Part shown: positions 1 through 64,000 of the stretch, piece after piece
Position numbering within the stretch: the stretch's first letter is position 1
Layout: every line of letters starts with the position of its first letter
Assembly: GCA_949128115.1 (NCBI GenBank)
Contig: OX421966.1
Span: 2,666,001-2,730,000 of the forward strand
Source of the DNA: Anaspis maculata
Lineage: Eukaryota; Arthropoda; Insecta; Coleoptera; Scraptiidae
DNA: 64,000 nt
Direction of reading: 5' to 3'
Position numbers and translations under genes: made by a program
The notes under the pieces: generated by a model
Databases searched by the model: none
What the model was told of the DNA's origin: nothing
What the model saw: the letters and a program-made list of their open reading frames with translations, nothing else

Positions 1-884
1 TATATTTGATGGTAGAGGTCGCCCCCATTAGTTGGACAGCAAAACAGCGGCTCGGCTACCGATTGAAGAAATAAATAATTCATTTTCTGATCGCAATAAA
101 TGACACTTTCGTAAGTTAAAATTCATCGATCAGATCAAATTTTTATTTATGATGAAATCTGAAGTACTCAAAACACGATGCAAGCGGTAAAAGAATACTA
201 ACATAACAGTTAAAAGCGAGCCTCACAACACATTCCCTTCCTCCATTCCCTGGGCGCCACTGGTCGCCCAGTAAAACGTTACACCGAGCGTTACACCAAA
301 GCGTTACACATCATCCTCGCATCAACCGAATTCACTCTCATCCACAGAGTCCCTCATCTGTGATCATGTTGTGATCTAAGCGAGCGATAAGAAGTTTTAC
401 TTCAAAATGTTGTTCATTGTTTTCGGTTTTTCTTTACAGTTTACACAAAAGGCGCTTATCCTCAAAAATATAAAGAACGTGGCGAAGGGATATGTGGCGG
501 AGGTAAGGCGGTGGTTTGGAGACCTGTGGGGCCGGGTGGACGCCATAGAGGAAAATGCGCAGCTCGGCGAGCAGGTCCAGCTCGACCTCAACCTCGACCT
601 CTACCCACCGCCAAACATCATTTCCCATCTTGAAAAGGTATGTACGAGGGTATGTATTACGATCCGTTGTATTACGGTATGCACTTGGTTATCAAAATTC
701 AGCTTTGTGCTTGGCTCTTGGCTTTGTGGGAATAATTTCCGGGTTTGGCCGTATTTAGACCTAAAATGACTGGGCTATACCTGAAAGTGCCTGGAAGTGC
801 AGGAAGGTGCATTATTGCTAGGGAGCGGATTTATATGCGGTAAAAAAGCTCAAAATATTCAGTTTTTAGGCGACCAACACACAA
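1..884 (+). repeat. Head of the 6-7.5 kb duplicated unit, copy 1
   Basis: The stretch from the window start matches 16147 onward, 22414 onward and 29983 onward almost base for base up to the splice acceptor before the exon at 440. Against the 22414 copy I count about nine substitutions and one small indel over roughly 437 bases. After the exon, 660-884 matches 30585-30800 with about four differences. The match stops near 884, where unrelated DNA begins. The rest of this unit probably runs on to 16146, because the unit tail is found at 14870-16146. Coordinates of the left edge are cut by the window. Confidence 0.9.
440..637 (+). CDS. Phase-0 exon, 'RRWF/LWGRV' module, copy 1
   Basis: I do not recognise the protein family. 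The acceptor is a textbook pyrimidine tract ending TTTCTTTACAG at 439 and the donor is AAG|GTATGT at 638. The exon is 198 bases, 66 codons, open in frame, phase 0 at both ends. It encodes an amphipathic, helix-like stretch with the core RRWFGDLWGRVDAI (about residues 23-36), then a Gln/Leu/Asp-rich part and a PPP motif near the end. It is clearly richer in GC than its flanks. Homologous exons lie in the same flanks at 16582, 22849 and 30418. An ATG at 407 would add 11 hydrophobic residues (MLFIVFGFSLQ), but those bases form the acceptor tract and are shared by every copy, so I read them as intron. Exon borders are inferred without transcript data. Confidence 0.65.
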
Positions 885-1068
885 AAGCTTTCTTTACATC
901 CTATTTGACGTCCCAAAAGTGTCTTTTTTTTGGACGCTTATGTCAATATTTCCCTTTTCGTCCGCTAAACCTCATTTGTTTTACTTTATTGGGAAGCTGA
1001 TGTCACTCTGCTTTTTTCACGTTACATGATTTTAGACCGATTTAGCTGTTGAATATTTACATCACGAA
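885..1068. other. No gene seen; short AT-rich spacer
   Basis: No splice-bounded open frame or recognisable transposon protein was found between the end of the duplicated unit and the hAT-like element. The last eight bases (ATCACGAA, 1061-1068) are the left target-site duplication of that element. Confidence 0.6.
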
Positions 1069-2148
1069 CAGTGATCTGAGTCGGGTATTTACCGGGTAGG
1101 TAGGTAAATATAAATCGGGTATTTACCCGGTATTTTCCCGAGCGATATTTACCCACCCTATTCAGTTTGACAGAAAAGTTGACACTGTTGACAGCTCGGT
1201 TGACAGTGTTGACGGTTATAGGTTAAATGATCTCTTTCTCCAAGTTCCAAGGCTTTATGAACATAACCTCCAAAGCACTTATTATTATTTTGCTGCTGTG
1301 GGCAAAAATCATTATTGTTTGTTGTTGTTATTCTCCAATTGTTCGTCACAATTATTGAAAATAGATACCCTATTAGACACCCGATTTTGGGTGAATACCC
1401 GGTATTTACCCTTAAATACAGGGTGATTCACAACTTGTGACTTCCCTTTCACGGGTGAGCTGAGGATGTGCCAGAAAAACTATTTCTGAGGGAAAAAAGT
1501 TGAAAAAAAATCCTGAAATATCGACTTATTTGAACTCAACATCGAAGAAAATTTTGGGGATCGCCGATGCAATGCCTCACGTGGATAATTCTAATCTGGT
1601 ACTATGGAAACAACATGCTCAATAATGGTTGATCGATAATAAGGTATTATTGTTAAGAATGACGTTAGTTGATCATTATTAATACCTATTCAACTAAAAT
1701 TTACAAGTAGCGGGTACAAATACAGTTGGATAGGTAACCCGAGTGGATAATTGCGACCATCAACCAAACATAAGGGTCCTTACCTTATGTAATGGACAAA
1801 GAGACGAGGAAAGGGAGTAAGTCGAGGCATCATCAGTTGAGGTTGACACTGACAAATGATTTATTTTTACCTCCGATTATTGCTAAAGGAGGAGTGTTTA
1901 CATAGAAACATTTTCGCTTATCGTTAAACTATTGTTGAATCGTATGTCTCATCAACAGATAAAAAAAAAACCATTAGTCCCACATATGTTTGGCAAATTT
2001 TCATTATTTTTTTCCTCGTAAACCATATAGCTTTTTGAAATATTTTCAAGCACATGAAGTCAAGTTTTTGGGGCCCCATAACCCCTTGAAAGGAAAGTCA
2101 TAAGTTGTGAATCACCCTGTATAAAAACCCGGGTATTTTACATCACTG
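1069..2148. mobile_element. Non-autonomous hAT-like element with 8-bp target duplication
   Basis: The element begins CAGTGATC and ends CATCACTG, and it is flanked on both sides by the same eight bases, ATCACGAA (1061-1068 and 2149-2156). An eight-base duplication and CAGTG-type ends are characteristic of hAT transposons. Internal blocks near both ends carry short inverted and direct copies of GGGTATTTACCC. No transposase frame is visible, so it would need enzyme from elsewhere. A second element is nested inside it at 1429-2119. Confidence 0.75.
1429..2119. mobile_element. Nested inverted-repeat element with TA duplication
   Basis: It starts CAGGGTGATTCACAAC and ends GTTGTGAATCACCCTG, so the terminal inverted repeats match for at least 16 bases. 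The flanks are TA on each side (1427-1428 and 2120-2121), the target duplication of Tc1/mariner-type elements. It has no coding frame. It lies wholly within the hAT-like element, so it is the younger of the two insertions. Confidence 0.65.
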
Positions 2149-2873
2149 ATCACGAAGTATACCTGATTATTAAAGAGCAATTAATCATTCAATAATGACT
2201 CAAAATCAGATGTGATAATTACATAAATTTGAAAATACAGTTATTTTCTCCGTAAGGTTGGTGCCCATTGCGGCGATTTCCGAGGTGATTTCAGTCGCAA
2301 TATTGCTACGCTACTACATCATTGGTCAATGCTACAATGTCAATGTGAGTGCTGTCACTGCTGTCAAAGTCAAAGGCAATTTCATTATTTTATTTTGTTT
2401 TGTTTGTTATGGTTATGCTTATGTCGTGAAAATTGGCCTAAGTAGGTCTGGAACAAGCGTGTCTGTTGGATTTCGATGGATACCGTAGCCCTCATCATCG
2501 AATAAATAGACCACAACGTTGATGACTTGCACGATTGTGATTTTACCGAAAGGTAGGCCAGAGAAAAACCTTTTAGTGGGTTTTCTTATGTTCATTTTTT
2601 GAGGCCCGTGTGCAAGTTGAGACTAGAGTATAGTGGTTGGTGCCAAATTGTTCCTAGATCATGCTGAACTAGGATCGCGATGGCGAACATCTGAGACCCG
2701 CGACCGGGCAGCGGGAGTGGGGGTAAAATGTGATGAAGACATAAAAAATGTTAATCATGAACCGAAAAAGGTTCAGTGATGAAAGTTACCGTACGTATTC
2801 GCCATTTTACGTCAAGGTTTAGCAAACCGATTTCAAAAATATCAATCGTTTCCAGAGATATTTTCAAAAATAA
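2149..2873. other. No gene seen; unclassified AT-rich DNA
   Basis: Apart from the right target duplication of the hAT-like element at 2149-2156, nothing here is recognisable. A 76-codon open frame at 2258-2488 has low complexity and no family resemblance, and it is not bounded by good splice sites. Confidence 0.5.
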
Positions 2874-4440
2874 TTTTTTTTGTCAACATTTTATTGTTAA
2901 AAAAATCGAAGAATTTTAAAGATGGAAAGATGAAACTCTAGATTTTGACTATTAGGGATGTTAGAAATATAGTCGTGATTGGCGAAAATTCCTCGGCCTA
3001 CTATTTCAGGAAACAAGACCGTCAACTGTTTTCACCAGCTTGGCCGCCATCTTGGATTTCCTTTTGGTGCAGTAGTCGCAAAAACGACAGGGGACTGTGG
3101 GTATGACAGCATTAGATCATTTCAATATGAAAAGTAACTCCCCTGAGGGCGTAAGTTACTTCTTTGTCGAAAAAAATTGCCATTTTATCATCTCCGGCTT
3201 CTGCCAAATCCAGTGCCATGGCTGATGGCTGATTTGGATATGGAAGCGGCAAAATACGTTTCGTACCATAAAACTTGATAGTTTGTGGAGTCAACCACCA
3301 AAATTTATCATCATGAATCAAATGGTTTATTGTTGGTGATTGGTTGAAGCAAAGTGTGCTAATTTTTGGCGGAAAATGCATGAAAACTGAGTTTTTAGTG
3401 GACATTACAAAGCTCTGGAGGGAGAGCTGCGGCCAAGATTGGTGGCGAAAGTCATGTAACTAGTTGAAGTGAGTATGCTCTACAACAAGTAGCTATATTG
3501 AATGGTGTAGGTCGCTTGAAGACCTCTAGGGAAGTCGACAAAGATGTTTTTCATGATAATATTCTCAAGTACAGTCCCCCCCAAAAGTCTGTGAGTTTGT
3601 GAAAAATCACCACCACACATCTTTCAGCTCCGTAAATTGCGGTGATTTCAAATAAATCGAACAAATGAATTGTTCGAGTGTTGCAAATGTTTTGTGGTCG
3701 AAAGAGTTGGTTTCTAGAGAAGAGAGAAACTTTTGGAAGGGACTGTACTTGAAAATTGTAACATGAAAAAACATCTTTGGCGACCTCCCTAGAGATCTTC
3801 AAGAAACCTACACCATTCATGACAGCTACTTGTTATAGAGCATACTCACTTCAACTAGTTACATGACTTTCGCCACCAATCTTGGCCGCAGATCTGCCTC
3901 CAGAGCTTTGTAATGTCCACTAAAACACAGTTTTTATGAATTTTCTGCCAAAAATGAGCACACTTTGCTTCAACCAATCACCAACAATTAACCATTTGAT
4001 TATTGATCATTAATTTTGGTAGTTGACTTCACAAACTATCAAGTTCTATGCTACAAAACGTATTGTGCCACTTCCAGCTTCAAAACAGGCATCATTGGCA
4101 CTGGATTCGGCAGAAGCCGAAGATAACAAAATGACAATTTTTTTCGACAAAGAAGTAATTTTTTCTCTCTGGGAAGTTACTTTTCGTATTGAAATGATCT
4201 AACGCTACCTTACTCATAGTCCCCTGTCGTTTTTGCGACTACTGCACCAAAAGAAAATCCAAGATGGCGGCCAAGTTGGTGAAAACAGTTGACGGTTTTG
4301 TTTCCCAAAATAGTAGGCCGAGGAATTTTCGCCAATCACAACTATATCTCTAACATCACCAATTGTCAAAATCTAGGGTTTCATTTTTCCATCTTCAGAA
4401 TTCTTCGATTTTTTTAACAATAAAATGTTGACAAAAAAAA
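2874..4440. mobile_element. Long hairpin (foldback) element, about 1.57 kb
   Basis: The two halves are inverted copies of each other. The left arm starts with a T-run and GTCAACATTTTATTG at 2874, and the right arm ends with the complement at 4440. The arms remain alignable for roughly 600-700 bases each, including the block around GTCGTTTTTGCGACTACTGC (4226-4245) and its inverse at 3070-3090. The centre is near 3650. Open frames at 3112-3405 and 3551-3820 lie inside the arms and look fortuitous. No transposase and no clear target duplication were found, so the class is uncertain; a foldback or long-TIR non-autonomous DNA transposon fits best. Confidence 0.75.
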
Positions 4441-4675
4441 TGGCTACGAAATGGAAGCCTTTGACCCTGTGGGCTACCTACTCCATGTTGCGGTCCACTC
4501 TTGTTTTGAAAGAGCAAATACCCAATACCCAAAAGTGCAGGCGTTTCCTAAAAAAGAAAACGTTGGCTATAAGCCGGTAAAATCAAAAGTTTTCACAGCG
4601 GAGAATACTGAAAAGTTCATCACGGAAGCGGCACGTAGGTACCGTTGCGGACTTTTTAAAGTAGACGACAGTTGA
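4441..4675 (+). pseudogene. Tyrosine-recombinase-like fragment (Crypton type), broken
   Basis: Two short stretches in different frames resemble the N-terminal part of the phage-integrase-like, Crypton-related genes common in insects. One frame reads ATYSMLRSTLVLKE near 4477-4520; another reads VGYKPVKSKVFTAEN then EKFITEA (about 4563-4630). In that family a 'W..YSML.ST' helix is followed by 'GY.PKKSK.' and 'F..EAP'. The order and spacing fit, but a frameshift separates them and the frame stops at 4675. It directly abuts the right end of the hairpin element at 4440. I judge it a decayed mobile-element gene from motif memory, not from a search. Confidence 0.45.
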
Positions 4676-5171
4676 CAGATTTCTCAGGATTCTGGCCTGA
4701 ACGTCGCGTGACAGCAAGCCAACTCGTTGACATTGTCGTCCACTTTATTTTGGCCGCAATCGTCACTTCACTTTCAACCCGGGTTGAGAGTGATTGTTCG
4801 TAATGGTTTATTTTCCAAGTTTTTAAAAGTCAGTAATTGATCAATTACTATGGTGGTTGTGAGTAACAGTATATTACATACCGAGGCGGGAAACGAGTCA
4901 TTACTGCGGAGGGCAAAGATTGCTAGCGCCCCGGCAACAATAGCCCGACGCAGTAATAACCATTTTTGCCGAGGTATGTATGCTATTTTACTGACAATTA
5001 TTCAATATCATTATTAGCAATGCATATAAGCCACAATAATTATTATCGTGTTGAGAATCGTCTTTATCAAGTGAGCCGTTCACGACAAATTTAGTGGCTC
5101 TCACTTTGACGTATTGACAGTCTGACATAAAAACAAGTCATAGCCAATTTCTCTTTTGAAAATAACCGATC
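4676..5171. other. No gene seen
   Basis: The stretch contains a short imperfect inverted repeat around TATTACATACCGAGGCGGG (4871-4889) and its near-complement at 4966-4986 (about 115 bases end to end), which may be a small hairpin element. Nothing else is recognisable. Confidence 0.45.
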
Positions 5172-5911
5172 ATGTATGAACCAGACTTAAAAATGTTTGA
5201 TCTCACGCCTCCTGAATCTCAGCAAGCGGCCGAAGAAGCTACGGCAAATCTAATAGCTACCCAAAAACAGTCGTGATCGATACGAGAAAGGATTTCTCTT
5301 TGAGGAAATAGAAGCCCGGCACATGTTGGAGCTACAGGCTACCTATTCCATGCTGAAATGCTTGGTGAAAGTAGTGTCAAAACTGACACCTCGCAATCCC
5401 AGACTTCAAGCATCTCTCAAAATGTGAGTCATCCACTTCACTTCCCTCTCAATAATCACATGATGATGTACCTAAAAAGGCTAATAGAATTTTTTTTTTT
5501 ACAAAATCACGCCAAAACATAACCTGAAACGAAACAAACAGCGATCTGTCAAGTGTCATGTGACTCATGTGGATGCAATTTTTGCACGCAATCACGTCAA
5601 AGACCAGCGATCATAGAAGGCTAGGTTTTTCTGCCCAAGAGACGGAACACATACGTTACCTACTTCTTAGAAGTCTGAAATGAACCAGTTACTATGGTGA
5701 TTGTTAGTAAAGTCATTTAACACCACACCTAATCTTTATTACGAATCAATTAATCATCGCCAATTTAATTAAGTTTAGCCTAATTATTCATCATATAATT
5801 TCCAGGCGTGCTGAAACCAGTTCACGACAGGAATTAGTTGATTCAAGTTTACATCCGATTTCTGAAAGAGAAATACACCATAATCACGTGCGAAATCCTA
5901 CTACTAAATAA
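5172..5911 (+). pseudogene. Second tyrosine-recombinase-like fragment, two exons
   Basis: An ATG at 5172 opens a frame reading MYEPDLKMFDLTPPE, rich in Ala/Glu, and after about 32 codons the reading continues one frame over as SRDRYEKGF and LQATYSMLK, again the N-terminal signature of Crypton-type recombinase genes. A strong donor, AAAAT|GTGAGT, falls at 5423/5424. An acceptor, ATTTCCAG, ends at 5805. Joining 5423 to 5806 keeps the frame and gives a further 34 codons ending in TAA at 5909-5911. The frame join at the splice supports a once-spliced gene, and the single frameshift near 5260-5270 suggests it is now broken or a sequencing error is present. The C-terminal catalytic part is missing. 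It carries the same YSML motif as the fragment at 4441-4675. Confidence 0.5.
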
Positions 5912-7372
5912 TTCAACCCTTCCAATTTAATTCCGTCTCGCATTCTTCCTAGTTTTCAGAACTATTGGTGAACCCATTTCCTAAAGCACTTGAGTTTAAT
6001 TCCCGGCATAATTAATTAAGACCTTGTCGATTTCGTTCCAACCCTCTCTACCTTCTAGACCATTTTATTTGTACGAAAAGAAATCTCGATTATTGAGTTG
6101 TAGAGAGATGGTTGTTTATTAAGTATTGTCTTGGTATTTCGAAGTTATAGCCATTATTTTGATTATTGATCAAATTATTTACATAAAAATTGAATGTTGA
6201 AATTCCATAAATTTGTATCCAGCTGGTGCTGTAGTTTGAAACTCACAGACTTATCGAACAGCTCTATTTCACGCTGGGTTGAATAACTCCACTCAGATCT
6301 GCAATCAGGTGTACAATTTATCGCGGTGAGCCTCTAATTAAGCAGCCTACAAAAATGATGTTATGTTCCTTTCTGTCTTGAAGCGTTTTCGAAGCGACAC
6401 TGATTTTTCTGGGCATTGTAGAAAAGAGGTTCTCTCTTCAGTATGGAACGCTAGCTTTTTAATGTTCATAAACTCCTTGCCGTGCGAAAAGGGTTGAATC
6501 TTTCATTCTATGAGAGCATGGGGAAAGATTACGCGTGAGAGATCGTCGCCCAGATTTGATTCAAATATATGTCAAGAGCGCTGGATTTTCAGCAAAACTG
6601 ACCTAAGAATCAACCTGACGAAGACAAGATCTTTCTAAAGGGTTACTGTAGCTTTCGCCATTTTCTGGCATCTTGAAGGTAGGTAGCTAAAAACAAGGGG
6701 CCGTGTTTAAAAGCTCACAGCAAGTTCAAGGCATTGAATCAATTTGACGCTTACTATGGCTGTTCGTGTTCGAGATATCAAGAACAAGACCTACTATCAT
6801 TTTAGAAACAAAAAAATTTCTTCAACCCTATTAAACAATTATAATTTGCTTGCAATGGAAATCAGACTTGCCTTGACATCTTCTCTTCTCGTAACTGATG
6901 CACTATAACTATTAACAGTGTCTTTAGCACTCTGATTGACTTATTCTGGATGAGTTATAACTTTTCTTCTCCCACATCTGGCGTTGTTGACTGCTACGAC
7001 GCTAATCCTCTTCCCTCATCGCCGTGTTTCTCGGACCGAGTCTTTCTTGCGCCATCTCCTCTGCTAAAATGTCCCCTGACCACTAAGCTTATATGTCGGG
7101 GTGCGGCGCGAGCCCAGAATTCTTCCTTGCCCCACTTATTTCCTTCCCAATAATATTTCCCCTAATGCTAATTTATTCCTAAATCTTTAATTTCCTTTTA
7201 TCTTATAATTTTAAGCTGTCCCATTACAGTACCTAGCTAATTGATATGCTTCTCTTATCGTATGCAGTGATCAAATGGATTTGTTATGGTAGAGTAGGTA
7301 CAACAGATAAGCATATACAATATTTCAATTCTGCATGAATTGAAAGTTTGGAAATTTTCTTCCGTTTTCCAG
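5912..7372. other. No gene seen; AT-rich DNA
   Basis: There is no splice-bounded coding frame and no transposon protein. The open frame at 6950-7153 is Ser/Pro-rich but lacks exon signals. The stretch ends with a good acceptor-like tract, CTTCCGTTTTCCAG, at 7372. Confidence 0.5.
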
Positions 7373-7426
7373 ATTGTGACTGTTGGATTGCGGGAAGTTG
7401 TATCGAAACGTTGCGCCGGGGACAGT

Positions 7427-7575
7427 GGTAACTCTTCGAACCGGTCCTGATGCCGGCCGGGCCGTACCAGAGAGGTCCTGCACCCCGACCTCGACCCCGA
7501 CAATCCAGTGCCAGTGAGACTGTGAATGTGGATTCGCAGCAGCCTGCACTTCACCCCGTCTACCCCGGCGAACAG
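7427..7575 (+). CDS. Candidate Pro/Arg-rich exon, donor phase 0
   Basis: The open frame reads through PAGPYQRGPAPRPRPR (7453-7500) and a Ser/Gln-rich part, to a donor CAG|GTAAAA at 7576, phase 0. The codons are far richer in GC than the surroundings. The nearest acceptor, CCGTTTTCCAG ending at 7372, is out of frame with this reading and a TAA lies at 7424-7426, so either the true exon begins at the ATG at 7450 or the exon is damaged. The proline-rich character matches the micro-exons at 10026-11241, which suggests it belongs to the same gene. I do not recognise a family. Confidence 0.4.
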
Positions 7576-8861
7576 GTAAAAGCATGCGGTAGCATTCTAG
7601 AGATTTTTATCAAAAATTCAGAAAATTTCTAAGAAAATTTGTGAGAACTTTCAGGGATTTCTGTACATCCCTATGGAATCTTTATAGGGATTCATGAAGA
7701 CTCGTTTTAAATTTGCTAGAGATTTCTGATTTTTTCCACAAAATTTGTAAGGATGTTTGATGATTCCTGCAAGATGTGTGTGTATGGAAAACTAGCTCCT
7801 GTGGCATTATTCGTGATAGTTGGATAAAAATTGTTTTGTTCGATCGACAATAGCCTTTGGAACAATTTTTTTTTTTTGTGGCAATCGATATTCTTTGTCG
7901 TTGATTTTTGATGGCTTCTTCAAAATGAAGACAAAAAACAAAAGTTACCTCTCAGAGCTCCGGTTCTACTGAACAAATTTTCAAGTGTGTAGGTTTATTT
8001 CAAAGGCATCGTCAAACTCTACAAAATGAATGTAGTAATTTCTGTCAAAACCGATTTTGACAGAAAATGTCAAAGAAAAAGTCTAAATTGCAGTAGAATT
8101 TGTACTCTGATTACTCAACATTTTTTGATATCATTATTTATTGATGAATTTTTGTAATCATTTTTTTAAATGACGGTAAAAATGTGAAAGAGGAGCTCTA
8201 ATATGTTAATCTGTCATTTTTGATAATTTTAAAGATGACGGAGACGGACTTAGAAGAAAGAGCATGTCGAGAGTTGATATTATCCAGAGATCATAGTGGG
8301 CTATTATTTGGAATGAAATGTCAAATCATTTCAAGACGAAACAAGTCATTCTGAGATGATCTAAATCAAAATTGTGAAAATCTCATGGCTCAATCCGAAA
8401 TTACAGTCAATTATGTAGCAGCGCGTTTTTCCATTCTTTTTGCAAAAAAAAATATAATTTGTCTCATTTTATCAATAATTACTCCATAGAAATTGATAAA
8501 AATGGGTCACAGTATAGAAACATAGCTCATTAGGAATTTTCTGGCGGCATCATATATCTAACTGCCAAGTTTTTTCATTACTTCTGGAAAATCTGTTTTT
8601 TTTTTGTGAAATTGCGAGGCTGTGTCCAATTTTACATTTTATGCGGATATCAAAAAACTAAAGTTTGAAACCACTTATTGAATATTTAGATGGAACATCA
8701 AGTAATCGATCACCTTCGAGTGGAACTCATGGAGAATCCTGTGAACGCCTGCCTGATTTTTTTTTGAATGACATTTTGATGAAATTCATTTATTTTTTCA
8801 CTTTTTCTAGTTAGCATGCCTAACGTCTGCATGGTCTTTTTCATCACAAATCTTCTTATAG
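7576..8861. other. Intron-like AT-rich DNA with a short GATTTC-type repeat
   Basis: From about 7600 to 7780 the sequence is a degenerate run of motifs such as AGGGATTTCTG, the same word family that builds the big array at 39290-42995. The rest is AT-rich without a coding frame. It ends in an acceptor tract, TCTTCTTATAG, at 8861. Confidence 0.5.
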
Positions 8862-8966
8862 ACTATGGAATTTGATGACAACACCACCTGGGACCGTATT
8901 TTCGAACTGGGGAACGCGATCCGAAGTCATCACGTCGAGCCACGATTGGTTGAAGACACTGTTAAA
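8862..8966 (+). CDS. Phase-0 exon, unrecognised 35-residue module
   Basis: The acceptor TCTTCTTATAG ends at 8861 and the donor AAA|GTAAAA follows 8966. The exon is 105 bases, exactly 35 codons, phase 0 at both ends, and open throughout. The translated piece contains TMEFDDNTTWDRIFELGNAI and ends LVEDTVK, an acidic, helix-like segment. It fits the symmetric phase-0 pattern of the other exons on this strand. The reading frame also runs on past the donor to 9095, so an unspliced reading is possible. No family recognised. Confidence 0.45.
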
Positions 8967-9050
8967 GTAAAATCTGTTGTGGGGCGACACAAAACTTTCC
9001 CGACGGTATCCAGAGACGTCAGTAATGAGTTTGATTCAGGTGTCCCTTCT

Positions 9051-9544
9051 GGTCATTCATCTCACGGTCGGCTAAGAGAGCAGACGCTAAAATGAACACC
9101 TCAACGCGATCATTGGAAATACGCTCGCGAATGCTTACCACGTGGGACCGAAGCTTGCGACAGAAATTGAAGACTGCTCGCGATCTCAGAACACGGATCT
9201 CCCTAGTGAATCTCTGGAAGAGCAACAAAAAAGACTGGAAAAAGCGGAACGGGACGCCGCAAGAACTCTGCTCGAAAACTTGAAAATCGACGACCGCAAC
9301 ACGGAATGAGAGAAAAAGAAAAACCAAAGAGCGAGCGACGACGAAGCTGACGGGAAAGCGAAAAAACAAGACAAAGGCCCCCGGGGGCCGGCTTTTATTT
9401 TTTTTTCTGATTTTCTCCGATTCGTTCGATACGGACGCCATCTGCCGGCCGAGATCGACCGGGCCGCAGGTAGACGCGTCGGGCCGGTTTGTCCTGGGTC
9501 TCGGTCATTCATCTCACGGCCGGCTAAGAGAGCAGACGCTAAAA
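9051..9544 (+). repeat. 42-bp direct repeat flanking about 410 bp
   Basis: Positions 9051-9092 and 9503-9544 carry the same 42 bases with one mismatch; both include CGGCTAAGAGAGCAGACGCT. The second copy runs straight into the BEL/Pao fragment. The enclosed DNA holds the coiled-coil-like frame at 9091-9309 and a perfect 14-base GC palindrome, GGCCCCCGGGGGCC, at 9376-9389. This may mark a local duplication or a template switch during insertion. Confidence 0.7.
9091..9309 (+). CDS. Short ORF with Glu/Lys/Arg-rich coiled-coil-like end
   Basis: The frame opens after a TAA at 9088-9090 and runs 72 codons to TGA at 9307-9309. Its second half reads SLEEQQKRLEKAERDAARTL followed by LENLKIDD, a strongly charged heptad-like stretch. 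There is no in-frame ATG near the beginning and no acceptor that would preserve the frame, so it may be the end of a gag-like frame or a terminal exon whose acceptor has decayed. A GC-rich palindrome follows at 9376-9389. Family unknown. Confidence 0.3.
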   Translation, partial: NEHLNAIIGNTLANAYHVGPKLATEIEDCSRSQNTDLPSESLEEQQKRLEKAERDAARTLLENLKIDDRNTE

Positions 9545-10003
9545 CCTCACCTTGGCTGACCAAGGATTCAACCAATCAAGTCCAGTTGACATGTTGATTG
9601 GTGCTTCCATCTTCCGGAAGCTTCTTTGCGTTGGTCAAATCACACTACTGCCAGATACGCCGATGGTTTTGCAGAAAACCATGCTAGGCTGGATCCTGAC
9701 TGGTCCTCTACCAAACACGCAATCAGCTAGCTCATTCTGCCACTTGAATACCAACGTCGAGATTCACAACCGAATTGAACAATTCTGGAAAATTGAAGAG
9801 TGCTCATCATCCCAGTAAATGTCGCGTGAAGAAAGCGAATGTGAACAGCATTTCGTAACCACCACAATTCGGGATGAATCCGGTCGATACGTTGTCGACA
9901 TGCCTACGAAGGAAAACCTAACTGAGTTGGGTGACCCATTTCAAGTGGCCTCAAAGAGATTTTTTCTCTAGAAAACAAACTAAAAAGAAATCATGTTGTT
10001 TTC
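9545..10003 (+). pseudogene. BEL/Pao retrotransposon fragment (protease end to start of RT)
   Basis: The frame at 9552-9818 shows the BEL/Pao signature 'VDMLIGASIFRKLLCVGQI', then LQKTMLGWILTGPL, the region at the end of the aspartic protease and linker before reverse transcriptase. The reading then shifts frame and continues with ECEQHFVTTTIRDESGRYVV and ASKRFFSLENKLKRN, which corresponds to the next conserved block of these elements ('..RF.SLE.KL..N'). It lacks the protease active site upstream and the RT catalytic box downstream, so it is a dead fragment. Its 3' part, from about 9949, is the very DNA that is repeated as intron in the six-unit micro-exon array that follows. Confidence 0.8.
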
Positions 10004-10025
10004 AACATCATTTTATTATTTTCAG

Positions 10026-10121
10026 ATTCGAAACCCTTCACCGGCGGCGACGCCGACGTCGAGGGACGCCAGCCCGGAGCCTCATGAACCCGTCCGGACG
10101 CCACCACCACCACCACCAAAA
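10026..10121 (+). CDS. Pro-rich micro-exon 1 (type A)
   Basis: The acceptor TTATTATTTTCAG ends at 10025 and the donor AAA|GTAATT starts at 10122. The exon is 96 bases, 32 codons, phase 0 at both ends. It begins IRNPSPAATPTSRDASPEP and finishes VRTPPPPPPK. The repeated SP/TP dipeptides and the polyproline end suggest a flexible linker or an SH3/WW-type ligand, but that is inference. It is the first of six related exons. Confidence 0.65.
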
Positions 10122-10238
10122 GTAATTATCTGACCAAATAGGCCAGTAGCCTCAAAGTGGCCTCAAAGAGATTTTTCTCTCTAGAAAACAAACTAAAAAG
10201 AAATCATGTTGTTTTCAACATCATTTTATTATTTTCAG

Positions 10239-10334
10239 ATTCGAAACCCTTCACCGGTGGCGACGCCGACGTCGAGGGACGCCAGCCCGGAGCCTCATGA
10301 ACCCGTCCGGACGCCACCACCACCACCATCAAAA
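10239..10334 (+). CDS. Pro-rich micro-exon 2 (type A)
   Basis: The exon is 96 bases, phase 0 on both sides, bounded by ATTTTCAG at 10238 and GTAATT at 10335. It differs from micro-exon 1 by an Ala-to-Val change near residue 7 and a Pro-to-Ser change just before the final Lys (PPPPPSK). Confidence 0.65.
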
Positions 10335-10451
10335 GTAATTATTTGACCAAATAGGCCAGTAGCCTCAAAGTGGCCTCAAAGAGATTTTTCTCTCTAGAAA
10401 ACAAACCAAAAAGGAATCATGTTGTTTTCAACATCATTTAATTATTTTCAG

Positions 10452-10568
10452 CTTTATGGCTCTCCAACGGCGATTCCCGGCGCCACGCCGAGGGAGTTTG
10501 ATTTCGCCGACCCTCCTCCAGCGGGCGAGCCCACCCAGCAGCCCGTCCGGATTCCACCACCACCAAAA
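10452..10568 (+). CDS. Pro-rich micro-exon 3 (type B)
   Basis: The exon is 117 bases, 39 codons, phase 0 on both sides, between ATTATTTTCAG (ends 10451) and GTAATT (10569). It begins LYGSPTAIPGATPREFDFAD and ends VRIPPPPK. The FDFADPPPAGEP part is absent from type A exons, while the PVR-x-PPPPK ending is shared, so types A and B are diverged homologues. Confidence 0.65.
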
Positions 10569-10685
10569 GTAATTATCTGACCAAATAGGCCAGTAGCCTC
10601 AAAGTGGCCTCAAAGAGATTTTTCTCTCTAGAAAACAAACTAAAAAGGAATCATGTTGTTTTCAACATCATTTTATTATTTTCAG

Positions 10686-10775
10686 ATTCATACCGCTTCA
10701 CCGGCGGCCTCGCCGACGAGGGACGCCAGCCCGGACCCTGGTGAGCCCGTCCGGACGCCACCACCACCACCAAAA
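10686..10775 (+). CDS. Pro-rich micro-exon 4 (type A, short)
   Basis: The exon is 90 bases, 30 codons, phase 0 on both sides. It begins IHTASPAASPTRDASPDPGE and ends VRTPPPPPK. Relative to micro-exon 1 it has an in-frame loss of two codons and several replacements, whereas the introns on both sides are almost unchanged. Confidence 0.65.
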
Positions 10776-10892
10776 GTAATTATCTGACCAAATAGGCCAG
10801 TAGCCTCAAAGTGGCCTCAAAGAGATTTTTCTCTCTAGAAAACAAACTAAAAAGGAATCATGTTGTTTTCAACATCATTTAATTATTTTCAG

Positions 10893-11009
10893 CTTTATGG
10901 CTCTCCAACGGCGATTCCTGGCGCCACGCCGAGGAAGTTTGATTTCGCCGACCCTCCTCCAGCGGGCGAGCCCACCCAGCAGGCCGTCCGGATTCCACCA
11001 CCACCAAAA
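10893..11009 (+). CDS. Pro-rich micro-exon 5 (type B)
   Basis: The exon is 117 bases, phase 0 on both sides. It matches micro-exon 3 except for a Glu-to-Lys change (ATPRKFDF) and a Pro-to-Ala change before VRIPPPPK. The near identity of exons 3 and 5, separated by a type A exon, implies that a two-exon block was duplicated. Confidence 0.65.
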
Positions 11010-11127
11010 GTAATTATCTGACCAAATAGGCCAGTAACCTCAAAGTGGCCTCAAAGAGATTTTTCTCTCTAGAAAACAAACTAAAAAGGAATCATGTTGT
11101 TTTTAAACATCATTTTATTATTTTCAG

Positions 11128-11241
11128 ATTTATACCTCTCCACCGGCGGCCTCGCCTCGCCGCGCCTCGCCGACGAGATTCGCCGACCCTGACCCTGAGC
11201 CCATCCAGACCCAGCCCGTCCGGATGCCACCACCACCAAAA
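11128..11241 (+). CDS. Pro-rich micro-exon 6 (A/B mixture)
   Basis: The exon is 114 bases, 38 codons, phase 0 on both sides, from ATTTTCAG (ends 11127) to GTAATT (11242). The N-terminal part, IYTSPPAASP, resembles type A; the middle, RFADPDPEPIQTQPVR, resembles type B; the end is PPPPK. It may be a recombinant or the ancestral form. After its donor the array stops and the sequence becomes unrelated near 11265. Confidence 0.6.
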
Positions 11242-11246
11242 GTAAT

Positions 11247-12030
11247 TATCTGACCAAATAGGCCACTAGCAGGAAGCGAAAAAGCGACATATGCTTGCAA
11301 AAGGTCCCATAGAAAATGTTTCTTCCGATATAAGTTTACTGGGGGAGTCCTAATGAAGAATCCAAATTTGTGACCTTGTGTGACCTCCGGAACCGTGCTA
11401 AAAAAAATGAAGAAGTTGAAAGTTCGTGAAAATCGTCCGTTTTTCTTGAATAACTCGTAAAGGTCTTCCACCCCTTCTCATATTTATTGCCTGGAACAAA
11501 TCCAAGAAACCTGCTCTCAGTACAGACCAAAAAATTTGTCAGCAGTTTTCTTCAAAAATATACTTGCAAGAAATTTAGCGAACAAAATTCCAAAACACAT
11601 CTACCAATGTATTAAGGATTATGGCGGCGGCATAAAAGTATCCACTTGTATACCTCCGCCGGCGTAAAAGCGGGTTGATTGCAGCGTGGTACGTGGTTGT
11701 CGCCTAAAAAAACCATCGTGATCGACGCCAGGCAACTTAGTCTTTTTTCAATTTTTATTCTAATATTCCGTGTGCAAAATAATTGTTTGGGAATAAAACA
11801 TTGTATTGTATTCGGAGTATAAATGGCTTTATGTGACTCGTCCGGATTTCATTCGGCTCGCTGCGCTCGGCGCTTAAACTTTCATACATCGTCATGTAAA
11901 GTGTCACTTATACTCCTAATACAATGAATATCTATTATCGATGAAATTTTTTTAAATATTTTTCCCGTAAAGATGGACAGATTTTAAGACGCTTCCATGA
12001 GTTTTAGAATTTTGCTGAAAAATGGTAAAT
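11247..12030. other. No gene seen; one small hairpin
   Basis: The sequence is AT-rich with no exon-like frame. A hairpin of about 125 bases lies at 11808-11932, where ATTGTATTCGGAGTATAAAT pairs with ACTTATACTCCTAATACAAT; it is probably a short inverted-repeat element. Confidence 0.5.
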
Positions 12031-12031
12031 C

Positions 12032-12170
12032 CAGTCCACTGTGAGCCTGCCTAAAATAAGAATTCATTCGATCACACGAACTGATTAGGATCATTTTTCA
12101 ATAGTTTATATCTGATAACTACCCAATTCTAATAATATAAAACATGATGTTCATTATTTTCGGTCGAGGG
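12032..12170 (+). repeat. Decayed copy of the locus around the 32030 exon
   Basis: The right half of the 120-bp hairpin MITE (GAGCCTGCCTAAAATAAG to GATCACACG) is followed by GAACTGATTAGGATCATTTTTCA and AACATGATGTTCATTATTTTCGG. The same order is found at 31898-32015, where an acceptor and the exon at 32030 follow. Here the acceptor and exon have been lost after TTTTCGG, so this is an eroded paralogue. It ties the 12-14.75 kb block to the 31.8-35.9 kb block. Confidence 0.7.
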
Positions 12171-12559
12171 TCACGTACAGGGTACAGGTAATTATATTTG
12201 TCCGTATTTCGCAACGAAAGAGAAAGGATGGATTCTTGTGGCGTGAGTTGCCAGATCTGTGCAGATAAAAATGTAACAAAAAAATAAGTTTTTGAAATCT
12301 GGGCTGGCAAGAGAATGAGGGTATCTTTTCGAAAAATATTAGAAATTTTGGAAAAAAAATTCGAGCTTCACGAATTTCAAAATATCCAAATACTTATTTG
12401 TTTTCATACTTGATTTGAGGATTACCCTTCTTTTTTTCAATTCTCCTACTCCATTGGTTTCCACGAAATTCACGTTTAAAGAAAAAACAGTAGAAAATGC
12501 TGTCCTTAAAATGTAAAATTCCTTGGCTTTATTATCAAGTTCGTGCCCTTAGTTTACAG

Positions 12560-12651
12560 AAGGCTTTGTAGGGTCGAACCAGAGGACGGCGACCGACGAT
12601 GTTGGCGCAGTCGAACACGGCAGTGATGAAGTCCAGCCTGCCATCAGCCAG
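12560..12651 (+). pseudogene. Damaged exon copy ending CAG|GTCAGTCACG
   Basis: An acceptor-like tract, CTTAGTTTACAG, ends at 12559 and the segment ends with GTCCAGCCTGCCATCAGCCAG at the donor GTCAGT (12652). The last 25 bases and the donor match the ends of the segments at 12811-12947 and 32980-33055. A stop (TAG at 12569-12571) interrupts the phase-0 reading and the length is not a multiple of three. I read it as a decayed exon of the same module. Confidence 0.4.
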
Positions 12652-12810
12652 GTCAGTCACGTTAATCACGTCTGAGTTCAGTGAGACGTTGAGGACACCT
12701 TGATGAGCGTGTATGCAAAAATTCAGCTCCGCTCCAGTTTTGTTGAGATTGAAACCTAAAATTCCTGGGCTATAATATCAAGTTCGTGCCTTCGTGTCCT
12801 TGATTTGCAG

Positions 12811-12947
12811 GATGTTGTGGATGATATGGACCGGCGCCAAAGGGTGAAGGGTGAATATGAAGTCGAAACCGAGCCCCTGGATGAGGTCCAGCCTCTACAG
12901 TCCAACCCCTGGATGAGGATAATTAGGTCCAGCCTCCCATCAACCAG
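12811..12947 (+). CDS. Candidate exon, acidic 'EPLDEVQP' module
   Basis: The acceptor CCTTGATTTGCAG ends at 12810 and the donor CAG|GTCAGT starts at 12948. In phase 0 the frame is open and reads DVVDDMDRRQRVKGEYEVET then EPLDEVQP. The total of 137 bases leaves the end out of phase 0, because an extra duplication (TCCAACCCCTGGATGAGG) has been inserted compared with 32980-33055. It may be functional with another phase or may be damaged. The Asp/Glu-rich composition resembles the exon at 13332. Confidence 0.4.
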
Positions 12948-12964
12948 GTCAGTCACGTTAATCA

Positions 12965-13290
12965 AGTGATAATAGGGAGTTTGCGATTTCATTGAACGTA
13001 CGACTAACGCAACGTAGAACGTGAAAACTCTCCTGTAACTAAGGAATTGCCGATAACAAACTCGCCAATTTACACGTTGAAAGTTACGTTACGTCGTAAG
13101 TACGTGTGGACACAAACTTCCCATCAGGAAGTCTGCGATTTTATTGAACGTACGACGTAACGCAACCTGGAGCGTGAAAACTCCCGTGCAAATTCATTAG
13201 TTACAGGGGAATTCTCACGTTCTACGTTGCGTTACGTCGTACGTTCAATGAAATCACAACAAAACTATTACAGTCACGCTTTAGTCACGT
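12965..13290. repeat. Two diverged copies of the 203-bp hairpin satellite
   Basis: The block has the same words as the array at 33065-34975: GAACGTACGAC...CAACG, GTGAAAACTC, TTACGTCGTACGTTCAATG and AGTCACGCTTTAGTCACGT. Arms face each other around a centre rich in ATTCATTAGTTACAGGGG. Only about one and a half units are present here, compared with nine in the 33 kb copy. Confidence 0.8.
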
Positions 13291-13331
13291 GACTGAAACG
13301 GACGACGGCATCCTGGATTCTTGATTCACAG

Positions 13332-13448
13332 GAAAAGCTTCTGAATCTAATGGGACAGGGGCCAGCGCCCGACTTTCACGTGGACCAAGAGATAGAGTCC
13401 GAGCCCGAACCCGACTCCGACCCCGTGCCCGAGGTGCACCAGATTAAG
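13332..13448 (+). CDS. Phase-0 exon, acidic Pro/Glu/Asp module
   Basis: The acceptor TTCTTGATTCACAG ends at 13331; the donor AAG|GTAT starts at 13449. The exon is 117 bases, 39 codons, phase 0 at both ends, open throughout. It reads EKLLNLMGQGPAPDFHVDQE followed by a run of ESEPEPDSDPVPEV and ends HQIK. An intact splice context is also seen in the paralogue at 35024-35080, which is shortened by 60 bases and carries a stop. A solo LTR has inserted four bases inside the intron (13453-13988), so the donor is now GTAT followed by TGTTAC rather than GTATGTAC; splicing may be weakened. Confidence 0.55.
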
Positions 13449-13452
13449 GTAT

Positions 13453-13988
13453 TGTTACAAGCGGCGATTCCGTGCATTCTGGTAAACAAGCGATCTTTCT
13501 AGATTCTTCCATCCATCAGATCGCGGTGTGGATACAAGTGCGGAGCTCTGGACATTTCCAGAAGTATACGCGATGGCTTGGCATTAGGAACCTTCAACGC
13601 GCTCGATCAAGACACATCTGCTCATTTTGGCGGAGGCGCCGGTTCTAGAGCACGGCAAAATTATACGGTGCAAGATTTTTTGGGAGTCGTCTGGGTACCG
13701 TATGTCGGGTCACTGTGGAAACTACTGGAGAATGCATGTAACATTCGAGTTGAACTAGTCGGACCTATATGAGGCATCAATCGTCGTCTCACGACCAGTA
13801 TTGAATTGGAATGCGAAGTGGTAGCGAGCAGATAGAAGCGAAGTGGATCTGGATCGTAGATATCTGCGATATATTCCAGGCGTAGATAATTGTTGTCGTG
13901 TATTCATTGTAGTACGCAGTAATAAACAGTTTGTGTTTTAAAAGGATTGTCTCAATTATAATCGAACCCGTACGCGAAATACGTAACA
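13453..13988 (+). mobile_element. Solo LTR, 536 bp, with GTAT target duplication
   Basis: It begins TGTTACAAGCGG and ends ACGTAACA, the TG...CA ends of an LTR, and is flanked by GTAT at 13449-13452 and 13989-13992. Four-base duplications are usual for Gypsy-type integrases. The paralogous intron at 35081 runs GTATGTACAGGTGATCC without it, giving a direct empty site. The end region shares CGTGTATTCATTGTAGTACGC with the LTRs at 31382-31738 and, inverted, at 30926-31380. No internal retrotransposon sequence is present. Confidence 0.9.
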
Positions 13989-14750
13989 GTATGTACGGGA
14001 TGATTCATCGAGATGCCCCTCCGCCCTGTTAGAATCTCACCTGTTGGAATAAACTCCGGTAACACAACCTTATCTAAACGATGGAAAAACTGTCACGTCA
14101 GTTTTTAAACATGATCGGTAGAATGTAACGTTTTCGACAGCACCGGGTGCAAACGACTTGCCCATCGTTATATGTATAGGAAATGTCACAAATGCTGTAC
14201 CATAGTACCATGCACTCGTTCTGATCCACTAGAGCTTCATAACCACTTGAAAAAACAAATGGAGTTTAAAATTCAGAGACCGTTTCGGCATAACATAAAT
14301 TTTCAAAAACAGATGAAATTTTTTTCAAACTTGCCTATGTTTGCACACTCTTCTTTGGCACCCTGTAATGACTTTGGTCACTGAGCACGGTTCGTCTGAA
14401 AAAAATTACCTTGAAAAAATTGCCCATGTTTGAATTTCGATTTTTTCTCACTAACTATGCTTTTTTGAAAATAATGAGACCTTAATGAGAAAAATATTAG
14501 GGTGAATTTTTGTACAATCTGCAATTTTGTCGAAAAATCTACATTTTTGATATTTTGTCTAGCTTCTTTCGAATTAATGCCAAAATTGTCATCTGTATCA
14601 GCACTGATACTCATGAGTAGCTAGGGAAAAGGTGACTCCAACTTAAGGTGGAACAGCATAAGCCAAGGGGTGCGTGTCCAAGGGGAAGCTAGCTTAGTCA
14701 CCATTATGCAAACTCCTGGACACAAATTTTACGCACACAGGAGTGAGTAT
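13989..14750 (+). repeat. Right part of the 12-14.75 kb duplicated block
   Basis: From GTATGTACGGGATGATTC the sequence aligns with 35081 onward through CTGTTAGAATCTCACC, ACTGTCACGTCAGTTTTTAA and TTGCACACTCTTCTTTGGCACC to about 14382, then again around 14640-14735 with 35830-35920 (AAGGTGGAACAGCA and CAAGGGGAAGCT). Divergence is visibly higher than between the 6-7.5 kb units. The open frame 14172-14384 is shared with 35225-35479, but it contains length-changing indels and looks non-coding. Confidence 0.8.
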
Positions 14751-14869
14751 TTTTCAATTTTTTTTTTTCATCTCTAGCGACGCATCCAGCCAGATCGTAC
14801 AGTAAAAGCAAAAACTGGCGGTAAAGCCGGCGGCGTGAGGTTCAATAGTGCACCTTCTTTTTGAAGGAT

Positions 14870-16146
14870 TAGTGAACGCAAGATGTTTATTAGGGTTCTA
14901 CCATTATTTGGGCGGAAATTTCAATATGGCGGCCAACATAGTGGCAGAATCATGGAATTTGGCTTGAAAATCAGAATGATCGTGACAAGGGAAAGTTCCA
15001 AGCTCCATAAAAATCGTTCTACTAATAAGAAATTTCAATATGGCGGCCAAGATGACGGCAGAGCATCATTTGTCCAAAATCTGATGTATTTTGATGAAAT
15101 TCACATCGCCTGCAAATTTCACTCAAATCGGACCACTTTCAGAGAAATTTAAAATGGCGGATCAAAGATGGCAGACAAGTGACAGAAATCATTGGTCAAC
15201 TTTAAATGGTGCACACGTACGCATTTGATTGGCGTTCGCACCCCATCGATATCTTTTTTCATTGCGGCATGATTCTCCCCTCTAGTTCTATAACTTTGAA
15301 ACATGTTCAAAATGGATGGAGAATACAAGATGGCGGCGGGGCATCAGTTGTCGAAAATTGGATGGATCTTGATGTGGTTTACATTGCCTGCAAATTTCAT
15401 TCTAATCGGATCACTTTCAGAGCAATTCAAAATGGCGGATCAGATGGCTGCAAAGTAACAAAAAACCAAAAGTCAACTTGACGTCCTGGACATTATTTAC
15501 TATTGAGCTCAAACTCAACCTCAACTCAAACAATTTATTGGCCATCATAAAGTTGCTTTACAACAAACATGGCATGTCTTGCATGTATAACATATTATTG
15601 ACATCACATAACGATCAGCGTTTACATCACATCGATATCTTTTTCCTGAGGGAGTTGATATCCCGGGTACAGACAGACAGACGGGCGGACGGACGGGAAA
15701 AGTGGAGCTAAAAGCGCCGTTTTCCCATTTTTTGAGAAAGTGCGCTAAAAACCATTTTCAAAACTTAACTTTGATAGCCTCTATCTCCGTTATAAAGCGT
15801 TTCCGATATAATTTTTTTCAATTCCACCGTTTGTATATTTATTGCTCCAAAGTTTTTTCGAGGTTTTTTTTAGAGCTTTCACATTGATTTAGTAAAATAA
15901 TTCACCTACAATCAGTTCTCGATTCGTCTCGTACGATTTTTTTCAACAAATCAAACTATCCATTGCGATTCAGTTCGACTTACAGTAATCGATTCACTGA
16001 CAACATTTGGACATCCCTAGTTTAGGTACACAGAAAAGTTGAGAATGATAATAAATTGGTTTCTATTTTGATTGAGGCTACTGGCTAACATGCCGGCACA
16101 TGTCGGCACCGCCGGCAGCAAATACCCGAAAAAATGAAAGTTTGCA
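14870..16146 (+). repeat. Tail of the 6-7.5 kb unit, copy 1
   Basis: The segment matches 20995-22413 and 28560-29982. It contains repeated words such as ATTTCAATATGGCGGCCAA and AAATGGCGGATCA in units of roughly 130 bases, then TATCCCGGGTACAGACAGAC and ends with CATGCCGGCACATGTCGGCAC before the next unit begins. Open frames rich in 'FQYGGQ' arise from these repeats and are not convincing genes. Confidence 0.85.
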
Positions 16147-16581
16147 TATTCGATGGTAGAGGTCGCCCCCATTAGTTAGACAGCAAAACAGCGGCTCGGC
16201 TACCGATTGAAGAAATAAATAATTCATTTTCTGATCGCAATAAATGACACTTTCGTAAGTTAAAATTCATCGATCAGATCAAATTTTTATTTATGATGAA
16301 ATCTGAAGTACTCAAAACACGATGCAAGCGGTAAAAGAATACTAACATAACAGTTAAAAGCGAGCCTCACAACACATTCCCTCCTTCGATTCCCTGGGCG
16401 CCACTGATCACCCAGTAAAACGTTACACCGAGCGTTACACCAAAGCGTTACACATCATCCTCGCATCAACCGAATTCACTCTCATCCACAGAGTCCCTCA
16501 TCTGTGATTGTTGTGATCTAAGCGAGCGATAAGAAGTTTTACTTCAAAATGTTGTTCATTGTTTTCGGTTTTTCTTTACAG

Positions 16582-16743
16582 TTGATACAAAACGGCAAAG
16601 CTGATGTCCAGCAGGACATTATTGAGGTGGCGGAGGCATGGCTGGCCCGGTGGTGGGTCGATGATCTGCGGGGGCGGGTGTACGCCATCCGCAGAGGCCG
16701 CCCAACAAGCGACGCATACGCCCGCCGGTTGCGGCGCATCCTT
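16582..16743 (+). CDS. Exon of the 'RRWF/LWGRV' module, copy 2, strongly diverged
   Basis: The acceptor tract (TTTCTTTACAG, ends 16581) is identical to copy 1. A phase-0 donor candidate, CTT|GTGAAT, follows 16743 and gives 54 codons. The core reads RWWVDDLRGRVYAI, clearly homologous to RRWFAELWGRVDAM of copy 3 but with most other residues replaced and a more basic C-terminal part (DAYARRLRRIL). The usual PPP-containing end and GTATGT/GTACCA donor are absent; a Tc1-like scrap follows instead. It may be a functional variant or an inactivated copy. Family unknown. Confidence 0.45.
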
Positions 16744-16830
16744 GTGAATAATAAAATCAGCTCAATGATGTGGCTAAACTTACTGCCCGATATCAATCCA
16801 ATTGAGCTCGAATGAATACTGGATAAAAGA
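16744..16830 (+). pseudogene. Possible Tc1/mariner transposase scrap
   Basis: Reading on from the exon frame gives MMWLNLLPDINPIELE before a TGA. The DxNPIE motif resembles the second catalytic aspartate region of Tc1/mariner transposases (usually SPDLNPIE). The match is short, so it is tentative. A Tc1-like C-terminus lies 0.75 kb downstream at 17574-17753, which makes a broken element plausible. Confidence 0.35.
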
Positions 16831-16931
16831 GACTTAATCGCCAGCCTGATCTAAAACTACCACTACCAAGGCACTACTCGGCACGAAGCAGAAACCTGAA
16901 TCGAAAAGCCCAAAGTTTCCTTCTGGGTGGC

Positions 16932-17135
16932 ATGGCGGAAGTTGCCCAGTTCTATTCAAGCTTAGCAACGAAAGAGATGGAGAAATCACAGGAGCACAAC
17001 AATTACGCAGCAAACGCGTTTATCAAGGATAATGCTGAACGTCTGCAAAGGGACGACGCTGGTGGACTTACACAGCCTTCACGTCCAAAAAGCGACGACA
17101 TATATCGACAGTTTGGTGGACTACCACCTTGCTGA
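16932..17135 (+). CDS. Coding-like piece of unknown family, unit copy 2
   Basis: The frame reads MAEVAQFYSSLATKEMEKSQ, then a hydrophilic Asn/Ala/Asp-rich part, and ends YRQFGGLPPC before TGA at 17133. In the paralogue at 23119 a one-base difference (CTTGTGATGG against CTTGCTGATGG) removes this stop, so copy 2 is frame-shifted relative to copy 3 or the reverse. The frame is open upstream of the ATG to about 16855. Further on, in another frame, a strong donor ACC|GTAAGT lies at 17258. I do not recognise the family and cannot assign an acceptor. Confidence 0.35.
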   Translation: MAEVAQFYSSLATKEMEKSQEHNNYAANAFIKDNAERLQRDDAGGLTQPSRPKSDDIYRQFGGLPPC

Positions 17136-17331
17136 TGGTGAAGCCGGTTGTGCGGTTTCGAAAAAATAGAAATCATAACCGGCAGAGGAAACCACTGCGG
17201 TGGTGTGTCAAGACTAAGAATTGCGGTGATGGAACATCTGTCAGGGAGGAATATACCGTAAGTTGTTACTCAAAATGGTGTAGGTATCAATTTATTTGGT
17301 TTTGGTCCCAGATTGAATTTATTTTGTTCTA

Positions 17332-17451
17332 TCGTGTGATCGAATGAATCCTTATTTTAGGTAGGCTGTGGTCTAGCCGAACGCAGCTTCGCACCCCTGA
17401 ATTTGACCAGGTCACAGCCTACCTAAAATAAGAATTCATTTGATCACACGA
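17332..17451. mobile_element. 120-bp hairpin MITE (TCGTGTGATC family), copy in unit 2
   Basis: The element begins TCGTGTGATCGAATGAAT, ends ATTCATTTGATCACACGA, and is flanked by TA on both sides. Inner arms GTAGGCTGTG and CACAGCCTAC also pair, so the element folds as one stem. The TA duplication and its small size fit a Tc1/mariner-type MITE. Relatives are at 24891, 31826 and 37689, and half a copy is at 12032. Confidence 0.85.
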
Positions 17452-17573
17452 TAGATACCAAGAGTCCAGTTGGAATCCGGGCTCACTATGGGTATTCCTC
17501 CCACAGAAAAGATATCGTATTGAGACTGTCTAATGGGGATAGGTACTGTCCCCATTAGACTAGGGACTTACAG

Positions 17574-17753
17574 TTCTTCAAAGAAGACTGTCAGCCCTAC
17601 CAGTACAACTCACTACAAGACAAGAACTTATTGGATGCTCTAACCGCGAAGTGGAGAGAAATCCCTGTGGCAACTATCAATAACCTGTTCAAAGGTATGT
17701 TCAGATCCTACCAAAAAGTGGTGCGGTCCAGACCAGGTCCAACTTTCGATTGA
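17574..17753 (+). pseudogene. Tc1/mariner transposase C-terminal fragment, unit copy 2
   Basis: The 59-codon frame reads LLDALTAKWREIPVATINNL, then MFRSYQKVVRSRPG, and stops with TGA at 17751. This matches the C-terminus of Tc1-like transposases, where 'W..IP...I..L..SM..R...V....G' precedes the stop. Catalytic residues lie upstream in the family and are missing here. The same fragment is in unit copy 3 at 25133-25312. Confidence 0.65.
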
Positions 17754-19299
17754 AATATTTTGCCCCGTTCATCTTCATTGCTCATAATTTAAATATAATT
17801 TAAAAAAAGTTGGTATGAATTAACGTGATAAAGTAACTGAATAAGAAAAAAAAAACATATTTTCGTAACAAAGCAACGTAGAGCATCAAACTAAAAAAAT
17901 AAGAGTTCCTCATACTGTTGATTACCGCATACAGCAAATTTCAAAATTATGGAGTGGCCACAAAAGTTCCTGCACCATTTCAAAAAAGTACAAAATTGCA
18001 AGGTATCTTTTACCACCCTGTATTGAGCACATCGCTGCCATTGTGAGAAGAAAATTTTTGAAATCGAACCAACAGTTTTCGATTTTTCCACTCTCGAAAA
18101 ATTGCAAATTTTCAACTTTTCATCCCGTGAACAGATTTTCAATTTTTTTTATAACAAGAGGTGACTGGTTCTTGCACATCTTCTGACAATTTCTTTTCCC
18201 AATTTTCCAGTTGAAAATTTGAAACCAGCTCATCGCCGAGGGCTGACTCAAATGATGGAGCTCAGAAGGAAGCCCATAATTGACAATTTTCACAATGGAA
18301 TTGGAGGGGGCTTTGAGTTTTTCCGAGAAATTTTTTTGACATAATGTTTAGTTTGCGGCAAATTATGCTTGAATCTATCTATCTCTCAAACTCCGAGTGC
18401 CCACCCGAAGGTACGACTGAAAAAAAAATTCGTAGGTTTCTGGATACCAGTCGGGAAAATTTTGTGTCGCCCACAATAGATTTTTATTCATGTTGTGGTA
18501 CACCTGACCGACGTTTCTGAGCCAAAAGCTCATTTTCATGTCTTCACACTACAAGACGCATGCTCACAAAATTGTATTACAATCGATCTAGGAACTTCGG
18601 AGGAAAAACAAGCCCATTTTTACCAATTTTCCGAAGAAATTTATTTTTATTTTCCATTCAAGTTGCACGTCTGATTTTAATCGGAGCTGCTCATGTTTTA
18701 TCGAGTCTCTCGCGGGTACTTTTGCTACAAACCAAACTAGCTTGGAATCTATTCGGTACTTCTCGAGCTCTTTAACCTCAAAGTTTTTATTTTAACAGCT
18801 TATAACTTGGACACTCGAAGATTTAAAATACCGTAGGCTAAGGTCATCGCAGAGTCTGAATAAATGAAATGAAATGAAATGAAATGACAGATGACAGGTA
18901 TGTGATAACGGTTGCATATTTTGGATAGTTTTCTAAGAGCTTCAAAATGACCTGTCAAAAATCAAAATCGTTACGTCAACATTTCTTGTCACTCTTTGAC
19001 ATTGACATTTCTTGTTGAAAGGTGACACGTTGAAAATCACATTTTCTCTTCTCTACCATAAACCATAATACGTGCATACCAAATTTGATCGAACTCAGTC
19101 AAACGGTTTAGAAAAAAATCGAAGGGTCAAAAAAAAACTGACATACATACACATTAGATATTTAGTCTGGGGGCATAGGGTCAAGAAAGGCTTGGCCGTG
19201 TGCAACTTCGTGAAGATATATAGAGATATGTCCTCATCGATTCCTGGGTGATCAAGGATCATGAAAAATTATGGTGGAATATTGACATCTGCTGCAGGC

Positions 19300-20890
19300 A
19301 AATATGCTGGAGGCGCCGAAATGGGCTTCATCTGGTAGTAAGAAAGTGGCTGTAGCTCGTTTATTTTTCAACAGATTTCAACATCTGGAACGTCATTTTG
19401 TAAACAAAAAAATTATCTTCTCATTTAATTCTTGAATTTACAAACGTCATTTCGGGAAACTGTCAAAATTGTCTTTATGAGATATGCTAATTTCCGGCCT
19501 TTTTTAAAGGTTATTCGATATTTTTGAAACTTGGCCAGTATTTATAGATCTTGAGGTGCTCTTTCCAAATTTCTACATTCTCATTTCGTATATTTGCCGT
19601 TTTTGGCCGCCATATTGGAAAGATGGCGCTCAAAAAACAGTTTTTTGATAATATCTTCATTTAAGTCAATGTGAAGTGTAAGCGTTTGTATGTGAATGGA
19701 AGCTTATTCAATTCTCTACAATTTGACACCTTACTCATGTACGTGCTACTTCCGGTTCTTGGGTTATGGCTTCTAGAACTCCCTGAAGCATCAACTTTTG
19801 TCATCCAATCAGCATGGCGAGTTGATCTTAGCTCCACGTGGCAGTCAAATTGACCATAAATAATGATAAGTTGTCAACCAGAGAGCAATAATATCCAGAA
19901 AATCCATCATGGTAACGGTTGTTATGCAACTACAGGGTGAACTCTAAAGGAAAATTGACTTTGAAAAGGTAGAGCTTGAGAACCGTAAATCGCACATGAG
20001 TGATTTCAGGTGTCAAATTTTAGAGAATTTAAAAGACCTTCACTTTTGATATGAATCTTAAGATTACGAATTTTCCCAAAAATGCTTTCTTGGGCGCCAT
20101 TTTTTCAAAATTATGGCCAGAACAGCAGAGAAACGAAGTGGAAAGTGGATATTCTGAATGATGACCCCAAATTTCATAATACATAATAATCAGTTTCGAA
20201 TGCATCTGGATATCCGTCAAATGCTATATTACTTTTATTTCTTTCAAAAGTCAGTTTGCTTCCACAGTTCACCCTGTAATTACGCAATTAACATCACCAT
20301 GATCGATTTTCTAAATTTTCATTATCTATGGTTAATGGTCAAGAGCTATTTATGGTTAATTTGCTTACTACATGACGGTGGTATCAATTTAACATGCTGA
20401 TTGAATGTCGAGGTTGATGCTTCGGGAAGTTCTGAAAGCTCTAACTCAAGAACCGTAAATCACACATAAATGACTGGTATGTCAGGTTGTGAAAATTTGT
20501 ATGGGCTTTCCTCCGCATATACACGTTCCAATCTTGAGTCAGTTGAACTCCAGATATTGACAAAAAAACTGTTTTTTGGGCGCCATCTTTCCAATATGGC
20601 GGCCAAAACGGCAAAGACACGAAGTGGAGAAGTAGAAATTCAGAAAAGGCACCTCAAGATCTATGATAATGCCAGGTTTCAAAAATATCGGATAACCTTA
20701 AAAAACCGGCGGAATTTAGCATATCTTATGAAAACAATTTTGGCAGTTTCACAAAATGACGTTTGTGAATTTAGGTACGAAATAAGAAGAAAAATTTTTT
20801 GTCTACAAAATGACGTTCCAGATGTCGAAATCCGTTGAAAAACAAACGAGCTACAGCCAGTTTCTTATTACCAGATGAATCTCATTTTGG
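19300..20890. mobile_element. Long hairpin element, unit copy 2
   Basis: The halves are inverted copies: CATCTGGTAGTAAGAAA with TAGCTCGTTT on the left pairs with AACGAGCTAC and TTTCTTATTACCAGATG on the right, and the block CCGCCATATTGGAAAGATGG (19609-19628) pairs with CCATCTTTCCAATATGGCGG (20583-20602). Arms of about 0.6-0.7 kb surround a centre near 20100. The open frames in it (19671-19853, 20158-20400, 20470-20838) follow the arms and are unlikely to be genes. A matching copy is at 26865-28450. Confidence 0.75.
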
Positions 20891-22848
20891 CTTGTAGGTA
20901 TGCATCAATTTACTTTGTGTACCAAATTTGGTCACAATCCAGTGGTTAAATATGGAGTTATAACAAAACAAGCGAATAATAATATGTCTCATGGGCATGA
21001 GGTTCAATAATGCACCTTCTTTTAGAAGGATTAGTGAACGCAAGATGTTTATTGGGGTTCTACCATTATTTGGGCAAAAATTTCAATATGGCGGCCAACA
21101 TAGTGGCAGAGTCATGAAATTTGGCTTGAAAATCAGAATGATCGTACTAGACAAGGGAAAGTTCCAAGTTTTATGAAAACCGTTTCACAAAGAAGAGATT
21201 TCGATATGGCGGCCAAGATGGCGGCGGAATGTTGAAATTTAACTTAAAATAAGACTGATCATATAAAACAACGGTAAGTTCCAAGCTCCATAAAAATCGT
21301 TCAACTAATAAAAAATTTCAATATGGCGGCCAAGATGGCGGCAGAGCATCATTTGTCCAAAATCTGATGTATTTTGATAAAATTCACATCGCCAGCGAAT
21401 TTCACTCAAATCGGACCACTTTCAGAGAAATTCAAAATGCCGGATCAAAGATGGCGGACAACTGACAAAAATCATTGGTCAACTTCATATGGTGAACACG
21501 TACGCATTCGATTGGCGTTTGCACCACATCGATATCTCTTTTCGTTGAGGCATAATTCTCCTAGTTCTATTACTTCGAAACATGTTTAATATGGAGAATA
21601 CAAGAAGGCGGCGGGGCATCAATTGTCAAAAATTGGATAGATCTTGATGTGGTTTACATTGCCTGCAAATTTCATTCTGATCGGATCACTTTTAGAGCAG
21701 TTCAAAATGGCGGATCAGATGGCTGCAAAGTAACAAAAAACCAAAAGTCAACTTGACGTCCTGGACATTATTTACTATTGAGCTCAAACTCAACCTCAAC
21801 TCAAACAATTTATTGGCCATCATAAAGTTGCTTTACAACAAACATGGCATGTCTTGCATGTATAACATATTGACATCACATAACGATCAGCGTTTACATC
21901 ACATTGATATCTTTTTCCTGAGGGAGTTGATATCCCGGGTACAGACATACAGACGGACGGATGGGAAAAGTGGAGCTAAAAGCGCCGTTCTCCCATTTTT
22001 TGAGAAAGTGCGCTAAAAACCATTTTCAAAACTTGACTTTGAAAGCCTCTATCTCCGTTATAAAGCGTTCCGATATAATTTTTTTCAATTCCACCGTTTG
22101 TATCTTTTTTGCTCGAAAGTTTTTTTCGAGTTTTTTTTAGAGCTTTCACATTGATTTAGTAGAATAATTCACCTACAATCAGTTCTCGATTCGTCTCTTA
22201 CGATTTTTTTCATCAAATCAAACTATCCATTGCGATTCAGTTCGACTTACAGTAATCGATTCACTGACAACATTTGGACACCCCTAGTTTAGGTGCACAG
22301 AAGAGTTGAGAATGATGATAAATGAGTTTTTATTTTGATTGAGGCTACTGGCTAACATGCCGGCACATGTCGGCACCGCCGGCAGCAAATACCCGTAAAA
22401 ATGAAAGTTTGTATATTTGATGGTAGAGGTCGCCCCCATTAGTTAGACAGCAAAACAGCGGCTTGGCTACCGATTGAAGAAATAAATAATTCATTTTCTG
22501 ATCGCAATAAATGACACTTTCGTAAGTTAAAAATCATCGATCAGATCAAATTTTTATTTATGATGAAATCTGAAGTACTCAAAACACGATGCAAGCGGTA
22601 AAAGAATACTAACATAACAGTTAAAAGCGAGCCTCACAACACATTCCCTCCTTCGATTCCCTGGGCGCCACTGATCACCCAGTAAAACGTTACACCGAGC
22701 GTTACACCAAAGCGTTACACATCATCCTCGCATCAACCGAATTCACTCTCATCCACAGAGTCCCTCATCTGTGATTGTTGTGATCTAAGCGAGCGATAAG
22801 AAGTTTTACTTCAAAATGTTGTTCATTGATTTCGGTTTTTCTTTACAG

Positions 22849-23043
22849 TTTACACAAAAGGCCATTATGGTGAATGGATTAAAGGACCTGGCGGAGGGGT
22901 ACGTGAGACAGGTACGACGGTGGTTCGCGGAACTGTGGGGCCGGGTTGACGCCATGGTGGAGGAGAGGGGGCAGCCCGGCCAGCAGCTCCGATCCGACCT
23001 CGACGTCCACCCACCGCCGGACATAGGTGCCCAACTCATCAAG
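22849..23043 (+). CDS. Phase-0 exon, 'RRWF/LWGRV' module, copy 3
   Basis: The acceptor TTTCTTTACAG ends at 22848. The exon is 195 bases, 65 codons, phase 0, ending ATCAAG at 23043 before GTACCA, a weak but allowed donor. It reads LKDLAEGYVRQVRRWFAELW, then GRVDAMVEERG, a Gln/Asp-rich part and PPPD near the end. Over the first 36 codons I count 27 nucleotide differences from copy 1 (25%), with 14 codons changing the amino acid and 6 silent, while the 437 bases upstream differ by about 2%. If the donor is not used, the frame runs on through the MAEVAQ piece to 23329. Confidence 0.6.
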
Positions 23044-23329
23044 GTACCACTACCAAGGCACTACTCGGCACGAAGCAGAAACCTGAATCGAAAAGCCCAA
23101 AGTTTCCTTCTGGGTGGCATGGCGGAAGTTGCCCAGTTTTATTCAAGCTTAGCAACGAAAGAGATGGAGAAATCACAGGAGCACAACAATTACGCAGCAA
23201 ACGCGTTCATCAAGGATAATGCTGAACGTCTGCAAAGGGACGACGCTGGTGGACTTACACAGCCTTCACGTCCAAGAAGCGATGACATATATCGACAGTT
23301 TGGTGGACTACCACCTTGTGATGGTGAAG
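23044..23329 (+). CDS. Coding-like piece of unknown family, unit copy 3
   Basis: The frame continues in phase from the exon at 22849 and contains MAEVAQFYSSLATKEMEKSQ (from ATG 23119), NAFIKDNAERL and YRQFGGLPPCDGEA, then enters the insertion at 23330. It is the same piece as 16932-17135 with one lysine-to-arginine change, and here it has no stop before the insertion. Whether it is a separate gene fragment or part of a longer exon cannot be decided from sequence alone. Confidence 0.35.
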
Positions 23330-23370
23330 CCGAGGGGTTAATCACTCATGCAATAGTTGGGACACCTGTT

Positions 23371-23540
23371 CATGCAATACTATGCAATACTTATGCAATA
23401 CTTGTGCAATACTATGCAATATCGTGCAATACTTATGCAATACTATGCAATACCTGTGCAATACTATGCAATACTTTGCAATACCTGTGCAATACTCATG
23501 CAATACTCATGCAATACTCATGCAATACTTATGCAATACC
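23371..23540 (+). repeat. ATGCAATACT minisatellite, left array
   Basis: Tandem words ATGCAATACT, ATGCAATACTT and GTGCAATACT of 10-11 bases repeat about 15 times. The repeat gives long, meaningless frames of the type MQYLCNT in all three frames. Confidence 0.9.
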
Positions 23541-24423
23541 AGAACATAATGCGCATGCTCGGATGTAATCGTACCGTATGCCTGGCGGCGAACATGGACG
23601 AAATACCGTTTTGAGAAAAGTACCACCTCGCTCTCGAAAGCTCTAGCTCGAAAGCTACTAGCAGTAGTTTCTCTCGGAAAATAGTGGATGAAAATCGGGA
23701 ATATCGGTTACGATTCAGGTAAATCACAGTCAAGTTTAAAGTAATTATTGTCAAGTAGGTACCTACCTAGCTGACTACTCTTATTATCAACCCTAGCATA
23801 ATGACATCGGAGCAGAACACGGACGATTCTCTCGTCCAAACCCATAAAACAATGGATAAAAGGAGCACGAGTACCGCGTAACTCATTTTACAAGAAGTGG
23901 AAAACAATTGTCTGTGGGGCACAATATACACGATGAAATTGGAGTGAATTTGCCCATATCGCAGAAAAGATCGCAGCAGTAGAAAGTGCCTCAAAAATAC
24001 CTGGCCATCCCATATTTTCTTTTAAGTCTCCTCCTTCGACCTCCTCGAATGCCACCACATCATCTTATATTTACTCCTTCATCGGAGTCGTCTACCATTA
24101 CTTCGGTAGGTACATTCGTACCTCGATTCGTACGCAACCAATTTTTGTAGCTTCAGTGCGAGAGCTAGTCAAAATAATATTGCCTATTGCTTATTTCCAG
24201 TTGCTAGTTGCTGCATGGTTGCTGATTGCTTCAGTGGTAGAGCCGCCCAATAGGGTAGAAAACTGTTTTTTTGTCTATAGGGCCTATTCAGTAACAAAAT
24301 CTTTTAAATTAATGGACCACTAAAAAATGTGCCAATCATAAAACCGCATTTTCAATGTTTCTATGGAAATATCGAGTTAGCGATATAATTTTAAAGGATT
24401 GGATTTAAGCAATAGGTCATTTT

Positions 24424-24651
24424 AATGTATGCAATACTTATGCAATACTTATGCAATACTATGCAATACTCATGCAATACTATGCAATACTTATGCAATA
24501 CTATGCAGTACTTATGCAATACTATGCAATACTTATGCAATGCAATACTATGCAATACTTATGCAATACTATGCAATACTTATGCAATACTATGCAATAC
24601 TTATGCAATACTATGCAATACTTATGCAATACCATGCAATACTAATGCAGT
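24424..24651 (+). repeat. ATGCAATACT minisatellite, right array
   Basis: The words are as in the left array and in the same orientation, about 21 repeats, alternating ATGCAATACTT and ATGCAATACT to make a 21-base higher period. The array lies about 45 bases inside the right end of the insertion, as the left array lies about 40 bases inside the left end. Confidence 0.9.
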
Positions 24652-24890
24652 ATTGCATATGTGGGACACCAAAATTCGAAGTGGTTAACCCCTCGGGTGA
24701 AGCCGGTTGTGCGGTTTCGAAAAAATAGAAATCATAACCGGCAGAGAAAACCACTGCGGTGGTGTGTCAAGACTAAGAATAGCGGTGATGGAACATCTGT
24801 GAAGGAGGAATATACCGTAAGTTGTTACTCAAAATGGTGTAGGTATCAATTTATTTGGTTTTGGTCCCAGATTGAATTTATTTTGTTCTA

Positions 24891-25010
24891 TCGTGTGATC
24901 GAATGAATCCTTATTTTAGGTAGGCTGTGGTCTAGCCGAACGCAGCTTCGCACCCCTGAATTTGACCAGGTCACAGCCTACCTAAAATAAGAATTCATTT
25001 GATCACACGA
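24891..25010. mobile_element. 120-bp hairpin MITE, copy in unit 3
   Basis: Same element and same site as 17332-17451, TCGTGTGATC...GATCACACGA with TA flanks. Because both units carry it at the same place, it inserted before the unit was duplicated. Confidence 0.85.
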
Positions 25011-25132
25011 TAGATACCAAGAGTCCAGTTGGAATCCGGGCTCACTATGGGTATTCCTCCCACAGAAAAGATATCGTATTGAGACTGTCTAATGGGGATA
25101 GGTACTGTCCCCATTAGACTAGGGACTTACAG

Positions 25133-25312
25133 CTCTTCAAAGAAGACTGTCAGCCCTACCAGTACAACTCACTACAAGACAAGAACTTATTGGATGCTCT
25201 AACCGCGAAGTGGAGAGAAATCCCTGTGGCAACTATCAATAACCTGTTCAAAGGTATGTTTAGATCCTACCAAAAAGTAGTGCGGTCCAGACCAGGTCCA
25301 ACTTTCTATTGA
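25133..25312 (+). pseudogene. Tc1/mariner transposase C-terminal fragment, unit copy 3
   Basis: The fragment parallels 17574-17753 and keeps the frame LLDALTAKWREIPVATINNL to a TGA at 25310-25312. The last residues differ (TFY instead of TFD). It has no catalytic part. Confidence 0.65.
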
Positions 25313-26864
25313 AATATTTTGCCCCGTTCATTTTCATTGCTCATAATTTAAATATAATAAAAAAAAAAAATTAGTATGAATTAACGTGATAAAGTAACTG
25401 GATAAGAAAAAAAAAACATATTTTCGTAACAGAGCAACGTGGAGCATCAAACTAAAAAAATATGAGTTCCTCATACTGTTGATTACCGCATACAGCAAAT
25501 TTCAAAATTATGGAGTAGCCACAAAAGTTCCTGCATCATTTCAAAAAAGTACAAAATTGCAAGGTATCCTTTACCACCCTGTATTAAGCACATCGCTGCC
25601 ATCGTGAAAAGAAAATTTTTGAAATCGAACCAACGGTTTTCGATTTTTCCACTCTCGAAAAACTGCAAATTTTCAACTTTTCATCCCGTGAACAGATTTT
25701 CAATTTGTCTTTTTAACAAGAGGTGACTGGTTCTTGCACATCTTCTGACAATTTCTTTTCTCAATTCTCCAGTCGAAAATTTAGAACCAGCTTATTGCCG
25801 AGGGCTGACTCAAATGATGGAGCTCACAAGGAAGCCCATAATTGACAATTTTCACAATGAAATTGGAGAAGGCTTTGAGTTTTTCCGAGACATTTTTTTG
25901 ACATAATGTTTAGTTCCCTGCTTTTGCTTAAATCTATCTATTTCTCAAACTCCGAGTGCCCACCCGAAGGAACGACTGAAAAAACAAATCCGTAGGTTTC
26001 TGGATACCAGTCGGGAAACTTTTGTGTCGTCCACAACAGATTTTTATTCATGTTGTGGTACACCTGACCGACGTTTCTGAGCCAAAAGCTCATTTTCATG
26101 TCTTCACACTACAAGACGCATGCTCACAAAATTGTATTACAATCGATCTAGGAACTTCGGAGAAAAAACAACACCATTTTTACCTATTTTCCGAAGAAAT
26201 TTATTTTTATTTTCCATTCAAGTTGCACGCCTGATTTCAATCGGAGCTGCACATGTTTTATCGAGTCTTTCGCGGGTACTTTTGCTAAAAACCAAACTAG
26301 GTTGGAGTCTATTCGGTACTTCTCGAGCTATTTAACCTCAAAGTTTTTAATTTGACAGCTTATAACTTGGACACTCGAAGATTTAAAATACCGTAGGCTA
26401 AGGTCATCGTAGAGTCTGAATAAATGGAATGAAATGACAGATGACAGATATATGATAACGGTTGCATATTTTGGATAGTTTTCCAAGAGCTTCAAAATGA
26501 CCTGTCAAAAATCAAAATCGTTACGTCAACATTTTTTGTCACTCTTTGACATTGACATTTCTTGTTGAAAGGTGACACGTTGAAAATCACATTTTCTCTT
26601 CTCTACCATAAACCATAATACGTGCATACCAAATTTGGTCGAACTCAGTCAAACGGTTTAGAAAAAAATCGAAGGGTCAAAAAAAACAAGTGACATACAT
26701 ACACATTAGATATTTAGTCTGGGGGCATAGGGTCAAGAAAGGCTTGGCCGTGTCCAACTTCGTAAAGATATATAGAGATATGTCCTTATCGATTCCTGGG
26801 TGATCAAGGATCATGAAAAATTATGGTGGAATATTGACATCTGCTGCAGGCAAATATGCTGGAG

Positions 26865-28450
26865 GCGCCGAAATGGGCTTCATCTGGTAGTAAGAAAGTG
26901 GCTGTAGCTCGTTTGTTTTCCAACAGATTTCAACATCTGGAACGCCATTTTGTGAACAAAAAAATTATCATCTCATTTAATTCTTGCTTTTACAAACGTC
27001 ATTTCGGGGAACTGTCGAAATTGTCTTTATGAGATATGCTAATTTCCGGCCTTTTTTAAAGGTTCTTTGATATTTTTGAAACTTGGCCAGTATTTATAGA
27101 TCTTGAGGTGCCCTTCCCAAATTTCTACATTCTCATTTCGTATATTTGCCGTTTTTGGCCGCCATATTGGAAAGATGGCGCTCAAAAAACAGTTTTTTGA
27201 CAATATCTTTAATTTAGTCAATGTGAAGTGGAAGCGTTTGTATGCGAATGGAAGCTTATTCAATTCTCTACAATTTGACACCTTACTCATGTACGTGCTA
27301 CTTCCGGTTCTTGGGTTATGGCTTCAAGAACTCCCTGAAGCATCAACTTTTGTCATCCAATCAGCATGGCAAGTTGATCTTAGCTCCACGTGGCAGTCAA
27401 ATTGACCATAAATAATGATAAGTTGTCAACCAGAGAGCAATAATATCCAGAAAATCAATCATGGTAACGGTTGTTATGCAACTACAGGGTGAACTCTAAA
27501 AGAAAATTGACTTTGAAAAGGTAGAGCTTGAGAACCGTAAATCGCACATGAGTGATTTCAGGTGTCAAATTTTGGAGAATTTAATAGACCTTCACTTTTG
27601 ATATGAATCTTGAGATAACGAATTTTTCAAAATTTTTCAAAAAATGCTTTCTTGGGCGCCATTTTTTCAAAATTATGGCCAGAACAGCAGAGAAACGAAG
27701 TGGAAAGTGGATGTTCTGAATGATTACCCCAAATTTCATAATACATAATAATCAGTTTCGAATGCATCTGGATATCCGTCAAATGCTATATTACCTTTAT
27801 TTCTTTCAAAAGTCAGTTTGCTTTCACAGTTCACTCTGTAATTACGCAATTAACATCACCATGATCGATTTTCTAAATTTTTATTATCTATGGTTAATGG
27901 TCAAGAGCTATTTATGGTTAATTTGCTTACTACATGACGGTGGTATCAATTTAACATGCTGATTGAATGTCGAGGTTGATGCTTCGGGAAGTTCTGAAAG
28001 CACTAACTCAAGAACCGTAAATCACACATAAATGACTGGTATGTCAGGTTGTGAAAATTTGTATGGGCTTTCCTCCGCATATACACGTTCCAATCTTGAG
28101 TCAGTTGAATTCAAGATATTGACAAAAAACTGTTTTTTGGGCGCCATCTTTCCAATATGGCGGCCAAAACGGAAGAGATACGAAGTGGAAAAGTAGAAAT
28201 TCAGAAAAGGCACCTCAAGATCTATGATAATGCCAGGTTTCAAAAATATCGGATAACCTTAAAAAACCGGCGGAATTTAGCATAGGTATCTTATGAAAAC
28301 AATTTTGACAGTTTCACGAAATAACGTTTGTGAATTTAGGTACGAAATAAGAGAAGAAATTTTTTGTCTACACAATGACGTTCCAGATGTCGAAATCCGT
28401 TGAAAAACAAACGAGCCACAGCCAGTTTCTTATTACCAGATGAAGCCTAT
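26865..28450. mobile_element. Long hairpin element, unit copy 3
   Basis: This copy of 19300-20890 has the same inverted arms (CCGCCATATTGGAAAGATGG at 27159-27178 against CCATCTTTCCAATATGGCGG at 28145-28164). Small indels, such as an extra TTTTTCAAAA near 27628 and AGGT near 28285, separate the two copies. Confidence 0.75.
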
Positions 28451-29982
28451 TTTGGCTTGTAGGTATGCATCAACTTACTTTGTGTACCAAATTTGGTCAC
28501 AATCCAGTGGTTAAATATGGAGTTATAACAAAACAAGCAAATAATAATATGTCTCATGGGCATGAGGTTCAATAGTGCACCTTCTTTTTGGAGGATTAGT
28601 GAACGCAAGATGTTTATTAGGGTTCTACCATTATTTGGGCAGATATTTCAATATGGCGGCCAAATAGTGGCAGAATCATGAAATTTGGCTTGAAAATCAG
28701 AATGATCGTAGGTACAAGACAAGGGAAAGTTCCAAGTTTTATGAAAACCGTTCCACAAAGAAGATATTTCGATATGGCGGCCAAGATGGCGGCGGAATGT
28801 TGAAATTTAACTGAAAATAAGACTGATCATACAAAACAACGGTAAGTTCCAAGCTCCATAAAAATCGTTCAACTAATAAGAAATTTCAATATGGCGGCCA
28901 AGATGGCGGCAGAGCATCATCCGTCCAAAATCTGATGTATTTTGATAAAATCCACATCGCCTGCGAATTTCACTCAAATCGGACAACTTTCAGAGAAATC
29001 TAAAATGCCGGATCAAAGATGGCGGACAACTGACAAAAATCATTGGTCAACTTCATATGGTGAACACGTACGCATTCGATTGGCGTTTGCACCACATCGA
29101 TATCTCTTTTCGTTGAGGCATAATTCTCCTAGTTCTATTACTTCGAAACATGTTTAATATGGAGAATACAAGATGGCGGCGGGGCATCAATTGTCAAAAA
29201 TTGGATGGATCTTGATGTGGTTTACATTGCCTGCAAATTTCATTCTAATCGGATCACTTTCAGAGCAATTCAAAATGGCGGATCAGATGGCTGCAAAGTA
29301 ACAAAAAACCAAAAGTCAACTTGACGTCCTGGACATTATTCACTATTGATCTCAAACTCAAACTCAACTGAAACAATTTATTGGCCATCATAAAGTTGCT
29401 TTACAACAAACATGGCATGTCTTGCATGTATAACATATTGACATCACATAACGATCAGCGTTTACATCACATCGATATCTTTTTCCTGAGGGAGTTGATA
29501 TCCCGGGTACAGACAGACAGACGGACGGGCGGACGGGCGGGAGAAGTGGAGCTAAAAGCGCCGTTCTCCCATTTTTTGAGAAAGTGCGCTAAAAACCATT
29601 TTCAAAACTTAACTTTGGAAGCCTCTATCTCCGTTATAAAGCGTTTCCGATATTTTTTTTTTCAATTCCACCGTTTGTATCTGTTTTGCTCGAAAGTTTT
29701 CTTCGAGGTTTTTTTTAGAGCTTTCACATTGATTTAGTAGAATTATTCACCTACAATCAGTTCTCGATTCGTCTCGTACAATTTTTTTCATCAAATCAAA
29801 CTATCCATTGCGATTCAGTTCGACTTACAGTAATCGATTCACTGACAACATTTGGACATCCCTAGTTTAGGTACACAGAAGAGATGAGAATGATAATAAA
29901 TGGGTTTCTATTTTGATTGAGGCTACTGGCTAACATGCCGGCACATGTCGGCAGCAAATACCCGAAAAAATGAAAGTTTGCA

Positions 29983-30800
29983 TATTTGATGGTAGAGGTC
30001 GCCCCCATTAGTTAAACAGCAAAACAGCGGCTCGGCTACCGATTGAAGAAATAAATAAATCATTTTCTGATCGCAATAAATGACACTTTCGTAAGTGAAA
30101 ATTCATCGATCAGATCAAATTTTTATTTATGATGAAATCTGAAGTACTCAAAACACGATGCAAGCGGTAAAAGAATACTAACATAACAGTTACAAGCGAG
30201 CCTCACAACACATTCCCTTCTTCCATTCCCTGGGCGCCACTGGTCACCCAGTGAAACGTTACACCGAGCGTTACACCAAAGCGTTACACATCATCCTCGC
30301 ATCAACCGAATTCACTCTCATCCAGAGAGTCCCTCATCTGTAATTGTTGTGATCTAAGCGAGCGATAAGAAATTTTACTTCAAAATGTTGTTCATTGTTT
30401 TCGGTTTTTCTTTACAGTTGAAACAAAAGGCCATTATGATAGCTACCATCAAGGGAGTGGCGGAGGGGTATATCACCGAGATCCGGCGGTGGTTCCGAGA
30501 CCTATGGGGCCGGGCGGAGGCCATGGAGGAGGGGGAGGAGCTCGGCCAGCAGGTCCAACTCGACCTCGACCTCCACCAATCCGTGGTATTACGGTATGCA
30601 CTTGGTTATCGAAATTCAGCTTTGTGCTTGGCTCTTGGCTTTGTGGGAATAATTTCCGGGTTTGGCCGTATTTAGACCTAAAATGACTGGGCTATACCTG
30701 AAAGTGCCTGGAAGTGCGGGAAGGTGCATTATTGCTAGGGAGCGGATTTATATGCGGTAAAAAAGTCTAAATATTCAGTTTTTAGGCGACCAACACACAA
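29983..30800 (+). repeat. Head of the 6-7.5 kb unit, copy 4
   Basis: The segment starts TATTTGATGGTAGAGGTCGC and is nearly identical to 3-439 up to the acceptor at 30417, then diverges in the exon, then matches 660-884 again. After AACACACAAAAG (about 30802) it leaves the copy 1 sequence and enters new exon-like DNA, showing that unit copies continue into different downstream modules. Confidence 0.9.
30418..30585 (+). CDS. Exon of the 'RRWF/LWGRV' module, copy 4, 3' end rebuilt
   Basis: The acceptor TTTCTTTACAG ends at 30417. The frame reads LKQKAIMIATIKGVAEGY, then EIRRWFRDLWGRAEAMEEGE, and a Gln/Asp/Leu-rich part. Compared with copy 1, the PPP-containing end and the GTATGT donor are deleted and the exon is fused to sequence that is intronic in copy 1 (660 onward). 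A replacement phase-0 donor, GTG|GTATTA, at 30586 would give 56 codons; GTATGC at 30594 is another option but not phase 0. About 29% of bases in the first 36 codons differ from copy 1, against about 2% in both flanks. Confidence 0.55.
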
Positions 30801-30802
30801 AA

Positions 30803-30917
30803 GACCGCCTCCGAAAGAGCGTCAATCAACTGAATAAGAAAGAGGCCTTCAACGTGCAAATGGGGGCCGCATTGAGAAATCTTGCGGCCCCCTCGACCCC
30901 GGATGATCATGTCAAGG
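30803..30917 (+). CDS. Candidate exon segment, Lys/Ala-rich, donor phase 0
   Basis: The open frame reads DRLRKSVNQLNKKEAFNVQM, then AALRNLAAPSTPDDHVK, and ends at AAG|GTGATA (30918). The composition and GC content suggest real coding sequence, and the donor keeps phase 0. The acceptor is unclear: an AG ending AACACACAAAAG is only two or three bases upstream of the readable part and has no pyrimidine tract; the TTTTTAG before GCGACC does not give phase 0. An LTR begins eight bases into the presumed intron, which parallels the situation at 13453. Unknown family. Confidence 0.35.
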
Positions 30918-30925
30918 TGATATAT

Positions 30926-31380
30926 TGTTATGTATTTCGCATACGGGTTCGATTATTATAATTGAGACGATCGTTTTGAAGCACACTGTTTATTACTGCG
31001 TACTACAATAATTACACGCCAACAAATATTCACTTAGGAATATGACCGATTACTACTTCGCTTGCTTCGCACTCGATCGCTTCCAATCCAATACTGACTG
31101 CTACTGACTGCGTAGACTGAGGACGGTGCTTATATAGGTCCCGACTAATCATCTCGAATGTTCCATGGGTCTACCAGCAAATTCCACAGTGGCCCGGCAT
31201 ACGATTGCTGGACGATTCCCGAATAATCACACACCTTTCGCGTGCTTCCCGTGTGTTTTGGTATCACGGCACCTCCGCCTATTCGGCTGAGGTGTTCTGA
31301 TCGACTGTTGAAATCTCTCCATATCCAAAGACGATCTTCCTTGCATCATTTGATTAAACGCATCCGTCAGTCAGTTAATA
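30926..31380 (-). mobile_element. LTR of the same family, inverted, 5' end incomplete
   Basis: On the minus strand the segment ends CGAAATACATAACA at 30926 and shares TTATTGTAGTACGCAGTAAT, CCTATATAAGCACCG and GGAGAGATTTCAAC with the other two LTRs. The start (TGTTACGAGCGG) is missing at the high-coordinate side, next to the LTR at 31382. Its box CTATATAAG is a likely TATA element of the LTR promoter. Confidence 0.7.
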
Positions 31381-31381
31381 C

Positions 31382-31738
31382 TGTTACGAGCGGCGATTCT
31401 GGAGAACATGCGATCTTTCTAGACTCTTCCCATTAGGTCGCAGTGTACAAGTGCGGAGCTCTGGGCATTTCCAGAGTATACCCGACGGCTTGGCGATTGG
31501 AATACATGGAGAGATTTCAACGGTCGATCAGAAAACATCAGTCTGAGCTATATAAAGCACCGATCCTCGGCCCACGACTAGTATTGGATTGGAAGTGATA
31601 GAAAGCGAGTAGCAATATGCGATATTTCCAAGTAAATATTTGTTGGCGTGTATTTATTGTAGTACGCAGTGATAATTAAAGTGTGTTTTAAAACGATCAC
31701 CTCAATTATAAACGAACCCGTACGCGAAATACGTAACA
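31382..31738 (+). mobile_element. Solo LTR, 357 bp, with ATAC target duplication
   Basis: It begins TGTTACGAGCGGCGATTC and ends CGAAATACGTAACA, flanked by ATAC at 31378-31381 and 31739-31742. It lacks about 180 bases from the middle of the 13453-13988 LTR, so it is a shorter subtype or carries an internal deletion. It sits back to back with the inverted LTR at 30926-31380. Confidence 0.85.
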
Positions 31739-31825
31739 ATACGAAGTTTAATGATGGGGTGACCCAGCTAAAACACCGCCAGTTTTGTCCGAGGTAAATT
31801 TGTGTGATCCAGACACAGACACAGG

Positions 31826-31941
31826 GTGTGATTTGATGAATTCTTATTTCAGGTAGGCTGTGACCTAGTCAAATTGAGAGGTGCAAAGCTGCGTTCGGCT
31901 AGGGCACAGCCTGCCTAAAATAAGAAATCATTTGATCACAC
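31826..31941. mobile_element. Hairpin MITE of the GTGTGATC family, diverged copy
   Basis: The ends GTGTGATTTGATGAATTCTT and AAATCATTTGATCACAC pair, and the inner arms GTAGGCTGTG and CACAGCCTGCC are conserved. The loop is inverted relative to the unit copies (GCAAAGCTGCGTTCGG against CCGAACGCAGCTTCGC). Confidence 0.75.
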
Positions 31942-32029
31942 GAACTGATTAAGATCATTTTTCATTAGTTTATAGGTTTGAGTATAATCCAAAACATGAT
32001 GTTGATTGTTTTCGGTTTTTTCTTCACAG

Positions 32030-32167
32030 ATACCATCTGCCAGCGAGCCAAGAAAGGACTTGGCGATGCTCTTAAAAACCTGGACAGCAGAGCATGAACT
32101 CTGGATCGATGAGGGCCACAAAATATCCAAACGCTTCGAAGAAAAAGGCGCAGAAATGTTCAATGAG
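32030..32167 (+). CDS. Phase-0 exon, helix-like 46-residue module
   Basis: The acceptor is GTTTTCGGTTTTTTCTTCACAG ending at 32029, clearly related to the acceptor tract of the 440/22849 exons; the donor is GAG|GTAATA at 32168. The exon is 138 bases, 46 codons, phase 0 on both ends. It reads IPSASEPRKDLAMLLKTWTA, then EHELWIDEGHKISKR and GAEMFNE, an amphipathic charged helix. The 3' flank (TTTCCGGGTTTGGCCG, AAAATGACTGGGCTATACCT) is the same as after the copy 1 and copy 4 exons, so this is a far-diverged member of the same exon position. Family unknown. Confidence 0.6.
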
Positions 32168-32535
32168 GTAATATGGTATGCACTTTGTTATCGAAATTCA
32201 GATTTGTATGGGAATAATTTCCGGGTTTGGCCGTTTTTAGACCTAAAATGACTGGGCTATACCTGGAAGTGCCTGGAAGTGCGAGGAAGTGCATTATTGC
32301 AACAGTGCATAAGGTCACGATTGACACACACAATAAAAAGTTCTGGAATTTCAATATGTTGTTTGGCTCGCTTTATCAAGTGTTTTAGCCAAACAATTTC
32401 AACTTTCTCCGAGCCAAATTGGATGTCTCCAGCAAAAATGTGCAATTGACCTTTTCACCTAAATAAAAACATGACGCGCACATAGGAAAGTTCAAGAATT
32501 TCAGTGGGACGTTAACGCAGGTGGAGGCAGTTTCT

Positions 32536-32955
32536 AATTCGCGTCTCCTGTGCCTCTTATCACCGGACCTGAACGACTGGAAGCCCTTTCAACTCCTTCG
32601 CACTTTCCAATTGGAAGACCAATGACGCCTGTACCTGATGCCAGTGTACAAGATGTACCTGGAAACAGAGTCGCTACCAAAGAATTCAACAACTCCAGCA
32701 ACACTTCTGGACGAAGTGGCATCGGAAGTACCTCGCTGAGTTACAGAAGAGAGCAAAATGGCTGTCAGTGAAGGGCGGTTTGCGAGAGGGTGATCTCGTT
32801 TTGATCGGTTCGGATAACCAGACTCCTTTGACTTGGAAACTCGGCAGAATCACGTAGCCACATCCAGGACGTGACCATGCAAGCAGAGTGGCCTCCGTCA
32901 GGACTACATCGGGAACAATTATTCAGCGAGCCTTCTCGAAGCTGTACACATTGCC
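32536..32955 (+). pseudogene. BEL/Pao integrase C-terminal fragment
   Basis: One frame reads STPSHFPIGRPMTPVPD, the next frame RYQRIQQLQQHFWTKWHRKY, then LREGDLVLIGSDNQTPLTWK and LGRIT. These are the conserved blocks at the end of BEL/Pao integrases ('L.P.HFL.GR', 'R....Q...Q.FW..W..EYL..L', 'G..VL....PP..W.LGR'). At least one frameshift (near 32670) and a stop (TAG at about 32855) show that it is dead. It is followed directly by the acidic exon end at 32980-33055, so the insertion removed that exon's normal acceptor. Confidence 0.8.
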
Positions 32956-32964
32956 AACTGCCGA

Positions 32965-33055
32965 GGAACTATCCTCGGCACCCTATCATAGGGTGAACGA
33001 TGACGTCGAAATCGAACCCCTGGATGAGGATGAGGTCCAGCCTCCTGTCAGCCAG
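32965..33055 (+). CDS. Acidic 'EPLDEDEVQPP' exon end, acceptor lost
   Basis: The frame reads HRVNDDVEIEPLDEDEVQPP, then VSQ, and ends at CAG|GTCAGT (33056), phase 0. It is the paralogue of 12811-12947 (EYEVETEPLDEVQP). Upstream the frame runs straight into the BEL/Pao integrase remnant without a recognisable acceptor, so either a chimeric exon exists or the module is inactive here. Confidence 0.4.
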
Positions 33056-33064
33056 GTCAGTCAC

Positions 33065-34975
33065 GTTTATTAATTATAGTCACGCTTTAGTCACGTTGAT
33101 ACGTGACTATCCAGTCACGTTGGATACGTGGCCAGGGAGTTTGCGATTTCATTGAACGTTCGACGTAACACAACGTGGAGCGTGAAAACTCCCCTATAAA
33201 TTCATTAGTTACAGGGGCATTTTCACATTCTACGTTGCGTTACGTCGTACGTTCAATGGAATCTCAAAAAAAAACTAATATAGTCACGCTTTAGTCACGT
33301 TAATACGTGAGTATCCAGTAACGTTGGATACGTGACTAGAGAGTTTGCGATCTCATTGAACGTACGACGTAACACAACGTGGGGCGTGAAAACTCCCCTG
33401 TAAATTCATTAGTTACAGGAGCATTTTCACATCCTACGTTGCGTTACGTCTTACGTTCAATGAAATCACAAAAAAAAAACATTATAGTCACGCTCTAGTC
33501 ACGTTAATACGTGACTATTCAGTCACGTTGAATACGTGACTAGGGAGTTTGCGATTTTATTGAACGTACGACGTAACACAACGTGGAGCGTGGAAACTCC
33601 TCTGTAAATTCATTAGTTACAGGGGCATTTTCACATTCTACGTTGCGTTACGTCGTACGTTCAATGAAATCACAAAAAAAACTATTATAGTCACGCTTTA
33701 GTCACGTTAATACGTGACTATTCAGTCACGTTGGATACGTGACTGAGGAGTTTGCGATTTCATTGAACGTTCGACGTAACACAACGTGGAGCGTGAAAAC
33801 TTCCCTGTAAATTCATTGGTTACAGGGGCATTTTCACATTCTACGTTGCGTTACGTCGTACGTTCAATGAAATCACAAAAAAAACTATTATAGTCACGCT
33901 CTAGTCACGTTAATACGTGAGTATCCAGTCACGTTGGATACGTGACTAGGGAGTTTGCGATTTCATTGAACGTACGACGTAACACAACGTGGAGCGTGAA
34001 AACTCCTCTGTAAATTCATTAGTTACAGGGGCATTTTCACATTCTACGTTGCGTTACGTCGTACGTTCAATGAAATCTCAAAAAAAACTATCATAGTCAC
34101 GCTTTAGTCACGTTAATACGTGACTATCCACTCACGTTGGATACGTGACTAGGGAGTTTGCGATTTCATTGAACGTACGACGTAACACAACGTGGGGCGT
34201 GGAAACTCCCCTGTAAATTCATTAGTTACAGGGGCATTTTCATATTCTACGTTGCGTTACGTCGTACGTTCAATGAAATCACAAGTAAAACTATTATAGT
34301 CATGCTTTAGTCACGTTAATACGTGACTATCCAGTCACGTTGGATACGTGACTAGGGAGTTTGCAATTTCATTGAACGTACGACGTAACACAACGTGAAG
34401 CGTGAAAACTCCCCTGTAAATTCATTAGTTACAGTAGCATTTTCACATTCTACGTTGCGTTCGTCGTACGTTCAATGAAATCACAAAAAAACCTATTATT
34501 GTCACGCTTTAGTCACGTTAATACGTGACTATTCAGTCACGTTAATACGTGAGTATCCAGTCACGTTGGATACGTGACTAGGGAGTTTGCGATTTCATTG
34601 AACGTACGACGTAACACAACGTGGAGCGTAAAAACTCCCCTGTAAATTCATCAGTTACAGGGGCATTTTCACATTCTACGTTGCGTTACGTCGTACGTTC
34701 AATGAAATCACAAAAAAAACTATTATAGTCACGCTTTAGTCACGTTAATACGTGACTATCCAGTCACGTTGGATACGTGACTAGGGAGTTTGCGATTTCA
34801 TTGAACGTACGACGTAACACAACGTGAAGCGTAAAAACTCCCCTGTAAATTCATTAGTTACAGGGGCATTTTCACATTCTACGTTGCGTTACGTCGTACG
34901 TTCAATGAAATCACAAAAAAAAACTATTATAGTCACGCTTTAGTCACGTTAATACGTAACCATCGAGTCACATCA
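33065..34975. repeat. 203-bp hairpin satellite, nine units
   Basis: The marker GAGTTTGCGA (or GAGTTTGCAA) starts at 33137, 33341, 33545, 33748, 33951, 34154, 34357, 34583 and 34786, giving spacings of 203-204 bases and one of 226 that contains an extra TCAGTCACGTTAATACGTGA-type piece. Each unit holds an inverted repeat, GATTTCATTGAACGTACGAC against GTCGTACGTTCAATGAAATC, around ATTCATTAGTTACAGGGG, plus two direct copies of CAGTCACGTTGGATACGTGA-type words. It lies in the intron between the acidic exon and the EKL exon and is nearly absent (about 1.5 units) in the paralogous block at 12965-13290. Confidence 0.95.
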
Positions 34976-35023
34976 GATACGTGACTATAACGGACGACGG
35001 CATCCTTGATTCTTGATTAACAG

Positions 35024-35080
35024 GAAAAGCTTATGAGTCCAGTGGGACAGGGTCCAGCACCTGACCACCACTAGATGAAG
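35024..35080 (+). pseudogene. Shortened, stop-bearing copy of the 13332 exon
   Basis: The acceptor TTCTTGATTAACAG ends at 35023 and the donor AAG|GTATGT follows 35080. The 57 bases keep phase 0 and read EKLMSPVGQGPAPDHH before a TAG, then MK. Compared with 13332-13448 exactly 60 bases have been lost in frame. The stop indicates that it is now a pseudo-exon, or that it serves as a terminal exon. Confidence 0.55.
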
Positions 35081-35920
35081 GTATGTACAGGTGATCCACT
35101 GAGATTCCCCTCCCCCCTGTTAGAATCTCACCCGTTGGAATAAACTCAGGTAGTACAACGTTATCTAAATGATGGAAAAACTGTCACGTCAGTTTTTAAA
35201 CGTGATCGGTAGAATGTAACGTTTTTGACAGCATCGGGTGCAAACGACCCACCCATCGTTATATCGGAAATGTCAAAAATGCTGTACCATATAGTACCAT
35301 GCACTCGTTCCAATCCACTAGAGCTTCATAACCACTTGAAAAAACAAATGAAGTTCAAAATTCAAAGACCGTTTCGGCATAACATAACTTTTCAAAAACA
35401 GATGAAATTTTTTCAAAACTTGCCTATGTTTGCACGCTGTTCTTTGGCACCCTGTATAATATATGACTCTGGTCACTGAGACTTTATTTCAGACCAGCAT
35501 TCTATGTCCAAAGAAACGTAAAGGTAAAGTCAAGGTTGCACCTCCACGTGGTGCCACCTGGACAGCCTCCTTTAGGGTCCGGTACTGTAGTAGTGCCGGC
35601 CGCGGCCCTGGGAGGTGAACTTACGGGGCGGACACACCGTATCAGGCTGTAGTATCGTGGCTCAAGGTTTGGACACGGTTTAACGACGCTGGACTGGTAG
35701 GGGTACCAAAGAAAAAACCCAGTCCGGTATATCGAACCCTGCATCGCTGTGGTCAGGTCTCACGGATGTCGGGTTCAGAGGGTCTTGTCTTGAACGCCTG
35801 GAACCAGGTGGAAAGAAAACCACAAGAAAAAAATACCCCAACTCAAGGTGGAACAGCAGAAGCCAAGGGGTGCATGGCCAAGGGGAAGCTTAGTCACCAT
35901 TATGCGAACTCCTGGGTAAC
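35081..35920 (+). repeat. Right part of the 31.8-35.9 kb duplicated block
   Basis: The segment aligns with 13989-14750 except for about 350 extra bases (35480-35830) not seen in the other block. Those extra bases include a candidate exon (35493-35614) and a GC-rich piece of unknown origin. The match ends near AGCTTAGTCACCATTATGCG at 35888-35907. Confidence 0.75.
35493..35614 (+). CDS. Candidate basic exon with PKKRK motif
   Basis: The acceptor GAGACTTTATTTCAG ends at 35492. The frame reads TSILCPKKRKGKVKVAPPRG, then ATWTASFRVRYC, to a donor-like GGAG|GTGAAC at 35615; a TGA follows if unspliced. PKKRKGKV resembles a classical nuclear-localisation signal. The segment is missing from the paralogous block at 14.4 kb, so it may have come with an insertion. 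Weak evidence overall. Confidence 0.25.
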
Positions 35921-36214
35921 GAGTGACACCCAGGTTTCAATCAGCTTTCCTGGAGCAATGCGGGGGCTCTTCTTCAGGTGACCACCTTTTCCCTAGCTGC
36001 TCATGGGATTTTTCATGGACCAGAATATTTTCAAAGGAGGAGGAACGTCCTTTACGGTACCTACTCGCGAAAGAGGCTGGGGAAAGCCTCCACACAAAAG
36101 GCACAGAAGAGCCTGCGGACATCCACTTGAATAGTAGGGCTGAAAAAAACCTTCTGGAAGACAGCGACGATGACTTAACCAACAGCCTCAAAGATCTAAG
36201 AAGAAAGCAAGATG

Positions 36215-37080
36215 TTCAAACGGAATATTCCTTAGGGGAGAGGGTTGTAATGGATCTTTCTAAACCATTTTGGTGACAAGGCTACTGTCTCTTCTTTGAC
36301 AATTCCTTCAGCACTTTCAATTTGTTAAAAAAATTGCTTCAACAAGAAACATTCGCATGTGGAACATTTCGCATAAACAGAAAGCACTACCCCAAAGAAA
36401 TCCTGAGAAGCGACAAACAAATGAACATGGGTGATTTCGACTACGCACAATCGGGCGATCTTTCAGTTGTAAAGTGGCTTGATAAGAGGAAAGAAATCTG
36501 TGAATGTTATAAGTTCAATGCATGACCCACAACGAGCGACAACAGTAAAAAGAAGGGACAAAGCTGGCAATCGAGAGCAAGTACCATGTCTTGAATCCAT
36601 CTCTGACTATAACAAATAAACGGACGGGGTAGACAGATTTGATCAGTATATGGAAACATGTTCCATTTCATGGAAATCTAGGAGGTGGTGGCTCAAGTTA
36701 CTGTATTACTTCATCGATTCGTCTATTTTCAATTCCTACATTTTGTACAAAATTACCATGACAAACAAACGTGAAAAACCTTTGTCGCACCTGAAGTTCA
36801 GAAGTATTTTAGCCAACGAGCTAATATCGGGCTATAATAGCCGTGAACGTAAAGGCCCTTTAGTCTTCAACAAAACACTGGAAAAAGTTGATGGAAGAGC
36901 TGTTACCATAGAAAACAACATTAGAACTAACGTGGTGGGTCTTCATTTGCCCATCAAAAGTTCCTCACGTCGCTGTGCTTTTTGTAGTACGACCAAAAAA
37001 ATAAAGAAATCACAGATCACATGTCGTAATTGCAAAGTAGGTTTATGCCTAGAGTATTTTGCACCCTTCCATGAGAAGTA
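36215..37080 (+). pseudogene. piggyBac transposase, C-terminal half, broken
   Basis: Frames in succession read LGERVVMDLSKPFW, CLFFDNSFSTFNLLKKLLQQ, TFACGTFRINRKHYPKEIL, VVKWLDKRKEI, then ISWKSRRWWLKLLYYFIDSS with NSYILYKITMTNKR and LSHLKFRSILANELI. These are the later catalytic-domain blocks of piggyBac-type transposases. The end, CAFCSTTKKIKKSQITCRNC followed by KVGLCLEYFAPFHEK, is the cysteine-rich zinc-binding domain of this family. An in-frame TGA at 36274, a frameshift near 36525 and a TAA near 36617 show it is inactive. Upstream acidic sequence (EDSDDDLTNSLKDL) may belong to its N-terminal side. No TTAA-flanked termini were located. Confidence 0.85.
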
Positions 37081-37123
37081 ACATTGAAAAGTACAAAACA
37101 CTAAAGGTAAAAACTATCTTAAC

Positions 37124-37434
37124 CCGGCCGGTAGCGCGGCGGACTCCGTCTTTGGAAGCAATTCCAGGGATCGTGGGTTCGAATCCGGCCTGGGCCAGGT
37201 GAAAATTTTCATGGACTCTTTAGTACCTTGGCGTGTACCACCGTGCAGTCACGTCAAGGGAAAAATTGTGAAACGAGAAGGACACCGAAAAAAGGGTGCT
37301 AATAACCTCGCTGTTGATGCGTCCATAAAATGGTGGGTGGTGTGGGAATCACCCGGCGTCGCTCTTAGCCTACTAAGACGGCGCTAAGGAGGTACTGCCA
37401 GTGACTACACGGATACCCGCCCACCGCCAAAAAA
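37124..37434 (+). mobile_element. tRNA-derived SINE
   Basis: The head has RNA polymerase III promoter boxes: an A box GTAGCGCGGCGGACTC (37131-37146) and a B box GGTTCGAATCC (37176-37186), in tRNA-like spacing. A tRNA-unrelated body follows, and the end is an A-run (about 37428-37436). The length of roughly 310 bases is normal for a SINE. It has inserted next to the 3' region of a Gypsy remnant. Not a functional tRNA: the acceptor stems do not close well. Confidence 0.75.
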
Positions 37435-37435
37435 A

Positions 37436-37990
37436 AACAGAGATCAGAGGTTATCTACGCAAGAGTCTGGCCTTGAACTACCCCCCTTTTAGTGGAGAAC
37501 TGAGCGTAATAAAAAAAAATGTGGCGAGATATACACCAGGAAGAGAAAGTATGAAAATCGGAGATTCTACTCGGAGCTTATCGGATCGCTTCTCTGAACA
37601 GAAGCTCTGGCTCTGGTTTCAAATTTAAGATGATAGGAACAAACCACATAAGAATGGAGAAAGACATAAACTACATGCGATAGACATACCGTGTGATCCA
37701 AACCATTCCGAATTGGAGTAGGCTGTGCCGTGGCGAAAAGCAGCTTGACATCTTGCAATTTGACCATGTCACAGCCTGCCCCAATTCGGAATGGTTTGGA
37801 TCACACGGTAGAATACGAAACAAAATGAACACAAAGAAATTTCGTGACGAAATACGTACACAAGAAATAATAGAAGACCACTGGAGAGACCTCAGGAACC
37901 ATCCACGTCCGAGGTTGCATCTGTGCTGTCAAGCTTGAGAACTTTAGCATATGCCAAACTCCCAGAGATCGGCCCTGGAGGTCCTCCAGA
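37436..37990 (-). mobile_element. 3' non-coding region of a minus-strand Gypsy-type remnant
   Basis: Pieces match 47925-48095: GAGGTTATCT with GTCTGGCC, AAAAATGTGGC, and GAAGACCACTGGAGAGACCT (37874-37893 here). In the 47.8 kb copy this stretch is followed, on the minus strand, by a polypurine tract and an LTR. Here a MITE interrupts it at 37689-37808, and the LTR is missing or replaced by the SINE. Confidence 0.55.
37689..37808. mobile_element. 120-bp hairpin MITE (CCGTGTGATCC family), TA flanks
   Basis: It begins CCGTGTGATCCAAACCATTC, ends GAATGGTTTGGATCACACGG, and has TA on both sides (37687-37688 and 37809-37810). It is exactly 120 bases, and the inner arms GTAGGCTGTG and CACAGCCTGC are those of the copies at 17332, 24891 and 31826. 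The outer 30 bases differ more, marking a subfamily. Confidence 0.85.
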
Positions 37991-38039
37991 CGATAGGTCC
38001 AAGGCGACAGCGATTCGTCAACACGATAGGGACCTACAA

Positions 38040-39010
38040 ATTTTCATGCTGATTTAGCAGAAAAGTGCATCTGACAGAGAGAAATCACGTCGCCACACCC
38101 CATCTCCTACCTTGAACTTTTTGTCGCGTCTAAAGCTTTAGTTAGGTTCTGTTCAACTTTTTCATGAATTTGACGTAACTGATCCGGTCGGGGAATTTTC
38201 GGATCCTGCCGACTGCAGCTTGCATCCAAAGCCTTTGGCTTGTCGGCCAAAGTTGACACAGTATGGGGTAATCTGGGTAACTGACAAACTGTTAACCGTT
38301 ATCAGAAAGAACTTGTCGCGGCACACCGTAGAGAAGAAAAATTTGATTCTCCTGAATCTTCAAATGTTTATGGCAACGGCGTTGCGCATCGGAAAGAGCA
38401 GCGTGAAACGGCTAAAGCAGTCTGAACGACGAGTATCAACCAGGTAGCCCAGGTAGCGAAGTTCAGGGCGACAAAAACGACACTTGTCTCTGCTCACCGT
38501 TAATCCCACTTCCCTCAGGTGGTTTGAGATTTCGCGAAGAATCCTCAAGTGGTCTTCAAAGATCTCTGAAATGATAATCACGTCGTCCCGATAAACGGAT
38601 ACTTGCTCCTCCAAACCTGGGCCCGGGAGTCGTTCTACCAGCCGCTGCCGCGTTGCAGGAGCATTGTGAAGCCCGAACGGCATCCGCTGGAATTGATACA
38701 GACCTCGGCCTGGTACAGTGAAGGCGATTATGGCTTCAGAATCTCTTTCAACCGGTACCTGCCAAAAGGTACTCTAGATATCCAATGAAGATACAAAACG
38801 GGCTTTTCCAAACCGGTCCAAGATTTAAGAAATGTATGGCGAAGTAGGCATCTCTGTTACGGCATTCACCTTCCGGTAGTCGACACAAAACCGATATACT
38901 CGGGGGGATTTCTTGACCATAACTGTTGGTGATGCCCTAAGGTGAAGAAGAAGGAACGACTACCCCTGCCTCCAACATTTTATCCAATTTGCTGTTGTAG
39001 TCTATGTTGG
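38040..39010 (-). pseudogene. Gypsy-type pol remnant (RT and integrase parts), minus strand
   Basis: On the minus strand the frame at 38683-38430 reads MPFGLHNAPATRQRLVERL, then VSVYRDDVIIIS with the YxDD catalytic box in the form YRDD, and FCRPELRYLGYLVD, all standard Gypsy RT blocks. Upstream (38690-39010) the earlier RT blocks are readable in shifting frames. Downstream, YGVPRQVLSDNG (about 38320-38290) is an integrase core block, so RNase H and the first part of integrase are deleted. Several stops and shifts make it dead. Confidence 0.8.
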
Positions 39011-39289
39011 CGATAAAAGACAGTACTTCAGTTTAATAGGTTCGGCTTTTCTTATGTTCCACCAGGGAGGTACAACCCAATCTATTAGGCATATAGGGAG
39101 AAAAAATCTTCAAACTTTCGGTGTGTAATTACCTGTATATCATGTACTTATTTACTTACTTATTTATGTACTTAGACGCCTATTATGTATGACAAATGTA
39201 TGCAATTATACAAAGCTGCTGTTCAATAAATATACAAAATATACAAATATACACCACCTACTGATCTTCTGATTTTTAGGCATTTCTGA
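39011..39289. other. No gene seen; AT-rich spacer
   Basis: The stretch contains a short TTACTTAC-type repeat near 39150-39165 and an AT-rich ATACAAA run near 39230-39255. Nothing coding. Confidence 0.5.
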
Positions 39290-42200
39290 AGGGTTTCATG
39301 GGAATTTGAAGGATTGTTGAAGATTTTTACAAGATTGGTAGGAATGTTATTCCTAAAGATTTCTGAAAACTTCTAATGATTCCTGAGAGTTTCTATAGAT
39401 TTTCCAAGATTTTCACGGGATTTCCAGAGATTTGCAAGAATTTTTACCAGATTTTGTAGAGGTCTTTGGGGACTCCCAAAATTTTATATGGATTTCTCAT
39501 TGTTTCAACGGAATTTCTAGAGATTAATGAAGACTTTAGGATTATTTTGACGAGATTTCTGCGGATTTCCGAAGATTTCCAAAAGTTTCTGAGAATCACT
39601 ACGGCATTTCTATGGATTTCCAAAGATCTGTATGGAATTTTTAAGGAATTCTACGAAAATTCTAGAATTTTCCAAAGACTCCCGAAATTTACCAATGATG
39701 ACCAAGTATTTCTGTATATTTCTACGGTTTTTGGAGATTTCTGGAAAGCTCAAGATTTATAAGGAATTTCCAGAATTTTCCGAACGTTTTTATGGGAATT
39801 TTCAGGACTTTGTAGATTGCTACAAAAGTTTTGAATATTTTTAAAGATTTTCACGGGATTTCCAGAGATTTGCAAGAATTTTTACCAGATTTTGAAGAGG
39901 TCTTTGGGGACTCCCACCCAAAATTTCCTATGGATTTCTCATTATATCAACGGAATTTCCAGAAATTAATGAAGACTTGTATGAAATTTCTATCGATTAC
40001 TTGTGATTTATACGAGACTTCTGAACAAGTTTAAGGGACTTCTGAAAATCTACGTGATTTCTAAAAATATTTACGAGATTTATGAGGATTCTTGTGAAAG
40101 TTTCGTGGGATTTTTGAAGAATTCTACGGGATCCCTGGGGGTTCCCAGAGACTCGTTTGAGATTCCTAGGGAATTCTGAATATTTTCTCGGAATTTCCAA
40201 TGATTTCTGGATATTTCTACGGATTTTGTAGGAATTTCCAGAGATTTCGACAAGATTGTTTCAGATCCCTAAAGATTTTTTCACGAGATTTCTGGCAATT
40301 CATAAGGCTCCCGAAAGACTTCTGGAAGATCCCTACAGATTTCTGGAAATTCTTACAGGATTATTTTGACGAGATTCCTGCGGATTTCCGAAGATTTCCA
40401 GAAGATTCTGAGAATCACTACGGCATTTCTAGAGATTTCCAAAGATTTGTATGGAATTTTTAAGGAATTCTACGAAAATTCTAGAATTTTCTAAAGACTC
40501 TTGAAATTTACCAACGATGACCAAGTAACTCCGTATATTTCCACGGTTTTTGGAGATTTCTGAAAGGCTCAAGATTTCTAAGGAATTTCTAGGAATTTCT
40601 GAACGTTTTTATGGAAATTTTCAGGACTTTGTAGAGCCCTACAAAAGTTTTGAATATTTTTGAAGATTTTTACGGGATTTCCAGAGATTTGCAAGAATTT
40701 TTACCAGATTGTGTAGAGATCTAAAATTTTCTATGGATTTCTCATTATTTCAACGGAATTTCTAGAAATTATTGAAGGCTTGTATGAAATTTCTATCGAT
40801 TACTTGTGATTTATACGAGACTTCTGAAAAAGTTCAAGGGACTTCTGAAGATCCAGGTGATTTCTAAAAATATTAACGAGATTTATGAGGATTCTTGTGA
40901 AACTTTCGTGGAATTTGTGAAGAATTCTACGGGATATCTGGGGGTTCCCGGAGACTCGTTTGAGATTCCTAGGAAATTCTGAATATTTTCTCGGAATTTT
41001 CAATGATTTCTGGATATTTCTACGAATTTTGTAGGAATTTCCAGAGATTTCGACAAGATTGTTTCAGATCTCTGAAGATTTTTTCACGAGATTTCTGAAA
41101 ATTCATAAGGCTCCCGAAAGACTTCTGGAAGATACCTACTGATTTCTGGAAATTCTTACAGGATTATTTTGACGAGATTCCTGCGGATTTCCGAAGATTT
41201 CCAAAAGTTTCTGAAAATCACTACGGCAATTCTATGGATTTCCAAAGATCTGTATGGAATTTTTAAGGAATTCTACGAAAATTCTAGAATTTTCCAAAGA
41301 CTCCTGAAATTTACCAATGATTACCAAGTATTTCTGTATATTTCTACGGTTTTTGGAGATTTCTAAAAGGCTCAAGATTTCTAAGGAATTTCTAGGAATT
41401 TCCGAACGTTTTTATGGAAATTTTCAGGACTTTGTAGATTGCTACAAAAGTTTTGAATATTTTTAAAGATTTTCACGGGATTTCCAGAGATTTGCAAGAA
41501 TTTTTACCAGATTTTGAAGAAGTCTTTGGGGACTCCCACCCAAAATTTCCTATGGATTTCTCATTATTTCAACGGAATTTCCAGAAATTAATGAAGACTT
41601 GTATGAAATTTCTATCGATTACTTGTGATTTATACAAGACTTCTGAACAAGTTTAAGGGACTTCTGAAAATCTACGTGATTTCTAAAAATATTTACGAGA
41701 TTTATGAGGATTCTTGTGAAAGTTTCGTGGGATTTTTGAAGAATTCTACGGGATCCCTGGGGGTTCCCGGAGATTCGTTTGAGATTCCTAGAGAATTCTG
41801 AATATTTCCTCGGAATTTTCAAGGATTTATGGATATTTCTACGGATTTTGTGAGAATTCCCAGATATTTCGACAAGATTGTTTCAGATCTCTAAAGATTT
41901 TTTCACGAGATTACTGGAAATTTATAAGCTCCCGAAAGACTTCAACAAGCTCCCGATACAGATTTCTGGAAATTTTTACAGGATTATTTCGACGAGATTT
42001 CTGCGGATTTCCAAGGATTTCCGAAAGTTTCTGAGAATCACTACGGGATTTCTAGGGATTTCCAAAGATCTGTATGGAATTTTCAAGGATTTCTACGAAA
42101 ATTCTAGAATTTTCTAGAGACTTCTGAAATTAACCTACGATTACCAAGTATTTCTGTATATTTCTACGGTTTTTGGAGATTTCTGAAAAGCTCAAGATTT

Positions 42201-42995
42201 CTAAGGAATTTCTAGGAATTTCCGAACGTTTTTATGGAAATTTTCAGGATTTTGTAGATTCCTACAAAAGTTTTGAATAGTTTTCAAGATTTTTACGGGA
42301 TTTCCAGAGATTTGCAAGAATTTTTACCAGATTTTGTAGAGATCTTTGGGGACTCCCACCCAAAATTTTAAATGGATTTCTTATTATTTCAACGGAATTT
42401 CTAGAAATTAATGAAGGCTTGTATGAAATTTCTATCGATTACTTGTGATTTATACGAGACTTCTGAAAAAGTTTGAGGGACTGCTGAAGATCTACGTGAT
42501 TTCTAAAAATATTTACGAGATTCATGAGGATTCTTGTGAAACTTTCGTGGGATTTTTGAAGAATTCTACGGGATCCCTGGGGGTTCCCGGAGACTCGTTT
42601 GAAATTCCTAGGGAATTCTGAATATTTTCTCGGAATTTTCAATGATTTCTGGATATTTCTACGGATTTTGTAGGAATTTCCAGAGATTTCGACAAGATTG
42701 TTTCAGATCTCCAAAGATTTTTTCACGAGATTTCTGAAAATTCATAAGGCTCCCGGAAGACTTCTGGAAGATGCCTACTGATTTCTGGAAATTCTTACAG
42801 GATTATTTTGACGAGATTTTATGAAAATTCTTGAATTTTCTAAAGACTTCTGATATTAACCAATGATCACCAAGTATTTCTGTATATTTCTCCGGTTTTC
42901 GGGGATTTCTAAAAGGCTCAAGATTTCTGAGGAATTTCTGGGAATTTCCGAACGTTTTTATGGAGATTTTCAGGACTTTGTAGATTTCTACAAAT
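39290..42995. repeat. Approximately 810-bp higher-order tandem repeat of GATTTC words
   Basis: The basic words are degenerate 12-16 base motifs such as GGGATTTCCAGAGATTT and AAGATTTCTG. They are organised in a higher-order unit: the segment around CACGGGATTTCCAGAGATTT recurs near 39843, 40661, 41463 and 42281, 802-818 bases apart, preceded by a partial unit from about 39400. Minus-strand frames of 67 codons at 39997-40200, 40800-41003, 41619-41822 and 42439-42642 are copies produced by the periodicity. The strand asymmetry (purine words GGATTT, few complementary words) is marked. Confidence 0.9.
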
Positions 42996-43789
42996 CTAAT
43001 TTAGGATCTTGGGTCGCTTTCTCAAAAAGTTCATTAACGTAGAAAATAGGGGGTATAATATGAGTGACTCGCCAATATCTACGCCACTGGACTATCTCCG
43101 ATCAAAGTGATGGATTTTCTCATGGAGCTAAGCATTCAAGAATCACCGATATCAATTCTTGAAGCAATATCTCAAACGGTGTAAAAAATAGAATTTTTAG
43201 TAACAAAAATGATTTCAATTCGTATTTGTGTTTGGAGTTTTCAAACTCAAATATCTCAAAAATAAAGCCTCAAATCAAAATTTACTAAGAGTAACTTTTT
43301 CTTTGGAATTGAATGCAAAATCAAGAATTTGGGTCGCTTCCAAACATTTTGAAGTTTGAACGCCACAGTGAACTGCATGATGGGTATGAAACTAGAAATC
43401 GTCATAACTTCCGTCAAGATTTTCTGAGATTAAGTAGAACTCAGAAATCTACAAATTATTAGGCTCTAACATTACATTACAATGCATTGCCAGATGCATT
43501 TAAATATCTATCACCAGAATCCTTCAAAATCCAGATAAAGGACATTTTAATATCAAATTCCTTCTGTTCATACGAAGAATTTTTGAGTTATAAATTTTAA
43601 ATTTATAAATAATTGTATGTTATTGAATTGTTGTTTGTTGAAGTATGACCTGTGAATGTACCGTGAAATATATCCCATGTACAAAGTCATCAATAAAGCT
43701 GTATTGTATTTCTCAAAATTTTGATTTGCGTAAAAATAGGGAGGTTAATGGGGGCGAACCTCCCAATATCTACGCCACTGGAGTCACTC
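42996..43789. other. No gene seen; repeat-derived AT-rich DNA
   Basis: The segment around AAATATCTCAAAAATAAAGCC (43251-43271) is similar to 44658-44680, suggesting fragments of the same hairpin family. The phrase CCAATATCTACGCCACTGGA occurs at 43071-43090 and again at 43763-43782 as a direct repeat. No coding signal. Confidence 0.5.
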
Positions 43790-44290
43790 GGAAAAAGTCA
43801 TCTCAAGCTGTTGATATAAATGTATTGAAGGATCACCTGTGTCAAATTTGAACAAAATCGGTTGAACGGTGTGGGAGTTATTTAGAAAAAACGGTTTTTT
43901 GAATCCAAATTTGAAGGGCTATATCTTTGTTATTTTTCATTTTTGAAAACATTTTTCTGAATAAAGTCTCCTTATTTTTCGATTTTCTATCGATTGCTGA
44001 AGTTTCCGGATTTAAACCTCGGACACCCTGTACGGGGTGTCCCGAAATTAATGCAACAAAATTTACAGGGAGATAGACAATTGAAAAATAAGGGGACTTA
44101 CTCAATGAAAATACTCTCGCAAACGTAATAACGGAGATACAGGCCTTCAAAGTTGGTTTTTCAAAACAGTTTTTCTTGCATAACTTCTGAACCGTTGAAC
44201 CGATTTTATTCAAATTTGAACCAAAGTTTACTGAAATAGCTCTCTATCAAACAATGATAACGCATTTCATCAAACATTTTCAGGGGCGAA
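43790..44290. mobile_element. Hairpin element centred near 44036
   Basis: The centre is ACACCCTGTACGGGGTGT. Blocks on the left (AAAATCGGTTGAACGGT, AAATTTGAAGGG, CTCCTTATTTTTCGATTTTC) recur inverted on the right (GAAAAATAAGGGGAC, TTCAAAGTTGG, ACCGTTGAACCGATTTT). Arms are about 240 bases. The ACAGGGTGTCCC-like centre is the outer end motif of other elements here (48782, 50597), so this may be two such ends joined head to head. Confidence 0.7.
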
Positions 44291-44379
44291 GATAATAGGG
44301 GGTATCTTCCCCTTTTTTCCCTTATTTTTCATCCCCTTAAAATTATTTTTGAAAAATTGTTGCAACTTTTGGATTTCAC

Positions 44380-44760
44380 GTTCAATTTAGAGAAAAAAGT
44401 TACTCATGCAAAAATTTCATTTGAGGCTTCATTTTTGAGATATTTGGGTTTGAAACTTCGGAGAACATCTCGAAAACACCACTTTCAATGCCTTAAAAAT
44501 TACAATTCAAGAAAACTCAAGATTCCTCAACTGGAATAAGTTTTCTAGGTGTTTCAAGTTGATAAACTACCATTTTTGCTAAGAAACATGGAGTTTTCAG
44601 AAAAAACAAATTGGGCCCTGAAAAGTGGGGATTTTGAGATGTTCTCCGAAGTTTCAAACCCAAATATCTCAAAAATGAAGCCTTCAATCAAAATTTTGCA
44701 AGAGTAACTTTTTCTCTAAATTGGACGTTGAATTCAAAAATTGCGACAATTTGAAACTCA
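44380..44760. mobile_element. Smaller inverted repeat centred near 44570
   Basis: GAGAAAAAAGTTACTCATGC, GAGGCTTCATTTTTGAGATA and TTTGAAACTTCGGAGAACAT on the left face TGTTCTCCGAAGTTTCAAAC, ATATCTCAAAAATGAAGCC and AGAGTAACTTTTTCTC on the right. The following DNA (44790-45000) matches parts of the arms of the 48.8-50.6 kb palindrome (AAGTTGTTGACGGGAATCG). Confidence 0.65.
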
Positions 44761-45039
44761 CATTTGAAGAAAAAACACTAGGAAATGCCGTCGTCCTTCA
44801 GGGGTTTCCGATGCGACTAAAAAAGTTGTTGACGGGAATCGATTTTATTTTATTTTTGTCGTCAAGTAGAAAAGGAAAAGAAAATGAACGAGCAGTGCTT
44901 TCAATTTTGAAAATTTCCAAAAAAAATTTAAAATTTTTGATTTTGATTTTTGAAAATTCTAAAACCAGATACCATCGACAATGCATCTTTCTTCAAGGAA
45001 GTCGCATGCTAAATTTGAACGATCTAGGATCTTGGGTCC

Positions 45040-45890
45040 TAAACGATTTTTACGGGATTACCAGGGATTTCTACAGAGTTTCTGAGTATTCATGTGAGAA
45101 TTTCTAGGTGTTTCTCGAGGCTCTCTTGGAATCTCTACGAGGATTGTAGAGATCTCCTGAAGATTAGTGTAAGATGTCTAACATTTTCTGAGAATTTGTG
45201 AGAATTTCCATGGATTTTTTGAGTTTTTACGGGATTTCCAGATATTTCCAAAAATCTCTACGAGATTTGTAGAGATTTCCAGATTTCTATTCAAGATTAC
45301 TAGGGATTACTGAAGTTTGAGATTGCTAAGTATCTTTGAGAATTTATAGGGCGTTCTAAAGATTTCTGTGGGATTTGTGAGAATTTGTTAACATTTCTAC
45401 GAGATTTTCAGGGATTTCCGGAAATTTCTTCGAGATCTCCAACAATTTGCAAGAGTTTTTTTTGGGATTTCTGGAGATTTGTATGAGATTTGTGATTTGT
45501 AGGGATTTCTACGATAATTCTCGGAAAAGATTTCTGAAGATTACCAATAACTACAAGAATTTCTTGTGACTTTTCATGATTTTTACGAGAATTCGAGCGA
45601 TTTCCAAAAATCTCTACAGGATTTTTACGGATTCCTGGAGATCTGTATGGAATTTCTAGGAATTTTTCAAAAAGTTCATGAGAATTTTGAGGATTTTCAA
45701 AGATTTCTGCAAGATTAGTCGAGAGTTCTGAAGATTTCTAAAGATTTCTGAGAACTTCTGGGAAGTTCCAAAGATTTCTACAGCTACAGGATTTCTAAAA
45801 ATTACCATGGGATTTCTAGGGATTTCTGAATATTCTTCTACAAGATTTTCAGCGACTTTCAGAGATTTTAACGAGATTTTTATTGCGATA
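45040..45890. repeat. Second GATTTC-word degenerate repeat block
   Basis: The words GGGATTTCTAGG, GAGATTTCCAG and GATTTCTG are as in 39290-42995, but without the 810-base higher-order period. It may be an older or disrupted piece of the same satellite. Confidence 0.75.
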
Positions 45891-46344
45891 TCATCAATAA
45901 AGTGATTTCATTGTAACCTTTGCATTCCACAGCTTCTCGAATAATACCATCGCTGGAATGATTAGGTAGTTATGTGTTTTGTATTTTAAATAAGAGAGAG
46001 TGCTTTCTTCAAAATGTGATAAAATGGAATAAAGTAATAATTGTACGGAATTATTTTCGGAGAGAGTCAAAGGTTCTTTCGCATTCACTTACTACTCGAA
46101 GGTGTTTTATTCTGGCCTTGATCTGAGATCTCTAGCCACGAAGGATCAGTATTATTGGTGGTGATTTTGTAGTTACAAGTCAACTTTACGGTTCTAGTTG
46201 CAGATTGAAAAACAAAATTTCACAGTGTGATCTGACTCTCATTGAAGAAGGCCAAAAGGGAAAATAATGTTTCACGACATATCTGTGCTAATATGTGAAG
46301 GTAACTGGTGGGCAGATGAATTCCTAGAGTCAATAGTTAAGTCA
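45891..46344. other. No gene seen
   Basis: AT-rich DNA without exon-like frames or recognisable repeats. A 64-codon minus-strand frame (45894-46088) has no family resemblance. Confidence 0.45.
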
Positions 46345-46552
46345 TTAGTCTCTTACGCGGGCCCTCATGCATTTTGCAAGAAGAAATCAGGTGGTTCAAG
46401 TCACGAACGATTTCGCTATCGCAGTCGCATACCGGAGTTTCTTCTATTCCTGTTATGAACCAATGTAGCGGGTGTTCGCCGGCTACACTTTGGTCTGGGA
46501 ATATCCCACTCCTCAAGTAGGGTGACAGTACTTTTGCCACTGTGGGGTTCAA
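46345..46552 (-). pseudogene. C-terminal Cys/His tail of a non-LTR retrotransposon, minus strand
   Basis: The minus-strand frame contains VCDCDSEIVRDLNHLISSCK. The CxC...H....C spacing is the terminal zinc-knuckle-like motif at the end of many Jockey/CR1-like pol proteins; a related, better preserved tail is at 60377-60702 on the plus strand. Only this short piece remains. Confidence 0.5.
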
Positions 46553-47362
46553 ATAGGTATAGCGATTGTTAACTTGATATTGCGAAAATTTCCCAATGTG
46601 TTGTCCATGTACTCACAATCATTTTTCTCAAAACGCTAATGGCGTCACAAAAGGTAATTTCTTCCGCAACCTTTCAGCTCCCTTAATCAGTTTCCTCCCT
46701 GGCAATGTCACGATTCACCATACGGCTTTATGAAAAATCGCACCTCGGCCCCTCCGCAGCCGTCTGGTATGCCACTGGTGCATTACACTTCCTTTGAACT
46801 ATTGCATTGGGTTCCTCGACATTGAAAATATAAAGTCCAATGAAAAAATCACCTAAAAACCACCAACTATAAAAATGATAACTTCTTGTACCTTCGACCT
46901 CCCACAGAAAAAATGCCAAGCCTTACACAGATAGGGACTTTTAGTACGTTGTTCCCCATGAAATTCTGAAGGGATCCTCAAATTTTCAGATTTTCCTTAA
47001 TCAATGCCGGGTTTCATCAAAATTTTGCAAAAACCTGGCAACTCCAGACGGTGAAAAAGATAGGAAGTGCACAAATATGAAGCTCCTTAGGGGAGGTTCG
47101 ATTCTCAAATCCACAAATGCGGGGTCAACGGTTGATTATTGATGATATGAAGAATAGAGGACGCTACAATGAAAGCTAAACGCAATAAAATTGTCTGAGG
47201 GACGAAAAAGGGGAACATAAACAGTGCTGTTGGCTAGATCATACAGAGATAATCCCGGGTCAGTTTACTGCTTGAATCCCACGAGCCGCGTGGATCGCAC
47301 GCCACTGGGATTGAAAGTAGACGAAGCTGTTTTGGGAACTGGCGCGAACTTAAATCTAGAAC
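46553..47362. other. No gene seen
   Basis: No recognisable protein or repeat. The stretch ends near CAGGTAAG-like sequence on the minus strand, next to the LTR. Confidence 0.45.
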
Positions 47363-47789
47363 TTACCTGTTTCTCTCCGACGATGGTGTAGAATGCTGCA
47401 GATGGCTTGCAGACAGACCTGAACCAGGGAGGCACCACCAGAGGAACGAGACAACCCTTGGCACGGAAACAGGAACAACACAGAAGAAGAAATACAGTCC
47501 GAAAAGAGTAGCACTACACTGATGAGACCACGTCAGAATCCACGAAAAAAAATAGCCAGGCCACGAGACACTTGAAATGTTCGATGGTAGTCCAGCGTGT
47601 TTTAGATCAGAAAGTGTCTCTCTCTGAAAAACCGAGCGTACCGATAAACGACAAAAAACGCTTATCGCTCGAGTAAAAACACTCCTAGGTAGCAGGAAAT
47701 GAATAGCCATATAAATTATATTTCACCTGTTACGGCAGAAAACTTGGAAGATAATAGTATGATCAAATAAATATAAGAGGGCCGTAACA
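47363..47789 (-). mobile_element. LTR of a Gypsy-type element, minus strand (low end uncertain)
   Basis: Read on the minus strand, a purine-rich tract ending GAGGTTGGAGGGAGAAC (47790-47808) is followed by TGTTACGGCCCTC, an LTR start, and a TATA-like CTTATATTTATT. The start is also inverted-repeated 60 bases later (GCCGTAACA). The low end is set near 47363, where an AACAGGTAAG follows, but no matching second LTR is in the window. The 115-codon minus-strand frame across it is probably fortuitous. Confidence 0.5.
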
Positions 47790-48110
47790 GTTCTCCCTCC
47801 AACCTCGGTAAGGTTTTTCAGGGAAAAACCGGGGAAGATTAATTTATCACACTAAAGAGAGGGGATTCAAAATACCAGATCTTTTAGCGTACCTCCAGGA
47901 GCTACAATTATTACTCCCTTCACTGAACAGAGATCGGAGGTTATCTAGGGTCTGGCCTGGCTACAAGTTTCTCACAGTAAAATGACGGAAGATATTGATA
48001 AAATAGAAACGTGAATTAGAAAAAAAATTAAAATGTGGCAAGTACACACAAGGAAGGATAGAAGACCACTGGAGAGACCTCAGGAACCATCTACTGGAAA
48101 AGTTTGACCT
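47790..48110 (-). mobile_element. Polypurine tract and 3' region of the same Gypsy-type element
   Basis: The polypurine tract lies at 47790-47808 (minus strand). The rest shares words with 37436-37910 (GAGGTTATCT, GTCTGGCC, GAAGACCACTGGAGAGACCT), which lies just downstream of the minus-strand Gypsy pol remnant. That supports one family with two truncated copies in the window. Confidence 0.5.
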
Positions 48111-48259
48111 TGGAGTGGAATATTTTGAGAGATATCATAAACATTTCTGCGATAAAAACGTTTTTATTTCGTCAAAAAATAGTTTTTCCCCATCAATAAA
48201 AAACCAGAAATTTACCATCTTTGATAATTATTATCTCAGAAAGTATCAGTTCAAGAGGT

Positions 48260-51200
48260 GTACAGGTGTTCACGATAAAATTCACCCCCCCTCTAGGAGA
48301 TTCCCCTTTGAGATATTTTGAAAAACTAAAATCTTTTTCTCAACGATTTTTCCCAGGGATTTTGAATCGATCGTCTAAGAAGTTTTTAGTTGGCACCGTA
48401 TACAGGGTGTGAAATGTGACTTTTTTATTTTAAATGCAACACCCTATATTTTATCACGTCATTTGATGAAGCCTTTCTTCCTGATTACAAAAATATATGA
48501 CATCTATGATTTATTTTGACACGGAAGCTGTCAAAAAAAATAATAAAATGGGTGGTCAAATAAATTAAAAATTGCAAATTACGCTACACCCTGTATTAGG
48601 AACGAATTAGACCATTTATCCATGCAGAGTTGAATTCTGCAGACAAAATGCTGCGAGAATAACTTTTTTTAAGTGAACTGTAGAAACCAAAGCCATCTTG
48701 CCGCGAAACAGAATTATTTGACTACCTATTTTATTATTTTTCCGACAACTTACTTGTCAAAATAAATCACAAGTGTCATATATACAGGGTGTCCCATAAT
48801 TAGCGTGCAATACTTCACCAGCAGATTCTGCGACCCAAACTAAGAAAAAAAGTTCCCATAAACATAGGTCGAAAAATGCTTCATAAGCGAGCTACAGCCC
48901 TCTAAAAGTGGTACCCTGAAGATGGTTTTTATTCAATATCTGCGAAACTGTTAACAGCAGAATCATGAAATTTAGCACATCGGCCAATCTTTTCATGTCC
49001 AATAATATTTGATAATAACAATTTCAAAATTCTTTCCAGAAATGGGTCAGACTGTGGGGGGTGGGGGGTAAAATCACCCCAACTTTTTCAAGTGCTGTTT
49101 TTTTGCAACTTCAGCATAAAATTAAGAAACCCCAAAGCATTTTGCGATAAAAATGTCCCCTTGTTCAACTTCGATAGGAAGCACCGTTCTCGAGTAAAAT
49201 CGATTTGAAACTTACCCTACATGTCATAAAAATTCATAATGAAAATTACAAAAAAAAATAAAAATTGAGCGTAGCCCATGGAACACGACTTCTATGTTTA
49301 GGAAAAAAGCTCATTACAGAAGCCATACACGAAGTGCATGTCTGCCAGCTCTTGGTTTTTGAAACGTTCCATTTTTACAAAACAGTACCCGCAATAAAAG
49401 TTCTTTAATTAGCTTTAAGGGGTTTCTGATTCGACTAAAGAAGTTGTTGACGGGAACCGGTCTTATTTTATTTTTTTCGTCAAGTAAAAACTCCTCCAAA
49501 AAGAAAATGTACGGGCACTACTATCAAATTTTGGAAATTTCCAAAAAAAATTGAAAATTTTTGATTTTGATTTTTGAAAATTAGAAAACTAGATAGCATC
49601 GACAATGCATCTTTCCCCAAGAAAGTCGCACGCCAAATTTGAATTTTCTATTTTCAAAAAAAAGGGTACCAAAAATGATTTCTCGTAGACATGAAAAAGT
49701 GAATTAGTAGAAATCATTTTTGGTACCTTTTTTTTAAATAGAAAGTTCAAATTTGGCATGCGACTTTCTTGGGGGAAGATGCATTGTCGATGCTATCTAG
49801 TTTTTGAATTTTCAAAAATCAAAATCAAAAATTTTAAATTTTTTTTTTAAATTTGCAAAATTTGAAAACAATGCCCGTACATTTTTTTCTTGGAGGAGTT
49901 TAAGAAAAAAATAAAATAAAACCTATTCCCGTCAACAACTTTTTTAGTCGTATCAAAAACCTTTTTTTTTTTTTTTTTTTTTTGGGCTTCAGGCCTGGTT
50001 TGTCCTATTAGCCCTAAAACCCCTTAAACACACTGTAACTTATTTCATGAATCTGTCACCCTGTCTTAATTATTTTCCCCCAATCATAGTAGTCGTGTCC
50101 CATGGCCTACGCTCAATTTTTTTCTTTTTGTAATTTCATTATGAATTTTTATGACAGGTAGGGTAATTTTCAAATCGATTTTACTCGAGAACGGTGCTTC
50201 CTATCGGAGTTGAGCAGGAGGACTTTTTTTATGCAAAATGCTTTGACGTTTCATAACTTTGTACTAAAGTTGCAAAAAAACGACACTTGAAAAAGTTGGG
50301 GTGATTTTACCCCCTACCCCCCACAGTCTGACCCATTTCTGGATAGAATTTTGAAATTATTATTATTGCATATTATTAGACATCAAAAGATTGGCCAATG
50401 TGCAAAATTTCATGATTCTGCTGTCAACAGTTTCGAAAATATTGAATAAAAACCATCTTCAGGGTACTACTTTTAGAGGGCTGTAGCTCGCTTATGAAGC
50501 ATTTTTCGACCTATGTTTATAGGAACTTTTTTTCTTATTTTCAGCCGTAGAATCTGCTGGTGAAGTATTGCACGCTAATTATGGGACACCCTGTATATAT
50601 TTGTAATCAGAAAAAAGGCTCCACCAAATTTAGTCCAGTAAAATGAGGCGATTTTTAGGCCAAAGTTGGAACAAATTAGGGGCAGGATGAAAAAAATATG
50701 ACGATGTAGAGAATAAAAAACTGAATAAGAAAAACCAAACTTCCATTTCCAGTCATCCCGGGAACCATGGAAAAAAAATGGAGAAAATGGAAAAACATGC
50801 GCCGCGATCTTTCTTTTGAAACGGTGAGAGAACGGTGAAAGATGTGTAAAAACTGTCAGGGACAACGTTGTAGGGAATTCAATAATCTACAAAAAAGTCC
50901 CTGGAGGCATATGTCTAATTTCTTTGGTTTAGCCGTTTATCGCAGTCAAAGTTGCGCGCCGGTCTAGTGAAGTGAAAAAACTGTCCGCGTGACTTTCCTT
51001 CTTGGATGCTGTGAGAACGACAAGAGATATCAAAAAATTGTGAGCGACAAAGTTGTAGAAAATTGAATGCTTCACTAGAAAATCTTCAAGGCAAATTATT
51101 ATCACTCTAGTTCAGCTGTGAACCACGTTCGAAGTTGCGTGACAATCCTGTTGATAAAGTGGTTCTTCTGGAAAACTTACAAAAACCCTAGACTCGATGA

Positions 51201-52847
51201 AAAAACTATGACAATGTAGAGGATGAAAAACTGGATCTAAAAAACTAAAGTTCCATTTCACACCGTTTTGGGAAATCTAAGAAAAAAAAAGGAAAAGTTG
51301 GAAAATAGTGATTTGCACTCCCAGCTTCCTTATTGAATACTGAAATAAACGTAATAAATATGGGAAATCTGAACAAACTAGCTTGTAGAGGATTAAATCA
51401 TCTATAGAAAATGCCGTGATGACATGTATGCATCTTTGTCAACTTAGCTGCGGAGCGCTATCAAAGTTGGGGTACATGACTAGTGACGCGTCGCATATGT
51501 GGTCAAACTGGCACGACGTTGCGGTCATTGTTCAATTGATTATAAAACATGATTGAATGATTTGAAAAAATTGCGTGCTTTGTTGAACGTCTGGTAACTA
51601 TCGTTGGAAATGTAGCTCCGCGGATGAACGCTTTGTTATGTATAAAGTTTCTTGTTTGGCAAAATTGAAGTCGTGAGTGTCACTGTACTATTTTCGTCAT
51701 ATTTTCATTCTAGAAATCTAGGACGAGAGACTAGGTTGCTAGGGAATTTCTGAATTTGTCGTTTCTAATCATATATTTATAGAATCGAAATAGTACGAAA
51801 AAAGTATCGTGGCACTCAGGCTTAAAACTGAGAAAGTACTCGTATTTTGTAACACAATATGTATGATATGTAATTGAAAAACGTGATTCACGTTAGATAA
51901 TGAGATGTGTGTTTCAACTGATTTCTGATGAACAATGATCATTCAACAACAACAACAACTGTCCACCTGAGCAATGGGGTTGGAAATTAAACATTTCGTT
52001 GTTGATGCCTATTAGAACCCAGGATAACGTAGCTCTCGAAAATCTGCTACGGCTGATTTCCTGCAGATGCTTTAAAAACTGCGAGAAGCTTTGTGGATGC
52101 AGAAAAGCTGACCTCAAGTGTATCAAGTTTTGCCACCACTGCCGTGGAATCACCTGTTCTCACGCTTCCTGCATTGTCGTTTCGGAAGACGATGATGATG
52201 ACTACAATGATAATTCTAACAATAAGTAGCTACCCAGACGTTGAACAATTTTTTGATATCTCTTGTCGTTCTCACAGCATCTAAGAAGGAAGGTCACGCG
52301 GACAGTTTTTCCACGTCACTAGACCGGCGCGCAACTTTGACTGCAATAAACGGCTAAACTGAAGAAGTTAGACATATGCCTCCAGGGACTTTTTTGTAGA
52401 TTATTGAATTCCCTACAACGTTGTCCCTGACAGTTTTTACACATCTTCCACCGTTCTCTCACCGTTTCAAAAGAAAGATCGCGGCGCATGTTTTTCCATT
52501 TTCTCCATTTTTTTTCCATGGTTCCCGGGATGACTGGAAATGGAAGTTTGGTTTTTCTTATTCAGTTTTTCATTCTCTACATCGCCAAATTTTTTTCATC
52601 AGCCCCTAATTTGTTCCAAGTTAAATCCTTATTTTACTGGACTAATTAAGGAATAAAATATAGGGTGTTGCGTTTAAAATAAAAAAGTTACATATCACAC
52701 CCTGCATACGGTACCAATTAAGAATTTCTGGAGGATCGATTTAAGGTCCCTGGGGAAAATCGTGGAGAAAAAGTTTTTAGCTCTTCGAAATATCTTAAAG
52801 GGGAATCTACTGGAGGAGGGTGAATTTGATCGTGAACACCCTGTACA
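48260..52847. mobile_element. Multi-kilobase nested palindrome (outer element)
   Basis: Outer arms: ACAGGTGTTCACGATAAAAT (48262) faces ATCGTGAACACCCTGTACAT (52829); GGTGTGAAATGTGAC and TGCAACACCCTATATTTTAT (48406-48457) face ATAAAATATAGGGTGTTGCG and ATCACACCCTGC (52653-52706). Further in, 50600-51070 (CCAAACTTCCATTTCCAGTC, GTCAGGGACAACGTTGTAGG, GTTGCGCGCCGGTCTAG) faces 52225-52650. The palindrome is interrupted on the left by another complete hairpin at 48782-50594. Small open frames in the arms (50575-50865, 52421-52609) are mirror copies. The central part (51100-52200) is unique. Confidence 0.8.
48782..50594. mobile_element. Inner hairpin element inserted in the left arm
   Basis: It begins ATACAGGGTGTCCCATAATT and ends AATTATGGGACACCCTGTAT with arms of about 0.9 kb that pair through AAATGCTTCATAAGCGAGCT, TTTTATTCAATATCTGCGAA and CCCCACAGTCTGACCCATTT. 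The junction on either side is GTCATATAT and ATATTTGTAATC, which rejoin as a continuous arm of a smaller hairpin (48478-48500 inverted), showing insertion into pre-existing inverted DNA. Confidence 0.75.
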
Positions 52848-53068
52848 TGTGCATATTACTGAAATCAGAATTTTATAATCTATTCGAATCGGCAGAACAG
52901 CAGGGGAGGTTCAATTTGAAAAAAAATGGCTGATGACGTCATAGCTTTCACAAAAATGGCAAGAAATATGAAAAATTTTGCGTCAAAATGTGCGGAATTG
53001 GAAAACAAAATCGACCTGTTCGAGGAATTTCTCGAGAAAAAAAATGCGAATTTTTCAATGAATTTGTT

Positions 53069-53254
53069 TCATACTTTTGCCCCTCGCTGTATATTGAATA
53101 GGAAAGGACTTGATATAGGACCTTGTGGAATGCCCTGTGAAACGATTCTAAGCCCAAGAAGGCGGTTGTTGTGGTCTCTAACGAAAATTTCCCTATTGAT
53201 GTGAAGGTCTATAATTGCGGCTACCACAGTCGATGAGCTGCCCAAATCGAACAT
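53069..53254 (-). pseudogene. Non-LTR reverse transcriptase scrap, minus strand
   Basis: The minus-strand frame ends with RIVSQGIPQGPISSPFLFNI, the conserved G-x-PQG-x-x-x-SP-x-LFNI block of non-LTR RTs that precedes the catalytic YADD box. The YADD box itself is not readable. Only about 60 codons survive. Confidence 0.7.
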
Positions 53255-53926
53255 TTTTTCCTCAGCAAATCCAACGATTGAACTATATTCAGAACTATGT
53301 TGAAAATTGTGTTGTTACATGAGACTCAGACGTATTATTATTGTTCCTTTCCTACTCTGACTGTCGACGATTTGAACAGAATACAAACAACATACAGGGA
53401 CACTTGCTTCACGTCATGGGGCCTATCATGACGACTTTTGAATGACAAACAGAGAAGGCCACGGATGTAGGATATGAGGTAGGTGGTTGAACAAAGGACC
53501 GATTCTAGCTAACTGGTGGTCTGGTTCCCACTGACGACGTTATTTTCATGTGGAGGGTACCGCAGAGCTCTCCCCTATTAACTCCTAATTCTTGGAAAAT
53601 AGATTGTCCAGGTTCCTTCGCCCCCATCCTACCATACTTTAAAATTCCAAATAGCGATATCTACCTTGTGAAACATTAGACTGAAGGAAAAGATATTCAC
53701 TTTCTGTAAAGAATATTTAATTTCAAGTTTTTCAAACTACCCTTTAACCCGATTCAAAAATTATTCTCTCACGGCATAAAACTTGCGAAAGGGCAAGTGG
53801 TCCTTACGGGTCAGTAGATTTCAGTTTTGGTCTACTCTTCCAGTGCAACCTCCAAGTGGTGAGGACCGGGCAACGTAATTGAAAGTTGGTGGACAAGTAT
53901 TTCACGGCTAAGCGCAAAAGACGTGT

Positions 53927-54526
53927 GTGGACGTAGTTTCAGTAAGTGAGGTCCTTGCGATGAAGAAGCGAACCACCGTCACGCCCTCAGGTAGCCAAAC
54001 ATCAACCGGGCGAACAAGAACGGCTACCAACACCGTGGGAAGTACTCTCCCGCGAGGCGTCGCCAATAAGGCGTCAGGGAGCAGGATTGAACGCAAGAAC
54101 TCTGACGGGCCGGAGACAATAAATCCCCGGTTACCAACTGCTCCCGTCACTATTTCTCCCGCCTCTTCCAACAGGCATACCACACCTTTTGTCTGTGATG
54201 GCGAAGGTTGTGGTAAGAGATTCGAATCATCGTCTGGTCTGGGAAGGCACCGCCAAGTATGCAGGCTTCACTCGATGCTTCAGCTAAGAAGATTCCTTCG
54301 GAACTCAAGACGAAAATACCTTTCTCTCTCTTACGCGGCAAATATTCGCTCCTCACCCGACAACCCCATATATGAGAATGTATTTTCCAAAATATACAGA
54401 TTATTGTATGGAAGCAACCAGAATGTCATCCCACCGCTACACAAGCGTGTATACCGAATCGAGAATGCGATTGATCAAAAGATACCAAAAACGTTATCTT
54501 CGAACTCATCATCTGTGCCCCCCTGA
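53927..54526 (+). CDS. ORF with one C2H2-like zinc finger, possibly retroelement-derived
   Basis: This 199-codon frame is the longest plausible complete ORF outside repeats. Residues 1-85 are Ser/Thr/Arg-rich and look disordered. Around residues 88-110 the sequence FVCDGEGCGKRFESSSGLGR then HRQVC makes a C-x4-C-x12-H zinc-finger-like motif followed by Cys or His. The C-terminal part is basic. N-terminal fingers of this style are known in R2/R4/NeSL-type non-LTR retrotransposons, and RT scraps lie nearby (53069, opposite strand), but a host zinc-finger remnant is also possible. The ATG at 53927 is the first in frame; 53960 is an alternative. No flanking intron signals or promoter were identified. 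Confidence 0.4.
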   Translation: MDVVSVSEVLAMKKRTTVTPSGSQTSTGRTRTATNTVGSTLPRGVANKASGSRIERKNSDGPETINPRLPTAPVTISPASSNRHTTPFVCDGEGCGKRFESSSGLGRHRQVCRLHSMLQLRRFLRNSRRKYLSLSYAANIRSSPDNPIYENVFSKIYRLLYGSNQNVIPPLHKRVYRIENAIDQKIPKTLSSNSSSVPP

Positions 54527-54984
54527 AGAATCCAAACTCCAGACATCAACATCACGCTCACAAGATTCCATAAACTGGAAACTTGCCACTCTCTGATTAG
54601 AAGCTCATTTCGCGAAGCTATTGCAGAATATCTCCAGAAAAAAGCGGAAATAGATCGTGTAGTTTTGAAAATTGCGGTAGATTTCGAAAGCTTGTTGATT
54701 ATTGTGTAAAAAGTACTCATCGATAGAAGGTATAGAGTCGCCGCCATCTTGAATTATTGGTGTAATTGGGTATTCTTTTCAACCATCTCGATAAATAGCG
54801 ATCCCGAAATAGGTAACCTTTCCATGCCGCTGAACACACTTTTGAAAAATTTAGCCCAGACTATTTTGTGAACTTGCATTTTATGCTTCGATGTTTGAGA
54901 TAGCGATATTAAGTTTGGAGCATATTCAATACTTCAGGGATGTCCCGAGTGTACCTAGTCACAGACCCACTCCTTGGCTAAACT
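54527..54984. other. No gene seen
   Basis: Overlapping short frames continue from the zinc-finger ORF region, but none has a family signature. The stretch ends at the left arm of the next hairpin. Confidence 0.45.
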
Positions 54985-56190
54985 CAAAACATCTGGTGTA
55001 CCTGTGGCCTTGTGTGGTCCAAAAAAAATTGTTTTTTCAATTTTTGATCGAGCCACCCTCCACTTTTGTTACACATACCCATAGTGATTCCCTGGTGAAA
55101 TTTCAATTCTCTACCATGGCAGGAAGGGGGTGCTCATCAACTCTTTCATTTTGAAAATTCTAGATTTATTCGTTAAAGTCTGTGGCATCCAGATTTACCA
55201 AAAACACGAAGGAATATGTCAGTAATAATCTATTTAGCACAATTTGAGAATTATATAGAATAAAAATCATATGTGAGTGGAATATTGATCGTTGAACTAA
55301 TAGTGATACCTACCAAAAAAGCGGAAATGTTTCGTGGTATTACTTTTTGATGTTGAAGCTGGATATCACAAAGTAAGGCCCAGTATTTTCATCTCTGGTT
55401 AACTTTAACCAAAAGGTCAATGTCATAATTGTCATATCAACATTGCTGGAACATTGGTATCTTTGGCAATTAACCTCAAGTTGACCTCTGAATAGAGTTA
55501 TCCTGAGACGGAAATACTGAGTCTAAAAATAATTTTGCAATCCTAAGGACTGCGGAAACCTCAAGATATTTCACCTTTGGAAGAACCATAAACATGTTAC
55601 TGATTTCAAATATCAGTGTCTACTTCCTAAGACATTTCTTCCAAAGATGGATCAACATCCATGGTAACCTTCAAGGCAAAGACTGAGTTAGGTATAAATT
55701 TACGGGTGGTAAACGATACTGCTGAAAGGGGTGTCCAATTGTTCGAGAAATACAACTAACTACTGACCAATGACAAGAATGAAAAGATGCTTCTGTTGCA
55801 TATGGTAGACCAATTGGAAAATGGTGCCTATTTGAACGACCAGAAACGTTTGATCAACGTAGTCTAAAGGAAAATCATACCATGTTAGTTGAACATTATA
55901 ATTACGCTTCATTTTAATTTTTCTTTCACATAATTCTTCACTTAGGTACACCAAATGAACAATAATTCATATATTACTTTGTATTTTGTTGAATCTGGAT
56001 GCTACAAACTCCTACGGATAAATCTGGGATATTCAAATTTTGATGGTTGATGAGCATCCCCTGTCTGCCATGGTAGAGAATTGAAATTTCACCAGGAAAT
56101 CACTATGGGTATGTGTAACAAAAATGGAGGGTGGCCCCATCCAAAATTGGAAAAAAAAAAAATTTGGACCACACTACAGTGTGGCCTCAT
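54985..56190. mobile_element. Hairpin element, about 1.2 kb
   Basis: CTGTGGCCTTGTGTGGTCCA (55002-55021) faces TTGGACCACACTACAGTGTGGCC (56164-56186), and GTTACACATACCCATAGTGATTCCCTGG with TTCAATTCTCTACCATGGCA faces TGCCATGGTAGAGAATTGAA with CACTATGGGTATGTGTAAC. Arms extend at least 200 bases. The element interrupts, or abuts, the 3' end of the minus-strand ORF1 that starts at 57410. Confidence 0.7.
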
Positions 56191-56194
56191 CCAG

Positions 56195-57410
56195 AAATCC
56201 CCTCAATCCAGAGAAACCCAGGACCAGCGGACGAGACGCTGTTTCAGTCAACTTGTTCACCGGATCAAGGAGTTCCTCCATAGGTGAAAGGCACTCTGTC
56301 GAGTCGCTTTCACTCAGATTTGTTGTGATGTTTTTGGGCGAAGCCAGATTTTCGGTTGATGAACCTTTTTTCATCATCTTAAGTGGCTTTTGCTTTGCAG
56401 GGGCTTTTGGGGTCGCAAATGGTTGGGACTCATCAAGGATCTCGGGAGAGCTTAGTGCAGAGTGCTCTCCACTGATGATGTGGTGTAAAAGGAGCCGACC
56501 TTTTATTGTGATTTATTTGAATTGTGATTCGGTGGTTTTTGAGGCTTGTGACTCGAGAATGTCCTTATCACATGAGGTGTTTATTATTGCTTAATCGGGA
56601 CAATAATCGGCTTTGTGACCAGTTTCTTTACATAAGTAGCACGTCAGTTGTTCCCTTGTACCCACCAATATTCTATAGTTGGTGTTGTCATACTGTATTT
56701 CGAAGGAAGGTGGGATTGTTAGGCCGTCATCAGGCTGGATAAAGACGTGCCGCTTGAAGCTAAGAAGATGAGAATATTCTTGTTCAGCATGCCAGCTCGG
56801 GGGAAGGACACATTAAATACGAGTTTGCACCCACATGCCGTTAAAAAATTCTCGAGTGTTTCGCTTGGTATCATAGGTGATACATTTGACAGAACTAGTC
56901 TTTGCGCTGGGGTAATTAAACGACGGATTGGAATAGTATTATCATCTATGGTGACGGCTTTGTGGTGATCAACAATGTCTTCAACCAGCTTCGCGTTTGC
57001 TAAAAAAATCCATATTCTGTTCTTAGATATCCTAGATGCTAGATTACATTTTTGGGACTAACCAAAGGTGGGCACCGTCAACAGAAAACTTGACTTTGTT
57101 AAACGTTGTTAAATCGTTAACGAAAAAGTTGACTTTGTTAATCAACGATTAACGGATTAAAGATTTGGTGCCCAGCTCTGGGACTAACTATGGTTCCTAC
57201 AGCAATGACATAGTCACTGAGTTTCAGATTATCCACCACATCCAAGATAATGCCTTGTTCTTTTTTCGGGTATAACGTCTTTACTGCAGCCTTTGCGTAT
57301 GAATTTTTAGCACCAGTATTTGCTTTTTCTTGTTGTACATTTTTTGGTTCAGTCATGGTTTTCATTTTTGAAAGGAAAACCTTGTAGTCAGGAATTTTCC
57401 CTGTTGTCAA
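56195..57410 (-). pseudogene. Non-LTR retrotransposon ORF1 (gag-like) with zinc knuckle, minus strand
   Basis: From an ATG at 57410 the minus-strand frame reads MTTGKIPDYKVFLSKMKTM with a Lys-rich start. Past a MITE insertion (57063-57180) it continues RIWIFLANAKLVEDIVDHH, IPIRRLITPAQRLVLSNVSP and NVSFPRAGM, the typical RNA-binding region of insect Jockey/CR1-like ORF1 proteins. In a third frame comes FEIQYDNTNYRILVGTREQ then CYLCKETGHKADYC, a perfect CX2CX4HX4C zinc knuckle (about 56635-56594). The C-terminal part (56377-56195) contains LSPMEELLDPVNKLTET. Two frameshifts and the MITE make it inactive. Confidence 0.8.
57063..57180. mobile_element. 118-bp hAT-type MITE inside ORF1
   Basis: The ends are CAAAGGTGGGCACC and GGTGCCCAGCTCTG (inverted CAGAGCTGGGCACC), and the eight bases GGACTAAC are duplicated at 57055-57062 and 57181-57188. 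An eight-base duplication and CAnAGnTGGGC ends fit the hAT superfamily. It interrupts the minus-strand ORF1. Confidence 0.85.
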
Positions 57411-57599
57411 GTTCTACATATTTAGGAATTCAAGGCAAATGGTCAAAAATATTCATATCGTTTTGGGTTTTATCCACGCAACAGCTGTGCTGCCGGCGGC
57501 CGGCTTTTTGCCACGAGGCTTTGCTACGGTAGATAAGACCGGCTTTGTAAATTTGGTTAATTTATTTTCTACTCAAACGATGTCATTGAAAGGGAGTTA

Positions 57600-58030
57600 T
57601 GTCAAATACCCGCAATCGAAGAAATCACGTTGAAATTAACGGGAGCAACATATTTTAGCACGCTTGATGCTACCAATGGGTTTCACCACGTTTAGTTGGA
57701 TGAAGAATCTTCAGACTTGCGCACCTTTGGCACCCCATTCGGAAGGTACAAATTCTTGAGACTACCCTACGGAATTAAATACCTCCTGAAGTTTTCCATT
57801 CAAGATTTAAAAAATTATTTGATTTTTATGGAGTTGAAGTCTACATCGATGACCTGATGGGGCAAAAACAAAAGCCGAGCATGACGCAAGGCTAAATGAA
57901 GTTTTGAAAATTGCGAAAGAGTGAGGCATCTAATTCAACCTGTCAAAATGTAAATTGAGCCAAAATGAGATAAAATACCTGGGACATGAAATCTCAGAGA
58001 AAGATGTTGCGGTTGACCAATCGATCATTT
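57600..58030 (+). pseudogene. Gypsy-type reverse transcriptase fragment, plus strand
   Basis: The frame reads LTGATYFSTLDATNGFHHV, an in-frame TAG, then LDEESSDLRTFGTPFGRYKF and LRLPYGI; after a shift, PPEVFHSRFKKLFDFYGVEV and YIDDL, which includes the catalytic YxDD box; then FNLSKCKLSQNEIKYLGHEI. Block order and spacing are those of Gypsy RTs. At least two stops and two shifts are present. It is a different family from the minus-strand copy at 38 kb (SSDLRTFGTPFGRY against its counterpart). Confidence 0.85.
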
Positions 58031-58045
58031 GTCATTGGAGTCTTC

Positions 58046-60178
58046 TTTCCAGTCCTTAAGTCGGCAGTTGTACTGCCGGTTCATAAAAGGAACGATAAGT
58101 CGAGCATTGTAAATTATCGACCAATTGCACTTTTATCAGTTTCCATTTGCTGCCATTTTTAGATGAGCGGGGAATTCTTGGCAAAAATCAGTTTGGGTTT
58201 AGGGGGGGTTGCTCGACTGTGGATGCCATTTTGTCTTTGTATACCTACCGGGTGGGCCATGAAAAACCGTGCTCTGAATTTTTCCTTCTAAAATTTTTAT
58301 TCCTTCACCGATTTCATCGAACTTTCCAGCATTGGACAGCCAATTGAATAGGCTATCATTTCTGTATTTCAAAATGGCCGACATACCAAAATTCAAGATG
58401 GCAGAAACAATTGAAAATGGGCCTTTTTTTGTTCTCGTTGCTTTTTATTGAAAGTTACCAGAAAGTCAAAACCAATAATGTATTATGAAGGATTAGACCT
58501 TCCTTGTCAGGACCACAACCAATAAAATCGGGTCATCTGCTGAGGAGCTATGGCGAGTTGAAGCGAAGCCTACTTTCCGTTTTTTCCATTTCCGCATAAT
58601 TGACCGAAATTTAAGTATCCTGCTCGCCAATCCGCCATATGCTTATTTCTCAACCGATTCTCTCAAATTTGATATGAATGGCTAGTCAATTGAACAGGCT
58701 ACCTTTTTCATATGACAAAATTACAAATCTGTCAAAATCCAAGATGGCGGAGGCAATTGAAAATAGAATTTCTTTTGTATTCATTGCTTTTCGATTAAAA
58801 TGAGCGAAAAGTCAAAACCAATAATTATTATGAAGGAATAGACCTTCCCCGACAATTTAAGACAGAACCAATCAAATCGGTTCATCTCATGAGGAGCTAC
58901 GGCCAGTTGAAGCGAAGCCAACTTTCCGTTTTTCTATCCCAACAAGGACGAATAAGGCCCATTTTCACTAGTTTCCGCCATCTTGAATTTTGACATGTTG
59001 GTCATTTTCTTATATGAAATCGGCAGCCTGTTCAATTGGCTAGCCATTGATACCAAATTTGAAAACATCGGTTGAATATAAGGATATGGCGGGCAGGATT
59101 CCTAAATTTGGGTCATTAATGCGGGAATAAAGGAACCGGTAGGTAGGCTTGGCTTCAACTCGCCGTAGTTCCTCAGCAGATGACCCGATTTGATTGGTTA
59201 CAGTCATGGATTGTCAAGGAAGGTCTATTCCTTCATAATAATTATTGGTTTTGCCTTTCTGCTAATTTTTACCAAAAAGCAATAAGGACAAAAGAAATTC
59301 TATTTTCAATTGTTTCCGCCATATTGAATTTTGACATGCACGTCATTCTCTCATATGAAAAAGATAGCATGTCCAATTGGCTAGCCATTGTTACCAAATT
59401 TGAGAAAATCGGTTGAGAAATGAGCAAATGGCGGATTGGCGGACAGGCTACCTTTTGGATCAATTATGCGGAAATGAAAAAAAACGGAAAGTAGGCTTCG
59501 CTTCAACTCACAATAGCTCCTCAGCCGATGACCCGATTTTACTGGTTGTGGTCTTGAATTGACAAGAAAGGTCTATTCCTTCATAATGCATTATTGGTTT
59601 CAACTTTCTGGTAACTTTCAATAAAAAACAACGAGAACAAATAATGAAGGCCCATTTCCAATTGTTTCTGCCATCTTGAATATTGATATGTCGGCCATTT
59701 TGAAATACGGAAATGATAGCCTATTTAATTAGCTAGCCAATGCTGGAAAGTTCGTTGAAATCGGTGACGAAATAAAAATTGTACAAGGAAAATTCAGAGC
59801 AGGGTTTTTTATGGCCCACCCGGTATATCCTGGAGTGCCTTGACCGAAGAGGAGATTGTATACATCGCTCTTTTTTGACTTATCAAAAGCATGATACGGT
59901 GAATCATCGGATTCTGATGAACTATGGCGTTCGTGGGGTGGCACTCGACTGGCTGACCTCGTATTTGTCAGGCCGGGAGCAGCTCGTCAGGGTAAAGGTG
60001 GGAAACACCACCTATTTTTCTGGCACGAGGGCGGTCAGTTTGGGGGTTCCCCAGGGCAGCATCCTCGGCCCTATACTGTTCAACATCTACATCAATGACT
60101 TGTCGATTGCAGGTTCACACGTGACATTGTACGCCGATGATACCTCTGCCGCCTTTGAGTCAGACAGTCATGACTCAT
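58046..60178 (+). pseudogene. Non-LTR reverse transcriptase split by a hairpin insertion
   Basis: The left part (58046-58247) reads KSAVVLPVHKRNDKSSIVNY, RPIALLS and, after a shift, DERGILGKNQFGFRGGCSTV. The right part (59824-60178) reads ILECLDRRGDCIHRSFLTYQ, RILMNYGVRGVALDWLTSYL, VSLGVPQGSILGPILFNIYI and LYADDTSAAF, with an intact YADD catalytic box. This is the fingers-palm region of a Jockey/CR1-like pol. A 1576-bp hairpin element sits in a TA in the middle. A minor region after the stop at 60178 (VTPRHRLVLVGKSPLVLPIH, about 60262-60321) looks like the pol's C-terminal end in another frame. Confidence 0.85.
58248..59823. mobile_element. 1576-bp hairpin element with TA duplication, inside an RT
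   Basis: The ends are CCGGGTGGGCCATGAAAAACC and its near-complement GGTTTTTTATGGCCCACCCGG, with TA at 58246-58247 and 59824-59825. The arms pair over about 200 bases (AATTTTTCCTTCTAAAATTT, AAGATGGCAGAAACAATTGA) and the interior contains two further, alternately oriented copies of a block with GCCATCTTGAATTTTGACAT, so it is a hairpin of hairpins. The TA site fits Tc1/mariner mobilisation. No transposase. Confidence 0.85.
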
Positions 60179-60376
60179 GAGGTTCTTGTCAAAAAATCAA
60201 AAGTAGCAAAAGTTTACGAATAAAGACGATGTATCGTCGTCCCATGGCTATCGTTTTCCGGAAAGGCTAGTGACTCCGCGACATAGACTTGTGTTGGTGG
60301 GAAAAAGCCCATTGGTCTTGCCAATTCATCTATTCAATAAACTCCCTCTGGAGTCAAGACAAGCACCTACCATTCG

Positions 60377-60702
60377 AATGGGTAACCGAATGGAATGCAC
60401 ACAAACCCACTAGAGGCATCCCTCCTCCTGACCCAACCATTGCTATGGATGGTTTTGAACTACCAAGGAAATTATGGTCTAGACTAAATAGAGTCAGAAC
60501 AAGCTGCGGAAGATGTGCCAGCTCACTGTTCCAGTGGGGCATGACCAACAGCCCCCGCTGCGACTGTGGAGCTGAATTTCAAACGGTGGACCACATAGTG
60601 AGTCAATGTCCGACAAGATTATATCCAGGCCCAGTGACAGAATTCCTTACTCTGACATCGGAGGCACTTCTATGGCTGGAAAATCTTGACATTCAACTTT
60701 GA
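60377..60702 (+). pseudogene. Non-LTR pol C-terminus with CxCG...H...C motif
   Basis: The frame reads EWNAHKPTRGIPPPDPTIAM, GFELPRKLWSRLNRVRTSCG, then CASSLFQWGMTNSPRCDCGA, EFQTVDHIVSQCP and a stop after LLWLENLDIQL. This is the terminal domain of Jockey-like pol proteins (after RNase H), with the CDCG-x9-H-x4-C knuckle intact. Its junction with the preceding RT remnant near 60376 changes frame and appears to join two different elements, or to reflect an internal deletion. Confidence 0.7.
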
Positions 60703-62129
60703 TTTTTCACCAATTTACCCATCATTTATTTATACTTTTTATACATTTTTCTTTCTTTATTGTGCAATGTACTGAATCCATACGAATTAATAATAACAAT
60801 AATAACCATTCGAATTTGAAAAAAATAGAGTCAAGCACTTGCTGCTGAAACACCTTGTTTTATACAGTGGACGAATTTTCAAATTCTGATCAATTTTAGT
60901 TTTATTATGTTAAGTTGCTTTTTTCGTTGTATAATGTATATTTTCTTGTATGTACGTACACTATAGTTGTAATTTTCTGTACCTTGTTTCACCTACCCTG
61001 TAACTGACAAAACCTGTCTGTATGCTCTACACAAAAAGAAGCTGATAGATCAAATTGAATTGTACTTTTGAAAAAAGGTCGATGTAAGAGAGTTACTTAT
61101 ACAACCAAGTATACACAGCTGGCAAATAGCCTCCCACCCATTATAGTTGTGACCTGTGACCTGAGAGGACTGCGCGAGTCTAACCAGAGCCGCCATACTA
61201 TTCAGATTGAAAACATCACTTTATTAACTGAACTTGACGTTTCAGTTGCTATCCAACAAGTACGTTAACAGTATGCAAAAAAACCATTGATGTAAATTGA
61301 CACAAACGACAGACATTTCCGGCGGAACATTTCAAAGATCGACAGCAACGCTCACGCAGAGCATCGCCGTAATGACTAGCCGGAATAGTCGTCTATCCAG
61401 AAAATATTCCCTTTCGTGGAAATCTTATATTCCCTTTCGAAAAACCTTCCAAAAATGTAAGCACTCGCAAAGGGTCGTCGGCTGCTCATCAGGGGGTTTT
61501 GTAAGCCCCGCTTACGAATGTGCTCGACCCCTCGCTGTTTCTCGACGAGAACAATTGCGTGCCGTACGACTTTCAGAACAGTTTTTCTGCAGCAAAATCT
61601 CTGTCGCTTTTGTCAAGTCAGCAATGAACAATGAAGATATCAAGCATTATTTTAAAACTCACCTTTCTCAGCAACGGCAGAATGCCTGAAAAAAGAAATG
61701 GAATTCAGTCACAGAAAATATTTCTTTACATGTGGTGAATGACGATCGAAAGTTCAGTCGACCATTTACAGAAGCTTAAAGAAGGGTTCAGGCAACTTTG
61801 GACAAGAGAGGAGCAAGCAAGGTCAAAGAGGAAGTCGGGTGTGCTTCGAGGTCCGATTCAGGTCGAATAAAGGGTGCAGTGGAGGTCTGAGTCTCCGTTT
61901 TGGAAAGGTTCTTGGGGACGTTCGCTCACCTTTCTGACTGCAGACATCCCTTGAATGGTTGAACACGGTAGAAGTGGGATCACTGCGAAGTCCGAATTAG
62001 GTCCAAGGTGCAGTAAAGTTCTAAGGGTCGGTCAGTAACCTTCCTCAGCAACGACAGAATACCTGAAAAAAGAAATGGAATTCAGTCACAGATTTTTTCA
62101 GATAAATTTAGCCAGTTTGAATCACAGTC
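60703..62129. other. Retroelement 3' end, then unclassified DNA with a 60-bp direct repeat
   Basis: 60703-61060 is AT-rich and may be the 3' untranslated part of the non-LTR element. Further on, about 57 bases around CCTGAAAAAAGAAATGGAAT are repeated at 61661-61717 and 62037-62093. A 130-codon frame at 61297-61689 has no recognisable domain. Confidence 0.45.
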
Positions 62130-64000
62130 AAGCTTTTTTCAACAACAATTATTGATTCAAACTACGAAATTTTGACTCACACACTGAACTACGATTTCAA
62201 AAAAAAACAGCTCCAAACACGAAAAATGTCGACTTTTATACAAGATAACTTCGACTTCCAGCTCGAAATTTCGATTGGAAAACCGACAAACTTTGACTTC
62301 TAACGCAAAATTTTGATTTGAACACGAAAACCATCAATCAAAGCTTCGATATTTGTCTTCAATAACTAAATTTCGACTTCTCATATATGAAACTTCGACT
62401 GCCAATTTAAAAAATTTCGACTTCAACCACGAAATTTCGCCTTAATCAAATACGAAAAACCACAACTCTGAACAAGAAAACTTCGATTTCTAAAACAAAA
62501 TTTTTTGACTTTTATCACAAAAAACTCAAAATTTCACTTCGCAATAGTGGAGTGAACATGAAAATGTTCAATTTTATTATCGAAATCTCTATTTACGGCA
62601 CGAAATTTCGACTGCAAACACGAACGATTTCGATGTTGATCTTGACATTCCGACTTCAACCACGGAATTTCGACTCCACACAAAAAACCTTGGACTCAAC
62701 ATCGCGAAATTTCAATTGTAATCACGTAAAACTTCCAACTTTGAACATAAATTATTCTACTTTTATTGCAAAATTTTGAGCTGGAACACGAAAAACCTGA
62801 CTTAAATCTCGAGAATTTGGCTGAAACACGGAATTGTGACTTCGAACTTGATAACTTGTTCGACTTCAATCTGGAAACTTTGACTTCAAACACAAAGAAT
62901 TCAGACTTGAAACAGTAATTTGACAGTTGTTGCTCTTCATATTTTTGGAATTATTCCAACACGTTCAAAATCATTCTGTTAGTTTTACAGTTATTTTGTA
63001 GTTTTCTTTGAACTATTTTGGCACTGAACACGAAAGATATAACACGAAAGACTTCGACTTTATCTCGAGACTGCGTCTTCAAATGCAAAAATCTTCACTT
63101 TCATCTTGAATTCTTGACTTTGACACAAAAAGTTTCGACTTCAACTTGAAAATTCTCAGTTCAAAAGTAAGAATTCCGATTTTAATCTCGAAATGTTGGC
63201 TTTGAACACGAAATTTTGACTCCAAACACGAAAGATTTCAACTTGATCTCCAAATTTCGACATTTGACCAGAAAACTTTGACATAAAATACAAAACGCTT
63301 TGAGCACAAAAGATCCATTACGGGAAATTTCGACTTCTATTTCGGAATTTCGGCCTCAGATGCAAAAACCATTTACGTGCATCAGTAGAATTTCGACTTC
63401 AATGTCGAATTGTAGAGTACGAATTTCACGAATTTTCCAATTTTCACTTGGATCTCGACTTGAAAAACGATAAGCTCTTACTTCAATCTGGAAACTTCGA
63501 CTTCAAACACAAAAAATTTCGAGTTGAAACACGAAAAATCTCTACTTCAAACCCGTAAAACTTTTACTTTCATCTGAGAATTTCGAACTGGAACACGAAA
63601 AACTCCGACTTTCAACTTGAAACTTTGACTCGAGAAAAACGTCAAACAATTTCTTCTTTTATCGCAAAAATTTGACTCTCAAAGCAGAGAACTACGACTC
63701 CAAACATGAAAATTCGACTCAAACAAAAAAAAAACTTCATTTGCATTTGAAATTTCGACTTCGGGCGCGAGAGTCTCCGATTTTGATCTCGAAATTCTGA
63801 CTCGAAAAACTTGACAATAATATCGATATTTTGACTTCAAAGACGAAATTTTGACTTGAAACGAGAAAAGTTTAGTCTTATTCTGACTCTTGGACGTAAC
63901 TTCAACTTTTTAAGTCTCGAAAATTCGACTTAAACCACGAAATCTCTCGACTTTCAAAAAATGTGACGTTTGACAATGAAGATTATACACGAAAACTCTT
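62130..64000. repeat. Degenerate minisatellite of CGACTT / CACGAAA words
   Basis: Words such as TTCGACTTCAAACACGAAA, TTGACTTC and CTCGAAATTT of roughly 18-20 bases recur continuously and with low identity up to the window end. It is strongly strand-asymmetric (CGACTT and GAAATTTC words on the + strand). It gives short frames on both strands that are not genes. The right edge lies outside the window. Confidence 0.85.

Follow-up and report, generated by a model that had tools for sequence, protein, structure and literature searches.

Why does one exon differ between its copies at about a quarter of its bases when the DNA on both sides is almost unchanged? The question is raised by a 64,000-nucleotide stretch of the genome of the beetle Anaspis maculata (the window), in which an earlier note had described four copies of the exon, with a common acceptor tract and common upstream DNA, and had advised a search of the assembly for more. 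All four (U1 to U4, or copies 1 to 4) were located where described, and the genome search added four copies outside the window (U5, U6, U7, and U8). The exon family of eight units was found on one chromosome of the 757.8-Mb genome, where it forms two groups on contig C6, at 2.67–2.85 Mb and 4.40–4.43 Mb, with one coding-type exon per unit. Units U2–U4 are arranged in tandem in a single orientation, with spacings of 6.3 and 7.6 kb, and the family as a whole includes both orientations and distances of up to 1.76 Mb.

All features in the window lie on the plus strand. The upstream flank of U1 (2–407) is the end piece of a dispersed repeat, ending ...GAAGTTTTACTTCAAAA, that is also found elsewhere in the genome (best 40 scored of 700 first-look candidates), and its junction is the same in 8/8 units. 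It is followed by a non-repeat intron end (408–439) with a polypyrimidine tract and CAG acceptor, identical in six of the eight units; U3 has one substitution and U5 a one-base T deletion, with the acceptor retained. The U1 exon (440–637; type A, 66 codons, phase 0-0) is intact and the only one in the window with a good donor (AAG/GTATGT). Downstream, the intron segment at 638–840 was matched among 40 scored hits by six covering ones, all from units, the other 34 starting at query 202–225 (window 841–864); a second dispersed repeat of ~205 bp, common to the units, occupies 863–1068 (best 40 scored of 1115 first-look candidates).

The same upstream repeat and acceptor tract precede the exons of U2 (16146–16549 and 16550–16581), U3 (22412–22816 and 22817–22848), and U4 (29982–30385 and 30386–30417). 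The U2 exon (16582–16698) is a type E remnant without a matching donor, its alignment covering only the 5′ part, the first ~117 bases. The U3 exon (22849–23043; type B, 65 codons) has its donor context changed to AAG/GTACCA, and the open frame continues into a second, coding-like piece (23044–23319). The U4 exon (30418–30573; type D, 52 alignable codons) is cut short by a deletion that removed the final codons and the donor, and its downstream flank (30579–30803) is homologous to approximately window 662–887. Thus, the ends previously proposed for copies 2 and 4 do not mark genuine exon boundaries. In 3/8 units the 3′ end of the exon is damaged, which may mean that some of the family is in decay.

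Phase 0-0 exons and the tandem, co-oriented U2–U4 are what alternative exons of a single gene, whether mutually exclusive or of the cassette kind, would look like, and the Dscam exon arrays are likewise tandem duplicated and diverged (PMC3236188). Those arrays belong to one gene, with no conversion found in the available part of that report, whereas the units here are not one gene in one orientation; their opposite orientations and separations of up to 1.76 Mb would require at least two loci, which makes an arrangement of this kind very unlikely.

The divergence counts of the earlier note were reproduced. Within the first 108 bases of the exon, copy 1 and copy 3 differ at 27, with 14 amino-acid-changing and six silent codons, and at 9/438 bases before the acceptor; copy 1 and copy 4 differ at 31/108 exon bases, with 12/438 upstream and 5/227 downstream. 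U1 and U7, which have the most similar flanks of any pair, differ at 50/192 exon bases and 75/6307 alignable flank bases (Fisher p = 1.7e-45). The contrast is far beyond chance; the pairs have sequences in common, and p-values across pairs are not independent. Nor is the divergence even across exon and intron in a proper alignment: between types it is 0 over the final 45 intron bases, jumps to ~21% where the exon begins, and drops from ~29% back to 0 at the donor (five intact units). Summed over the 18 different-type pairs of seven units (U2 excluded, trimmed windows), the exon differs at 740/3240 positions (22.8%) and the flank at 1338/39715 (3.4%), the flank being counted only where alignable at ≥80%, so that its figures are lower bounds with non-aligning stretches excluded. 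The exon differences are distributed over codon positions 1:2:3 as 272:181:287 and over all six base-pair classes, the largest being A-G (0.33).

The earlier note had put this pattern down mainly to diversifying selection that makes exons change faster than introns. On this reading the units would be recent duplicates whose exon rapidly replaces amino acids between neutral introns. Between-type dN is indeed high for an exon (0.17–0.31; 18 pairs without U2), the residues RRW...L.GR of the core are invariant in seven aligned sequences, and U1 and U5 are separated by seven replacements, with silent sites unchanged. Pairwise dN/dS is above 1 in three of the 18 between-type pairs (1.23–1.49) and two of the three same-type pairs, with low power at 66 codons; for U6–U8 it is 1.03. 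However, silent sites are raised as well, with between-type dS of 0.17–0.55 against 1.2–8.1% in alignable flanks; for U1 and U7 about 12 of 43 silent sites differ, as compared with 75/6307 in the flank (p = 2e-13). The one-ratio codon model, again with low power at 66 codons, gave an omega of 0.75 that is neither above 1 nor distinguishable from it (2 delta lnL = 1.3).

Pairs of the same exon type bear on the same point. The exons fall into types A (U1, U5), B (U3, U7), C (U6, U8), D (U4), and a decayed E (U2), and in the three same-type pairs exon (25/585) and flank (299/6893) each differ by 4.3%, with no significant difference between them in any of the three (p 0.56–0.83). Against the nearest flank the exon values are 3.5 versus 2.5%, 4.6 versus 2.3%, and 4.7 versus 6.1%, and the sums (25/585 and 62/1727) do not differ significantly (p = 0.45). 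Exon-specific acceleration is not seen in these pairs, and diversifying selection alone is a very unlikely explanation. Exon-limited hypermutation, for example by error-prone copying of the transcribed exon, would account for an excess that is restricted to the exon but extends to every codon position and to silent as well as replacement sites; it is extremely unlikely given that same-type pairs, at ~4% in both flank and exon, show no raised rate and that the spectrum is spread over six base-pair classes.

The repeat upstream of the exon provides a clock. A single insertion, 32 bases before the acceptor, is common to all eight units, its junction being absent from 24/24 other copies of the repeat, and the unit copies lie 1.5–3.5% from a 24-copy consensus. 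The shared insertion is consequently too young to account for the divergence of the exons. Together with the silent-site excess and the parity of same-type pairs, this argues for an old exon rather than a fast one, with the reservation that no insertion-free unit survives for comparison and that in two of three same-type pairs the exon somewhat exceeds its nearest flank. Homogenization through genome-wide repeats only was rejected, as the 32 bases before and ~200 bases after the exon, seen only in the family, are equally alike.

Exon and flank genealogies conflict. The partner of U1 is U7 in the flanks and U5 in the exon: U1 and U5 differ at 75/2305 flank and 7/198 exon positions, against 75/6307 and 50/192 for the U1–U7 pair above. 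The flank segment at 1973–3345 has six differences in 1370 positions from the U7 unit (99.1% identity), whose exon differs by 26%, and window 2157–3723 matches U5 at 95.2% identity. Window positions 34 and 801, each site being present in six units, carry variants unique to U1 and U7 that bound the exchange. The first six exon bases cut across the types (TTTACA in U1 and U3, TTGATA in U2 and U5), a pattern that, judged from the sequences, indicates probable recombination at the exon edge.

These conflicts support gene conversion or exon shuffling, which the earlier note had named as alternatives, and we consider it probable that at least four old exon types have been re-assorted by gene conversion over young, homogenized flanks. 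The units would have been copied recently and/or evened out by interlocus gene conversion, with short exchanges redistributing exon types among near-identical flanks, and the tract exchanged in U1 or U7 would fall inside window 34–801. The flanks would then carry the recent history and the exon an older one, without the exon being faster. Conversion is the presumed mechanism of exchange; the exon types may be kept from homogenizing by selection that favors distinct proteins, or because heterology between the exons suppresses conversion. Selection preserving distinct types is plausible, and an omega near 1 offers no positive evidence that the protein is under selection. The step in divergence also speaks against re-assortment by conversion, as it coincides precisely with the splice sites and the neighboring 45 intron bases are free of type-specific differences (five intact units), whereas simple conversion together with selection would often produce ragged edges.

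Edges that coincide with both splice sites are what would be expected if an expressed relative had supplied a template, as spliced RNA or as cDNA, from which older exons were written into young units, and U1 and U7 are near-identical on both sides of different exons. Nonetheless, ordinary DNA conversion tracts would look no different in the case of recent swaps because the flanks are alike, and the first six exon bases group differently from the remaining exon. The genome search with the exon returned no donor with different introns, 7/7 scored candidates being known units, and no extra donor copies within the reach of the search. Exon-exact replacement of this kind is hardly probable. Equally doubtful is a cassette system in which a few old exon alleles are written exon-exactly and repeatedly into interchangeable young units, possibly via spliced RNA or cDNA; if true, the storage and redistribution of protein variety would be uncoupled from the surrounding gene.

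Only frame +0 of the exon is open in 7/7 tested copies; under neutral simulation, 154 of 5000 runs kept all seven copies open. The types differ in length by whole codons, and exon GC3 is 0.68–0.77 as compared with a flank GC of ~0.4. A putative coding role is moderately supported by these features, and the exon is presumably spliced into a working mRNA. The same features tell against functionless, decaying gene fragments carried in a segmental duplication, a reading that is unlikely but draws on several observations: the damaged 3′ ends in 3/8 units, an omega of ~1 that holds on recent branches (1.16), and the lack of recognizable neighbors and relatives. Neighboring exons sought by base composition and open frames yielded nothing convincing. 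A Pfam search with the U1 and U2 exon peptides returned no family, a homologue search among 5.8 billion proteins returned none, and a PDB sequence search gave no match (best E 0.25). In viral contigs there were 52 pattern matches, of which none was confirmed, and Rfam returned nothing at the gathering threshold.

The comparisons with known systems rest on the available parts of the respective reports. The Hessian fly salivary SSSGP genes (PMC2955719) resemble the present family in their clustered tandem and inverted copies with near-identical noncoding and strongly diverged coding sequence, and their authors invoked concerted homogenization with short conversion tracts. Those genes have dN/dS >1 in moderately diverged members, a conserved signal-peptide region, and expression, whereas the one-ratio omega here is 0.75, the excess extends to silent sites, and neither a clear signal peptide nor a complete gene turned up. 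Exon 5 of the primate red/green opsins (PMC3924837), which undergo gene conversion, likewise forms a divergence peak between homogenized introns with conflicting exon and intron genealogies, and both features, exon-confined divergence with low values on either side and exon/flank genealogy conflict, were found here; the opsins are two genes with a known selected difference, as opposed to eight units and at least four types here. Snake three-finger toxins (ASSET; PMC2711939) combine similar introns with radically different exons, but ASSET alters short segments inside exons, whereas the present exon is diverged along its full length and yet can be aligned. In the Tigriopus GOT1 paralogs (PMC3728101), an enzyme gene pair compared between populations and in this unlike the units here, divergence islands persist despite conversion, which makes new combinations. 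Pea aphid cassette effector families (PMC7495047) also join a conserved part to divergent coding exons; unlike here, the conserved part is the signal-peptide region, with miniature exons and mostly scattered loci.

Swapping of old versions between near-identical surroundings is an established means by which gene families retain variety, with precedents in Hessian fly salivary genes and primate opsins, and the present family is a clean case for dissecting the pattern of a hypervariable exon with conserved introns. The three tests used here, on silent sites, on pairs of the same type, and on a young insertion common to all units, are applicable to venom and effector families that have been read as products of rapid selection. 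Should the exon be expressed, the family would lend itself as a natural experiment on how a small number of protein versions are held apart by gene conversion and selection.

Two further aspects of the exon concern its ends and its fold. A start-codon reading, with an ATG at 407 followed by a short hydrophobic stretch, was set aside: the one-base deletion in U5 breaks its frame while the U5 exon is intact, and the A of the ATG falls at the repeat end. The stretch itself, MLFIVFGFSLQ, is in frame before the exon in 6/8 units, with one replacement in U3 and a broken frame in U5, and reads better as acceptor tract than as a signal-peptide region. The structure model of the type B exon (three window rows; mean pLDDT 81, pTM 0.64) is predicted to comprise a long helix (2–38) and two short helices.

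The coding-like piece that prolongs the U3 open frame (23044–23319) has a copy after U2 (16857–17132) with 98% amino-acid identity. Its 73-aa core matched no Pfam family, and the Pfam resemblances of the piece are weak and below cut-off (HemY_N, E 0.024; DUF1771, E 0.17). Relatives of the piece are present on contigs C1, C2, and C4.

Searches of the genome (757.8 Mb in 50 contigs) with DNA and protein queries revealed eight units, each comprised of one small exon in near-identical flanks, all on the 78.2-Mb contig C6 (OX421966.1), whose bases 2,666,001–2,730,000 make up the window. As assembled, the first exon bases lie on the plus strand at 2,666,440 (U1), 2,682,582 (U2), 2,688,849 (U3), and 2,696,418 (U4), and on the minus strand at 2,850,491 (U8), 4,400,467 (U6), 4,403,405 (U5), and 4,428,838 (U7). 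All seven scored candidates in a whole-genome search with the U1 exon peptide were units; U2, too diverged for that search, was located via DNA searches. A CAG acceptor with a pyrimidine-rich tract precedes each exon, which begins in phase 0; the exons fall into types A (U1, U5), B (U3, U7), C (U6, U8), D (U4), and a decayed E (U2), with lengths differing by whole codons. The donor AAG/GTATGT closes five of the eight exons (U1, U5, U6, U7, and U8), U3 has AAG/GTACCA, the U4 exon has lost its end, and the likeness of U2 to other units is confined to its 5′ part; three of the eight units look damaged. Past its alignable exon part (window 16699–16810), U2 reads ...LPDINPIELE, which may resemble a Tc1/mariner transposase motif.

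The difference counts of the earlier note for the window copies were exact on recount. Between types, divergence among the five intact units (15-bp bins) is 0 in the last three intron bins and 0–0.03 further upstream, rises to 0.21 in the first exon bin, runs at 0.08–0.44 across the exon and 0.29 in its last bin, and returns to 0 in the first downstream bin (0–0.10 thereafter). With U2 omitted, the 18 between-type pairs have dS of 0.17–0.55 and dN of 0.17–0.31, with 1.2–8.1% in flanks, counting only stretches aligning at 80% or more. Silent sites exceed flanks in U1-U7 (∼12/43 versus 75/6307, p = 2e-13), U7-U8 (∼8/43 versus 56/2575, p = 6e-6), and U5-U8 (∼12/43 versus 79/2115, p = 8e-8); all pairwise tests here share sequences and so are not independent. 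Amino acid selection cannot cause a silent excess of this size. More telling is the sorting of pairs by exon type: summed over the 18 different-type pairs, exons differ at 740/3240 sites (22.8%) and flanks at 1338/39715 (3.4%), whereas the three same-type pairs are at parity (25/585 and 299/6893, both 4.3%). Compared with the nearest flank alone (62/1727, 3.6%), the same-type exon sum yields p = 0.45; in two of the three pairs the exon is the more diverged. Diversifying selection, proposed earlier as the cause of the exon excess, is thus not upheld, as silent sites are raised too and same-type pairs are even. Because pairwise dN/dS exceeds 1 in 3 of 18 between-type and two of three same-type pairs, positive selection could nevertheless contribute. 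A one-ratio model gave ω = 0.75 (lnL −743.21, versus −743.87 at ω = 1), and a two-ratio model 1.16 at the six same-type tips and 0.64 elsewhere, a gain that is not significant. Since the recent-branch value is compatible with neutrality and three units look damaged, the family may be decaying, partly or wholly, although we consider this unlikely.

Evidence that the exon is coding is moderate and falls short of proof. Of the six frames, +0 alone is free of stops in every one of the seven copies tested (U2 omitted); when neutral evolution was simulated on the fitted tree, 154 of 5000 runs left all seven open, and a mean of 3.8 copies carried a stop. Exon GC3 is 0.68–0.77 and flank GC ∼0.4. No transcript, partner exon, or homologue was obtained.

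A repeat insertion provides a clock. Window 2–407 forms the terminal piece of a dispersed repeat (40 matches scored among 700 first-look candidates), and its junction, ...CAAAA/TGTTGTTC, is identical in all eight units and missing from all 24 other copies examined. Unit copies lie 1.5–3.5% from the 24-copy consensus (1.5–2.2% for the seven with >290 aligned bases), and mean pairwise difference is 2.7% among them versus 5.0% among other copies. Had the exon ancestor already carried the insertion, too little time would have passed to reach dS of 0.17–0.55 at an ordinary rate; therefore, either the types are older than the insertion, with flank and insertion spread among them, or the exons were written in later. 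A second dispersed repeat starts near window 863 (1115 first-look candidates).

Exons and flanks give conflicting genealogies. U1 and U7 differ at 75/6307 flank and 50/192 exon sites, U1 and U5 at 75/2305 and 7/198; window 1973–3345 matches the U7 unit at 99.1% identity, and window 2157–3723 matches the U5 unit at 95.2%. Variants exclusive to U1 and U7 at window 34 and 801 (each site present in six of eight units) bound the exchanged tract at less than ∼770 bp. In the first six exon bases, the grouping cuts across types. The upstream repeat of U1 and U7 also contains ∼3.7 kb of extra DNA, which in U1 starts ∼3.7 kb ahead of the window and stops 34 bases short of it, with a matching part in U7; the repeat is uninterrupted there in U2–U4.

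In established theory, conversion homogenizes duplicates except where selection blocks it, leaving a divergence peak (PMC3924837). Hessian-fly SSSGP genes share the anatomy of these units, and for those genes concerted homogenization with positive selection was proposed (PMC2955719). We therefore favor, as the probable explanation, interlocus gene conversion acting on exon types of old origin. Either the flanks would have been homogenized with the exons staying in place, or exons would have moved into young flanks. The lack of outside donors (none among the seven scored candidates of the genome-wide U1 peptide search) leans toward the former, and the exon-exact edges lean slightly toward an exon-bounded process.

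A coding-like stretch follows the U2 exon (window 16857–17132) and the U3 exon (23044–23319), extending the U3 open frame. Its Pfam matches, HemY_N (E 0.024) and DUF1771 (E 0.17), are below cut-off, and its 73-residue core matched no Pfam family. Relatives occur on contigs C1, C2, and C4, that on C2 within a 578-residue open frame that may be the parent gene. Tandem arrays lie at window 9943–11156 (periods 213 and 441 bp), 33073–34987 (9.3 copies of a 203-bp unit, matching one another in inverted sense too), and 39538–42994 (about four copies of an ∼820-bp unit, 91–94% alike). Self-complementary stretches over 1.6–1.9 kb occupy window 2873–4441 (86%, common to several units) and 48778–50600 (83%). 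On DNA near U8, ∼17 kb away, a 301-residue open frame (L023:7077–7979, minus strand) resembles leucine-rich repeats weakly (E 0.078, short of the cut-off).
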